Assembly (NCBI GenBank): GCA_963281255.1
Contig: OY725488.1
Coordinates: 2,517,986 to 2,581,985, forward strand
DNA from: Aphrocallistes beatrix
Lineage: Eukaryota > Porifera > Hexactinellida > Sceptrulophora > Aphrocallistidae
Reading direction: 5' to 3'
Length of the DNA: 64,000 bases
Below the pieces are notes generated by a model, which saw only the letters and a program-made list of their open reading frames with translations, made no database searches and was not told the origin of the DNA. The position numbers and the translations under genes were made by a program. Of the stretch, positions 1 through 64,000 are shown piece by piece (the stretch's first letter is position 1; the number at the start of each line of letters is the position of its first letter).

Positions 1-488
1 AAGAAGGCTTGTCATTAGCTAATTCGACGATTCAGAGAGCATCTCTCCCGAAGAAATTCATTCACATCTAACATCAAAGATGTATTTATACGTCTTCTTA
101 GCCAGAGAGACCAGACCCTTCAGCTACCGAAGAACTTTAGTTTGTAAGCATTGTGGTCAAATAGGAAATATCAGGAATATGCAATGTAAAGGTAACCGAG
201 TGCAATCTTTAGAACAGGAAAAACTAGTTGAATCTCTCATGCTCCAAATTATTAATATTTAACTCAGTATAAAACCTTAGTATGGCACTTATAAGTCGTA
301 ATTTAGTTAAATAACTCTTAACTCTGAAGCCATACAAGTATTTTGAGTTCACTAATTAATTACTAGGTATGAATAACCCAGAGGTAAATAATAGATTTTA
401 TAGGTCTATCTGGTCAGGAAATAGCAACTCCCTATGAATGGCTCAAATAAACCACTGTGCAATGAATCATAGTATATATATATATATA
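1..488. other. Unassigned sequence with a small open frame
   Basis: No recognised repeat or gene. A 60-codon plus-strand frame at 80-262 contains a Cys-X2-Cys pair (CKHCG) and is open upstream to a stop near position 20. I do not recognise it. It could be the end of an exon from a gene running in from the left, but there is no second line of support. Confidence 0.3.
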
Positions 489-772
489 CACTAAGCGAAC
501 AAAACTATTTCAACACTTGATTCTTTCCCAAACAAATAATACTGAATCGGATTTTTGTTCACAAAGGACAATACGTTCAAATTCAAAGAGATACTAAAAT
601 CTGATTTCAGATTCGAATTAGTAGTAATAGTTGAACATAACTAATAAATTAATCAACTCAATGAACAATCTTATCAGCCTGAGTCACCATAGGTAATTTA
701 CTGCCATCATGTATAGTGGTCAAAATGGGTGTATGTGGCATAAGGTGGCACTGATTGAGAATTACAAAAAGT
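489..772. mobile_element. Tc1-like MITE, truncated (477-bp family)
   Basis: Starts after a TA with CACTAAGCGAACA, the terminus of a 476-477 bp family whose full copies lie at 12,657, 25,081 and 38,508. The body matches the reverse orientation of the 25,081 copy up to about 772, where it is cut off next to the Helitron copy that follows. Confidence 0.75.
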
Positions 773-1585
773 TCCCAGTTTAGTTTAACTTTGTGTCCGC
801 TGGAGGCACCATTTGAGCGGCTAGGTACATATAGATTAATTACGGGGTAGATAACATCTCTAAAAACTAAGTACTTCTGTCTGACTTAGTGTTATAATCG
901 ATATCACACGAAAAATCAAAAATCACTTTTTAATGCATAATGATGACGTCATAACAGAGATGAGTAATCATTTTTTGATGTTTGCTGTGATATTAGTGAA
1001 AAATTTTAATATACATAGTCTATAAAAATTTCAGCCCTCTATCACCTAAAATGGCTGATTTAAAGTCGAAAACAGAAATTTCAAAAAATAAAATAGGTGA
1101 CAATGACGTCATAATTCAATGATGAGTCGACATTCATTCAAGTCAGAACCTAGTGGAGCCATAGCCAAAAGACCCGCAAATGCCAAAAATGACCCTTCTG
1201 TACCAGGCAATTTTTCAATCAATTCGTTACATATATATGTATAGTATTAGTAGTATATCCTTATTATTAAAACTCGATTAATGTGTATGTGTGTATGTGT
1301 GTATATATCTATCTATCTGTACGAATTGATTGAAGAAACTGCCAAGTACAGAAAGCTGATTTTTTGGCAACTGGGGGTCTTTTGATTATGGCTCCACTAA
1401 GTTCTGAGCTCAGAGTAAAATGTCGACTCATCATGGAATTATGACATCATTGTCACATTTTTAAAAGTTAAGCAATACAGTTATTCGAGCATAACTCAGC
1501 CATTATAGGAGATAGAAGGCTGAAATTTTAATGGAATCTGTATACTAACATACCTCACATATGATGCAACTATAATAAAAAATGA

Positions 1586-1611
1586 TGACTCATCACTTTG
1601 TTATGACGTCA
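1586..1611. promoter_or_regulatory. AP-1-like and CRE motifs carried by Helitron N1
   Basis: TGACTCA at 1,586-1,592 and the perfect palindrome TGACGTCA at 1,604-1,611. The same pair recurs in most copies of the family, with a second TGACGTCA about 150 bp away (for example 944-951 and 1,104-1,111; 39,136-39,143 and 39,295-39,302). These are consensus sites for bZIP proteins of the CREB/ATF and AP-1 families. Actual binding is not shown by sequence. Confidence 0.5.
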
Positions 1612-1716
1612 TCATTACTCATCAAAATTTTAAAATTTGATAAATTTGGTGATTTTTCGTGCGATATAGATTATAACAGTTGGACAGACGTATTTAGAGA
1701 TGTTATCTCCCTTATA

Positions 1717-2301
1717 TAGGGTGTCTCAAAAGTTCTGCAACAACCAATTTTACTTTGTTAATTTGACTAAGATCACTTGATTGTATTCCAAATTAGCCTC
1801 CATAGATGAAATCTAACACCCTTCTAGCATAGAAATGAGCGCAACTCATTACGCAAAAAACATTTCTTATAAAATTTTAAATAATTACATACCATTTACT
1901 CCAAAATTTAGAGCTCAAAAGTGTCAAGTTTGAAGATCACTATTTTTCTGATGAAATATTACATTAATCACTTTTATATTCTGTAATTGATTCATAATAC
2001 TAAAATAATATCATTACTTTTGATTAATGTAACGAAAATATTCTATAAGAACGCGAGTATTTTAAGTATATACGTCAAATGATATGAGTTTTTTTATTGA
2101 GATAAAAAATATTCTTTACTAGACAACGATATATATGATCCAGCATTGCAAATAAATTGAGAAAAGCAGGCCATTGGGAATGCAAAATAATTCAGATAAT
2201 CCTTCCTATTTTTTGATTAAAAAGAGGTATCGGATATTCGATCTATTTATCTATGTATAATACATCAGCAACATTTGTTGCAGAACTTTTGAGACACCCT
2301 G
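1717..2301. mobile_element. mariner-type MITE inside Helitron
   Basis: Inverted ends of about 25 bp (left tAGGGTGTCTCAAAAG, right CTTTTGAGACACCCTG) with TA duplicated at 1,715-1,716 and 2,302-2,303. Removing it restores the Helitron text CTTATAATTAACC exactly. Length 585 bp, no open frame of note. The AGGGTGTC ends and TA target are typical of mariner. Confidence 0.85.
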
Positions 2302-2675
2302 TAATTAACCAATGTGACCTCAGGCGACTGAAGGGAGTGTCCGCCAGCCGCGCAGCGCAAGCAAGCGAAGCGCGCTTGTACTATATATGTTCATGCATAC
2401 ATACACATATATCATACGCGTTTTAATAGTAAGGATAGAACGTTTGAGAAAGTTGATATTCTTGCTGTTTGCTGGTTACATTTAGTGGTATTAAACTTAT
2501 CCGTGAATTTCAGCTATATAAAGAAATAAGAAATGCATATTGTCTAATAGCCATAATCTTTGTACTAAACAATTATCCCAAGACAAATTTCGTAAGTATT
2601 CATTTATGAGTCCAGATTGTTGTTCAAGAGAAATCAAGTTAATTAAGTAAATGCATTTACTGAATTTATATAGCA

Positions 2676-3290
2676 CAAGCGCGATCGCTTGCTTGAGCTG
2701 CACGGCATGCTGACACTGTGTCCCGCAGAGTCGTCATGGATTCTATCAAAGAGACGGCTGATTGTTTTATGATTCACTACTAAAAAACGTCATTTATCTA
2801 CAGTGAATCATGAATTCAGGACTGGAGAAAAAAAAAATATCCATAATAAAAGAATTCGAAATCTACACCTCTAAGCCCCCATTTCAACCGTTGGAAGATA
2901 GTCTCTTGCTAATTTTTAGAATTTGTTTAAATTATGTATCTATTGTAACCAAAGGTAGACAAATAAATTATCACATAGATTCAAAAAAATGACATTCGAT
3001 CTCTAAACCCCTAAAACCCCATGTCAAATGTTGGATGCCAGTTTCTAGCTTATTTTTGGAATTTGTTTATTACTATATGTATATAATGTAAAGAAAAGTC
3101 AACAAATACTTAGGGCATTCAAACAGTTCTCAACTCACATCATATTTATCTGAAAATATACTATCCGAAATCTATACCCCTATAAACCCCATGTCAACCG
3201 TTGGAAGCAAGTATCTAGCATATTTTTCAAAATTCGTCAAATGGTGTGAAAAATGCACATAAAATTTTTTCTGTGCATTATAATACATTA
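2676..3290 (-). mobile_element. Helitron-like N2 copy with tandem units
   Basis: Left end is the 3' hairpin (CAAGCGCGATCGCTTG). The body carries three imperfect repeats of a 140-170 bp unit marked by ATTCGAAATCTA and CAACCGTTGGAAG (starts near 2,852, 2,991 and 3,161), the same units found in the N2 copy at 24,298. I could not find its 5' end. Confidence 0.5.
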
Positions 3291-3291
3291 A

Positions 3292-3397
3292 AAGCGGGCT
3301 TCGCTTGCTTGCGCTGCTCGGTTGGCGGACACTATGTCCGCCGGAGACGCCCTGAGGTCACATTGATTAATTATAAGGGAGATAACATCTCTAAATA
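3292..3397 (-). mobile_element. Helitron N1 3'-end fragment
   Basis: Holds the three hairpins and the GGGAGATAACATC block, then stops at CTAAATAC where a TTAA-type element begins. The break lies at the same consensus position that received a P element at 14,077 and a hAT element at 55,819. Confidence 0.6.
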
Positions 3398-4010
3398 CCC
3401 TTGCCTGGCGTAAAAAAAACCGGCAAATTTTTTATTGCTAATATAATTGTATTACAGATCGGTCTACTATCTGATAGCACTATTTGGACGGTATTTTTTT
3501 GATTTTTGTGAGTTAAATCCCTAAAGTTTAGCGTTAATAAAAATTGAAAAATTATTGGAAGTTTTTGAATCATTTACCAATTAGTTTTTAACTTATTTGA
3601 TACTTTTTAAATGATATGGACATTAACATTGTTTTGGCACCTTTGGAGATTATATAACACAAATATTTAAAAGAATGGGCAAATAAAATCCAAACAAAAT
3701 AGCTCTATAAGGGAGTTCATTTATTTAATGCTCGGGAAATCGCAAGTTTGATCTCAGAAATTTAGCGAACACTGGGTCAGAAATAAAAATCTGATCGTTT
3801 CAAAAAAAAATTTGCTCGGATCCGACAATTTGTTCTTGAGATATCGCTTATTTTAGGTAAAGTTCGGGCATAATATCCCTCTAGAGAATCAAAAATGGTT
3901 TGGATGTGCCAGTATTTCTTGATGGAGATACCTCCCCACGCTTAACATCTCTCATAGCTCTACTTTCATCGTATGCTGTAAGCAAATCATGTTTTTTCGA
4001 GGGCGGTTCC
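3398..4010. mobile_element. TTAA-flanked element (GGATACCGCCC family), partial
   Basis: Right end CGAGGGCGGTTCC followed by TTAA at 4,011. Left side matches the same family about 25 bp inside its terminus (TTGCCTGGCGTAA), so one tip is missing. Internal sequence is shared with the copies at 6,996 and 33,087 but with a large deletion. Confidence 0.65.
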
Positions 4011-4162
4011 TTAATATTCGGATACTAATAATAAAGTATCTAGTTAATCTAATATATAATATACGATATCCACTTATGAAATACATTTTTTAGATCGGAC
4101 ACTGCGCACAATTTAAGTGTAATTCGTCCGAGAAAATGACCAAGAGTGAGTTAACTAGTGAT

Positions 4163-4675
4163 TTGATTGTTCATGGCTAAGCGCTGCGCGGCTGGCAGAC
4201 ACTTCGTGTCCGCCGGAGGCTCCCTTCGGTCGCCTGGGGTCACAATAGTTAATTATAGGGAAGATAGCAACTCTAAATATGTCTATCCTACTGTTATAAT
4301 CGATATCACTCGAAAAATCACCAAATTTGTCAATTTTAAAATTTTTGATGCGTAATGATTACGTCATAACAAAGTGATGAGTCATCAATTTTTGATGATA
4401 GTTGCAACATATGTGAGGTATGTTAGTATACGGATTCTATTAAAATTTCAACCTTCTATCTCCTATAATGGCTGAGTTATGCTTGGATAAATTTATTGCT
4501 TAACTTAAAAATGTGACAATGACGTCATAATTCCATGATGAGTCGACATTTTGCTCTGAGCTCAGAAATTACTGGAGCCATAGCCAAAAGACTCCCACAT
4601 GCCCAAAATTTGCTTTCTATGACCGGCCGTTTCATCAATCAATTCGTTACTGATATATATATATACGTATATATA
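4163..4675 (-). mobile_element. Helitron N1 copy, 3' tip missing
   Basis: Begins within the 3' hairpin block (GCTGCGCGGCTGG), has the CRE modules and ends in the ATATAT microsatellite where another Helitron in the opposite orientation starts at 4,676. Confidence 0.6.
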
Positions 4676-4739
4676 TCCTCACTATTAAAACTCGATTAAT
4701 GTTTGTTTGTTTGTGTATATAGTAGTTCGTATATATAGA

Positions 4740-4910
4740 CAGTCGATTCCACTTCATATGGTCACTGTTTAAATCGGGTCACTTTTGGCAGGCCCGGAAT
4801 AGCTCTCACACATAGAAGCTAATACAAAATAGTTTCGGTTAATAGGGTTCTCCGCTTAATCGTGGCAAAATGTCCTCTGACCGATGTGACCCTATTAAGC
4901 GGAGTCGACT
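4740..4910. mobile_element. Short Tigger/pogo-like MITE
   Basis: Ends CAGTCGATTCC and GGAGTCGACT are inverted. The text is a shortened copy of the 188-bp element at 17,896-18,083. Internal short repeats read CGCTTAATCG. The TA flank is intact on the right and altered on the left. Confidence 0.7.
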
Positions 4911-4935
4911 ATATAATTATATATACTTATATATA

Positions 4936-5495
4936 CAGGCAGCCCTCGCCGTTCGCGGGTTTGCCATTCGCGGTTTCGACTATTCGCGGAAAATATTTTG
5001 AGTCTTGTATTGCTATTCGCGACTCATTCCCTCGACTATTCGCGGTTTTCGGTACTCTCTTCAGTATTTTCATGGACTACCATAAGTTCATAACGTATCT
5101 ACATATTATTCTGGCAATATAATTTACTGATCCTATTGTCTCTATACTTATAATTTTCTACCTAATAATTACATCATGCCTAAGAGGAAATTGGTGGGTG
5201 ATTGTAATGCTAGACTTTACTATTTCGGTATGGTACTTAGGTTTGCTACTAGAGGATCTATATTTTTCACTTTTCACTCCATTTATTAGCATTTCACTTG
5301 TGCCAGTGTTTGTATCAATACTACAGCTCAAATATTGAATCAATAGCGTATTTAGTAAACTGTATCTAGCATCGTTTTTATAATCTAGGAACGTAACCCC
5401 ACTATTCTCATTGAACTAACGTCTTGCCGTTCGCGATTTTGCCATCCGCGAAAATTCTCTGGAACATAACCCTCGCGAACGGCGAGGGATACCTG
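4936..5495. mobile_element. Tigger-like MITE, CAGG ends
   Basis: Inverted ends CAGGCAGCCCTCGCCGTTCG and its complement ending ATACCTG, with TA on both sides; 560 bp. The CAGG start and TTCGCGG short repeats in each arm are typical of Tigger/pogo non-autonomous elements. No coding sequence. Confidence 0.8.
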
Positions 5496-5988
5496 TATAT
5501 ATATGTAATTAATTGATTGAAGAAACTGCCAGGCGCAGAAAGCTGATTTTTGGCATGTGGAAGTTTTTTGAATCATTACTCTGTTATGTCGTCATCATTA
5601 CGCATAAACATTTTGGAAGCTGACAAATTTGGTAATTTTTCGAGTGATATCGTTTTTAATAATATCACTAAGGTGGACATTTTTAGAGATGTTATCTCTC
5701 TTATAATTAACCAATGTGAACCCAGGCGACCGAAGGGATACTCCGGCAGACACAACGTGTCCGCCAGCCGCGCAGCGCAAGCAAGCGAAGCGCGGTGTAA
5801 TTGTTAAAAGGCATATAATTAGTGACTCAAACTACGCAAGCACTTTGGTAAACATAACAAATGCCAGCGGAGGAAGATTAGAAGCTTTTCTTATCTCAAA
5901 AGATTCAGTTTGGTGATCAGGAAAGAAGTCGATAAATGAAGTGGCAGCTAGTAGCAAGACCAAATACCAATTAGCTATTTTAAATATA

Positions 5989-6493
5989 CAAGCGCGCTTC
6001 GCTTGCTTGCCCTGCGCGGCTGGCGGACACTTCGTGTCCGCCGGAGGCTCCCTTCGGTCGCCTGGGTTCACATTGGTTAATTATAAGGGAGATAACATAT
6101 CTAAATATGTCCATCTTAGTGTTAATTAAAATCGATTTCACTCGAAAAATCTCCAAATTTGTCAATTTAAAAATTTTTGATGCGTAATGATGACGTCATA
6201 ACAAAGTGATGAGTCATCATTTTTTGATGAAAGTCGCATCATATGTGAGGTATATTAGTATACAGATTCTATTAAAATTTCAGCCTTCTATCTCCAATAA
6301 TGGCTGAGTTATGCCCGAATAACTGTGTTGCTTAACTTTTAAAAATGTGACAATGACGTCATAATTCCATGATGAGTCGACATTTTGCTATGAACTCAGA
6401 ACTTACTGGAGCCATAGCCAAAAGACTCTCACATGCCAAAAATCAACCTTCTGCGCCCGGCAGTTTCTTCAATCAATTAATTACATATATATA
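5989..6493 (-). mobile_element. Helitron N1 copy, 5' end lost
   Basis: Complete 3' hairpin end (CAAGCGCGCTTCGCTTG at left), both TGACGTCA motifs, and the TTCTTCAATCAATTAATTAC block before the microsatellite. At 6,494 a Tigger-like MITE end begins and the Helitron 5' terminus is not found beyond it. Confidence 0.65.
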
Positions 6494-6990
6494 CGGGTAT
6501 CCCTCGCCGTTCGCGAGGGTTTGATAAGATGTCTGTCAAAGAGTCGGGAATGTTAGAATGATCAAGGAAATACTGGCAGTACTTGTGTCTTCAAATGCTG
6601 CAGCGCCTCACATTTGGGTGTTCCTTCGATACCTGCGTCTAGCGGTTCAGATCAAGAAGTGGTATCGAGAAACTCATATAGATTAGGGAATTCTTCTTAA
6701 TGTCATTGCTTTGTGTTTTGAAACTAGTAGCAACACTGGAAGTGGCGTGGAGCTTGTAATATGATCGAAAAGATAAAGGAAATGGGACTATTATGGTTGG
6801 CTTGCCGTCAACATAAAAAAATACTTAAATTTGCATAAAAAACAAAGCAAATATTAAGTATACACAAAGTATAGTACTTAAACATAGGAAAACTAAGTAT
6901 TTAAACTAGGTATCGAAATACTCAGTTTGATACCTAGTTTTGTACTTAGTTTTGACCGAATACTAAGGATAAACTAAGTACTGTATTGTA
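6494..6990. other. Tigger-like MITE tip plus unassigned sequence
   Basis: 6,494-6,525 matches one end of the 4,936 MITE (CGGGTATCCCTCGCCG). From 6,526 to about 6,830 is a less repetitive stretch in which I recognise no protein. From about 6,830 it is rich in CTAAGTA/TACTTAG words, continued at 8,680-8,850 on the other side of the TTAA element, so that element seems to have landed in an older AT-rich repeat. Confidence 0.4.
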
Positions 6991-6995
6991 CTTAA

Positions 6996-8675
6996 GGATA
7001 CTGGCCGCGAAAAATCATATGATTGGGTTCACAGCATACGATGAAAGTAGAGCTATAAGAGATGTTAAGCGTGGGCACGTATCTCTGTCTAGAAATACTT
7101 GCACACTCCAAACCGTTTTTGATTCTCATTTCTAGCTTTTGAAATACAGTGTCTCAAAGTTTGTTTTTCTTCGTTTGTCGCTAGCACATCTTAATGGTAG
7201 AAATCCGGCCACTCCTAAAGTTTTAGGACATACCATGGAAACAAATGCATCCAAAATCGAAACATAGATAGTATATCATATTTGTCACCTCATAAGACCA
7301 AAAGAAAGGTAAAATGACAAAAATTGTAAATTTTATTGGTGTCTGAAAAAAAAGCATAAAATCACCAAGTTATAAGATATCGAAAATAAAGTGGTCCTAC
7401 GTTCATCGCTTAATGATATGGAACAATTATTGAAATTTTCAAACCTCTATCTCAAACCAATTTTGACATAAAGTCAATTTTGAAATTTTAAAGCTCCGAG
7501 ATATAAATATTTTAAGTATGTAAATGAGTTAATGAAAATAAACAAATCATTCACAGGCATTTATTCGCATTTATACTGATTATTTAGGTATAATCGAACC
7601 AAATATTTACATAAAATAGCAAAAGTACACTGAAAATCCAGAAATTTCCTTGAGGCCCCTAATACCGAATATTTTGAGATATTGTGAATAATAATTCATA
7701 TTCCTAGCACTACGATGTATCATCCATTATTTAGGAATGAATAAAGAGCTTCCAAAAAGTATATTAGGAAGTGAGAACTAAGAATTTGGGCTTATATTTA
7801 CAGAGATAGAGAGATATCTATTTTCGGACACTAAATAGGGGTTTTTGACCGAATCTGGGAGGTCCAAAGCCTGAACTTTCAAAATAATTATCAAAAGTTC
7901 TCAAATTTTTATGTACACATTATTAACGACAATTGTATTCATTATTTAGCATAATAGCTACGTTTGGATACATATTTAATGATTAGATTCGCCATTTTCT
8001 AATACGTATATTCAAAGTTCTCTATAGAATTTGTATTACAATCAAAACAATGATAAGTCGAGAAATATTTATTTTTTGACAAAGGATTGTTTGAGGAACC
8101 TATATAATTTTCGCATATATCCTTTCATTTAAGATTATAATAGATTAGTATATATCTCAAATAGTTTTTAAGATGTGACATCGGCCTCTTTCGGGACCAT
8201 AGAGATATATTATGCCCGAACTTTACCTATAGTAAGCGATATACCACAAACAATTGGTCGGAACCGAACAATTTTTTTTTTGAAACGATGAGAATTTTAT
8301 TCCTGATTCAATGAGCGCTAAATATTTAATATCATACAGGCGATTTCCCGAGCATTATATAAATGAACTCCCTTATAGAGCTATTTTGTTTGGATTTTAT
8401 TTATCCTTTCTCCTAAATCTTTGTGTTAGATAATCTCCAAAAGGGCCAAAACAATGTTATGTTCCATATCATTAAAAAATATCAAATAAGTTAAAAACTA
8501 ATTGGTGAATGCGTCAAAAACCTCCAATAATTTTTCAATTTTTAGCAACTCTAAACTTTAGGGGGTTAACTCATAAAAATCAAAATAAATACCGTCCAAC
8601 TAGTATTATCATATGGTAGACCGCTCAGTAATACAATGAAATTACGCCTGGCAAAGTTTTTCGAGGGCGGTACCC
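6996..8675. mobile_element. TTAA-flanked element (GGATACCGCCC family), full length
   Basis: Ends GGATACTGGCCGCGAAAAA and CGAGGGCGGTACCC are inverted, and TTAA occurs on both sides (6,992-6,995 and 8,676-8,679). 1,680 bp with no credible gene. A TTAA duplication is the hallmark of piggyBac; the GG rather than CC termini make the superfamily assignment tentative. Confidence 0.7.
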
Positions 8676-8679
8676 TTAA

Positions 8680-9360
8680 ACCAGATAAAAAATAAGTATT
8701 TGTACTTTGTTTCGTGAATACCAACTTAGATTTTGAAAACTACTAAGTAAAGGAAATACTTTGTTTATGATTATTTTCTCTGAAAAAACTAAATATTTAC
8801 TTAGTTTAAGAATAAGTTTAAGTTTAAGAAGTTTATAGTCCAGGACTAAATCCTGGATGTAGGTATCATCCGAGAAATTTGAGAAGTATAAATTTTTTTG
8901 ATTGTTTTGAGGTTCTTGGGGGTCTCTTTTCCAAATTAAGCCCAAGCTACTTTGGCATGTTTGGGCAATTTTTTTAATGCAAGCTTAAATATTTTGGGGT
9001 GTGAATAATTCAGGCTATTTCCCTTTCAGGAAATCTTACTAAACGATAATGTAGTGTTGATTTATGCTTATTTGAACTCATGCAGTATACGAGAGCAAAA
9101 AAAGGGGCCACTCGATGGGGTTACTAGGAGGTTTGAGATTGGAATGTTGCACATTCCTGCGTCGTCAAGGAAAATATTCTGCACGAATATGGTCATATGA
9201 CCCCTCAAATTTCTACAAATTTAATGCTGAATGCGAATATCAACATTAAAACCTAATTGAGTATGTTATGGCAGGTCCAAATGAGATTGGCAGAGATGGG
9301 TATTTACAGTATGTCCCAAAATTATTAGCAATAAACTTTAACTTGGTGTAATATTATGTA
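8680..9360. other. AT-rich repeat flank and unassigned sequence
   Basis: 8,680-8,850 continues the CTAAGTA-rich repeat seen before 6,990. The remainder shows no gene or repeat that I can identify. Confidence 0.3.
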
Positions 9361-9546
9361 CAGTAGAACTCGATTAGTATGTATTAGGGATAATACGTAC
9401 GTCGGTTTAGTACGTACTCATTTCTCTGAACCAAAATTCATATATAATATAGATTTCAATGTAACAAAACACGGTTAGTACCTACTTATGGATAGTACTA
9501 CTAATAATTCCCTCCCGAAGGGGTACGTCTTATCCGAGTTCTACTG
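9361..9546. mobile_element. Small Tigger-like MITE
   Basis: 186 bp with inverted ends CAGTAGAACTCG and CGAGTTCTACTG, TA on both sides. Contains repeated TAGTACGT words near both ends. Confidence 0.8.
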
Positions 9547-9789
9547 TATATGTTTAGGAAGAGTATTATAATTTCAGGGTTTTTCATTTCTGAGTTTTCA
9601 TTCTATATAAAAATTATTTTGAGTGATAATATCATACAATGGGCTAATCAGTACCTTTTCTGGAATGCAAAATCATTTTTTGGAAGCAATATTTAGAAAA
9701 TCCTAGTAACTGTCTACCACAGTATAGCAATGTATTCTTATATACTACTGATATAGTAAGTGACCACTTAAACGAAGGAAAATTTTACG

Positions 9790-11116
9790 CTGATTACGAA
9801 TACATAAATACATGACAAAATGTGATAAGAGCATTAACGAGAGTTTCAGACTTAGGGATGCAGCAGAAGCAGGAGGGGTCAACTTTGCAGACCTGAGTTG
9901 ACATTGAGAGTGTGTTATCCAGCCAAGTTCCAAGATTCTGTACTTCTTTGGAAGAGGAAATTCTCGACTCACCAATAGATATACTATCAGTTTGAATCTT
10001 AGATAGTTGTTGACAAGTCTCTATTATAAGGAACTCAGTCTTGGTGTCATTGATAAGCAACTTGGTTGTGAGGAGCCAGGAACAAGATACAAAATTGATG
10101 GTGAAGAAGGTAGAATCTTCAGAAGAGATGGAATTATGTTTAAAAGAAAGATAGAACTGAGTATCGTCGGCATAGCAGTGCATGTCGGGGGGAAGTGAGG
10201 CCTAATAACCTCGAAAAGAGGACTGGTATAGAGGCTGAAGAGAAGCGGAACAAGACAAAAACCCTGAGGAACTCCATGTTGGAACAGGACATTGGAGGAA
10301 TAAGAAACCCTTTATCGAGACAAATTGAGTCCTACTAGAGGGATAAGATTCAAACCAAGACAGAGAAGAGTCACAAATGCCAATATGAGACTGGAGGCGA
10401 TTGAATAAGATGGTATGGTAGACGGTGTCGAAGGCTGAACTAAGATAAAGAATAACCAGAAGGGATACGTGTTGGCGATTCATGCTAAGGAGGATGTCGT
10501 TCGTGACCTTCAGGAGCGTAGTCTCCGTACTGTAATGCTTACGATAGGTAGATCCCCGGGAAAGATATGGTATAATGTAAGATGATTCACGACCTGGATG
10601 GAAGCGACCCTCTCAGTTATCTTAGAAATGAAAGAAAGATTGCTAGGTTGAAGATAGTTAGAGAAGATGGGATCGAGATTTGGTCTTTTAAGTTTGGGTA
10701 AGATGATGGCGCTTCCAGGGAGAAGGAAAATGACCAGTAGAGAAGGAACCTTTTACGATTTTCGTAAGGATGGGCGCTAGGATGGGTAGAGATGATTTGA
10801 CCAAGGATACTGGGATAGGATCAAGGATGCAAGATTTATTAGGAGCGTTGGAAACAAGGGAGACAATTTCTTCCTCAGACAATTCTTTGAATTGGTGGAA
10901 AGTATGTTCGGATTTGATGTTTGAATTATCTGAAGGGATAACGGAAGACGACGATGCATTTGAATCGATGGTGGAACGGATACCGTCTACTTTAAGAACA
11001 AAGAATTTGGCGAGTTCCTGATAAAAGAGCAGCTTTATCAGCGTGAGGTGGTAGGACCTGTTCCGGGAGTAAGCCGAGAAGTGAGTTAGCCTTACGGAAG
11101 AGTGAGTGCTGGTCAT
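9790..11116 (-). pseudogene. CR1/L2-type non-LTR retrotransposon reverse transcriptase, broken
   Basis: Minus-strand relic of a reverse transcriptase. Visible pieces in order are the fingers region (NKSCILDPIPVSLVKSSLPI, ending GHFPSPWK), then SSAFDTVYHTILFNRLQSHI in the palm, then the catalytic YADDTQFYLSF box near 10,170, then WLTTKLLINDTKTEFLI and NLGTWLDNTLSM in the thumb. The pieces at 11,116, 10,483 and 10,183 share one reading frame but are separated by stop codons (one TAG at 10,202 lies just before the YADD box); the piece at 10,484-10,687 is best read in another frame. No endonuclease domain is visible upstream, as expected for a 5'-truncated insertion. The family reverse-transcribes its own RNA at a nicked target; this copy cannot. 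Confidence 0.85.
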
Positions 11117-11239
11117 GACAGGACTGACTTATTCATGAGAAAAGAAACTGCGACGTTCCCTGTTTATCAGGACAGTCACAAGATTCTTCTGATGATTGAA
11201 TTCAGCCAAAATGGTCAGGGTCATTAGACTGGCAGCACT

Positions 11240-11338
11240 TCTATAATTAATCAATGTGAGCCTAGGCCTCCAAAGGACGCCTCTGGCTGACACTTTGTGT
11301 CCGCCAGCCGCACAGCGTAAGCAAGCAAAGTGCACTTG
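11240..11338 (+). mobile_element. Helitron N1 3'-end fragment
   Basis: Only the last 100 bp remain: CTATAATTAATCAATGTG, the hairpin block and 3' GTGCACTTG followed by T. Confidence 0.6.
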
Positions 11339-11710
11339 TTATGTATGGTTTATAAAGTATTTAGATTTATAACATTTTAAGATTCTGACATTTTCATTAT
11401 TGTTTATATAACGATTCGAATTAAAGGTTTATTAATAATTATCATTTTGTAATGAATTAGTCAAAAATAATTGTTAAATAAACAATTCAATGTCTAAATA
11501 TGTATTACGTCGTTTTATAGGATGTCTTTACTCCATCGATTATCATAAATATTATTCGATTATAATTTTACAAGGAAAAATAACCATATTACTTACTTAT
11601 GACAAATCTAATGAACCAGAATTATTTAGAATTTATTAGTTCAGGAGTAATAATCTCGAGAAAAGATTAACAAATATATTGGTTTTTAATACAATGATAT
11701 TTATAGAGTT
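11339..11710. other. AT-rich sequence, nothing recognised
   Basis: Very AT-rich, without an open frame or repeat match that I can see. It lies in the intron downstream of the ESRP exon ending at 12,271 if the gene continues to the left. Confidence 0.3.
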
Positions 11711-12265
11711 ATTCGCTTGCTTGAGCTGCGCGGCTGGCGGACACTTTGTGTCCGCAGGATGCGCCCTGCGGGCGCCTGGGGTCACATTGATTAATTATAA
11801 GGGAGATAACATCCATAAAAACGCCTGCCTACTGTTATAATCGATATCGCAAGAAAAATCACCAAATTTGTCAATTTTTAAAATTTTGATGCGTAATGAT
11901 GACGTCATAACAGAGTAATGACTCAGCATTTTTGATGATAGTTGCAACATATGTGAGGTATGTTAGTATACGGATTCTATTAAAATTTCAACCTTCTATC
12001 TCCTATAATGGCTGAGTTATGCTTGGATAAATTTATTGCTTAACTTAAAAATGTGACAATGACGTCATAATTCCATGATGAGTCGACATTTTGCTCTGAG
12101 CTCAGAAATTACTGGAGCCATAGCTAAAAAACTCCCACATGCCAAAATTCAGCTTCCTGTGCCTGGCAGTTTCTTCAATCAATTCGTGACAGATATATAT
12201 ATATATATATACTAGTATACACACACATACATACACAAACATTAATCGAGTTTTAATAGTAAGGA
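11711..12265 (-). mobile_element. Helitron N1 copy abutting the ESRP splice donor
   Basis: Minus orientation: the 5' TCCTTACTATTAAAACTCG starts at 12,265, directly after host GTAAA, and runs left through the microsatellite and CRE modules to the 3' hairpins at about 11,711, where the terminal stem is incomplete. It lies immediately inside the intron that follows the ESRP exon; the donor GTAAA is host sequence and position +6 is the first Helitron base. Confidence 0.7.
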
Positions 12266-12270
12266 TTTAC

Positions 12271-12497
12271 CTTGAGGCAATATGGAGTTTATTCCTCTTG
12301 AAGGCCAATAAACAACTTTCTTCGTTATCAAACAGAACCAATGCTTCTCCGGTTTTAAGACTTTTACGAGATAGCAAAATAAGAATTCCACCAGTACAAA
12401 TATTCAAACCAATAAAGAATTTGGAAATTTCAACATGGGTTGCTTCATAGGGCATTCCGCGAATCTTAACCACGTTTTCATCTTGTAGATCTTTAGA
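12271..12497 (-). CDS. ESRP: ESRP/fusilli-like internal exon, first RRM
   Basis: A 227-bp exon bounded by an acceptor (TTTAATATAG, exon from 12,497) and a donor (CAAG then GTAAAT, exon end 12,271). It reads SKDLQDENVVKIRGMPYEAT at its start and continues with FFIGLNICTGG and GEALVLFDNEES. These are the RNP-type strands of a quasi-RRM as in epithelial splicing regulatory proteins, where this segment follows the N-terminal exonuclease-like domain. The acceptor is in phase 0, matching the donor of the exon at 26,152, so the two join without a frame change. ESRP proteins are nuclear splicing factors that bind GU-rich RNA to control epithelial exons (family knowledge). The downstream intron is phase 2. 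Later RRMs were not found and may lie left of the window. hnRNP F/H or RBM12-type proteins share the fold, but the upstream exon favours ESRP. Confidence 0.82.
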
Positions 12498-12656
12498 CTA
12501 TATTAAACAAATGAAGGTGAAAATTGAATTAGAAAAATATATTCAAATGTATACTTTTTTGAAGCGTATTGCGAATGTAAACATGAATACTGCTAAAAAC
12601 ACATCGCTAAATATGAAACAATGTTAAAATACAAAAAAATATTAAAAATATATATA

Positions 12657-13133
12657 CACTACCCGGACAAAAGTATTCGACCACCACGAAAACTTCCATA
12701 CAAATAGTATTAAATTAGATCTATTAAAAAAGGAATATGTCCTTAAACAGTAGAGAATACTCTATTTTTTCGTTCATATTCGAAATCTACACATTCTAAT
12801 TACTCATAATTGAGAGTTTCAACTCAATTACTTATTCTTATGTAGAAAATTATCAACTTATGCCACTTTGTGTCACTAAACACCATCATATATAATGGCT
12901 GTGACCTGGGACAAGTAGCATCAAGTATCAAATGTTGATATTTATTAATTTGGGAGTTAGTAATTAAGCTAAGGCTATCAATTATGAGTAATTAGAATGT
13001 GTAGTTTACGAATTTGAATAAAAAATGGAGTATTCCTTACAGTTTGAGTACATATTCCTTTATGAATATACCCACTTTAATACTATTTGTACGGTGGTTT
13101 CTGTAGTGGTCGAATACTTTTGTCCGGGTACTG
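12657..13133. mobile_element. Tc1-like MITE, full length 477 bp
   Basis: CACTACCCGGACAAAAGTAT at left and its complement ending GGGTACTG at right, between TA dinucleotides. Same length and plan as the copies at 25,081 and 38,508. No coding sequence. Confidence 0.85.
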
Positions 13134-13429
13134 TATGTTTTAACCCCCATTGAGAAAGACTTTTGCGCTCATTTCCGGTTAAGTTATTTAGGGCGGGGAA
13201 GCCATAGAAATAGAAATGTGGGTCCAAGCTATCAATAGAATGGATCACAGGTTATTGATGGGTTAAATTTATGAAATGGTTCTCCGTGACAACGTATAAA
13301 TTGACTCAATACCAAAAGGAATGCAGAGAAAAATATTCCATTTTAACACCTACTCAAATAGCAAAAATGTTTATGGATTAATATACGCCCTGAATCCATG
13401 TTGATATGTTTACGCACAAAGGATTTACA

Positions 13430-13945
13430 AAGCCATAGCCAAAAGACACCCACAAACCAAAAATCAGCTTTCTGTGACAGGCAGTTTCTTCAATCAATTC
13501 GTTAAAGATATATACATAGTATATATACAGTGGAACCTGCATATAACGGCCACCCAAGGGACTGGACAAAATTGGCCGTTATACACAGGTGACCGTTATA
13601 TACAGGTGATTGTCTTAATCCCCAAAAGGTATCAATGTAGTGCAATAAATATAAAGCATTTAGAAATCCATTACTTGAAGTAATTACATTAAACTTGTTT
13701 ATCGTTTGCAACAGGTCCTGTAATAAACACATAAAAAGGTGAAAAGGTGATGGCCGTTATAGACAGGTAGTGGCCGTTATACACAGTTTTAGGGTTGGTA
13801 AGGGACTACAAAAGGGTGGCCACTGGCCGCGTTGAGCAGGTGAACGCTATAGACAGGTGACCGTCATATAGAGTGGCCGATATAGCAGGTCCGACTGTAT
13901 ATATATATATATACATATCCATTAATCGAGTTTTAATATTAAGTA
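13430..13945 (-). mobile_element. Helitron N1 copy, 5' half, with Tigger-like MITE
   Basis: Retains the AGCCATAGCCAAAAGACACC block, the CAATCAATTCGTTA block and the microsatellite, and the 5' terminus (complement of TACTTAATATTAAAAC) at 13,945. It directly abuts the 3' end of the next Helitron at 13,946 with no bases between. The microsatellite is interrupted by the MITE at 13,528-13,897. Confidence 0.6.
13528..13897. mobile_element. Tigger-like MITE with GGCCGTTATA repeats, copy A
   Basis: Ends CAGTGGAACCTGCATATAAC and TATAGCAGGTCCGACTG, TA on both sides; 370 bp. Inside, the word GGCCGTTATA or its variants followed by ACAGGTG recurs near both ends. Related copies lie at 57,257 and 58,178. 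Confidence 0.82.
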
Positions 13946-14076
13946 CAAGCGCGATTCGCTTGCTTGTTAGCACTGCGGGGCTGGCAGACACTTAGTGTCT
14001 GCCGGAGGCGCCCTTTGGGCGCCTGGGATCACATTGGTTAAGTATAAGGGAGATAACATCTCTAAATAGGTCTGTT

Positions 14077-17000
14077 CATAGCCTACTGTAATAATGTCTA
14101 ACAATAAGCTAGGATTTTGAGACTAGGGATGCGTTAATAGCCGGTAATATTTAGGTAACCACAATATTTATAAATAAATATTAGTTATTAAATAACTCAT
14201 TGTTTACATTTGAGTAGGAAGGTAAATAAGAATAATTGAAATTTATTTGTTGTCATTTAATCAGTTCTTTAATTAAATAGCTATTGTGCCAACATACATT
14301 TTCATTTTTTATCAATTTAATAATTAGTATCAGTCTATCAGCTAATCATGCCTAGTAGCTGCTCGGCTCCTGGATGTACGAGTAACTATGATCAGGATGA
14401 TCGAGTTCCAATATTCAGAATGCCAGACAAGCCGCCGGAACTCAGACAGGCGTGGATCAGTGCTCTACATCGTGATGATATAGACACCCTCAAAGTTGTT
14501 AACGTATGCGACAAGCATTTTCGAGACGACGATATAATCAAGACACACAAGGTTCCCAATGGAGACGGGACATTCACTGATGTACCTCGAACCAAACCTA
14601 AGTTGAGAGATGGTGCTATCCCTTGTTTTCTACCTGGATGTCCTTTTACTATTCATCAACTTCTACAACCAAACGGACTCGCCTCTCGTTCGAATCGAAG
14701 GAAGAAGAATTTATTAATCAAACAATTCAGCTGAGCTTGCTATCTGACAGTGAGGGGAAAAGGAAGTATATGATCTGAAAGATAAGTTATTTCTTATTAA
14801 TTTACAAAATAATTGGCTAGTATACCGTGACGATACTACTATTACATTTATTCATCCCAATATGGTCGAACGAAGCATTTCCGTGAATCTGCATTTAGAA
14901 ATAAATTCATCTTTAATTGCATCCGCCTGGCAGCAAGGACAGTCATTCTCCTTATCAATGTATACAATTAATGATGTAAGACAAATTGAGTCTCTTTTGA
15001 ATGAAATTTATTTGAAGCATGCTGCATCAATTCAAGCTAAAAGTAAACACTCTTTCCACATTCCACGAGCTAAAATCACATTAAGGAGGTTGTTAATGAT
15101 TTTGCAAATCAGGAAGAATCAGTAGATAATTGTCCTGATTTAGCCAAGCTCCAATTTATCCTATGTCAATTGGATAATTTGTTCAATCCCAAAAACAGGC
15201 GACGGTATAATTTAATCACACAAATTTTAGCCATTAAAACTCATCTCATTTCACTATCTTGTTATTCTTATCTCCAAAATCTAGATTGTCTCATTTTACT
15301 ACACGTTCATACCTTATACTATAATTTATATTCTTCTTTTGGTCTTGAACATTATTTCTGTGCCTATCTTTCCAAAGCTACTTCATGCTTCAGTCCACAA
15401 GAAAAAAATGTCATCCTCCAAATGGAGGAGATTCATGTGAAATCTGATATTTCATATAAAGGAAGAAAGATTATTGCGCCAAATTTAAATCCTGAAGATC
15501 CCACCAAAACTGTCTTTTCCATTATGGTATCTAGTTTGCATAAGAAATGGTCCTGTATTTCTCGCCTAATTCCATGCCCATCTATCTCAGCTGAAAAAAA
15601 TTTTCCTATTATAAAATCTTGCATCATTGATATTGAAAATTTGGTTTAAGAGTCCAGGTTATTTCAACTGATAACTACCCATTGAATGTAGTAAATCTTT
15701 ATAAATTATTTTCTCCTAAAAAAGAATCATTATTCAAGTACCCATCCTTCCGATGTCAATAGAGTTTTATTCCTTACTTTCGATTTTGTTCACATTTTGA
15801 AGTCTATTCTTAATAATTGGTTGAATCAAAAATATCCTGACAAAACATTTCTTTTTCCAAATTTTGATCATTTTTAGGTTAATTTTACTAAAGATCCTCT
15901 TCAGAACCATTCAGCGTGCTTTCAAGATAAACGTCTTTTATAAATCAGAACGAAATAGTTTAGCCAAACTCGCCCCTCACTTGACTGTGAAATCCTGTTA
16001 CCCTTCGAGTATTGAGCGGCAAAATGAAAAATTGGTTCTAAAGGTAGTCAACGAACTAACGCAAGCTGCACTTGAGATTCAAAATGAATTACGTTGCCAT
16101 AAGTTTCGTAATAGTACATCTGATCTAGTCAGGGTTCTAATTTATCTTTGGAAATTATTTAACATCAACACTCCTTTTAAAGGCATTCGTCTAAACGATA
16201 GCTTCTCGAGCCCTTTAACTTTGAATGACGAACGATTTTCATTTCTCACTCGTATCGTATTTTGGTTGGATGCTTGGCACTCTTTACCAGGTAAACTAGG
16301 AAAATTGAGTAAGCAAACCTACAAAAGTTTTCGACACGCTTGTATTGCTTTACCACGAATCACTAACCATTTAATTCAACACTGTGTTTTTTCCTTCCTG
16401 TTTTCATCTTTTCTACAGACAGATCCATTAAAACATCATTTTGGACTGTATCGTTTAATGTCAGGTTCTAATTACTACATATCTTACCTCCAAGTTCTTG
16501 AGACCGAGCGACGTCTGAAACTCTCTAGCATTTTGAAAATGTTCCCTAATCAATATAGCACATCGTTTGAATCGTTACAGAATTTTATAAAATCATTTTC
16601 ATCGCCTTCACTCACAGGTGATGAAGATGGAAATACTATATTAGATCCTTTTTTTGAAGGAATTGTCCTATTTGCGAAGTATTGTCCTATTTGCGAAATA
16701 TCAAAGTGGAATATTTTGGAGAAGATTATCTTTACTGCTGCCAACTGCTTTCTTGCCAATAAGATTAAGAATTATAATTCACTAGTAATATCGAAGGGAG
16801 TTGAGAAGCGTAAATTGAAAAAGTTTTCTTAAAAATTCTGAATTCTTATTGTTATTTTGTTTAATATTTTATTTACTTATGTAGGTTTTGTTTCATTACC
16901 CGTCAGGAAGTGTGTCAGCAAGCGAGTAGAAGAGTAGACTAATAGACACGCCAATTTAAGTTTGTTAGTGCAACCAAGATTTAGACTGTGTGAATGAGAG

Positions 17001-17266
17001 AACAGATATTTGTATTAGTTATTCAGTATTTCTTTATTGTTTGTACGTAGAAGATTGTGTGATTATTAAATTTAACTATCATATCCCAAATTTGTTATTC
17101 AAATTCACAAATTAAAAAAGGTATCGCAGAATTAGTCGAATTTGTGTGTACTAGAACAAATTTTGTAATATTAAGTTAGTGTAGAATATTATGCTTTACA
17201 TCACAATATCGGCTATTACCGCATCCATGGTACTTTTACTGTGAGGCATTATTACAGTAGGCTATG
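14077..17266 (+). mobile_element. P-superfamily transposon, both ends present
   Basis: 3,190 bp with inverted termini CATAGCCTACTGTAATAATG (20 bp identical at both ends, then similar words including GGATGCG and TAATAGCCG). Flanks read GTCTGTT on the left and GTTTGTC on the right, an imperfect 7-8 bp duplication as expected for P elements. Removing the element restores the Helitron text AAATA-GTCTGTC-CTAC. It carries one decayed THAP transposase gene. Confidence 0.85.
14348..16832 (+). pseudogene. THAP-domain P-element transposase, frameshifted
   Basis: The first frame (14,348-14,734) is a THAP zinc-binding DNA-recognition domain: C5 and C10, W36, C54-X2-H57 and a terminal AIPCF box at residues 90-94. 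The following pieces match the catalytic part of P/THAP9 transposases: LINLQNNW to SAWQQGQS in frame 3 (about 14,800-15,125), then an RNase H-like start at 15,170-15,649 containing QMEEIHVKSDISYKG, then VNRVLFLTFDFVHILKSILN (about 15,760), then 15,864-16,832 ending with TDPLKHHFGLYRLMSGSNYY. Known P transposases have Asp in DEI/DEM of the first motif; here the residue is Glu. The frame changes at least three times with in-frame stops and no convincing introns, so I call it dead, although long stretches remain open. The normal role is cut-and-paste transposition using GTP (family knowledge). Confidence 0.85.
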
Positions 17267-17545
17267 GTTTGTCCTACAGTTATAATCGATATCGCATGAA
17301 AAATCACCAAATTTGTCAATTTTTGATGCTTAATGATGACGTAATAGCAGAGTAATGAGTTAACATTTCTTGATGATAGTTATTGCATCATATGTGAGGT
17401 ATATTAATATACACATTCTATTAAAATTTGAAGTTAAATTAAGTGTATATCTTACAAATTAAATGTCCATGACTCGTTAAATAACTTTAAAGTATTATAA
17501 TTATTCATATGGTAAATTTTCTCTATATATGTATATGTATGTATA

Positions 17546-17875
17546 CACTACCCGGACAAAAGTATTTGCACACTTCATTATCTTACGTGCATTTAATACT
17601 AAATGGGTCTATTCAAGATTAAAACTCCGAAACGGTAAGTGATACAACTAATCGGGTTTCAAATTCGAAATCTTCGCATTCGAATTAGTTATTGTAGGAT
17701 ATTTCTAATCAATTACTAATCCCCAATTATTTCAAATTATCAATCACTGCCACCTTGTGCTACATGTCCCTTTCTATCACTATACATGATGGTGATGTAT
17801 TACCCCTTGTGCCACAGGTTGATAATTTTACTTATTGGGATGAGCCATTTGTTAGAAATCTTCAACTTTCACATT
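17546..17875. mobile_element. Tc1-like MITE, right end lost
   Basis: Starts after TA with CACTACCCGGACAAAAGTAT. The body matches the reverse orientation of the 38,508 copy for about 330 bp and then stops near the Tigger-like MITE at 17,896. Confidence 0.7.
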
Positions 17876-17895
17876 TTTTGGAGCACCCTAATATA

Positions 17896-18083
17896 CAGTC
17901 GATTCCGCTTAATAGGGCCACTGTTTAATCGGGTCAACCGCTTAATCGGGCCACTTTTGGCAGGACCGGAATAGCTATCACACATAGAAGCTAATACAAA
18001 ATATTTTCGGTTAATAGGGTTCTCCGCTTACTCGGGTCAAAATGTCCTCTGACCGATGTGATCCTATTAAGCGGAGTCGACTG
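17896..18083. mobile_element. Small Tigger-like MITE, 188 bp
   Basis: CAGTCGATTCCGCTTAATAG at left and CTATTAAGCGGAGTCGACTG at right, TA on both sides. Internal repeats of CGCTTAATCGGG. It sits in the Helitron microsatellite. Confidence 0.85.
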
Positions 18084-18134
18084 TATATATATATATAGTA
18101 TACATACACATTAATCGAGTTTTAATAGTAAGGA

Positions 18135-18862
18135 TGCTATATACTAAAGAGGCAAATAAGAGTGAAAACATTGAACGTCAAAAAGATATTTAGTATAGAC
18201 GTAGTCACGTAGATTATATAATTTTTGGTAAAAAAAGGACAGTTAGCTTTGGACAACAAAACTTTATAATTATCTAAAATTAACGATATTTAGGAAAATA
18301 TTCGGAGAATTTGATTATCCGTTATTTGGAGATAACTTTGAACTAATTAATTAATTAAGGTTAACGTTCGGTAAATGACTCGATATTGAAAATTGAAAAA
18401 ACGACTCGTTTTTGAAAATAAAATATTCCACAAAACTCATAAATGCCCCAAAGTGGGTTTTGTGGTGATAAAAATGCCACATAGTTATCTCTGGGTATTA
18501 AACTTAGGTGCTTGCTGAGATCATTTTGCGTCAATTCTAATCAAGAAATCAAAATAGTATTAAACTCACTTAGCTCTACTACCGCAAAGGATTGTGGTAG
18601 GAAAATTTTGTAAAAAGACCCATATTATTAATATCACGACACATCCTTCAGGGTCACATTTCAATTTCTTTTTGCTTGGAATACGGAGTCATCCGTTTCT
18701 TGGAGAGTGCTTAACTAGCATTAGATGCATTGTAGATTCATTATGTTTCACAGGTTTGTCTGTTTTCGAAGGATACATTTAGACTCTTCTGTATTACAAA
18801 CAAGATGATTCGCGACATTTTCAAAATTGTTGAAAACTAAATTTCACAGATTAACTTGTTAA
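18135..18862. other. Intron sequence without a recognised element
   Basis: Short open frames only (for example 18,594-18,782); none resembles a known protein. No clear inverted ends. Confidence 0.3.
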
Positions 18863-19325
18863 AGATACCGCCCTCTAAAAACTTCGCATGACATAAAATT
18901 CAAAATTTTTTATCTCTGATTGAAAGTAATTAGAGGATTTTTGACGCATTTAAGAGTTGGTTCCTCACTTGTTTGATATTGTTTTAATGATATGGAACTC
19001 AAACATTGTTTTTGCCCCTTTGGAGATTAAATATCGCAAAATTTAGAAGAATGGGTTGGAAAATCCCCTCAAAATAGAAGAGAGCGCATCTCTATAACAC
19101 ACGGGGGATAGATGGGTTCATAGCAGATATCTAGCGAAGAATAGCATCAGAAATAAATTCTGATCATTTTAAAGAATTGTCCAGATCCGATCATTAGTCC
19201 GTGAGTAATGACTATTTATGGGTCAAGTTAGGCCATAAAACTTCTCTAAACCACAAAATTGTCCGATGTCATATTGTAAAACTATTAAAGATATTTGCTC
19301 AGAAATTATTTTTTTGATTAGAGGA
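18863..19325. mobile_element. TTAA-flanked element (GGATACCGCCC family), partial
   Basis: Left end AGATACCGCCCTC preceded by TTAA. The body follows the 33,087 copy for about 460 bp. The other end is not visible past the 427-bp MITE. Confidence 0.6.
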
Positions 19326-19327
19326 TA

Positions 19328-19754
19328 CCGTATTGCTTCGAATAAGCGCCCGGGCGCTTATTTATTTCGTGCACCCTTTAGACCCGGCGCTTATTCAAAC
19401 CGGCGCTTATTCAAGCCCCGGCGCTTATTTTTTTCATTCGCTATTTTGACCCGGCGCTCTTTTTTTTGTTTACTACATTGACTGGCACTTTTATTTTTGC
19501 CACAACTGAGAATGTTAGTTCTATTAAAAAAGGATAATGTAATGTTTCAAAAAGCACTTCTATCTATGCCACTACTGAGAATACTAGTTTGATATGATTT
19601 TCAGAGAACTAAAATGCCCCGGCGTCCGACGCTTATTCGAGCCCCGGCGCTTATTCAAGCCCCGGCGCTTATTTATTTCGCTCACCATTTAGACCCGGCG
19701 CTTATTCAAACCGGCGCTTATTCAAGCCCCCGGCGCTTATTCAGGGAAATACGG
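19328..19754. mobile_element. 427-bp MITE with AAGCGCCGG repeats, copy 1
   Basis: Ends CCGTATTGCTTCGAATAAGC and CAGGGAAATACGG, TA on both sides. Each arm holds several GGCGCTTATTC words. By eye the whole element is identical to the reverse complement of the copy at 56,227-56,653. TA target and non-coding structure suggest a Tc1/mariner or ISL2EU-type non-autonomous element. Confidence 0.85.
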
Positions 19755-19957
19755 TATAGAGGAACTTAAAGAACCAAACAGCATGGATTTATTTCAAAAA
19801 GTTAACTAGATTTGAAATCTCAATGGACGAAAATTTATTTACAAGAGTTTTAATAGACATTGCAATATACCTCGATTGAAGCTGATTGAAAGGTCAAAAT
19901 GTAAATATTTATATTGATTTATAAAATTTGTTATTCGTGAATTAACTATCATTTAAA

Positions 19958-21174
19958 TCTTATATATTTAAATTCTAGGATTTTTGTTTTTGTTTGTTTG
20001 TTCGTTTGTTTGTCCGAATTGATTGAAGAATTGGGAAGTCGTAGAGATACGAAAATTGGCATGTAGGTGTCAAATGATGAATCTACGATTAAGGAGACAA
20101 GCCCTCAAATTTTGAAAAAAATGGACAAATCAAAATATATTGTAATTTAGTTTTTATATCATTCTAGGAAGTCTAAATCATCCGATAATGAGATATTTTG
20201 TTAATCCAATGGTTATTTATGTACTTATAGCAGGTCAAATCTGGCCTTTCTCAATCAAAATCTATTAATTTAAATTTTTAAAATTATCTATTGGTGCACA
20301 TCCGTATGATCACCCTAACTCAAAAAATATCCACATTTTAAACACAAACATATTGTACAAACACGCAAAATACTCTGCCCGATTTTCAAATAAAAGGAAA
20401 GTTTAAAAGCTGAAAATAATTTTGTCCCAAAATTCCTAATTAAATGGCTTGACAAAATATTTTTTAACATAAAAAAATATTAAAGTTAAAATTGAAAAAA
20501 ATAGCTTCGCTACTAGCTCAATCAATCGCTAATAATGATATTTGAACAGTTAAATCAACTTGATCCTAGTCAATAGTGTAGTTATGAGGAACGGCCCAAC
20601 CACGGATATTGTATAGGATTCAGACTTTGAGTGACTATAACTTAATATTTATTCCTAGTTCGAAACTCATATTATGCATTAATTCTTATACTAACTAGTA
20701 CTATCCATAAACAGTATAACAATGGTTGAATTAAGACTTTGATTCACACCATTTCTACAATACTATGTACGGCTTCACTCGCATAATAGAAATCATTGTC
20801 AGTATGGTAGGCTGTCATCGCTATTAATACTTTAAAGCAATAATTTAAATAGTAGATGTCTCAATTATATTATACTAGTACGTACTATATAGCAATAAAA
20901 AAGGTTTTGAGAATATTATTATACCTTTATGTAATTATTTTAACACCATTTGACGAATTTTAAAAATATGCTAGAAACTAGCTTCCAACGGTTGACATGG
21001 GGGTTTTGAGAGGTAGATTTAGAATAGTATATTTTCGGATCCATTTGAGAAATTATTCGTTAACCTTTGTTTACAATATTTATATAGAGCAAAAAAATCC
21101 CAAAATAGGTTAGATTTAGTAACTCCAGGCGCCCGCAGGGCGACTCTGCAGCACAAGCAAGCGCACAGCGCTTG
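19958..21174 (+). mobile_element. Helitron-like N2 copy, complete ends
   Basis: 5' TCTTATATATTTAAATTCTA after A, then a TTTG-rich microsatellite and the GAATTGATTGAAGAA block. The end is the same type of hairpin block as N1, finishing CAGCGCTTG followed by T; 1,217 bp. 20,093-20,744 is repeated at 52,567-53,216. N2 shares its 3' end with N1 but has a different body, a usual pattern among related Helitrons. Confidence 0.62.
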
Positions 21175-21900
21175 TACTTATAAAAACTGGATTCATGCAC
21201 TCAAATCAACAAATTAATCGAAACCCTTTTGTTTGCTATTGGTTAGGTGTATTTTTTTAACTTAAATTATGTTCTCCGTTATTTAACTATAATCCAAAAC
21301 TTGATGTCTAGATATATTTATATTATTACCATTTTGTTATATCCTATAGTAGTATTGCTATAAAATGAAGGCCGTAGTAAAAGGAAAAAGTCAGATCCAA
21401 GCTGCCATTATAGATTATTAACCGCATCACATAACAATAATATCACGACTTCATCATCGGAATTAACACAGTATCAGCCGAAATATTCTTTAAAAGAAGA
21501 AATAGATTTAATCTTTCAGATTCAGATGTATCTCGGTTTACTCAAGGTGTTCCAGAACCTAATAGATCTTGCAACAAGGAAATCATATTCCTAAAATATT
21601 AAAGACAGAGGGTATGGCATAATTTAATAATATTGAGTTATCCTGTAATTAATCAACAAGGTATGCACTGTGCGAATGATTAGCATTCACACCTTCCCAT
21701 TTAATTAGTCAGAGTGTATCAAGCATTGGATTAGGAAACCATACAAATGATTCCAGCAAAAATAACCCGGAACAAATATATGATTGTATTGTAATAAAGC
21801 CATAGAAATAATTCAGTCTTCATTTCTTCCGGAACAGATTTGTAATGGATTAATTTTATAACAAATTTGTTCGGGTTGCAACCAGAACAAATATTGCATA
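21175..21900. other. Unassigned sequence before a decayed gene
   Basis: AT-rich with no repeat match found. It may contain the unrecognisable N-terminal part of the pseudogene that follows. Confidence 0.3.
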
Positions 21901-23170
21901 ACAGTTCATATGATGCAATACAGAGGAAACATATTATTATAATGACTAGGTGAGTGAATTCAGGTCACTTACAACGCAGAAATATGTCTCCAGGAAGGAA
22001 ATTTTGAGAACCCGATGTTATAATGAGAAATGTACGAACAAAGCTACGGGAGGGACTTTAAACTCGAAGCGATCTATCTAGATAAGTTCTCAAAAGATAT
22101 AGTATATAAAGCTCAATCTCAAATTCCTTCAACATGTGACAATTACGTGGCTTTTACGAAAATATTGAATCTCTTAAAGTAGTTACTAGTATTTGGGAAA
22201 TTGATCGCTATGTAATGAATAACGGATATACTGCAAGTTTGTAATCAAGAAATATTGGTTATATTAGACAAGTATATATAGATTTATGTATTCAAAAAGG
22301 ATATATTATCTTTCCGAAGGCGTATAGACCCGATCCGTCATTACGTGCGGGGAGAAGCTTGAAATTGAGGGTTTATTTTATGTCTGTTCAGGATATTAAG
22401 TTAATTAAGAAGTCGGTTTAGTAAAGTTTCAAGGTAATAGGACTGCTTTTGGGTATGCAACCTGGATATACAAAGATTGGCTGCTTCAGATGTGAATGGG
22501 ATCTCTCGCAAAGCAGTCTTCACTGCATCCAGAAGGACTAGCCTCTTTATGAATAATTAATTCCAGCTAAAAAAGTGTTAATTACCACTTTTTAGTAGAC
22601 AAAGAAGATTATCTATGCCACCTCTACACATTAAGCAGAGTCTTATTAAGACTTCTATTAAAGCAATGGTAAAATTCAACAAAGAAGATGGTGTGTGATA
22701 GTGATGAGAAGATAAACTGAGTATTCATAGGACATCCGAATAGAGAACTTATTAAGGATCAGTTTTTTTGAAGAAATATTAAATACTTTGGAGAAAGCTG
22801 CTGGAATGCATTTAAATCGGTAACTCTAAACTTTCTAGGGAACCACAGATCACCTGATTATGAACTAACAAATGAGGCACTTCTTCATACATACATACAA
22901 TGTGTTGGGCTACAATATGTCTCTAAAGGTACACTTTCTCCATCCACATTTGTACTTCTCTGAAAATCATGTAGTGACGAGCACGGGGAAAGATTTCATC
23001 AAGATATCGCAACTATGGAAAATAGATCTAAAGGCAAGTGTAAACCAAACATGATGGCTGACCACTGCTGGTCCCTCAAAAGAGACACATCAGTCTCAAG
23101 TCATAAAAGAAAAGCAAACACAATGAACTTTCGATTTACAAGTGATTATGCTCACTTGTAAAGTAGCATG
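21900..23170 (+). pseudogene. Decayed transposon-type gene of an uncharacterised invertebrate family
   Basis: Plus-strand fragments in several frames read, in order, YTKIGCFRCEWDLSQ (about 22,460), MPPLHIKQSLIKTSIKAM (about 22,615), IGHPNRELIKDQFF (about 22,730), LNFLGNHRSPDYELTNEALL (about 22,830), MSLKVHFLHPHLYFSENH (22,917) and ADHCWSLKRDTS (about 23,058). From memory the same blocks occur in this order in an uncharacterised repetitive protein family of arthropods and other invertebrates. I do not know its enzymatic role. Stops and frameshifts are frequent, so the gene is dead. It lies in the ESRP intron on the opposite strand. Confidence 0.6.
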
Positions 23171-23522
23171 TACAAAATACAACTAAACAGATCTTACAAG
23201 AAATCAGTAAAAAATAAATAGGCGATTCTCCAAAATACTTGATGCTAGAGAAAAACAGACTGTATATATAGGAATTAGCATAGTTATTAATGTATCATAT
23301 TAATGTACTATATTCAAGAACCAATATTTTTTTGAATTTGTCCGATAGTGTAATTAGACATTCATAAGATCGGAAAAGTGTTGAATTTGGAGGTCAAGTA
23401 ACCTTAAAAATCACACATTCGTTAAGAATGAATAGATTGCCGGATTATGGAGGTACATGAAGGTATATGAATGTCTAAAAATATAAATTACATACTAATA
23501 ATAGAGTCGAATATTAGAACAT

Positions 23523-23698
23523 CAAGCGCGGATTGCTTGGTTGGGGTGAACGGCTAGCACGCTGTGTCCGCAGGAGGTGCCCTTTGGGTGCCTAGGCTGA
23601 CATTGATTAAATATAAGATATATAACATCTTTAAATACGTCTGGGTTACTCTTATAATGTATACAAACAAACACACAATCGAGTTCTAATATTAAGGA
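23523..23698 (-). mobile_element. Helitron N1 deletion derivative, 176 bp
   Basis: Has the 3' hairpin block at left and the 5' terminus (TCCTTAATATTAGAACTCG) at right with A outside, but the whole CRE-bearing middle is missing. Useful for showing which parts of the family are terminal. Confidence 0.62.
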
Positions 23699-24409
23699 TT
23701 ATGGATTACTACAAGTTAGGTAGCCTGCATAATTCGATTTTTTTCAAATAGTAAAATGTGCAATTATTATCAATGAATCATATATATACCGTTATAAAAA
23801 GTATATTGGTAATTGAGAACTAAGAATTTGGGCATATTACAGAGATAGAGAGATATCTCTTTTTGGAACATAAATGGGGGGTTTTGACCGAATCTGGGAC
23901 GTCCAAGGCCAGAACTTCCAAAATAATCATGAAAGGTGCTCCAACATTTCTGTACACATCATTAACAATAATTGGAATGATTGTTTAGCTTAACCGTAGA
24001 ATGCCTGGAGGGGACAGTGTCCCCGATATCGCAGATGTCTCCCAGCCATTTTCTACGGCAGTGAAGCCATATAAATGCTGGGGATTCTACAGTTAATAGC
24101 CACATTTGGACACATATTCCATGATTAGGTTCGCCATTTTCTAATATATTCAAATTCTCCATAGAATTTGTATTATAATAAAATCAATGATAAGTCGAGA
24201 AATATTTATTTTTTGACAAAGAGATGCTTGAAAAACCTTTAGATTATCATATACATATATCCTTTCATTTAAGGTTATAATATATTACAAGCGCGCTTCG
24301 CTTGTTTGTCCTGCGCGGCTTGCAGACACTGCGGGCGCCTTGATTTACCAAATCTTACCTATTAGAATTTGTTCTTTCTTTATATAAATATTGTAAACAA
24401 AAGTTAACG

Positions 24410-24800
24410 AATAATTTCTCATATGGATCCGAAAATATAATATTCGAATTCTACAGCACTAAAAAACCCATGTCAACATTTGGAAGCTAGTCTCTAGCCT
24501 ATTTTTGTAATTTGTCTGCTTTATGCATCTATTGCAAACAAAAGTAAACAAATTGATCATCAAATTCACTCGAAAATATGATATTCGAAATCAACATCCT
24601 TGAAAACCCGAATTCAACCGTTGAAAGCAAGTTATAGCATATTTTTGAGATTTGTTTACTTTATGTATCTATTGCAACCAAAAGTAAACAAATTGATCAT
24701 CAAATTTACTCGAAAAGATGATATTCGAAATCTATCCCCCTGAAAACCCCATGTATACCGTTGGAAGCTAGTCTCTAGCATATTTTACAAAATTCGTCGA
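24410..24800. repeat. Tandem repeat of about 140 bp inside Helitron N2
   Basis: Three successive units, with ATATTCGAA at about 24,440, 24,581 and 24,721. Each unit also carries an ACCGTTGGAAGC-like word and a GTAAACAAATTGATCATC-like word. Confidence 0.7.
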
Positions 24801-25080
24801 ATGGTATGAAAATATGTATATAAAGGGGTGAAAATATGCATTGTAGTGTCGTACAATAATTTCCATTGTGAGAGTTAAGTCATATAGTATATTGTATTGA
24901 AAAGGTGTGAAAAATTGTTCTCCATTTTTTTTGTAGAGGTGTGAAAATTTCGCTTAGATCTCAGAACTTAATCGTCGTCATATCATTTGACACCTACATG
25001 CCAATTTTCATATCTCTACGACTTGCCAACTCTACAATCAATTCAGACAAACACAAAAAAAATCCTAGCATTTTAATATA

Positions 25081-25557
25081 CACTAAGCGGACAAAAGTAT
25101 TTAAACACATGATTTTTTCCCATACAAATAATACTAAAATGGGTCTATTCACGAAGAGGGTTACTTCTAAACGGTATGGGATACAGCTAATCGGATTCCA
25201 GATTCGAATAATACGCATTCAAATTAGTCACAGGTTAATTTTCTAATTAATCATTAATTCCTAACTTTTTATAATTATCATTCAGTGCCACATTATGCCA
25301 CATACGCCCATTTTGACCACTACACATGATGGCAATGAATTACCTATGGTGGCTCAGGCTGATAAGATTGTTCATTGAGTTGAGTAATTTATTAGTCATG
25401 TTCAACTATGACTAATTCGAATGTGTAGATTTCGAATCTGAAATCAGATTTTTAGTATCTCTTAGAATTTGAACGTATTGCCCTTCATGAAAATATACAT
25501 TTAATATTATTTGTATGGGAAAGAATCAAGTGTTGAAATACTTTCGTCCGCTTAGTG
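25081..25557. mobile_element. Tc1-like MITE, full length 477 bp
   Basis: CACTAAGCGGACAAAAGTAT at left and the complement ending GTCCGCTTAGTG at right, with TA on both sides. It lies within the first 10 bp of the N2 Helitron 5' terminus. Confidence 0.87.
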
Positions 25558-26151
25558 TATAAGATAGCTCTTGAATAGTTTTTACGATATGACATGAGCC
25601 TCTTTCGAGACCATAGAGAGATATTATACCCGAACTTTACATATAATAAGCGATAACTCACGAACAAATGGTCGGATCTGAATTATTTTTTTTTAAATGA
25701 TCAGAATTTTATTTCTGATGCAATTGTCGCTAAATATCTGATATCATAGTGGACATTTCCGGAGCATTTTAGATATGGACTCCCTTATAAGCTATTTTGA
25801 TTGGATTATAATGCCCTTTCTTCTAAATATTTGTGTTATCTAATCTCCAAAGGGGCCAAAACAATTTTGTGGTCCATTTCATAATATCAAATAAGTAAGA
25901 AACTAATTGATAAATTTGCCGAAAACCTCGAATAATTTTTCAATTTTTAGTAACGCTAAACTTCAGGGGATTAACTCATAAAAAACAAAATAAATACCAT
26001 CCAACTGATACGACTAGAGGGTGGACCACAGAGTAATACAATGGAATTAATAATAAAAAGTTTTTTCTTTTTTTTTTACGTCAGGCAACTTTTTCGAGGG
26101 CGGTATCCATAATTTACATATCACAAATATTTAGGATAATTTTATAGATAC

Positions 26152-26780
26152 CTGTGGAAATGGGTAAATTTCATAACTTTCATTGATAATATCTGGACTT
26201 CGGAATTTGTGATTTCTATCTAAAATAGCATGTATTATCTTTGACATGATTTTGATAGGCTGAAATTTACATGTATGAGACAAGTCAATACATCCGATGG
26301 AACTCGCAATTTTCTTAAGAGTGTAGGAATCAGCTTCGCCAGATTTATTAAAAGCTTTTATATATTCTTTTTGTAAATTGAAATATGTAAAAAAGAGTCT
26401 ATGCAACAAAATGTCTTTACGTAAAGCCTCTGGGTGTAATAAATTACGCAAAGGAGAACAGTCTTCAGTAATAATACAAGTTTGATCAAGTGAACCAATT
26501 ATAGTTGAAATTTTCGATTCTAACTCTAATAAAACCTCACATAATAGTGGAGCAGATTTAAGAGATTCGAACTTATCCGAATCCATATCATTTGAATTAA
26601 GAGGATAAACAGATGTTTGGTCCAAAGATATTGTTTTACGATTGATTACATCCACGAGGCACCAAGCAAAAGATATGATTTCACTGACATTTTGGGATGT
26701 TGCACCAAAATGTTCCGAACAAGAAGTAGTTTCAATTACGAGGCCAATTAAAAATTCAGCAGGCATCTCAAACAGAGATT
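26152..26780 (-). CDS. ESRP: ESRP/fusilli-like N-terminal exon, exonuclease-like domain
   Basis: A 629-bp exon with acceptor TTTTATTTTAG before 26,780 and donor CAG-GTATCT at 26,152. From ATG 26,766 it reads 205 codons open to the donor in phase 0. It shows the ESRP N-terminal layout: MPAEFLIGLVIETTS (first strand of the DEDD-nuclease-like fold), SFAWCLVDVINRKTISLDQ, ITEDCSPLRNLLHPEALRKD, LFFTYFNLQKEYIKAFNK and ILDRNHKFRSPDIINESY. In vertebrate ESRPs the corresponding segment leads directly into the first RRM, and the exon at 12,271-12,497 supplies that. ATG 26,766 aligns with the family start, so the upstream 14 bases may be 5' UTR; a coding upstream exon in phase 1 cannot be excluded. No mutation of the frame is seen. 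Confidence 0.82.
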
Positions 26781-26999
26781 CTAAAATAAAATATGTGATC
26801 TAATGGTTATACAAACTCGAAACGGGTAAGAATAACAGGAGAGAGAGGCTGAAATAAATCTAACAATCCCAACCATTAACTCCCACAGGGTTGAAATTTT
26901 CAAAGCTCCTATTGCGTCATCATATACAATGATGATAACTCGTGAAATGTGCCAAAGGATCAAATGCTAAAAATACTTAGTCTTAAAGGGAGTAATTAA

Positions 27000-29730
27000 G
27001 GTTGGCTCTTCCTATGGGCATTTTGTTTTTTATCAAAAATTTGCCAAAAGACTTTTTTATCATTTTTCGAACCGTAAAGGATTCTAGACATTAACTTTGA
27101 TTTTTAGATTTTCAATGCCAATTTTCGCCACTTAGAGCCACTTGTACCACCTGGTGTCACTCTAAAAAAGACAGTTTTGAAGCGAAATTCCCTATATCTA
27201 TAACTTCTTTTAACCAAGACAGATCATCATTTTAATGTTGAATTCGTGCTCAGCACTAAATTTCCAGTCATTTGATATATACTTTTTTGGCAGCGGGTTG
27301 CTAGCAAAGTCCAGGAATGTGAAAAAATTCCTTATCGCGTTACTAGGCACGGACAACCAAAGAATTCTCCAAATATGGTTAATATATATATCAAATCGCT
27401 AGAAATTCAATGCTAAACACGAATTCAGAAATAAGGTTGGCCTTTACTATGGGCATTTTGTTTTTTATCATAAATTTGCCAAAAGTACTTTTTAATCATT
27501 TTTAGATCCCTAAAGGGGTTCTAAACATTAATTACGATTTTTAGAATTTCTATGCTAATATTTCGCCACATAGAGCCACTTGTACCACCTGGTGTCGCCC
27601 AAAAAAGGATGCATTTTTGAAGCGAAATGACTCAGATCCATAACTTCTTTGAACCATGTCAGATCATCATTTTATGGTTGGCCTTTCCAATGATAGCTAA
27701 CTTTTGACTTTTTCAACCGATTCATTTAATTTTTTCAGGGCAGATTTGAATCATTTTACATTTTACAAGAAATCGGAAACAATATGCTTACAATCCATTA
27801 GAAACTTTTCAAATTCAATCATAAATCGATGATCTAACTAATGAACAGACAGATTTTTAAATTTTGAAAATTGTTAAAAATTCACCCCAAACACCCGAGG
27901 GATTTTATTTTTAGTAATTTTGACACTATTTTTTCTCAATTCTCTTTTTATTTGTATTATCAAAATTCTGTCTGTTCATTATGTTCCACTCTTCGAGATC
28001 TATCAGAAACCGTTAAGTTTTCGTCCCTATGTTGAATTTACAAAAAGTAATCACCTATATAATTGCTGAAAAAAAGTCTCAGAAAATATGATTTAGAAAA
28101 TATTTATATATGTCCCTCAATTTCCATTAGTTTTAACTGCTTTGGAATATTAAATAACATGCAAATATCCTTATTCGACAACTTATAGCACTACTTAACT
28201 TCAAAATATGGTATATCAAATTTTTCTCCATCAAAAATGGGAAAAATTGCCATTTCTGATGGCCACCCAAAAATAACCACATTCCATAGTGTCCGCCGGA
28301 ATTCGAGATCAATAACTTCTTCGAACCATGTCAGATCACATTTTAATACTAAATTCGTGCTCAGCACTAAATTTCCAGCAATTTGATAGATATATTGACC
28401 ATATTTGGAGAATTTTTGGGATGTCCGTGCATAGCAACGGCCAGAAGTTTTTTCACATTCCTGGCCATTGCTAGGAACCCGCAGCCAAAGGATTTCTCCA
28501 AATATACCCACTATATATATCAAATTGCTGGAAATTTAGTGCCGAGCACGAATTTAGCATTAAAATGATGATCTGACATGGTTCAAAGAAGTTATGAATA
28601 TGAGACAAAATGTGTCCTTTTTTAGGCAACACCAGGTGGTACAAGTTGCTCTAAGTGGCGAAATATTAGCATTGAGATTCTAAAAATCAAAATTAATGTT
28701 TAGAACCCCTTTAGTGATCCTAAAATGGGTAAAAAGGAATTTTGGCAAATTTTTGATAAAAAACAAAATGCCCATAGGAAAGGCCAGCCTTAATGCTAAA
28801 TTCGTGCTCAGCACTAAATTTCCAGTAATTTGATATATATTGGACACATTTGGAGAATCTTTTTGGCTGCGGGTTCCTAGCAACGGCCAGAAATGTGAAA
28901 AAATTGCTGGCCGTTGCTAGGCACGGGCAACCCTAGAATTTTCCAAATATGGTCTATATATATCAAATTGCTGGAAATTTAATGCGGGACACGAATTCAG
29001 CATTCAAATGATGATCTGACATGGTACAAAGAAGTTATTTATCTGGGATTCCGGCGGATACTATCGAATGTGGTTATTTTTGGGTGACCAGTCATCAATG
29101 ACCAGTTTTTCACACTTTTGATGGTGAAAATTTCTGATATACCATATTTTGAAATTAAGTACTGCTATAAGTTGTCGAATAAGGATATTTGCATGTTGTT
29201 TATTATTCTAAAGCAGTTAAAATTAATGAAAATTGAGTGAAATATATAAATATTTTCTAAATCCTATCTTCTGAGCCTTTTTTTCAGCAATTATAAATGT
29301 TATCACTTTTTGCAAATTCAACATGGAAGCGAAAACTAAGAGTAAGACATAATGAAAAGACAGAATTTTGATATTACGAATAGAAAGAGAATTATGAAAA
29401 AAATAGTGTCAAAATTGCCGAAAATAAAATTCCTCGGGTGTTTTAGTGTGAATTTTTAACAATTTTCAAAATTTCAAAAATCTGTCTGTTTATTAGATAG
29501 ATCATCCATTCATGAAATAATTTGAAAAGTTTCTAAAGGATTGTGAGCATAGTGTGCCCGATTTCTTCCATGTAAATTGACCAATTTTTTTCAAAAAAAT
29601 TTTTATCTGTTGAATTATTTCGATTATTAATGCAGTTTTGCAGATAACTCTGCGATTCAAATCTGCACTGAAAAAGTTAAATGAACCGGTTGAAAAAGTC
29701 AAAAGTTAGCTATTATAGGAAAGGCCAATC
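27000..29730. mobile_element. TTAA-flanked fold-back elements, nested
   Basis: Left tip GGTTGGCTCTTCC after TTAA (26,996-26,999). Inverted tips GGAAAGGCCAGCC-TTAA at 28,789 and GGAAAGGCCAATC-TTAA at 29,730, with further left tips at about 27,433 and 27,677. Arms 27,680-28,320 and 29,040-29,730 are inverted copies of each other, and the middle holds inverted ATTTCCAGCAATTTGATA blocks around hairpin-forming GGCCAGGAATG words. No gene. Probably two or three related elements inserted into one another. Confidence 0.6.
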
Positions 29731-29941
29731 TTAATTTTTTCAATACAGATTTGAATCGCTGAGTTAGCTGCAAAACTGCATTAATAATTGAAATAATTCA
29801 GCAGATAAATTTTTTTTTAAAAAAATTGGGTCATTTTACAAGGAAGAAATCGTGCACAATATGCTTATAATCCGTTAGAAACTTTTCAAATTCATTCATA
29901 AATCGATGATCTAACTAATGAACAGACATAACACTGCCTGG
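29731..29941. mobile_element. Fragment of the fold-back TTAA element
   Basis: Repeats the arm text at 27,720-27,850 and 29,490-29,660 (AGATTTGAATCGCTGAG to CTAACTAATGAACAGACA), then is cut by the Tc1-like MITE. Confidence 0.6.
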
Positions 29942-30167
29942 CCAAAAGTATTTGAACACATTCTAATGTGTGCCACTATATTCCATAAGTGGCACAGGTG
30001 GCAGGGAGACGGACCCATTGAAGGAAATCAACAAAAGTTTATTTGAAGAGGTCGGAGGGACAGTTTCCATTGATATCACAATGTTTACACTTGTTTAATA
30101 TTGTATTCAATGGGTTTTGCCACTTTGGCAAAAGTGGCACACATTAGAATGTGTTCCAATACTTTTG
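29942..30167. mobile_element. Tc1-like MITE, right tip missing
   Basis: CACTGCCTGGCCAAAAGTAT at left; the right arm reads back through ACATTAGAATGTGTTCC to ACTTTTG and stops at the Harbinger sequence before the final bases. Confidence 0.7.
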
Positions 30168-30169
30168 TA

Positions 30170-30745
30170 TTTGCTTAACTTGGCTTGTGGGGCGGTCGCA
30201 CTACCGCGCCATACCCTGTCGCCGCCACTGATCAATGCTGTTGTCAAATGGCCCGGCTGTACTCATGATGCTTTTATTTGGCGTCAATCTGGCATCACCC
30301 GGGAGATAACAAGTGGTGGGATTAAAACTGTCCATGGGTGGCTCTTAGGTGATAGTGCGTATGGATTACGTCCTAATTTAATGACTCATATAACTTCTCC
30401 AGGTACACCTGGGCAAAGAAGGTATAATCGGGCTTTCCTTAAAGTTCGCCAAACAATTGAGTGTACTTTCGGTATTTGGAAGAGTCGTTGGAGGTCCATG
30501 GATAAAACAGGAGGGACTCTCATTTAAGTCCTGAAAAATGTTGTAAAATAATCATTGCTACTATGGTGATGCATAACATGTGTATCGACCATGGCCTCCA
30601 GACCGAACTCGAAACATCAATGGATGAACCCACTCCTGGCATTGATTATCTGCAGGAACCTTCAGAAAACGGAATCCTAATGAGGGAAGCTATAGTAACA
30701 GAATTTTTCCAGCAAATTATGCTTTATCATTGCATGTCAAATTAA
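30170..30745 (+). pseudogene. Harbinger transposase, C-terminal half, frameshifted
   Basis: Visible DDE nuclease segments: WPGCTHDAFIWRQSG (first Asp region), WLLGDSAYGLRPNLMTHI (second Asp) and RQTIECTFGIWKSRW (Glu). The frame then breaks: the first part stops at 30,527 and the C-terminal helix MVMHNMCIDHGLQTELE continues in another frame from 30,563 to the stop at 30,745. A single missing base near 30,523 explains it. The N-terminal half of the usual 350-400 residue protein is absent. It cannot act alone. The normal function is cut-and-paste at 3-bp targets with help from the Myb-like partner. Confidence 0.85.
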
Positions 30746-31044
30746 TTTTATTTGACTTTACATTGTATTGAATTCCAATTAGCCTTTCTTAACTACAATT
30801 TAATATACAGTTGAAACCGCTTCGTCGGAACACTTTCAGAGTACGGTGGGTCTCGATTATCCGATATGATGTCCCGATTCACGATGATTTTTAATTTAAA
30901 GAAATTATTTTCGACAATTGTATCCTGATTAAGCTGCTTCACTGTCTCAACATCATAACTAGTTATCTGAAATCATCAAGATTACAAAGTAAACACATGA
31001 GTAGTGAACATAAATAGTAAACATAAATAGTACTGATTAGTAAA

Positions 31045-31860
31045 TTAATAATCACTGGAACTTGGAGGATAGAAAGGTCCTGAAGGGAAACTCTTAGGGT
31101 AGGATGGCGGAGCAAATGGTCCTGTGAATGGATGTATATGAGGCTGTGTCAAGGCAGATAACATCGCTTTTTGGTTTGCGATCATCTCTGGAAGATTCTG
31201 CAACATATCTCCTTTTCTCTGCATATGCGATTCAATTCTCTCTAAACTTGACTCTATTCTTTTGACTACAGTCAACTTCTCTTCTTCCTTCTCTAACAAA
31301 ATCTGTTTAGTATTTGTCAGTTGCATATCTGCAGTTTCGCCAGATAGTGGGTAAGAAAACTTTCTTTGTCGGCTGGGTAGTCCCGCCAGGTTGGGTTGCT
31401 CATCATCCGTTGAAAACAGAGGGCTTGTGACCATTTGATCAGAATCATAAGATACTTGGGAGTGAGTAGGTTCATTCGTGATGTCTACCCCAGAAGCGAT
31501 GCCCTCGAATAATTGTTTCTCTTTGATGCTTTGGATTTTCTCCTCCAGTGGAGTTAGCTCACTTCCAGGGGGACCTCCGCCAGTTTTTTTCATCGAAGCA
31601 ATCTTATCGGCAATTAGTGGTTTATGCTTCCTCAGGAGGTTGGACCACTTTTTGAGAACATCGTCTCGTTTCCTTGATGTGCCATGAAGTGTTGACAATC
31701 CAGACGCGACTTCATCCCAAACTGTGTTCTTCTCTTCGAAATTGATGGAAGCACTCAAACTGCCAAACAGTTGGGATTTTTTCTCTAGAATTAAATCCAC
31801 TAAGGAGCTTATTTCTTCAGAGGAAAAGTTTTTCGCCCTGGGTTTGGATTTTTCTGCCAT
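31045..31860 (-). CDS. Harbinger-associated Myb/SANT-like DNA-binding protein
   Basis: An intact 271-codon frame. Residues about 10-85 form the Myb/SANT-like trihelix: NFSSEEISSLVDLILEKKSQ, then TVWDEVASGLSTLHGTSRKR and VLKKWSNLLRKHK with the conserved Trp residues. A middle acidic and Ser-rich part follows, then a coiled-coil stretch (QILLEKEEEKLTVVKRIESS) and a Pro/Ser/Tyr-rich tail. In Harbinger elements this second protein binds subterminal repeats and brings the transposase to the nucleus and the DNA (family knowledge). It converges with the transposase gene, stops 300 bp apart. It is notable that it is intact while the transposase is broken; chance or recent inactivation would both explain this. 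Confidence 0.82.
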   Translation of the reverse strand: MAEKSKPRAKNFSSEEISSLVDLILEKKSQLFGSLSASINFEEKNTVWDEVASGLSTLHGTSRKRDDVLKKWSNLLRKHKPLIADKIASMKKTGGGPPGSELTPLEEKIQSIKEKQLFEGIASGVDITNEPTHSQVSYDSDQMVTSPLFSTDDEQPNLAGLPSRQRKFSYPLSGETADMQLTNTKQILLEKEEEKLTVVKRIESSLERIESHMQRKGDMLQNLPEMIANQKAMLSALTQPHIHPFTGPFAPPSYPKSFPSGPFYPPSSSDY

Positions 31861-32398
31861 TAGTTTCAGTATTTCTTATTCCGTGAGATGTTTCGAATTT
31901 ATTTTGTTCTTGTTTCCAGCAGTAGTTTATATAGTAGTTTGTTTTCAAATGTTTGTTCTGGAAAACGTTTGTAGAATAATTATTCATATTCTATAGTAGT
32001 TATTCACCAACTTCTATTTAGATCATTTTAATACGTCATGGATATATTTAGACAATTCGATTCTTTACGCATCTCAATCACTCTTCGAAAACATTTGATA
32101 CTAATAAAATTATAGCAGTTATTCGCCAACTTTCATTTTAATACCACAATGATAGAACTGACAAAACACCCCTAGTACGTCAATGATTCATACAACAGAA
32201 ATAAATCAAACTACATACAAGCTTTTATACTAATTTATAGACCGAAACACGATTTACAAAGATATTAATTAAGAGTTAAGTCAACCCCAGACATGACTTA
32301 AGTTAAAAACTAAATATTTGCTTAAGTTTAAGCAAATATTTAGTTTTTGCTTAAAGTTAAGCAAAACTTAAGTTAGGAAGTTTAGTGAATAAGGGCCC

Positions 32399-32877
32399 AG
32401 GTACCTTTCATTCGCCATTGAAATATTTCACAAATCCACTGAATTCGTTTTCAGAAACGAGAAAAGTTATTCAGTTGCAGTTCAAATTGGGTACATTTTG
32501 CAAAATTCCCCAAATGGCAACTTTTTTCACATCACAAAAAAATCTGATCCAATAGGTCTTCAAAATGCACTGATCTGAACATCTTATATCTCTACAAATC
32601 TAGAGTGTTCGAGGAAAATGTGTGGGCTAATTTTTTCCTAGAATTTGAAGACTCTGGGAAGATAACTTGAAAAGCAGTGGGCCCTGATTCACGATTTTCG
32701 CTGCGTACCAGGACACATTTTCTTTCTCAAAACTCACATTACAAAACACATTTCTAAGTCATAGAATCGAAAAATCTTTTAAAATCATTGAAAATATTCG
32801 AATTACAATCTCTAAGGACAATAATAACTAAGATCGTTTGAGTATAAGAAATTTTACACCTAATGAAGCTTGTAACA
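32399..32877. mobile_element. Remnant of the 772-bp mariner-type MITE family
   Basis: Aligns with 43,283-43,768 (for example GCAGTGGGCCCTGATTC and AATCTTTTAAAATCATTGA). It lacks the left arm, which ends where the Harbinger tip begins. Confidence 0.65.
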
Positions 32878-33086
32878 GAACTTATGGGTCACCACGAGTG
32901 TTATCTTTTCGATTCGAAGTCCCACTTAATCGCTTATAACTCGAAAGGTATTCGTCCTAGATCCAAAATAATTACACCAGTGGAAAGAAAAGAGTTGGTG
33001 TATTTGATTTTTAAATTTGAATTTTTAAATTTTTACAAAAGGAGTTAGCAGTGAAACATCAAATTTAGGTCTCAATTTGTGGTTAA

Positions 33087-35015
33087 GGATACCGCCCTCG
33101 AAAAACATCGCAAAACATTAAAAAAAATTGTGGAATTTTTTATTGTCAATTCCATCGGATTATTGAGTAGTCTACCATCTAATCGTACTTGTTGGACGGT
33201 ATTTATTTTGATATTCTAGAACTGGGCACCTAAAGCTCAGGCGTACTAAAAATCGGAAAGTTATTCGTGATTTTGCGGGGCATTCATCAATTATTTTCTA
33301 ACTTATCTGATATTTTTTCAATTATACGAACCTCAAAATGGTTTTGGCCCCTTTAAATATTATAAAACAGATGAATTTAGAAAAAGAGGCACCTGAAATC
33401 CAATCAAAAATATCTTTATGAGGGACTTCATTTCTAAAATGCTCGGGAAATGGCCGTTGTGATATTAGCTATTGTGTATAGAAAAAAATTCTGAACATTT
33501 TAAAAAAAAGTTTGTTCAGATCGGACCATTAGTTCGTAAGTTATAGTATATTGTAGGTAAAGTTCGGACATCAAACCACTCTATGGCCCCCAAAGTGCTC
33601 GATGTCAATGCTTAAAAACTATTGAAGATATATAATCTATAATAATCTTAAATGAAAGGATATATATGATAATATATAGGTTCCTCAAACATCTCTTTGT
33701 CAAAAAGTAAATATTTCTAGACTAATCATCGTTTTTGTTGTAATACAAATTCTATGGAGAACTTTGAATATATTAGAAAATGGTGAATCTTGTCATGAAA
33801 TAAGTTCCCAAAAGTAGCTATTATACTCAAAAAACAATGCAATAGTCACTAGCAATGTATACAGAAACTTTGAAGCACCCAACATGATTATTTTGGAAGT
33901 TCAAATCATTGATCTCCAAATTTTAGTCAAAGCCCCCCCATTTATGGTCCAAAAACAGATTCCTCCATATCTCGGGAAATATATAAGAAAAATTCTTAGC
34001 TCTCAATTCCTAATATACTTTTCAAGACGGTATATATCTGATTCTTAAATAATAAATGTACTACATGGAATGGAATGCTAAGTTTCAAATTTTTATCACG
34101 TGATGACGTAGCATTTTTCGAAAATCCTACTTGAAAACTAAAAGTCGTAGACTCTCGCTCTAACTTCCTAATATACTTTTTGGTAGCTCTTTATTCATTC
34201 TAAACCGATGAATTATACATTGTACTGCTAGGAATATGATTTACATTCCCTAATTGGTTCAAAATATTCGGGGTTAGGGGCCTCAAGGTAATTTGTGAAT
34301 TTTCAGTATAATTTTGCTATTTTCACCAAAATCTGTTGGAATACATCTAATTAATTAGTATACACGCGATTAAATGTCCATGGATGCTTTTATTTTTCGT
34401 TAATAGCTCATTTTACATCGTTCTTACAATCAAAACTTCAAATCCCTATATCTCGGGACTTTAAAATTCCAAAATTGACCGTCTTTCAAAAATTTTAACT
34501 CAAAATTGCTTTGAGATAGAGGTTTGAAAATTTCAGGAGTTGTTCCATATCATTAGGCGATGAGCGTAGGACCACTCAATTTTTGATATTTTATAAATTT
34601 GTGATTTTATTGCTGATTTGCAAAGAAAATCGGACTTTTTTCGCCGTTTTTTGGCCCTTTTTATTCGGACACCGATAAAATTTACAATTTTTAAAATTTT
34701 TACTTTCTTTTGGTCCTATGAAGTGGCAAATATGATAGACTATCTATGAATAAATTTTCGAAGCATTTGATCCAAACATGTGCTTTAAAAAAATCACAGA
34801 GTGCAGGAGGGCTTTCCATTAAGATGTGCTAGGGAAAAACGGAAAAACCGACTTTGAGACGCTGTAATTCAAAAACTAGAAATGTGAACTAAAAACTGTT
34901 TGGCATGTCTCAATATTTTTTAATTGCACTACCTGCCCACGCTTAACATCTTATATATCTCTATTCTTGATATATGCTGTAAGCCAAACCTATGGATTTT
35001 TTACGGGCGGTATCC
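33087..35015. mobile_element. TTAA-flanked element, longest copy (1,929 bp)
   Basis: Ends GGATACCGCCCTCGAAAAA and ACGGGCGGTATCC, TTAA on both sides (33,083-33,086 and 35,016-35,019). No gene. It shares most of its length with the 6,996, 23,781 and 53,975 copies. Confidence 0.78.
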
Positions 35016-35208
35016 TTAATATCTCATGAAATATTCATGGTGCAAACTTTTCCTGTAAACTACGTTTATTTCAGCCTTGGTGTATTTTGTGTTTCAAATT
35101 TCAAATTAAAATATAAATCCCTGAACGAATTATGTATTTATATTTGAATTTTACATTATAATAATGTGATATGACCGGGATAAATCTATCAATATCTTCT
35201 TTTAATCA

Positions 35209-35758
35209 CACCAAATCATATTTTAATTGTTGAATTCGTGTCCAGTGCGAAATTTCCAGCAATTTGATATATATATTGACCATATTTGGAGATTCTTTTT
35301 GGTTGCTCGTTCCTAGCAATGGCCAGGAATGTTGAAAAATTCCGATACCCAAATTTTGGAGGAACTATATCGAGTGACCCCTTGTTCTTCTCGGCTAGGT
35401 TCAGCGAGTACGAATATGCTAATTAGAACGTTCTGATATATCATATGTGGAATATATGAAAGTTTTGTGGTAAGCCATAGTGGCAGGTATAGTTGAATGT
35501 GGTAAAACCTTCATATATTCCACATATGATATATTAGAGCGCTCTAATTGGTATATTCGTACTCGCTGAACCTAGCCGAGAAGAACAAGGGGTCACTCGA
35601 TATGGTTACTCCGAAATTTGGAGATCGTACTTTTTCAACATTCCTGGCCGTTGCTAGGAACGGCCAACCTAAAAATTCTCCAAATATGGTCAATATATAT
35701 CAAATTGCTGGAAATTTCGTGCTGGACACGAATTTAACAATCAAAATATGATTTGGTG
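35209..35758. repeat. 550-bp inverted repeat
   Basis: CACCAAATCATATTTTAATT at the left and its complement at the right; arms of roughly 230-260 bp meet near 35,485 (ATATTCCACATATGATATAT in both arms). The outer part equals the ATTTCCAGCAATTTGATA block of the fold-back elements at 27,000. Confidence 0.75.
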
Positions 35759-36508
35759 TTTCCCATGCGAAACTTTTTTATTAAAAATGCGCCCAAATTG
35801 CTTTTTTATCATTTTTAGATCCTTATAGTGGTTCTAAACAATAATCCCGATTTTTATAACTCCAGCCCCAATATTTCGCCACTTGTATCACCTGGTGTCG
35901 CTCTAAAAACGACACATTTTAAATGCGAAATGTCTCACAGCTCTAACTTCTTTAAACAGTGCCAGATCATCATTTTTTGCTGAATTCATGCTCAGCACTA
36001 GATTTCCAGCAATTTGATATATATATTGACAAAAAAAATCAATTTTACAAAGGAGGAATCTCTAGTTACAAAGGTCGTGGAGTTAAAAACTCGACGGTTT
36101 TAGAAAGATCTCGTCACGTAGAACAAAATGATAGAGACAGATTTTTGATATTCTACTTTAGAACAAAGTTAAAATATTTATCCTTACGAAAATCTGCCTC
36201 TAAATTTTGTATAAACGAAATTTGAAATAAAAAATTATTTGGGTTAAAATTGAAAATTCTATTCCTATTATTTTTTTATTCAACCATTTTGTGTAAGAAT
36301 AATTGAGTAAAAGAGGCATAAGGTATTGAAGTTTCCTTGAATGTCCTCTATAAATTAGGTCATTTGGGAAAAAAAAAATTTTCTCTTACTTCTTGGGCTC
36401 CCGAAAAGTGTATTTTTGCAGATAACTTATCGAGAATAGTTTCCACAAAAAATTTCAGGAGAAAATAATGAAAACTTTTAAAGTTAGTTCTGGAAGGAAA
36501 CACCAACC
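35750..36508. mobile_element. Fold-back TTAA element copy
   Basis: Right tip GGAAACACCAACC followed by TTAA at 36,509; left text TTGGTGTTTCCC is its inverted partner. Body words GCCACTTGTATCACCTGGTG match the 27,100 copy. Confidence 0.5.
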
Positions 36509-36862
36509 TTAAGTGGGACTTCGAATCCGCTGCTAAGATTTGCTGATATAAACTACACCCAAATATCTCAATACAAATTTGCTAGACCTTCACTTATATC
36601 AGAAGTACCCTTTTTGCAATTTTATCCCTAAACCGGAAACATTCCATTATAAATTTTTTGAAACACTCTATTATACATGTCTGTTTTTGTCTAAAATTTC
36701 TTTTACATACTGATCCATGGTCCAATTATAACCTGAAAAAAGTAAAAACTACCTTCCAATGCGAATATTAGTATCCATGGTTTTCCTTTGAGTGTTCTCA
36801 CCCCTTAGACAAAAAAGTTAACTCATCACAGAATGGTGACGTCATTTTGTCACCATTTATAT

Positions 36863-37400
36863 CAGTGGTTTTCAACCAGTGGGCCATGGCCCACTGGTGG
36901 GCCACGGACTTTTTTTCAGTGGGCCACGGCCTGGTGATCTAATAAACAGTATAATCTCCAAAAGTGAATCTCCAAAAGTGACCCCTAAAAGATGAACAAC
37001 TCCAAAACATGAACTTTTTCTCGGGCCCAAATTTTTTCATTCTGTTACATATTATTTAACCTCCAACTTGTGAACACCTCTGAAAAGTTAAACGTGAACA
37101 CCTAATCTTGTCCCAAATGTCCTAATTACAGTGGATATGGCCTCTTAAAAGTGAACATAGCATGCGGCTTCATTAGATAATAGGCTAGAGTTTATATTTG
37201 ATGTAGAATCAGGATACGAATTCATCATAAATTGGAAGACCCTCTCTCTGTTTAGGATATAATTATCCTCACCCATTCTTAATGATTGCTAGTAAAAAAG
37301 TATTAATAGTAAAATAGAAATGTCACAGTAATGTAGTGGGCCACGGTTTTTTCTGTAGTACGCTAGGTGGGCCACAGCAGTAAAAGGTTGAAAACCCCTG
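36863..37400. mobile_element. hAT MITE with perfect 8-bp duplication
   Basis: CAGTGGTTTTCAACCAGTGG at left and GGTTGAAAACCCCTG at right; ATTTATAT duplicated exactly at 36,855-36,862 and 37,401-37,408. 538 bp, non-coding. Several GTGGGCCAC words occur near each end. Confidence 0.92.
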
Positions 37401-37408
37401 ATTTATAT

Positions 37409-38453
37409 AATTCGAAAGTTCAGTTTTCGCACATAACCATTTTGGATGATAGATTGCTGAGCATTTCATTGCAGGTGTATATTAATCTGCCCTACCAGCT
37501 GATTCCACCATCCATCAAATATGATGAGTCATTACTCCGCTATCACGTCATCGTTTCCCATCCTGAATAGAAAATGTGAACATTTAAAACTTTTTCAATA
37601 AAATAAGTGATCGTCCCGTTTTTGGCGGGATGTTGTGCAAAGTAACTTGTCTCCCGTACTAAAGTATCCGGGAGACAACTTACTTCAAGTAAGTTACTCA
37701 CGGGGACACTTTACTTCGGGATGAACTTACTTCGTGGCATTTCTCGATTTTTCGGACATATGTACATATGTTGAGGATAAGCTTGTCATACATCCCAAAT
37801 GACCAGCCAAATGCTTGTTTGACCAGCAATTCCAATCAATACCACCATGATGGTAGTAACCAAAAAATAATTTTATTCAATTATAGCTTAATTATACAAT
37901 TTTGAACTTGTGACTATGTCAGGAACAGCATTTAAATCCTGTCAAGTCCCGGGCTCTCAAGGCTCGAAATTGTGAGATATCATAAACAGTAAACTAATCT
38001 CACAATCCTATCGTGAGGCAATAATAAACCTCACGATTCTGTCATGAGACAATAATAAACCTCACGATTCTAAAAGCACGGCACCAGGGAAAGTACCTCT
38101 GATAATATTTTGCATCTGGAATACGATAATTGCCCTGGCCTTATAATAAAAGTACTGAGAGCATGCTCATTGACTAATACTTTAAAGACTAATTTTTTAA
38201 AGGATCGATATATATATATATCGTCCTAAATTTTTAAATAATATTCAAATCTATGTGTGTGAATGATAATAAAACAAAACATGCATATATTCCATCTTGT
38301 TTGGATGGGTACTAGCATATAAGCACCCAGTTATTTTTATAAATTGCATGTACTTCAATTGTAACTTTGGTATATATGTAGGATGGGACATAACTCGTGC
38401 ACCCAGCATAATTAGGTATATTTTATCCTCAGCTCCCATTATCTTGGTTATTA
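37409..38453. other. Divergent Helitron-like sequence and short repeats
   Basis: 37,520-37,560 resembles the ATGAGTCATTACTC and GTCATCG parts of N1. 37,600-37,740 contains a different hairpin set, with TTGTCTCCCG and CGGGAGACAA facing each other around 37,665. 38,020-38,085 has two copies of a 33-bp unit (AATAATAAACCTCACGATTC). The rest is unassigned. Confidence 0.4.
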
Positions 38454-39479
38454 TCCTGACTATTAAAACTCAATTAATGTGTATATATATATATGTGTGT
38501 GTATATACACTAAGTAGACAAAAGTATTTGTACATTATGTTATTCCCCATACAAATAGTACTAAATTGGATTTTTCATGAAGGGAAAAGTATTCAAACTC
38601 TAAGAGCTATTAAGAGTCTGATTTAAGATTCGAAATCTTCACATTCGAATTTGTAATAGTTGAAGATTTCTAATGAATTGCTCAACCCAATGGGTAAAAT
38701 TATCAACCTGTGGCACAAGGGGTAGTACATCACCATCATGTCTAGTGATAAAATGGACATATGTGGCACAAGGTGGCAGTGATTGATAATTTGAAAACTT
38801 TGGGAATCAATAATTGATTAGAAATATCCTACAATAACTAATTCGAATGCGAAGATTTCGAATCTGAAACCCGATTAGTTGTATCACTTACTGTTTCAGA
38901 GTTTTAATCTTCATAAATTGACCCATTTAGTATTAAATCAACGTGAGATAATGAAGTGTGCAAATACTTTTGTCCAGGCAGTGTATATATATATATAAAT
39001 ATATATATATATGTAACGAATTGATTGAAGAAACTGGCAGGCATGGAAAGCTGATTTTTTGCATGTGGGAGTCTTTTGGCTATGGCTCCACTAAGTTCTG
39101 CGCTCAGACCAAAATGTCGACTCATCATGAAATTATGACGTCATTGTCACCTTTTTTATAATTAGAAATTTCAGTTTTTCGAACATAACTAAGCCATTTT
39201 AAGTGATAGAAGGCTGAAATTTGAATAGAATATGTATATTAATATATCTCATATGATACAAATATCATCAAAAAAATGACTCATCACTCTGTTTTGACGT
39301 CATCAATACGCATCAAAGTTTTGATGGTTTTTCGTGCGATATCGATTATAGCAGTAGGACAGACGTATTTAGATTTATCTCCTTTTTAATTAATTAATGT
39401 GGCACCAGGCACCCACAGGGTGCCTCCGGCGGACATTGTGTCCGCCAGCCTAGCGGCGCAAGCAAGCGAAGCGCGCTTG
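38454..39479 (+). mobile_element. Helitron N1 copy with MITE in its microsatellite
   Basis: 5' TCCTGACTATTAAAACTC after A, 3' GAAGCGCGCTTG followed by T. The TA/TG microsatellite is split by the Tc1-like MITE at 38,508-38,983. Both CRE palindromes are present at 39,136 and 39,295. Confidence 0.68.
38508..38983. mobile_element. Tc1-like MITE, full length 476 bp
   Basis: CACTAAGTAGACAAAAGTAT at left and TACTTTTGTCCAGGCAGTG at right, TA on both sides. Confidence 0.86.
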
Positions 39480-39689
39480 TATATAGTAAAGTTTGCAGAT
39501 AGAATATTCTGAACGATTTGTGAGAGTTTTTCCAATCTGGAACCTTGTATTACAATTTGCAGGAGAAAGTTTGTGAGGAAAAATCTGTCGCGGCACGCAG
39601 CTAGAATCGAGAATATGGGGTCACACTTGGAAAATCAACCTCCACTGTAATCAGTGGCATAATATCCCCTTGCACTCAGGAAAAGCTGA

Positions 39690-39990
39690 CACCATACTAC
39701 TTCTGCATGCATCAGATTGTGCAAGTAATGGGAATGGCAAACTGATGCTCCGAACTGTAGACACAGATGTTGATCTTCAGTGTTTGTAATTTCAGTTCAT
39801 TAAATATCGTCGAGATGTCGATTGCTTTTGGAGTGGGTTGCAGTTTAGATATATTGCAATACACGAGATAGTTAATGCTCTAGGAGAAGAGGAGTCTCAG
39901 GTCCTGTCAGTCTTTCATGCTTTCACAGGTTGTGGTCAGACATCCGCATTCGATGGGCGAGGCGATTCTGAGATGCGGGCGCAACCCTGA
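39690..39990 (+). pseudogene. Relic of an uncharacterised repetitive gene family
   Basis: Two open pieces read ADTILLLHASDCASNGNGK followed by LMLRTVDTDVD, then GLQFRYIAIHEIVNALGEEE followed by VLSVFHAFTGC. This pattern (ADT..LLHA, VDTDV, FRYI..HEI, FHAFTGC) belongs to an uncharacterised protein family that I associate with repeats in cnidarians and other invertebrates. Stops separate the pieces (TAA after DLQCL, TGA after RAQP). Function unknown. The downstream text to 40,080 gives no further match. Confidence 0.5.
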
Positions 39991-41239
39991 AAAGGGTTGT
40001 GAAGGACGTTTCAAGTGCATTAAGGCAGAAATGCCCTGTATGCTTTGTAAATGCTCTGGAGATTGTGAGCGTGATTAAAATATATTTTGTTTATTTATAA
40101 ATGCAACATATAATTCCTCATCGGATAAGAACTAATCTGCAAGTGTATATCTCTTTTAATTATGTAATATCCTATTTTTATGCAAATATTTGCTTTCGAA
40201 ATGAAATTTCCCAAAATTTGAGTGGTATATTGGCAATATTTTTTTAGAAAACTCCTTAACAACGCAAGAATGTAGCAACATTCCAATCTCAAAATTTTGG
40301 CGAGATTGTGACATGTACCATCGCTGAAATTGATCAGTTCCTGAAATATTACTTCTGTACCAAATTTGGTGCTTTAATCTCGAAAATGCATAATATTGCA
40401 CCATATTGCTGGACAATAGATCTTGTGCAATCCTGAAACCAAAAATGAAGCAAACATTATTGAAAAAGGTAGATGATATTCTAAAGTCTAAACTCTTAGA
40501 TCCATGTAGGAAACCTTTAGGAAATTGTAGAAAATGGTTGCTAAAAAAGAACGAACCCCACTTGAAAACAGCTTTAGGTGCTTACAGAGACTCTCATCCC
40601 CATTTCTTCTAACTCAATTAAAGGTTCGTATCCATAAATTGTCAGCATTCTTGAATGAGCTGAGCAGCTAAAAGTCAGATAACATTGAAATGTTGGTTAC
40701 TAGAAATTTTAACAGGACTTCTTTCTGCTATTGAACGATTGGAGGAAGCTACGGATATTAGGATTTCAGTTTTAAATGAGCGATTGGTTTATTTGTGAAC
40801 TCCTGGAAATTTCATTACAACCAAAGAATAGAATATATAGCTTAATTAATTTTGGCTTTCTATAAAAGCTCAGGCAATATCGCTTACCTGTTACAAATAC
40901 TTACAGTCTTTTGACGGTTGGTATTTACGTACGACTATTACATTGCAGTGCATTGTTTAGAATTTGTTCATTTTTAGGTCTCGAGACAGAATTTGCCTCT
41001 TTTTTAAGGATCTCAATAGTTAATATCGAATGTTTTCAAAGGAATGAAGCACTTTACACAGTATAAAATTCACATCAAATACTTTACCTACATAGGGGGG
41101 TAAAATACTATGTGTCTACCTAATGATGTGTGGCCTAATGATACAACTCACTGATCGCGGTTCACAAAAGTAGATTTCTCCACATGTAATACAAGCTATT
41201 ATTTCTGTGTGGAGCCTTTATTTGATAATGTTAGTCAAA
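39991..41239. other. Unassigned, small open frames only
   Basis: The longest frame (40,406-40,612, Lys-rich, 68 codons) is not recognised. No inverted ends were found. This may be the decayed remainder of the repetitive gene relic before it. Confidence 0.3.
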
Positions 41240-41515
41240 AACATCAAGTTAGTCAAAAACATCCTTGAAAACATATCAAAAGTCCCAGTTCCGGAAGACA
41301 AATTTTTGACCTCCGATGTCCGAAAATCCGATTCTTGATACAATTCTCTTTGGAATTGTTTAGAATTAGTGATATTATCTAATTAGAGATATTATATGCT
41401 AATAAAATGTCAAGTAGGATCCGATATATACATAGAAGAAAATATTTTCCAAATCGGACAATCCGTTCAAAAGTTTTAACCAAATGAATACGCTTCACGG
41501 ACAAAATATCTGATT
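41240..41515. repeat. Dispersed repeat, partner at 45,775-46,030
   Basis: Inverted relative to 45,775-46,030: shared words include CATCCTTGAAAACATATCAA and CCGAAAATCCGATTCTTGAT. Type unknown; no terminal repeats were seen. Confidence 0.6.
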
Positions 41516-41880
41516 GAGTGGTGTAGTGGTCAGGGCGTTTGAATACGAAGACTTAGGTCGCGGGTTCTAACCTCACTCTAGTCATTTGCATTTTACTCTC
41601 AATTACATTGCTTCGGTAATGTAATCTGAGCCTACACTCTTGCAGAACCTTAGTGAGCTGAAAGCACTAAGGATGTCATCTCGTTTAAAGGTAAAGTTAG
41701 GTCAGGTGCTATCTTTCTTGCCTACTGTTAGCCGAGTTTTTCTCTGTAACACGCTATCATATGCACACAGACATGCCAGCATATGCATACAGACACGACG
41801 CATGCACACATTCAGCAACTAACAGTAGGTTTAGCACCTCACCCAGATTGTAAACCCCCTGAGAACATATTAGCATGGAT
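41510..41880 (+). repeat. tRNA-derived SINE-like element
   Basis: An A box matching TRGYNNANNGG (TGGTGTAGTGG, 41,519-41,529) and a near B box (GGTTCTAACCT, 41,563-41,573) stand 33 bp apart, as in a tRNA promoter for RNA polymerase III. The arms do not pair as a cloverleaf, so it is not a working tRNA gene. After it come a CCTTAGTG/CACTAAGG hairpin and a unique tail. The 3' limit is uncertain. Confidence 0.55.
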
Positions 41881-41929
41881 TCGGGGGGTATATAAATCTA
41901 TAAACTTTAACTTCTGCCATCATGCTGCT

Positions 41930-42354
41930 AAACGCGAAAAAAAATCCAAATTCAACAGTTCAACTAAAGTCTTTTGAAAGACTTCGCAACTTTTACCGAG
42001 ACAGAGTCGTGCAACACCGAGGAGCATGCTAACATTGACAGTGGGAACCAGGCTCTTACTTTGGTATCAACTGACTGGGAAGCTGAAGTTCACTGATGTA
42101 TCAATGATCAAGACATCACACTAGATGAGACTTCTCAGGACATACCGGAACCTTCAATGCTTTCTGACAAGGATGTTATCAATGCTATAGAGATGCTCAA
42201 GTTATATGCGATTCACAATCCTAGTGTCCTAGGGTCAATCATCAGTACAGAGAGTGATTTTTATGGACATATTGTAGAAGCGTTGCCACATGTCTCAGAA
42301 ATGTCTCACAGACTTTTTCAAAGTTTAATCAATTGGACTACTTATTACATTTAA
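41930..42354 (+). pseudogene. Possible CENP-B/Tigger transposase C-terminal relic
   Basis: The open piece MLSDKDVINAIEMLKLYAIH (42,157) follows an acidic, Thr/Ser-rich stretch with a stop in it. This resembles the end of Tigger/jerky-type transposases, where an acidic linker precedes a helical EAL..L..Y segment. The match is weak and there is no catalytic domain, so treat it as a guess. Confidence 0.25.
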
Positions 42355-42768
42355 TAATACAGATTCATTAAACGTGTACAAACAAACATTCATACACCGC
42401 ATAAAGTTTATTACAGGCCCCTAAAAGTCAGACCTGTTATCAAGGAACACATACATATTAAGAACACTTTTGAACAGTCTCAAAAGTATCCACTAATTGG
42501 AGGGTTACTGTACACTATAATCAAATTAAGATATCAAACATAAGTTGTGGCTCTAAAGGTATTAATAAAAATGACAATCCATTGTAGTGTCGTACAATGA
42601 TTTCTATTGTGAGAGTGCAGTCATTTATTTCGTATTGCAAGGGTGTGAAAATTTCGCTTAGATCTTAGAAATTAATCGCAGTTATAACATTTGACAAGTA
42701 CAAGCCAATTTTCAGATCTCTAAGACTTGCCAATTCTTCCATCAATTGGGACAAACAAACAAAAAAAC

Positions 42769-44045
42769 GAGGTGTACCGGATTAGAGATTTTCTACTCCG
42801 GCCGGATCGGATATCCGGTACTCAATTATCCGGTTATCCGGCCGGATATCCGGCTAAATATTTATTTGATAAATGATACCATAATATCACATCAAGACCG
42901 AGTACCGAGTAGAAAAATGAAGTAGGCTACTGCCAGAAAATGGTGAGATATTAATATTCATACAAAAGAATCTTTCCTTATTGTATTACAACTATTAGCT
43001 AGCATTTAGAGTTTTAATATACAGGGTGGCTTTTAAGTTCTTTCCCAAGCTTGATTAGGTATAAAATTTCTTATACTCAAACAATCTTAGTTATTATGGT
43101 CTTTAGAGATTGTAATTCAAATATTCTCAATGATTTTAAAAGATTTTTCGAGTCTAAGACCTAGAACTGTGTTTTGTATGGTGAGTTTTGCGGAGAAAAT
43201 ATGTGTCCTGGCGCGCAGCGAAATTCGAGAATTAGGGCCACTGCTTCTGTAAAAAATGTCTCTATAATCAATGTTCCATGACGATTTAGCACCAGATACC
43301 TTTCATTCTCCATGGAAATATTTCACAAATCCATTGAATTCATTACCAGAAACGAGATAAAGTTATTATTTCACGAGTTCAAATTAGGTATATTTTGCAA
43401 AATCACCCAAAATGGCACTTTTTTTCACATCACCAAAAATCTGATCCAAATGTTTCTCAATATATACTGATCTAAACATCCTATATTTCTACAAATTTAG
43501 AATGTTCGAGGAAAATGTGAGAGCTAATTTGTCCTAGAATTTGAAGACTCTATAATGATAATTTGAAAAGCAGTGGGCCCTGATTCTCGAATTTCTCTGC
43601 GCGCCAGGACACATATTTTCTCCACAAAACTCACCATACAAAACACAGTTCTAGGTCTGAGACTCGAAAAATCTTTTAAAATCATTGAGAATATTTGAAT
43701 TACAATCTCTAAAGACCATAATAACTAAGATTGTTTGAGCATAAGAAATTTTATACCTAATCAAGCTTGGGAAAAAACTTAAAAGCTACCCTGTAGTAGA
43801 TTGGAATGGGTTATAGATTAGATTAGATTTATGGATTGATAATAGCTTTAGAATTAAATTGTAGTTAATTGAATAAATTGCTTCTGTTTCTATCCTTTTT
43901 GTAGTTAATGTTTAATTCATACACAATCACAATTGGAACCACTATCCGGCCGGATAGTGGTTCATATCCGGTTCCGGTCGGATATCCGGTAAATGGCCGG
44001 ATATAGCCGGATACCGGATTAGAACCGGATATCCGGTACACCCCT
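42769..44045. mobile_element. hAT-like MITE with CCGGATATCCGG repeats
   Basis: Inverted tips GAGGTGTACCGG and CCGGTACACCCCT; both arms are dense in CCGGATATCCGG palindromes. Flanks are poly-A on both sides, so the duplication is not resolvable. It is split by the mariner-type MITE at 43,022-43,793. Confidence 0.65.
43022..43793. mobile_element. mariner-type MITE with long arms, 772 bp
   Basis: CAGGGTGGCTTTTAAGTT at left and AACTTAAAAGCTACCCTG at right, TA on both sides. Inverted arms of about 230 bp include AGGACACATATTTTCTCC and its complement. Non-coding. Confidence 0.85.
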
Positions 44046-44084
44046 AAAAACCCCCAGCGTTTTGATATATACATACAAGTAAGA

Positions 44085-45417
44085 TATAACAACCAGAGAT
44101 ATAGTGCGTTCGCATTCAGTTTATGGTTTATTTTTGTTATATAGGCAGCCCTCGATTTTATGTATTTGCCGTTTCCTCGATTATTTTCGGTTTTATTTGG
44201 CGTTATATTGCAATAACATTACAGCTATTTCCAATATTTTAAATTATGATCATTCATGCACTAAAAATCACATAATGTAGGTAGGTATTAAACCTAGGAA
44301 ATTAATCTCTCTGGTTTCCATTAACTATTGGTTTCGCCGCTCATGTTAATTCTTGTAATGGAAAACACCGACAGTAGGCATGATTATAAACGAAAGCTTA
44401 TTTATGAATTTTCTTCCGAACTTTTATTAAGATTCGTAAATTGACTTTGTTGGTTTAAACTTTCAAAGTCAAATTATGAATGTAAATAGCGGGGGTTCGT
44501 TTATTCGGACTCCTAGAGTGATGTTACAAACTTTTGATATGATAATTTGATTGAAGATATGCATTTATGGCTGAGAAATGTTGGGTGGGATTTCCCCCTG
44601 TTTCCATTAGATTTATCCATTACCCACATCTTTCCTTGATATTCCGATATGATGGACTACAGCTTATTCATTAAGATGTATGAACAAATTAAAATCATCA
44701 ACAGATAACTTTACTCTGAATGTATAGTCGTCATACACGTTGCAAACAAAGCCTCATGGAATAATTCAACACACAAAGATGTAAAAAAGTTGCTTGCAAC
44801 ATTTCGACATACATACCGGTACAACTTTGTTGCATTAAAAAAGATTGCTTTGCGCATGATGACATCTAAGGAGAGGGACGATGTCAAATATACTCAGTGT
44901 AAAACTTTGTAAATTCTACGGTCCAGATTCGTGCCGCTGAGTGGAGGAAGCTGTCGTTTACAATCATGCCTACTGTCGGTGTTATCGATTACGAGAATTA
45001 ACATGAGCGGCGAAACTAATAGTAAATGGAACCAGAGGGATTATTTTCCTAGGCTAAAGGCCCACTTACATGATGCAATTTTTAGCGAATGATTGATCAT
45101 AATTTAAAGCAGTGATTCCCATCCTTTCTCTTTGTAACGCCCCCCTAAAGTGCTTGAAACTTTCAGAACGCCCCCCATCCTTCATTGTTTATTAAGTCAG
45201 AGTATAATCCCTTGGTAAGAAGCCATCTGTAACTGTTGGTCCAAAACTGAGACATAATACATTTAAAGCATTGGAAATAGCTATAATGTTATTGCTATAA
45301 AACGCCAATTAAAAACGAAAATAATCGAGGAAACGGTTACGTGAACAGCGAGGGCTGCCTATATAACAAAAATATACAATAAACTGAAAGCACTATCTCT
45401 ATGGTTGTTATATAGCG
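44085..45417. mobile_element. Nested fold-back MITEs (AGGCAGCCCTCG and outer ATAACAACC)
   Basis: Outer inverted words TATAACAACCAGAGATATAG / CTATCTCTATGGTTGTTATA. Inside these a Tigger-like pair of tips AGGCAGCCCTCGATT and GCGAGGGCTGCCT at 44,152 and 45,361 with TA. Inside those, inverted blocks at 44,290-44,390 and 44,965-45,055 (GCCGCTCATGTTAATTC; CATGCCTACTGTCGG). A CAGTGATTCCCATCC hAT-like tip is seen at 45,114. No gene. Confidence 0.65.
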
Positions 45418-45774
45418 AAAGTACTATACGTATATCTGGTTGTTATATGGTAATTACGCAACGAGCAGCATAGACTGCAGTTTAGAAAGAATAACCAACG
45501 GTTTCTATTAATAATGAACGAAATTGACATTGTATATTCAAAAAAAAGTATAAATATTAAAATATTTACTTTGCCAAAAGCAGAAAATCTTCTGAGATTT
45601 TCTGCTTTTGGCAAGGGCTATCTCATAATCCATAGGTTTTCGCTCTAAATGTAGTATTATCAAGATATAGGAAACTGCTGTTCATGGAATTTTGAATCAC
45701 TAAAGCAAAGCTCTAACTGTTGTAGTTTTAAAGTTATGGTATATCAACGGACCGCTAAATGGGGAAATTTTGTA

Positions 45775-46030
45775 CTGCGTAATCTTTTGGTTATAACTCT
45801 TGAAAGGATTGTGCGATTTGGAAATTTTTTTCTTCTATGTACATATCGAATCTGCTTGACATTTTTTAGCATAGAATATCTCTAATTAGTGAATATCACC
45901 AATTCCCAAGATAATTGTATCAAGAATCGGATTTTCGGACATCGGAGGTCAAAGATTTGTCTTCCGATACTTGGACTTTTGATATGTTTTCAAGGATGCT
46001 TTTGACTAACTTAACTGATATTTTGGTCTT
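45775..46030. repeat. Dispersed repeat, inverted partner of 41,240
   Basis: Contains CATCGGAGGTCAAAGATTTG and TTGATATGTTTTCAAGGATG, the complements of words at 41,255-41,330. Confidence 0.6.
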
Positions 46031-46129
46031 GTCGGAATTTTCTTTTTGGGTTTTAATGTATTTCTTTCGATTGATCCTCTATTGATGGAACAACTTAAGA
46101 TTTTTTTTGATAACAGTAGGTACGAGATT

Positions 46130-47607
46130 TGAAATAAAACCAAGATGGCGCATAGATTTTGATTATAATAGAAACTACTCTTATAAGTTCAACATACAAA
46201 TGCATCTGCTGATCACAGCTAAGTTCAGGTAATACATCATGTGGGAAATGCTTATCATCACACCAATATGTTGATAGTCACAATGTTGAGTTTTGTAAGA
46301 TCATCAGTAATTCTCTCGCTAATTCACTTGAGAAAATTGCATGTCCTATAGTTTTACCGAAGTAGTTTTCAAACAGATATTTTAATGAAAGCTCGTTGAA
46401 GTGAATACAACAAATCATTCGTTGTAAGGGTCGAGCTAAAGATCGTTCTAGGGTGCGAATAATACCACTATTACGTCCGACATTAACTTTAGTGACAACA
46501 AATCATACAGTTTTTAGAGAGCCTTTTGAATCAGTACTGCAAATGATGGTCATGAGTTCACGAGGAATAGTTAAAACTTTACCTTTCTCAACAGTAAATG
46601 ATCTATGTTGAGTAATCCAGGTTCTTCAGATATGTTCTTCTTTAACAGTATGGAAAGCCTTCCTGCCACCATATTTTATTACTTTTACTGCGATCAAATC
46701 TCGTTTGCACTACAAAATCTCTATCCTCATAATCAGAAATGCTCAAAGCTTATATCTAATGGAGATACGTGTACACTCAAACATGATAAAATTGAATCTT
46801 GAATTCGCTGATTTTCATTCTCAATTGGTAGCTTTTCGTGAATATCTTTTTGTATTCTTTTGATTCCAGTTGAGCATCTCTAAATTTATAGGCCCAATGA
46901 ACTTTACACGGAGACCCATTTGATCTAACTAGAATTGGATACCAAACTGGTTAATGAGAACCCTCGGATTGCATCTATATAGCTGTGTGGATATTTCCTT
47001 TGCTTTTGGGATAGTTGCATGCAAACTGAAGAAATTTGTGTAACATTAAAATTAGCAATATGATCTTCTTACTTACTAATTCTTCAATTACAGTGGGTAA
47101 GGAATATGATAGTAATGTATTACCTAATGGAATATGGACTTTTGGAATGCACGTTCCAATTGTTGAAGCCTTTGAAAATTTCGGATACCGCTGAAATTGT
47201 AGTTCAGATATCCTGTCAATTTGGAACCGTTCTACTATTCCGACAATTATTTTTACACAGTCCAAAAAAGATCTTTTAATTAATAACTAAGGTCAGGAAT
47301 CTGATGGACGTATACAAGACCCGTTCGGGTACTAAGACGTTCAAATTTCATGTATTTAAATTCGATAAACTAATTGACATCTGTTCATGTTTATGAACAT
47401 ATGTCAAATAGTTTATCGAACTGCATTACAAGAAATTTGAATATCTTAGTATCCGAACGCGTCTTGCATACTTCTATCAGATTCCTGACCTTAGTTACTT
47501 CAGCACCATATAAGTATATATCTAATTCATAATGCCTCCTTTGAGGGGTCGCAAGGGATTAAAAATTGTATAATGGTTCGCGAGAGAAAATAGGTTGAGA
47601 ACCACTG
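46130..47607 (-). pseudogene. Older, degraded copy of the hAT-ended gene
   Basis: On the minus strand the text near 46,495-46,340 reads SGIIRTLERSLARPLQRMIC followed by HFNELSLKYLFE, the counterpart of TGVIHRLELSLDRPLQLMIC in the better copy at 48,275-50,371. The 47,265-46,975 piece (96 codons) is probably its N-terminal part. The terminus at 47,607 ends GGTTGAGAACCACTG, matching the tip at 47,908. A palindromic MITE (47,284-47,497) is inserted. The left terminus was not found. Confidence 0.6.
47284..47497. mobile_element. Palindromic MITE, 214 bp
   Basis: TAACTAAGGTCAGGAATCTG at left and CAGATTCCTGACCTTAGTTA at right; arms of about 105 bp meet at CATGTTTATGAAC. Almost entirely self-complementary. 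Confidence 0.8.
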
Positions 47608-47621
47608 CTCTATATAATTTA

Positions 47622-47900
47622 CAAGCGAGCTTCGTTTGCTTGCGCTACGCGGCTGTCGGGCACTTTGTGTCCGCAAGAGGCACCCAAAGGCCGCCTAGGC
47701 TCACAATGATTAATAATAAGGTAGATAAATCTCTAATACGTCTGTCCTACTATTATAATCGAAATCACTCTAAAAATCTCAATTTTTGATGCGTAAATAT
47801 GACTTCACAGCAGAGTAATGTCACCATTTTGATGATAGTTGTATCATATTTGAGGTTAGAACTTAGTGGAGCCATAGACTAAAGACTCCCACATATACAC
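47622..47900 (-). mobile_element. Helitron N1 copy truncated by the hAT element
   Basis: 3' hairpin CAAGCGAGCTTCGTTTG at left; the body is shortened and stops at CCCACATATACACTATA before the hAT tip at 47,908. Confidence 0.6.
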
Positions 47901-47907
47901 TATAGGG

Positions 47908-50900
47908 CAGTGGTTCTCAACCTATTTTCTCTCGCGACCCCATTATATAATTTTTAATCCCTTGCGAATTTTTTCTTAAAGTTTTGATAGAAATACCAAA
48001 ATTCAGACGAAAAGTCCCTTTTCTCGAAATTGTTTCAAACAACTGTTGTGATTGATATTTACTCATAGTTGACTTCACATCATTAAATTGAAGTAGTACA
48101 AATGGAAATTAACCTTTTACTAAATATCAATGGTAATATAATGTGATCATTTGACCATGTTTCTATATTAGTGTATAGAGCAATGTAATTTTTACAATTT
48201 TAGATTCTCAAAATATTATTCAATTTATATAGTTGGTTAATATATGAGCTCATTATAATCTTAGAAATAATAGCTTAACAATCAATGAATACACTTTTCG
48301 AATTGAACGTGGGGAATTCTTTCCGAATACTTAGTGTGTTTAGAATTTGACCATGCCTTTCATCATGACCACAAACTGTTGATGATAAAACCTGCGAAAC
48401 TAATTGAACAATCCTTTCCACTGGCTGTGTATGACATGTGTACTGGTAAATATTATTGAGAGGAAGTTCAATAGCATTTAGGATATCTTGCTCACTCAAA
48501 TTTTGTAATAAAGGAGGTGATGTTAGATCAACTGAATTCCAATCAACCACCGAGAGAAAGTTGTCTATGGAAAAGTTAATTATTGGAATTCTGAAGATTC
48601 TGAGGGATATATTTTCTTTTGATAGCTTCCTTGAATCTACAATCTTATTTACGGCAATTACTCTGTTTATTCTATCTTCATCAAATAAAGTCGCTAAATA
48701 TGTTTTCCACATGTGCCCAATAACTGTTATTCTGGAGAACAGAATATACAATGTTTCTGCATTCAGGAGAGAGATTACGGGCGAGAGATATTAATTTGAA
48801 AAAGTTTTTCACACCTTGAGTGCATATTGAATGCTGTTTTAAGTAAAACCAACCTGGAATATAAAATGCAATAATACAATAAACCAAAACTTTGAGATCC
48901 TCTGATGGAGATATTTTTGAGATGTATAAACGAAGGATCCTATTCAATTTGGTTAGCTATCTAGCATGATGAAGCTCACCTGGCGATTTGTTGGCAATAC
49001 TACAGTTCTCGAGGTAAGATGTTCCTTTCTGAATCGACATACCCATTTGATAAAGGTAGTGTTGATCGCTGTTGAGTTGAACATATAGTACATCTTTAGG
49101 AATTTCATCAATAAAACCATTCATTGTTTGAAATTTTGATATTGGAAGTTGACGAAGGTCGCCATTCAATTCCTTTCCTATTTCCCCAGTGAAGGATTTC
49201 GGTCCTGTAGTAGGTCCATCTATTTCTTCAAAAAGATGTCTAAATGGTAGTTCATTTAAATGTAACATGCATATCATCAATTGAAGTGGACGATCGAGTG
49301 AAAGTTCCAAACGGTGGATAACTCCAGTGTTTACCAGTATTGGTAGCACAACCATCACACACTATCGCTGCAAGAGAATCAACCGAATCGGTCTCCGAGA
49401 GGACTGATAATATTTCCTTTGCAATATTACTAGCTTTCCTGTTTCAGGAGCAACATGATCTATCTAACAAGATCCAGGTTCGGCGACTATTGAAATATGT
49501 TCCTCTATTTCTTTGGACTAACTTATCGTTAGTTTCAATGGCTGATAATGTCCAGTCACGGCGGCCGTCAAACATTATACAAGAAAGCCCTGTTTTTTCT
49601 GGATGATTTTTTATGATAAATTCCCTAGCTTTCTTCCTTTCCCGCTGGATCTTAGAACAAGTCAAAGTAACTTCTGAGGTCAGAAGATTCAGATCGATTA
49701 GTGCAGCATTGACTAAGGCAACTACCTCTCGGTTGCTAGTTCTGAATATATCTGCAGTTGCTGCAAGCTTTTGATGGGTATAACGATTTTGATTGGACTG
49801 AATAGTAAGATTGCGGGGAGGTTCAAAAGGTGGATCGGAGGACTTATTTGTTTCTTCACTGTCAATTGGATCAATAACATCCCTAATTTCAAAATCTAGA
49901 CAAAATTTTTTCATGTTCTCATTTTCAGGATGAGCTCTACGCTGTTGAGCTAAGATTCTATTTGTACGATCATGAAACTGTGCAGTGATTTCCATATCCA
50001 CTCCTCCTATAACTTGTAATCTTTCCGTTTTTTTGGTCTGCATAGAATGAATACTCACAGAGGGGTATTTTAACATGACATTTGCATAGCTTTCTATCAA
50101 TTGAACTATCAAAGCATTTACAGGTTGAGACATCAAACAGTTCGTCAAAATATCCAATTTGATTAAATAATTTCTCAGTATTTCTATTTGAAATAGGTGT
50201 TTTAACAAGATTTTGGGCAGATGCAATTTTTGTCCGAACCTTGTTGACAATACTTGCTTCTGATATCGTGGGTATTCCGGCCCTTGACCATATTGATATA
50301 ATATCATTGGCGACATTTGCTGCGATATAATGTTGGTTTACGTTTCTTGGTAAAATTCGAGTTGAAAACATTTCTGAAGGTAGGAAGTTGTCTTAGTGGT
50401 AGTGGAGACGGAAACCAAATAACGTTTCAGTCTTACTACGCGTAATTAGAGCCATATTTGAAGAAAACTATATTATATAATGTATACTCAAATGTACAGG
50501 GTGTAACAAAAGTGTAGTCACCTTTTAATACAAGCTCCAATTAATAGGTGAACAAAAATTTGATAATGGGAAAGGGAAAGTGTATTTCGCAATGGTGTGA
50601 TGTCACAAAATATAGTAATACGTGATAGCTAACGACAGGCTAAGAGTTTTGTATTTGATTACTATTGGTTCGACATCAATCAAGCATAGTGATAAATAAT
50701 CTAGGGTGACAACACTTTTGTCACACCTGTATGTGCAAATTAATTTATAGAAAGCATAAAATAGAATAATATTGTTTAGGAAGCCAATATTGTCATAATT
50801 ACATAGTTCTGTGTGTAAAAACACTAATATAGAAACATGGTCAATTGATCACATTATATTACCAATGATATTTAGTAAAAGGTAAAATTCAATTTGTACC

Positions 50901-51035
50901 ACTTCAATTTAATGATGTGAAGTAAACTATGAGTAAATATCAATCACAACAGTTGTTTGATACAATTTCGAGAAAAGAGACTTTTCGTCCGAATTTTGAT
51001 ATTTTAGAAAACTTTAAGAAAAATTCGCGACCTGT
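47908..51035 (-). mobile_element. hAT-like transposon with long inverted arms
   Basis: Left tip CAGTGGTTCTCAACCTATTT. Subterminal arms 47,969-48,180 and 50,826-51,010 are inverted copies (ATCAATTGATCACATTATA-like and TGATGTGAAGT words). The right arm breaks off after TTCGCGACC, so the right tip and any 8-bp duplication are lost. It encloses one minus-strand gene. Confidence 0.65.
48275..50371 (-). pseudogene. hAT-ended element gene, uncharacterised family, frameshifted
   Basis: Successive minus-strand pieces form one protein of about 650-700 residues. N-terminal (50,371-50,040): KLFNQIGYFDELFDVSTCKC with a Cys-rich cluster. Then (to about 49,500) DIFRTSNREVVALVNAALID, KIQRERKKAREF and IMFDGRRDWTL. 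Then EEHISIVAEPGSC and VCDGCATNTG in a shifted frame, where Asp could be catalytic in an RNase H-like fold (inference). Then 49,358-48,957 LDRPLQLMICMLHLNELPFR and DGPTTGPKSFTGEIGKEL. Then SPECRNIVYSVLQNNSYWAH (about 48,770). Finally 48,751-48,275 with CHTQPVERIVQLVSQVLSST and HDERHGQILNTLS. I know this block order from repetitive uncharacterised proteins of aphids, Hydra and others. At least four frame changes or stops, and no splice sites that explain all of them. The hAT assignment rests on the terminal sequence. Confidence 0.68.
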
Positions 51036-51149
51036 AGTTGGATAGTAATCAGGTATTATTTTATGCTAACGTTGTTTACAGACATAGTGGCAACTTTTAG
51101 CAACCGATAATAAAGGATACAAGTGAAAAAATTGGTTTCAGATCACCCT

Positions 51150-52563
51150 AATGTTTACTTCTATACCGCTTAATTTATGTTTCATGTGTTTGATAAGCAA
51201 TGGACTACTTACTATTAGGTAATAATACAACCTGAACTTCTAAATTCAGTGTATTTTGAGTTATGGGTTGATTCAGAGAATGGGACCAAAACACTAAATT
51301 GTCGCATAACTTTATAGTCTGTGAATTTTGAAGTATAAATTGCATTATTACCTAATAGGAAGTAGCCAATTGCCTATCAAATACGATCAAATTTGAAGAC
51401 CTAGTTCTTACAGTTTGCAGGATATGGCTCAAACTGATCAAAATGCTTTACCATAGCAACGTGGGAATGTAACAACATTCCATTGAAAAATTCTAAATTT
51501 TTCAAATCAACTTGTAATAATCTTAGTTCTACACAAAAATTCTACCTTAATAACATTTAGAAGTAGACTTAAAACAGCTTAGAAAATTGCCAAAATCGTG
51601 CTTAAAATGACCTGTTGCGCAATAATATGATGACTAATCGAAATTTTGACAACGGATATATGTACTTTGATGCCATGTTTTATACGCTGGTAATACATTA
51701 TTAATGCCTTTCCTACATGGTTAGCGATTTTAGGCTAATCGTGTATTAATCCATTCGGCTATTACCGCACTCTTGGTTATTTTACTGTGAGGCATTATTA
51801 TAGTAGGCTATGGTTGAACAAATACATGAGCTACCTTAAATCATTAAAAAAGCACAATAGAGCATATGAATGTATTACCAGCATATATAAATATGGTATC
51901 AAAGTACCCATATCAGTTATTAAAATTTAGATTAGTCACCATATGGTTGCGCAATAGGGTATATTTGTGACAAATTTGGTCGTTTAAGGGCACTTCTAAG
52001 TGTTTCTATTATAATTTTTTTTGCATAGAACTGATATGTGAATGGGTTAAGATAAAAAATGTGGATTTTTTCATGGAGTGTTACTACATTCCAGTGTTGC
52101 TATGGAAACGTGTTTTGGTCAGTTGGGGTTATATCTTGAAAACCGCGATAGCTAGACATTTAAATGTAATTCCATTTGATAGCCAATAGAGTATTTCCTA
52201 TTAAGTGATAATATAATTTCGACTTCTAAATACAATGGTTTACGAGATATTCGACAAATGACCAAATGTGGTCAATATGATAAATTGTCTAATAACTCAT
52301 AATTCATTGAATTTAGACACTTCGATTATATCATCACTTAAAATAAAAAATAGTCTATTGGCTATCAAATTGAATTACATTTAAACGCGTCTAGCTATCG
52401 CAGTTTTCAAGATATAACCCCAACTGACCAAACACGTTTCCATAGCAACACTGGAAATGTAGCAACATTCCATGAAAAAAATCCAATTTTTCGTATTAGC
52501 CCATTCACATATCATTTCAATGCAAAAAAATTTATAATAAAAACACTTAAAAGTGCCCTTAAG
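51150..52563. repeat. Large fold-back region
   Basis: Arms 51,985-52,265 and 52,270-52,563 are inverted (AGGGCACTTCTAAGTG against CACTTAAAAGTGCCCTTA; GTTTTGGTCAGTTGGGGTTA against its complement). 51,170-51,610 is a further diverged copy of the same text. At 51,757-51,814 lies a P-element-like terminus (ACTGTGAGGCATTATTATAG then TAGGCTATG). No gene. Confidence 0.6.
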
Positions 52564-52566
52564 GAG

Positions 52567-53216
52567 CAGGCCCTCAAATTTTTAAAAAAATTGCCAAATC
52601 CAAATATATTGCAATCTAGTTTTTATTTCATTCTAGGATGTCTAAATAATCCGATAATGAGATATTTTGTCGTTCCAATGATTATTTTTGTACTTATTGC
52701 CGGTCAAATCTAGTCTTCTACATTCATAATCTACTATTAATTTAAATTTTTAAAATTATCAATTGGCGCACATCCGTACGATTACCCTAACTCAAAAAAT
52801 ATTCACATTTTAAGCACAAACATATTGTAAAAAACACGGAAAACACTCTGATTAAGCTAGTAGCGAATTTCAAATAAAACGAAAGTTTAAGAACTGAATA
52901 TTATTTTGCCTCTTTCCTGATTGAATGGCTTGACAAAATATTTTTCAACATAAAAAAATAGTTAAAATTGAACAAAATAGCTTCGCTACTAGTTCAATCA
53001 ATCGCTAATAATGATAATTCAACAGTTAAATCAGCTTGATCCTAGTCAATAGTGTAGTTATCCCGAACGGCCCAACCACGGATATTGTATAGTATTTAGA
53101 CTTTGAGTGACTATAACTTTATATTTATTCCTAGTTCGAAACTGATATTATGCATTAATTCTTATACTAACTAGTACTATCGATAAACAGTATAACAATG
53201 GTTGAATTAAGACTTT
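52567..53216 (+). mobile_element. Internal piece of Helitron N2
   Basis: Matches 20,093-20,744 over its whole length (for example ACTAGTACTATCGATAAACA and ATCCTAGTCAATAGTGTAG). Both Helitron ends are missing; it ends within the perfect palindrome at 53,205. Confidence 0.7.
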
Positions 53217-53273
53217 GATTTTGGGGTCCTGTCACCTTAAAGGTGACAGGACCCCAAAATCAAAGTCTTAATT
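53205..53273. repeat. Perfect 69-nt palindrome (34-bp arms, 1-nt centre)
   Basis: The left arm starts AATTAAGACTTTGATTTTGG and the right arm is its exact complement ending AATCAAAGTCTTAATT, with a single A at 53,239. The outer 16 bases of the left arm are ordinary Helitron N2 text, as at 20,737; the inner part (GGGGTCCTGTCACC) is not in that copy. Confidence 0.95.
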
Positions 53274-53279
53274 ACCCTG

Positions 53280-53511
53280 AAAAGAACCAAATTTGTCACA
53301 AATATACCCTATTGCGCAACCATATGGTGATTAATTTAAATTTTAACAACGAAAATGGGTACTTTGGAACCATATTTATATATGCTGATAATACATTCCT
53401 ATGCTCTATTGTGCTTTGTTAATGATTTAGTGCAGCTCATGTATTGGTTCAACTATCTTCTAACGCATCCCTAGTCAAGTTACTATGAGGCCTTATATAC
53501 AGTAGGCTATG
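53280..53511. repeat. Inverted partner of 51,815-51,990 ending in a P-like tip
   Basis: ACCAAATTTGTCACAAATAT, then GCGCAACCATATGGTGA and GGAACCATATTTATATATGC run back through the sequence after 51,815. It ends with TATATACAGTAGGCTATG at 53,511, like the P-element tip at 17,266. Confidence 0.6.
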
Positions 53512-53974
53512 ACTTATGGCATAAAGAATGGGGAGAGTGATTTTCTCACTATGCTTCCGCTAGATAGAAGACACGCTGCGGCTTTATGGCTCCTTTTTCG
53601 GGTGTTGCGATGAAACAATACTAAACGAATTTAAGACACGCTTCATAAATGTATCATGCTGAAAAAGGAGATTAGAAGTGAAAATTTAGAGAAATAAAAC
53701 AATACACGAGCATTCTTGTTACTATTATTATAATATTAATTATGGGAAGTTGAAATTGGTAGCACTCATTTAAAAGTTTGCGTTCATACTATTTTATTCC
53801 AGACGGGTATCGTTTCCCCCAGAAAAACTGGAATTACCAACGATGGAGATAAGTTACCCTCAATTCCCAAACACTGAAATAAACACCTATAAAGTACAAT
53901 TGAAATCTGATATAAGTACATAGTTTCAAAATTAATATGGGACATAACTTTAGCAATTTGCAAAACTAAAAAAA
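53512..53974. other. Unassigned
   Basis: No gene or repeat recognised between the P-like tip and the TTAA element. Confidence 0.3.
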
Positions 53975-55232
53975 TTGTAAATTTTATCGGTGTCCGAAAA
54001 AAATGGCCAAAAAACGGCAAAATGTCCGTTTTTTGGGGGGAAATCAGGAATAAAATCACCAAGTTATAAAATATCGAAAATAAAGTGGTCCTACGTTCAT
54101 CGCCTAATGATATGGAACAACTCTTGAAAATTTCAAACCTCTATCTCAAACCAAATTTGAGTTAAAATTCGGGAAAGACGGTCTTTTGAAATTTTGAAGT
54201 CCCGAGATATAGAGATTTTAAGTTTTGATGTTCAGAAGAATGTAAAATGAGTTATTAAAAATGAACAAAAGCATTCACAGACATTATTCGCATTTATACT
54301 GCTGATTTAACCCTACTTGGACTTGGGGTCAAAGGTATAAATAGAAAATTCCCACTTTCATTTTCACTTTCAGTTCACTTTCAATTAACTTTCACTTTCA
54401 CTTCAACATTCCAAGTCCAATTAGGGTTAAAGTATATTCGAACCAAAAATTTACATGATATAGCAAGAGTACCCTGAAAATCCACAAATTTCCTTGAGGC
54501 CCCTAACCCCGAATATTTCAAAATAATTATCAAAAGTTCTCCAATTTTGCTGTACACATTATTAGCAATTGTATTCATTATTTAGACAATTGTATTCATT
54601 ATTTAGCATAATAACCACATTTGGATACATATTTAATGATTAGATTCGCCATTTTCTAATATATTCAAAGTTCCCCATAGAATTTGTATTACAATTAAAT
54701 CAATGATAAGTCGAGAAATATTTATTTTTTGACAAAGGATTGTTTGAGGAACCTATATACTTTCGCATTAATCCTTTCATTTAAGTTTATAATTGATTAT
54801 ATATCTTCAATAGTTTTTAAGATATGACATCGGCCTCTTTCGGGACCATAGAGAGATATTATGCCCGAACTTTGTCTCTAATATGCGATATATCACGAAC
54901 AAATGGTCGGATCCGAACAAACTTTTTTGAAACGATCAGAATTTTATTTCTGATCCAATGATCGCTAAATATCTGATATCAAACAGGCGATTTCCCGAGC
55001 ATTATATAAATGAACTCCCACTCCCTTATAGAGCTATTTTGTTTGGATTTTATTTGGCCATTCTTCTAAATCTTTGTGTTATATAATCTCCAAAGGTGCC
55101 AAATTACCGTCCAACTATACCGTCCAACTAGTACTATCAGATGGTAGACCACTCAGTAATACAATGATATTAACAATAAAAATTTTTGCCGTTTTTTCTT
55201 ACGCCAGGCAAAGTTTTTCGAGGGAGGTATCC
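53975..55232. mobile_element. TTAA-flanked element, left part missing
   Basis: The body follows the 6,996 copy from AAATTGTAAATTTTAT to the end CGAGGGAGGTATCC, followed by TTAA. A short CACTTTCA-rich insertion at 54,318-54,428, flanked by AACCCTA and TAGGGTTA words, is not in other copies. Confidence 0.65.
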
Positions 55233-55307
55233 TTAAATTAGCAACTCCTAGTACCCTGGATGACACTTCATGTTCCTACTGCCTCATTAATCCCTGCTTA
55301 TGCTATA

Positions 55308-55699
55308 CAAGCGCGCTTCGCTTGCATGCGCTATGCGGCTGGCGGGCACTTTGTGCACGCCAGAGGCTTCTTTTAGACGCCTAGTCTCACATAAATTAAT
55401 ATTAAGGTAAATGACATCTCTAAATATGTTTGTCTGATGATAGTTGGATGATTTTTGAGATACATTAATATACACATTCTATTAAAATTTCAGCCTTCTA
55501 TAACATAAATGGCTGAGCTATAGTCGAAAAACTGAAATTACTAATTCTAAAAAAAGGGACAATGACGTCATTAATCAATGATGAGTCGACATTTTCATCT
55601 GAGGTCAGAACATAGTGGCGCCATAGCCAAAAGACACCGCGATACAAAAAATCAGCTTTATGTGCCTTGTAGTTTCTTTAATCAATTCGTTATAAATAT
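55308..55699 (-). mobile_element. Helitron N1 copy, internally deleted, 5' end lost
   Basis: 3' hairpin CAAGCGCGCTTCGCTTG at left; one TGACGTCA near 55,564; it ends in the microsatellite where the next Helitron starts at 55,704. Confidence 0.6.
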
Positions 55700-55818
55700 A
55701 TAACAAGCGCACTTCGCTTGCTTGTGCTGCGAGGCTGGCGGACAGTTTGTGTCCGCCTGAGGCGCCTGGGTCACATTGATTAATTATAAGGGAGATAGCA
55801 TCTCTAAATACGTCTGTC

Positions 55819-56878
55819 CAGTGGCGTACCGTGGGGGGGGGCGGGGGGGCGGCCCGCCCCGGGCGGCACTTCAAGGGGGCGGCAAATTGCATTTACAACT
55901 TTAAATTAAATTCTCCTATTGCATGTAGAAATCCAGTGTTGAATTAAATTGATCAAAGTTTATTGTCTGTTGACAATTTGCACTATTGACAATTCACAAA
56001 TAACAATTGATAACTGCACTTCTATGATTAAGAATCCCTCTAAATCAATTGTAATGATTTCAATTTCTGAAATAATGAAAACATATATTAGTATACAAAC
56101 CACAACCTTACTGTAATAACATAATAGTCATATACTTGTAGAAGTGATAAAATTAACTGTAAGAAATATAAATGACACTATTAAGTCGCATTTATAGATT
56201 TCTTGCGTGTTTTAATAAATTAACTACCGTATTTCCCTGAATAAGCGCCGGGGGCTTGAATAAGCGCCGGTTTGAATAAGCGCCGGGTCTAAATGGTGAG
56301 CGAAATAAATAAGCGCCGGGGCTTGAATAAGCGCCGGGGCTCGAATAAGCGTCGGACGCCGGGGCATTTTAGTTCTCTGAAAATCATATCAAACTAGTAT
56401 TCTCAGTAGTGGCATAGATAGAAGTGCTTTTTGAAACATTACATTATCCTTTTTTAATAGAACTAACATTCTCAGTTGTGGCAAAAATAAAAGTGCCAGT
56501 CAATGTAGTAAACAAAAAAAAGAGCGCCGGGTCAAAATAGCGAATGAAAAAAATAAGCGCCGGGGCTTGAATAAGCGCCGGTTTGAATAAGCGCCGGGTC
56601 TAAAGGGTGCACGAAATAAATAAGCGCCCGGGCGCTTATTCGAAGCAATACGGTATTCAGATTTCATCATAAAATTGCAATTTCAAATAATGAGCAGCAT
56701 TGAAAGCGAGAAGAACTATTGTTAACCATTTGTAGCGAGTTATTAGAATATTGTTAAGAATAAAGCAAATAGGAAATTGAATCGCGAAATTATAATTTAA
56801 ATAATTAACACTTAGGAGCGGCAACGCGGCATTCTAAAATTCCCGCCCCGGGCGGCATTTGGTCACGGTACGCCACTG
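55819..56878. mobile_element. hAT MITE with perfect 8-bp duplication
   Basis: CAGTGGCGTACCGTG at left and CACGGTACGCCACTG at right; CGTCTGTC duplicated exactly at 55,811-55,818 and 56,879-56,886. 1,060 bp including the 427-bp MITE inserted at 56,227. G/C-rich tips (CCCGCCCCGGGCGG) and AT-rich middle. No gene. Confidence 0.92.
56227..56653. mobile_element. 427-bp MITE with AAGCGCCGG repeats, copy 2
   Basis: TA on both sides; reverse complement of the 19,328 copy without a difference that I can see, including the lengths of the A and T runs. It lies inside the hAT MITE. Confidence 0.87.
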
Positions 56879-57256
56879 CGTCTGTCCTACTGTTATAATC
56901 GATTTCGCACGAAAAATCACCAAATTTGTCAATTTTTAAAATTTTGATGCGTAATATGACGTCATAACAAATTGATGAGTCATCATTTTTTGATGATAGT
57001 TACATCATAAGTGAGGTCTATTAATATGCACACTCTATTTAAATTTCAGCCAGCTAACTCTTAAAATGGCTGAGTTATAGTTGAAAAACTGAAATTTCTA
57101 ATTATATAAAAAGTGACAATGACGTCATAATTCCATGATGCCGACATTTTCGTCTCATCTCAGAACTTAGTAGAGCAATAGCCAAAAAAACTCCCACATG
57201 CCTAAAATCAGTTTCCTGCGCCTGGCAGTTTCTTCAATCAATTCGTTATATATATA

Positions 57257-57674
57257 CAGTGGAATATGTATATAACGGCCACCTAAGGGACTGGACAAAA
57301 TTGGCCGTTATACACAGGTGACCGTTATATACAGGTGATTGTCTTAATCCCCAAAAGGAATCAACGTAGTGCAATAAATATCAAGGTTTTAGAAATCCAT
57401 TACTTGAAGTAATTACATGAAACTTGTTTATCGTTCGTAACAGGTCCTATAATAAACACATAAAAAGGTGATGACAATAGACAGGAAATGGCCGTTATAG
57501 ACAGGTGATGGCCGTTATACACAGTTTTATGGTCAGTTAGGGACTACAAACGGGTGGCCGCTGGCCGCGTTGAGCAGGTAACCGCTATATACAGGTTCAA
57601 TATTATGGCATTTCGGACGGGACTGTTCATTGGTGACCGCTATAGACAGGTGACCGTTATAGCAAGTTCGACTG
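57257..57674. mobile_element. Tigger-like MITE with GGCCGTTATA repeats, copy B
   Basis: CAGTGGAATATGTATATAAC at left and TATAGCAAGTTCGACTG at right, TA on both sides, 418 bp. Confidence 0.82.
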
Positions 57675-57688
57675 TATATATATATATA

Positions 57689-58124
57689 TAGTGGAAACCG
57701 GTTATAAGAACATCGTTGGGAGTTGAAAAAATGTTCTTATAACAGATATGTTTATATAACAGTATTTCGGTTATAAGAACATGTTCTTATAACCGACATA
57801 AGAAGTCAGATATGTCGGTTATAAGAACATATTTTGTTCTTTTTATCGGCTATAAGATTGGTCCCTAACCTAATAAATAGCAGTAAGCTCGAAAAAGTAA
57901 GCTAGGTAGAAGATTCAGGAGTCAGAAATTACAAAATTGGTTGTGTATGAATGAAAAATGAGAACTTGACTACTAATAGTTCTATAAATTATTGATAGAA
58001 TATTCTTATAACCGATATTTGATGTTCTTATAACTGGTTCTGTTTAAATAGTAATGAATAGAAAAGAATCCGTTCCCAAATAAATGGTTCTTATAACCGG
58101 TGTTCTTATAACCGATATCCACTG
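57689..58124. mobile_element. MITE with GGTTATAAGAACA repeats
   Basis: Left tAGTGGAAACCGGTTATAAG and right CTTATAACCGATATCCACTG are inverted; TA on both sides; 436 bp. GTTCTTATAAC words are repeated throughout both arms. A Tigger-like plan with different words from its neighbours. Confidence 0.8.
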
Positions 58125-58177
58125 TATGTAGGATAAGTAAGAGATTCGTATTCAATAATAGTTGATGGTTATGTATA

Positions 58178-58620
58178 CAGTGGAACCTGTATATAACGGC
58201 CACCCAAGGGACTGGACAAAATTGGCCGTTATACACAGGTGGCCGTTATATACAGGTGATTGTCTTAATCCCCAAAAGGTATCAACGTAGTGAAATGAAT
58301 ATCAAGCTTTTAGAAATCTATTACTTGAAGTAATATAATGAAACTTGTTTATCGTTCGTAACAGGTTCTGTCATAAACACATAAAAGGTGAAAAAGGTGA
58401 TGGTCGTTATAGACAGGTAGTGACCATTATAGACATATAATGGCCGTTATACACAGTTTTGGGTCAGTAAGGGACTGCAAATGGGTGGCCGCTGGCCGCG
58501 TTGAGCAGGTGACCGCTATACACAGGGTCAATATTATGGAATTTCGGACGGGACTGTTCAATGGTGGCCGCTATAGACAGGTGACCGTTTACAGAGTGGC
58601 CGTTATAGCAGGTTCGACTG
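58178..58620. mobile_element. Tigger-like MITE with GGCCGTTATA repeats, copy C
   Basis: CAGTGGAACCTGTATATAAC at left and TATAGCAGGTTCGACTG at right, TA on both sides, 443 bp. Closest to copy B. Confidence 0.84.
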
Positions 58621-58654
58621 TATATATATATTAATCGAGTTTTAATAGTAAGGA

Positions 58655-59833
58655 TTCCCAATGATGTTTACGAAGTCAATGAGAATGCAGATTAAAGAAC
58701 CCTTAATTAATTCAGAATTAATTTACCAATAGACACGCAGAATGAGATTAATCGGCATAGCTGAAAGCATAAATGATTAAGCTCTGAAATTCTCGGAAAA
58801 AGTGCTTTGATAAAATGAGAGACCTCGAAACTATACATATATTTAAAACTAAATAACTTTACGATGAAAAGTGATAAAAGAAAAATTTCAACAGATAAAT
58901 GTTAATTATTTATCTTGACACCTTTTGATGAATATATGCAGTGTGTTAAGAAATTGTATTCCTCTCAAACATCTGAACATTTAGAAGTAAAACAAAATTG
59001 ATAAACACTCTATTAACTTTGCATATATACTAGCCCTTAGTATAATACATTGATAATTCAATTCAGCATTTTTACTATGAGTTTTTCTAAAATTTAAATA
59101 CTGTCACCTTTTCAAAGCTTGAATCAACTGGTAAAAGCAATACTAGTTTTTTTGGTCGTTCAAAAATACTTTTTCCTATAAAAGCAACGAAAGTTTTCCA
59201 TCCAGAGATCCCACAAATGCGCCGCGATACCAAGTTAGTATAATCTGGCACGGGCATTGATGAATAAAGTCCAGATGTGCTAGTCGATACTGACTTGGTA
59301 ACGCGGCGCATTTGGGGGTGTCTGGGGATGGCAACTGCATGATAAAAGGGGAGGCAAATCTTTTTTCATTTGATGCAGACACAAATTATTCGTGGCCTGC
59401 AAGATACAAGCGAACGAAGCGCACATTTTAAATGATATTAAATGTTATTTATTCTTTTGAAATAAATATAGGCCTGATATTTTGTCTCGATTCGCAATTA
59501 ATCAATGAAACTCAGTATTTGCCTCTATGGGTGTAAAGTATTCATTTCCTGGAAATTTGTCTCAATTAATTGAAAGCGCAGTCAGCTGTATTTTACATAT
59601 CATTTGAAAAACATGGTAATAAAAACAGTGATGGTAACGATTAATATAATCTCGTGATTTACCCGAATAGGATGTAGTGTAAAAGTAATTAGTACTTTTT
59701 ACATTTTCAACCCTAAATCTAACCAATCTAACCATAACTTTACTATTAAATAGGAATAAATAATGTGATACAAAATTTTAATACCAAATAAAATTTAAAA
59801 TATTGATAAGTAAAATTAATATTATTTAATATA
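58655..59833. other. Region 3' of testin, no gene recognised
   Basis: Overlapping minus-strand frames at 59,087-59,382 (68-74 codons) share an inverted pair, TTTGGTATCGCGGCGCAT-like at about 59,220 and GTAACGCGGCGCATTTG at about 59,297. Neither protein is recognised. 59,405-59,425 is a small scrap of the Helitron hairpin. The testin 3' UTR should lie just left of 59,834. Confidence 0.35.
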
Positions 59834-61045
59834 TTATATATTTTTTCTAGATTTATAGCAAATTTTAGAGCAATATAAGAAACTTCCTTTTGGTAAAAAT
59901 GGGGATCCAAGCAACGAAGTAGAGCAATAATGACACTTGAAACATAATGGACTTCCATGCCAATCAAATTCTCCATGTGATAATCTCGGGTCATCTACTC
60001 GAATAAAATTACCGCATGTTGCACAACCCTTTGAATACAAATTGGCAAAGCATATTAAACAATACGGATGTCCATTATCAGCTACCATGTATTTTTTCCC
60101 ACCTAGAAGTGTGTCACAATCAATACAGCAAAAATGTTGCAAATGCCAGTTCAATCCTTCTGCTTTTGTAAATTCTTTAGAAAATATGAGCTCATCGCAT
60201 GCAGCACATCGGGGTTTAATTGTTTCAGCATGATGTCTTCCGCAGTATAATTTTCCATTGGAATAAAAATAAATTAAATCAACCAATAATTCCTTACAAT
60301 CTGAACAAATAAAGCAATGTGCATGGAAAAATATTGATCGAGCTGATTCATCGAGCATAATAGCCGCATCTCCAATTTTAAGTGGCTTTGTACAACCTGA
60401 GCAATTCCAAGCGAGTTCAGTAAAATTTGCTCTAATGGTTGCACGAGAAATTCGTTCCTTTCGTAATTGAATGAAAGCCCTGACTTGTTCAAACTCATTT
60501 TCGCTCAAGTTACACTTGTTATGTTCGATCACAAAAGTATCATGCTTTGGAAGCTGATAAGCAAATTGTTGATTTCGGTAGATTCTTCCTCGTGGTTCTA
60601 ATGGGTTTTTATCCTTGGGCAGAGAGGACAAATATGCGTCTATTAATTGTTTGGTTATTCCCTTAGGAATCCAATTCAAAAGATCAAATTTATCTACATG
60701 ATTTAAATCTTGAGGGAAGTAAATATTTTCAAAATTAGATCGATGAGACTCATATTCTTGTATATCGTGATCCATCCTTGGACATTTACAATGCAGACAT
60801 ATTTTCCTCCAAAAATGCAAAGAAAAACCAGGACATTTTATTCCACATTTAATGCATGGGCGACCAGCATCCACATCATGTACCAGTATACCACGTTTGT
60901 CAGCTATTGCGCGTACAGATGCCAGGTTTCTATCAGTTTTACTAGAATCATCTCTGACCTTAATATCAGTGAAAGCTTGATGAAATTCATCATCCTTATG
61001 TACATCAAGAGTAATTGAATTTTTTGTAGGTACATATCGTGCCAT
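59834..61045 (-). CDS. TES: Testin-like PET and triple-LIM protein
   Basis: An intact single-exon frame of 403 codons from ATG 61,045; an upstream in-frame TTG should not be taken as the start. Residues 64-93 form the Cys-rich motif before PET (PCIKCGIKC, HFWRKICLHCKC). The PET domain spans about 120-205 (LLNWIPKGITKQLIDAYLSS, YQLPKHD). LIM1 is at about 215-271 (CSGC, CSDC, CGRHH), LIM2 at 280-332 (CAAC, CCIDC, CLIC) and LIM3 at 341-397 (CATC, CFKCHYC, CSKIC). This order and length match testin, which localises to focal adhesions and actin through zinc-binding LIM domains; prickle is longer, with a C-terminal extension. No intron is evident, which is unusual beside a gene with 13-kb introns; a processed copy is possible but the frame is fully open. 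A Mutator element lies 91 bp upstream. Confidence 0.9.
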   Translation of the reverse strand: MARYVPTKNSITLDVHKDDEFHQAFTDIKVRDDSSKTDRNLASVRAIADKRGILVHDVDAGRPCIKCGIKCPGFSLHFWRKICLHCKCPRMDHDIQEYESHRSNFENIYFPQDLNHVDKFDLLNWIPKGITKQLIDAYLSSLPKDKNPLEPRGRIYRNQQFAYQLPKHDTFVIEHNKCNLSENEFEQVRAFIQLRKERISRATIRANFTELAWNCSGCTKPLKIGDAAIMLDESARSIFFHAHCFICSDCKELLVDLIYFYSNGKLYCGRHHAETIKPRCAACDELIFSKEFTKAEGLNWHLQHFCCIDCDTLLGGKKYMVADNGHPYCLICFANLYSKGCATCGNFIRVDDPRLSHGEFDWHGSPLCFKCHYCSTSLLGSPFLPKGSFLYCSKICYKSRKNI

Positions 61046-61358
61046 CAATAACAAAAAAGTGAAAGAAAAATCTTTTAAAAAACTGCCTTAGTAAAAATGA
61101 ATATACATTAATTGTCATAATATAGGTTGTCTAAGGGAACCGGACACTTCCGCCCCGGACATTTCCCCCCCGGACACTTCCCCCCCAGTTAATGAATGAT
61201 ACTAAATCGCGGACATTTCCCCCCCAAAGTGTTGATATTGATCACCGCTATGTTGAATATTAACAGTTAATAGAATCCACTGAAATTTGTGGTGTTAACA
61301 ATAACAATTCAAATGCATAAATTACGATTAATGCGAATAATTTGACCTACTATTACAA

Positions 61359-61895
61359 ATGGAAGTTATCACCAGCAGGGCCGGCGACAGGGGGGGTAGC
61401 TTGGGGTAAAACCGGGGGGCCCCAGGTCGGCATGTAATAGTTTCTTTAGGATTTAAGATGTCCATTGTAATTGGGTCTTGTATGTACATAATAAGCTTGT
61501 ATCACAATATGAATTCCTTTGTTTCAGTTTTCACTAATAGAATAATGGGGGCCCCGGTTGGAGGGGCCCGGCCAGAAATCTTACTAGGGGGCCCGTAAAT
61601 ACTGTCGCCGGCCCTGATCACCAGTACTAAAGGGAAGAAGCAACTAGCGTATGAAGGCTACATTTACGTCTTTCAAAAAAGACTTGCATCGGGGATAGAT
61701 TCTTACGAATGCCAAAGGAGAAGAAACTATGGGTGTAATGCTAGGATTAAGATCTTGGATGATTCAATCGTCGATGCAAATAACGATCACACACATGCTC
61801 CTGCGATGAATCATGTGGAAGTTCAAAAGCTGCGTCATGGAATTAAGCGTAAAGCAATTGAATCGCAAGAGACTCCTCAACAAATTATATCATAA
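61359..61895 (+). pseudogene. FLYWCH-type N-terminal segment of a MULE transposase
   Basis: From ATG 61,359 the frame is MEVITS, then (across the hAT MITE at 61,376-61,616 and its duplicated ATCACCAG) TKGKKQLAYEGYIYVFQK, SYECQRRRNYGCNARIKI and DANNDHTHAPAMNHVEVQ, ending QETPQQIIS and a stop at 61,895. The spacing F/Y-C-C-H-H (YEC, GCNA, HTH) is the FLYWCH zinc finger that starts many animal MULE transposases. The catalytic domain that should follow is absent. Inactive, being both truncated and interrupted. Confidence 0.75.
61376..61616. mobile_element. hAT MITE with perfect 8-bp duplication, in FLYWCH gene
   Basis: CAGGGCCGGCGACAG at left and CTGTCGCCGGCCCTG at right, 15 bp exact; ATCACCAG duplicated at 61,368-61,375 and 61,617-61,624. 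241 bp, GC-rich tips. Confidence 0.93.
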
Positions 61896-62113
61896 TTTAT
61901 CTTTCTGAAATTTCTAGATTATCGTTTGTCGCATAAATTATATGTTAGTTATTCTATTTATTCTAATACTAATGTTAATCAAATAATTAATACATTATTT
62001 ATAAAGACAGCTGAATATATAAGCAAATACTAGTAACGGGGGGGAAATGTCCTAGGGGAAGTATCATTCATTAACTGGGGGGGAAGTGTCCGGGGGGGAA
62101 ATGTCCTAGACCC

Positions 62114-64000
62114 GTTGTATAAGAAATGGAATAGTCAAATTGATAAATACTTCAAAATCTCATTAAATTTTGATATATACAGGATAATAAAGATGCGAAA
62201 ATTATGAAAAAGCAAACATGTGGTGGTATTCGCCGGCCAGAATAGATTCAAATGTGCAATGAAAAAATTGAACAAATCGGTGAAAAAGTCAAAAGTTTGC
62301 TGGCATAGGAAAGGCCAACCTTATCTTTGAATCATTGAAATCTGATGATTTTATATTATGCGACGATAAAATTTTAAATTATCTCAAACTTGGGTAATTT
62401 TCTATTCTCAGCATTTATGGTCCACTAATACAAAAATTAAAAATTGTCATCTCTCTATAAAATAATGTCATTATTTTAATGAAAATTATTTTGCCTTATT
62501 ATTCTACTGCTCCAAAGTATTTATGAAACAATTACAAACATAAATGGATGATTACTAAGGCCAGAATGTTATAAACATATTTTTCGTCTTTGCTTATTTG
62601 AAGCCTTTATTTTCGGCGCAATTTAAAAAAATTTTAAATTTTCCCCTGTCGAAGTGGCTCGTGCAATCTGGTTGATTTTTTACAGACATATTCTGTTCTA
62701 TATTTTAAATTTACCGCACAGATTGTTGATATTGTTCATAGATTTCAATCTAGAGAGCAATATGCCTCAAAAAATTAAAAAAAGCTGCAAATCATCCCCC
62801 CAAAGGGCTTTCGTCACAAATTTTGACTGTAGACATTAATAGAGCACAAAAAGCTGTTTGAAAAATCACCAAATGTGTCATAGAACATGAAATATTGGTC
62901 AACATTGATAAAATTATGTGTTTTTAGAAATAAAATCGAAATCCAAAAATCCAAGGAGTGAAAAATATATTAATGACATTTGATATACCTACTAGAAGTG
63001 CCTCTTCATAAAACTCGACTAGCCCCACTTAGAAAGGAATCGTGTAAAGAGAACTAGCAAAAAGTTTAAGCACATGTCCGATACAATAGACCCATTGGGT
63101 AAAATTAATTGAAATAAGTTGGCGAGATTAAATTTCACAAAATTTCAAAACCTAAAATCCTCCCTGTGATTATTACTCAAGAATTAACCAGTAATTTTTT
63201 TAAAAATCAACAAAAGATACCCAATTGTCTGTTCTTAAAAGTGACTGGTTGTGAAATGCGATATGCTTGTTAAAAGGCTTTATTCCAAATTCCAATCAGT
63301 CATTTTGAAGAGCGATAATTTTTGCATCCTTTTCAACAGGGACATTTTGAAAATATTGAATAATTTTTGAATTGTGATGACATAATGGATTTTGGATTGG
63401 GAATTTTGTGAAATTTCATCAACATTCTTGAGACAAGTCAAATATTTGATCTAAAGAGGCCGAACTGCAAATTTGGAATTTATTTTGTCCAAATGTCACC
63501 TTTTACTATTTTTAGATTTTGAGCAGCGATGCCAATTAAATCAAATCAAAATTTAGAAATCGTAGTTTATTCACAATTTAGAATTTCCTCGATTTTTTCG
63601 ATTGATCGAAAACATAGAATAGTACACTCATTAGACAAAAAACCTCCTACACATTCTAAAAATCAACTGAAATAGTTCTTCTATATCAGGATTCATTGTG
63701 GATCAATAAATCCGAGAAAAAGGAAGATATACACAAATTTAGTCACAAATTGGTATTTTAAAATATGCAAATTAAACGAGCGTTATCTTAGCAGCGGATT
63801 CAGCAGCGGATTCGCATGTCAGACAAAACCGTTTATAAATCAAAAAATATGTGAGATATAAAGAAACTAATTATACCAACGTGTAGGGGAGGGTTTGGAG
63901 ATTCATATATCATGCTCAAAAAATCAAAATATTATATGGTGACCATGGATGAGTACATTTTGTCCATGTCACAGATAACAGTTAATAACTTGAAAAATAT
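62114..64000. other. Mostly unassigned AT-rich sequence
   Basis: 62,215-62,325 matches the tip region of the fold-back TTAA element (AAAGTCAAAAGTTTGC, GGAAAGGCCAACCTTA). The rest to the window end contains only short frames and no repeat that I can place. If testin has a distal promoter or first exon it would lie here. Confidence 0.35.

Follow-up and report, generated by a model that had tools for sequence, protein, structure and literature searches.

A short Helitron derivative, which we call N1, is very probably a major supplier of ordinary TA targets to other transposons: insertion into its TA tracts is about as frequent as into TA tracts elsewhere, and nests of elements would arise by supply. 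The window analysed here, a stretch of 64,000 nucleotides, comes from a eukaryote genome assembled into 28 contigs totalling 100.5 Mb. Direct observation covers the structure and copy number of N1, the pooled equality of insertion rates, the share of TA tracts that N1 provides, and the two orientations and lack of grouping of the MITEs that it bears.

Structure and copy number of N1

N1 begins with TCCTTACTATTAAAACTCGATTAATG and passes, about 26 bases inside its 5' end, into a simple repeat (TG, TTTG and TTTA units, then TA), which is followed by ACGAATTGATTGAAGAAACTGCC, a body of about 460 bp and the terminus GCGCAAGCAAGCGAAGCGCGCTTG. Flank and start read A|TCC in most of the 5' ends listed, and the 3' terminus reads CTTG|T in most of the 3' ends listed, placing the insertion site between A and T. 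The 5' TC is a Helitron feature, and so are the unlike termini, which lack inverted terminal repeats, and the two stem-loops at the 3' end (z −3.6 and −3.2). The canonical Helitron 3' CTRR is not found in N1, whose terminus is CTTG. We classify this short, non-autonomous element as a Helitron derivative because of its Rep/PIF1 relatives, despite the CTTG; its 3' end is non-canonical and places it outside the TC...CTRR form.

A genome-wide pattern count found 6,375 N1 5' ends in the 100.5 Mb, compared to a single control match. With a median uninterrupted repeat of 24 nt (n = 24 cases), the N1 repeats of these copies total about 0.15% of the genome. Five 10-kb stretches across the genome contained three N1 5' ends, too few for a test of density. 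A PET-LIM gene is also present and points to an animal.

Autonomous relatives

The Helitron_like_N domain has 106 matches in the genome, fragments counted. In two loci, L159 and L161, it occurs together with PIF1, which is the Rep/helicase combination of an autonomous partner. L159 belongs with L160 and L162 to a family that starts with TCTTATATATTAAAACTC, carries a T/TTTG run at the position of the N1 repeat and continues with CGAATTGATTGAAGAA as in N1. This common 5' start was seen in three copies with unlike upstream DNA, and the 3' end, GCAGCGCAAGCAAGCGAAGCGC(A/G)CTTG before T, in two (L162 with L164, and L032). L161 is approximately 69% identical to this family across some 4 kb. Its 1,959-aa frame contains both Helitron_like_N and PIF1; the frame is preceded by an N1 5' end, which includes a short TA tract, and followed by an N1 3' end. 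The autonomous relatives thus have a simple repeat at the same place as N1.

Judged from these sequences, the ends of N1 are common to a Rep/PIF1 Helitron family of the same genome. L161, a single copy, is the likely parent of N1. The N1-like stretch and the N1 3' end of L161 could partly be separate N1 insertions; for this reason, and because L161 is a single copy, we claim ends shared with the Rep/PIF1 family and not descent from L161. The type of repeat varies in the lineage, being TA in N1 and L161 and a T/TTTG run at the same place in the second autonomous family.

MITEs in the N1 repeats of the window

Seven N1 5' ends with at most three mismatches occur in the window (0.01 expected in shuffles), together with seven exact TATACAGTSGA MITE ends (0.04 expected); chance does not account for them. 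At five of the seven N1 5' ends, the neighboring repeat contains MITEs; these are the ends at 4,682 (MITEs at 4,740 and 4,936), 13,920 (13,528), 18,109 (17,896), 38,460 (38,508) and 58,629 (57,257, 57,689 and 58,178). At the remaining two N1 5' ends, 1,264 and 12,240, the repeat is uninterrupted. The MITEs in N1 repeats represent at least five families, A to E, which, from their end sequences, we take to be of the Tc1/mariner type.

The first copy, delimited by BLAST and reading, lies on the minus strand at 788–2438 (body 788–1227, repeat to 1257, 5' end 2417–2437) and is split by a plus-strand N1 at 1258–2378, whose body in turn contains a G-type MITE (1,719–2,299). The Helitron that the first-pass annotation had placed in the repeat of another Helitron at 1,258 is therefore an N1(+) inside the repeat of an N1(−). 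The N1(+) copy at 4675–5798 harbors in its repeat a family A MITE (4740–4911, plus strand, CAGTCGA...TCGACTA), which has GA instead of TA as left flank and a changed last base at its right end, and a family B MITE (4936–5495, plus strand, beginning CAGGCAGCCCTCGCCGTTCGCG). Next to the N1(−) body at 5993–6478, the repeat contains the truncated end of a B-type MITE (6494–6521, plus strand), a ninth element that was missing from the earlier list. A family C MITE (13528–13897, plus strand) interrupts an N1(−) repeat; N1 flank precedes it from 13,431, and the N1 5' end follows at 13,920–13,939. A further family A MITE (17896–18083, plus strand) has an N1 5' end to its right (18,109–18,128) and on its other side GGAGCACCCTAATA, which in L117, and in a changed form in L081, likewise precedes a TA run. 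In the N1(+) copy at 38454–39479, the repeat carries a family E MITE (38508–38983, plus strand, CACT...GTCCAGGCAGTG). Finally, the N1(−) copy at 56879–58655 has three plus-strand MITEs between its body (56,879–57,246) and its 5' end (58,629–58,655): family C at 57257–57674, family D at 57689–58124 (beginning TAGTGGAAACCGGTTATAAGAAC, with T instead of C as first base) and family C again at 58178–58620.

All eight positions listed in the first-pass annotation as TA-duplicating elements inside N1 repeats proved to be genuine MITEs flanked by TA and located within or next to the simple repeat of N1 copies, although they are spread over five copies and the one at 17,896 has N1 on one side only. Duplication of TA cannot be proved within a TA run, and we infer it from family C copies in other DNA, which have TA on both sides in five non-repeat loci (L003, L004, L022, L025, and L028).

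Genome-wide use of TA runs

Patterns were counted on both strands of the whole genome, a run being defined as (TA)≥6 followed by A, C or G and a MITE junction as (TA)≥6 followed by CAGTSGA, with which families A, C and D begin; family E lies outside this tally. The genome contains 8,971 run ends, of which 474 have an N1 5' anchor at most 30 bases before the run and 2,098 an N1 3' anchor. N1 does disperse TA targets, as had been proposed: together these 2,572 anchored ends amount to a share of at least 29%, compared to 25–32 of 58 in a read sample described below. Strict anchors detect about half of the N1-borne tracts in that sample, and the true N1 share of (TA)≥6 tracts is nearer half than a third. 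Reversing the run-end pattern as a control gave 6,779 matches, which do not measure chance: TA runs remain TA runs when reversed, and the figure records only the run ends in the opposite phase.

Other, unrelated transposons use these tracts. MITE junctions on (TA)≥6 number 450, with no match in the reversed control, and 123 of them are N1-anchored (42 at the 5' and 81 at the 3' anchor). A MITE thus adjoins 123 of 2,572 N1-anchored run ends (4.8%) and 327 of the 6,399 others (5.1%). The pooled ratio is 0.94 (0.76–1.15; Fisher P = 0.56), with runs matched by minimum and not exact length and with the unanchored set still diluted by N1 copies that escaped recognition, a bias of the ratio towards 1. 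N1 uses its own tracts as well: among 420 N1 3' ends on (TA)≥6 runs, 80, counted with a pattern one letter shorter, are N1-3'-anchored, i.e., 80 of 2,098 runs with the N1 3' anchor compared to 340 of 6,873 others (ratio 0.77, 0.61–0.98). On the pooled count, neither the A/C/D MITEs nor N1 favor N1-borne tracts. The marked excess within N1 that a special landing pad predicts is not supported: pooled over both anchors, N1-borne tracts and other (TA)≥6 runs are used at equal rates, the outcome that had been named as refuting such a pad.

The two anchors differ when taken separately. The 5' anchor alone shows a 1.85-fold excess (42/474, P = 0.0003) and the 3' anchor alone a deficit (81/2,098, ratio 0.72, P = 0.005); in the listed 3'-anchored runs, the tract mostly begins with ACAGATATA or ACATATATA. 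We attribute this split to phase: seen from the 5' side, an uninterrupted N1 run finishes with T and escapes the count, whereas insertions enter it from either side, so that balance is reached only by pooling. This account is an argument from run phase, and the balance of the pooled figure rests on it.

For the read sample, 60 control run ends were drawn from 93 listed ones, which all lie within the first 2.7 Mb of contig 1, and 60 MITE junctions from 71 listed ones on contigs 1 and 2, some being the two ends of one MITE; cases from the window itself were left out of both sets. Two control run ends were MITE junctions and were dropped (n = 58). With tolerant matching, an N1 flank lay on the left of 38/60 MITE junctions compared to 25/58 controls (P = 0.04) and on either side of 49/60 compared to 32/58 (P = 0.003), the latter by a rule that reaches further in the MITE set; matches to N1 in the wrong orientation occurred in 3/60 and 4/58, respectively. 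Strict anchors were skewed in this sample (23/60 MITE junctions, 13/58 controls) and not genome-wide (27.3% of MITE junctions, 28.7% of run ends), and we prefer the exhaustive count for this reason. The N1 excess of the sample counts against a reading by supply only; we ascribe it to the part of the genome that was sampled. Family E was the commonest neighbor of TA runs in the sample.

These results bear on the possibility that N1 is specially attractive, with flanking sequence, open chromatin or another feature beyond the TA tract drawing MITEs to it. Occupied repeats at five of seven N1 5' ends in the window, the excess at the 5' anchor and the left-flank excess of the local sample all point that way, but both genome-wide ratios, the pooled one for MITEs and that for the ends of N1 itself, argue against it. 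Furthermore, of the 60 sampled runs, 22 adjoin a recognised transposon end (9 of the 33 N1-borne runs and 13 of the 27 others), and the window is thus richer than usual. We consider a special attraction of N1 unlikely. The target is presumably the TA tract, whatever element carries it.

Possible growth of TA tracts and apparent independence of insertions

If TA tracts grew after insertion, by slippage at the TA duplication, the tract would partly be a consequence of the MITE. Such slippage is described for maize TAFTA elements in the available text of PMC5907723, and in L086 a family A MITE stands beside a run of 27 TA in DNA that is not recognisable as N1. MITE-free N1 copies nevertheless already have TA tracts, as the 24 uninterrupted repeats illustrate, and only 81 of the 2,098 3'-anchored run ends adjoin a MITE. 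The median N1 run length is eight with or without a MITE, and L161 already carries a TA tract. Tract growth as the source of the association is accordingly very unlikely.

The family C set (INDEPENDENCE) comprises 30 fetched copies, which rank highest among 40 scored out of 754 candidates and include the query copy from the window. An inward N1 flank within 100 bp was found by rule in 12 of the 30, query copy included, and in 13 when one judged by eye is added. About 40% of the fetched copies therefore lie in N1 repeats, which make up about 0.15% of the genome; this is a large enrichment over random DNA, and the TA tract accounts for it. With the MITE sample added and places deduplicated (n = 24), family C stands in the same orientation as N1 in 10 cases and in the opposite orientation in 11, three being mixed or unclear. 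The N1-borne copies do not group by sequence (14 same-label nearest neighbors compared to 14.7 expected, P = 0.67), and the insertions of family C into N1 look independent.

Helitrons are copied whole, and some N1-to-MITE junction strings recur among the listed 5'-anchored junctions, as they would if a few N1 copies had acquired a MITE and then spread as composites, but the two orientations, the lack of grouping and the presence of at least five MITE families in N1 repeats make such hitchhiking extremely improbable. The sole suspected composite, shared by L085 and L136, was rejected, since the sequence common to both loci is a single MITE whose internal repeat had confounded the search for ends.

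Supply of targets and proposed formation of nests

The earlier interpretation is partly supported, in that its supply half stands and the special N1 landing pad does not. In the supply model that we favor, each new N1 copy would deposit a (TA)n tract, and at least five TA-flanked MITE families as well as N1 would target TA tracts, whether N1-borne or not, at about equal rates. The transposases would recognise the TA tract itself; TA-type transposases may favor TA runs for their many targets and flexible DNA, and the insertion of Helitrons between A and T would make such tracts suitable for N1 too. As a large part of the TA tracts comes from N1, insertions would pile up there and nests would form. 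Each N1 landing in a tract would bring another tract, so that growth of nests by feedback is plausible.

A wider reading is that the 5' simple repeat is a kept, functional part of the Helitron lineage, making the Helitron the main source of an insertion haven shared by at least six families including itself, with little harm to the host and nests growing by positive feedback. We put this forward tentatively and regard it as rather doubtful.

N1 is an example, open to counting, of a transposon that creates targets for other elements, with approximately 6,400 dispersed carriers of TA tracts and about equal rates of use in and outside the carrier. It separates carrier preference from target supply, two ideas that are often merged, and suggests that nests can be built by supply alone. 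It is also a warning that nests in one window alone do not show a carrier to be attractive.

Relation to known systems

Microsatellites have already been described as "landing pads" or "runways" for transposons (PMC12477314, citing Kejnovsky 2013, PMC3547029), and PMC3547029 cites a Sleeping Beauty (Tc1/mariner) bias in favor of microsatellites. Both papers share with our analysis the general notion of microsatellites as recipients of transposons, but their accessible parts name no particular carrier element and, unlike our analysis of N1, do not compare carrier-borne with other tracts. A literature search, with most subscription journals outside its scope, found no paper on a Helitron supplying TA tracts to other families. 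Microsatellite targets, TA-targeting elements and arrays, and rolling-circle elements carrying microsatellites are thus known; to judge from this search, a TA-carrying Helitron as main supplier is new.

As here, several families are joined through TA and other microsatellites into arrays in the SaTar elements of guayule and rice (PMC5907723). As far as the accessible text describes them, these are Mu-like plant elements that never interrupt one another, whereas here a Helitron brings the tract, TA-flanked MITEs and N1 itself enter it, and the G-type MITE lies inside an N1 body. The 8–11 bp target duplication given for SaTar in that text also differs from family C, whose copies outside repeats have TA only. 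MuTAnT (PMC4486113) and Micron of rice target TA microsatellites as the MITEs described here do; in the portions of the sources at hand, they appear as single targeting families, and the tracts do not originate from another transposon, unlike those of N1.

Known counterparts of N1 itself are DINE-1/HINE elements, which the available sections of PMC4067079 and PMC2374699 describe as abundant non-autonomous rolling-circle elements with an internal microsatellite. They have subterminal inverted repeats, and the TT insertion reported for Helentron/HINE elements in PMC4067079 is not seen in N1, which is flanked by A|T and carries a TA-rich repeat that is used by other elements.

An insertion in an N1 body, and adjoining N1 copies

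The N1 elements are short non-autonomous Helitron derivatives with a TA-rich simple repeat just inside the 5' end. The MITE at 1719-2299 of the window, which has the ends GGGTGTCTCAAAAGTTCTGCAAC and TA on its left flank, lies in the body of its N1 host and not in the repeat. At window positions 13943-13950, and likewise at a second locus fetched from the same genome (L016), two N1 copies are arranged head to tail, the 3' end of one being directly followed by the 5' end of the next. This arrangement may have arisen by rolling-circle read-through or by insertion at TA. In addition to its Helitron domains, the protein of the N1-type autonomous Helitron (L161, 1224-7100) has STPR peptide repeats, which were not found in the protein of L159, a copy of the related autonomous family.

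Other elements in the window

A 426-bp element with AATAAGCGCCGG repeats occurs as two inverted copies (19331-19756 and 56225-56650). Since the copies are 100% identical while lying ~37 kb apart, the pair is probably of recent origin. The stretch 14348-16832, where one frame encodes a THAP domain and a separate one gives a weak match to a TNP-like RNase H, is the remnant of a P-element-like transposon. Open frames encode a Myb/SANT-like DNA-binding domain (31045-31860) and PET and LIM domains (59834-61054), the latter frame pointing to an animal host, and a 140-bp unit is tandemly repeated in 2.5 copies, 81% alike, at 24430-24786.
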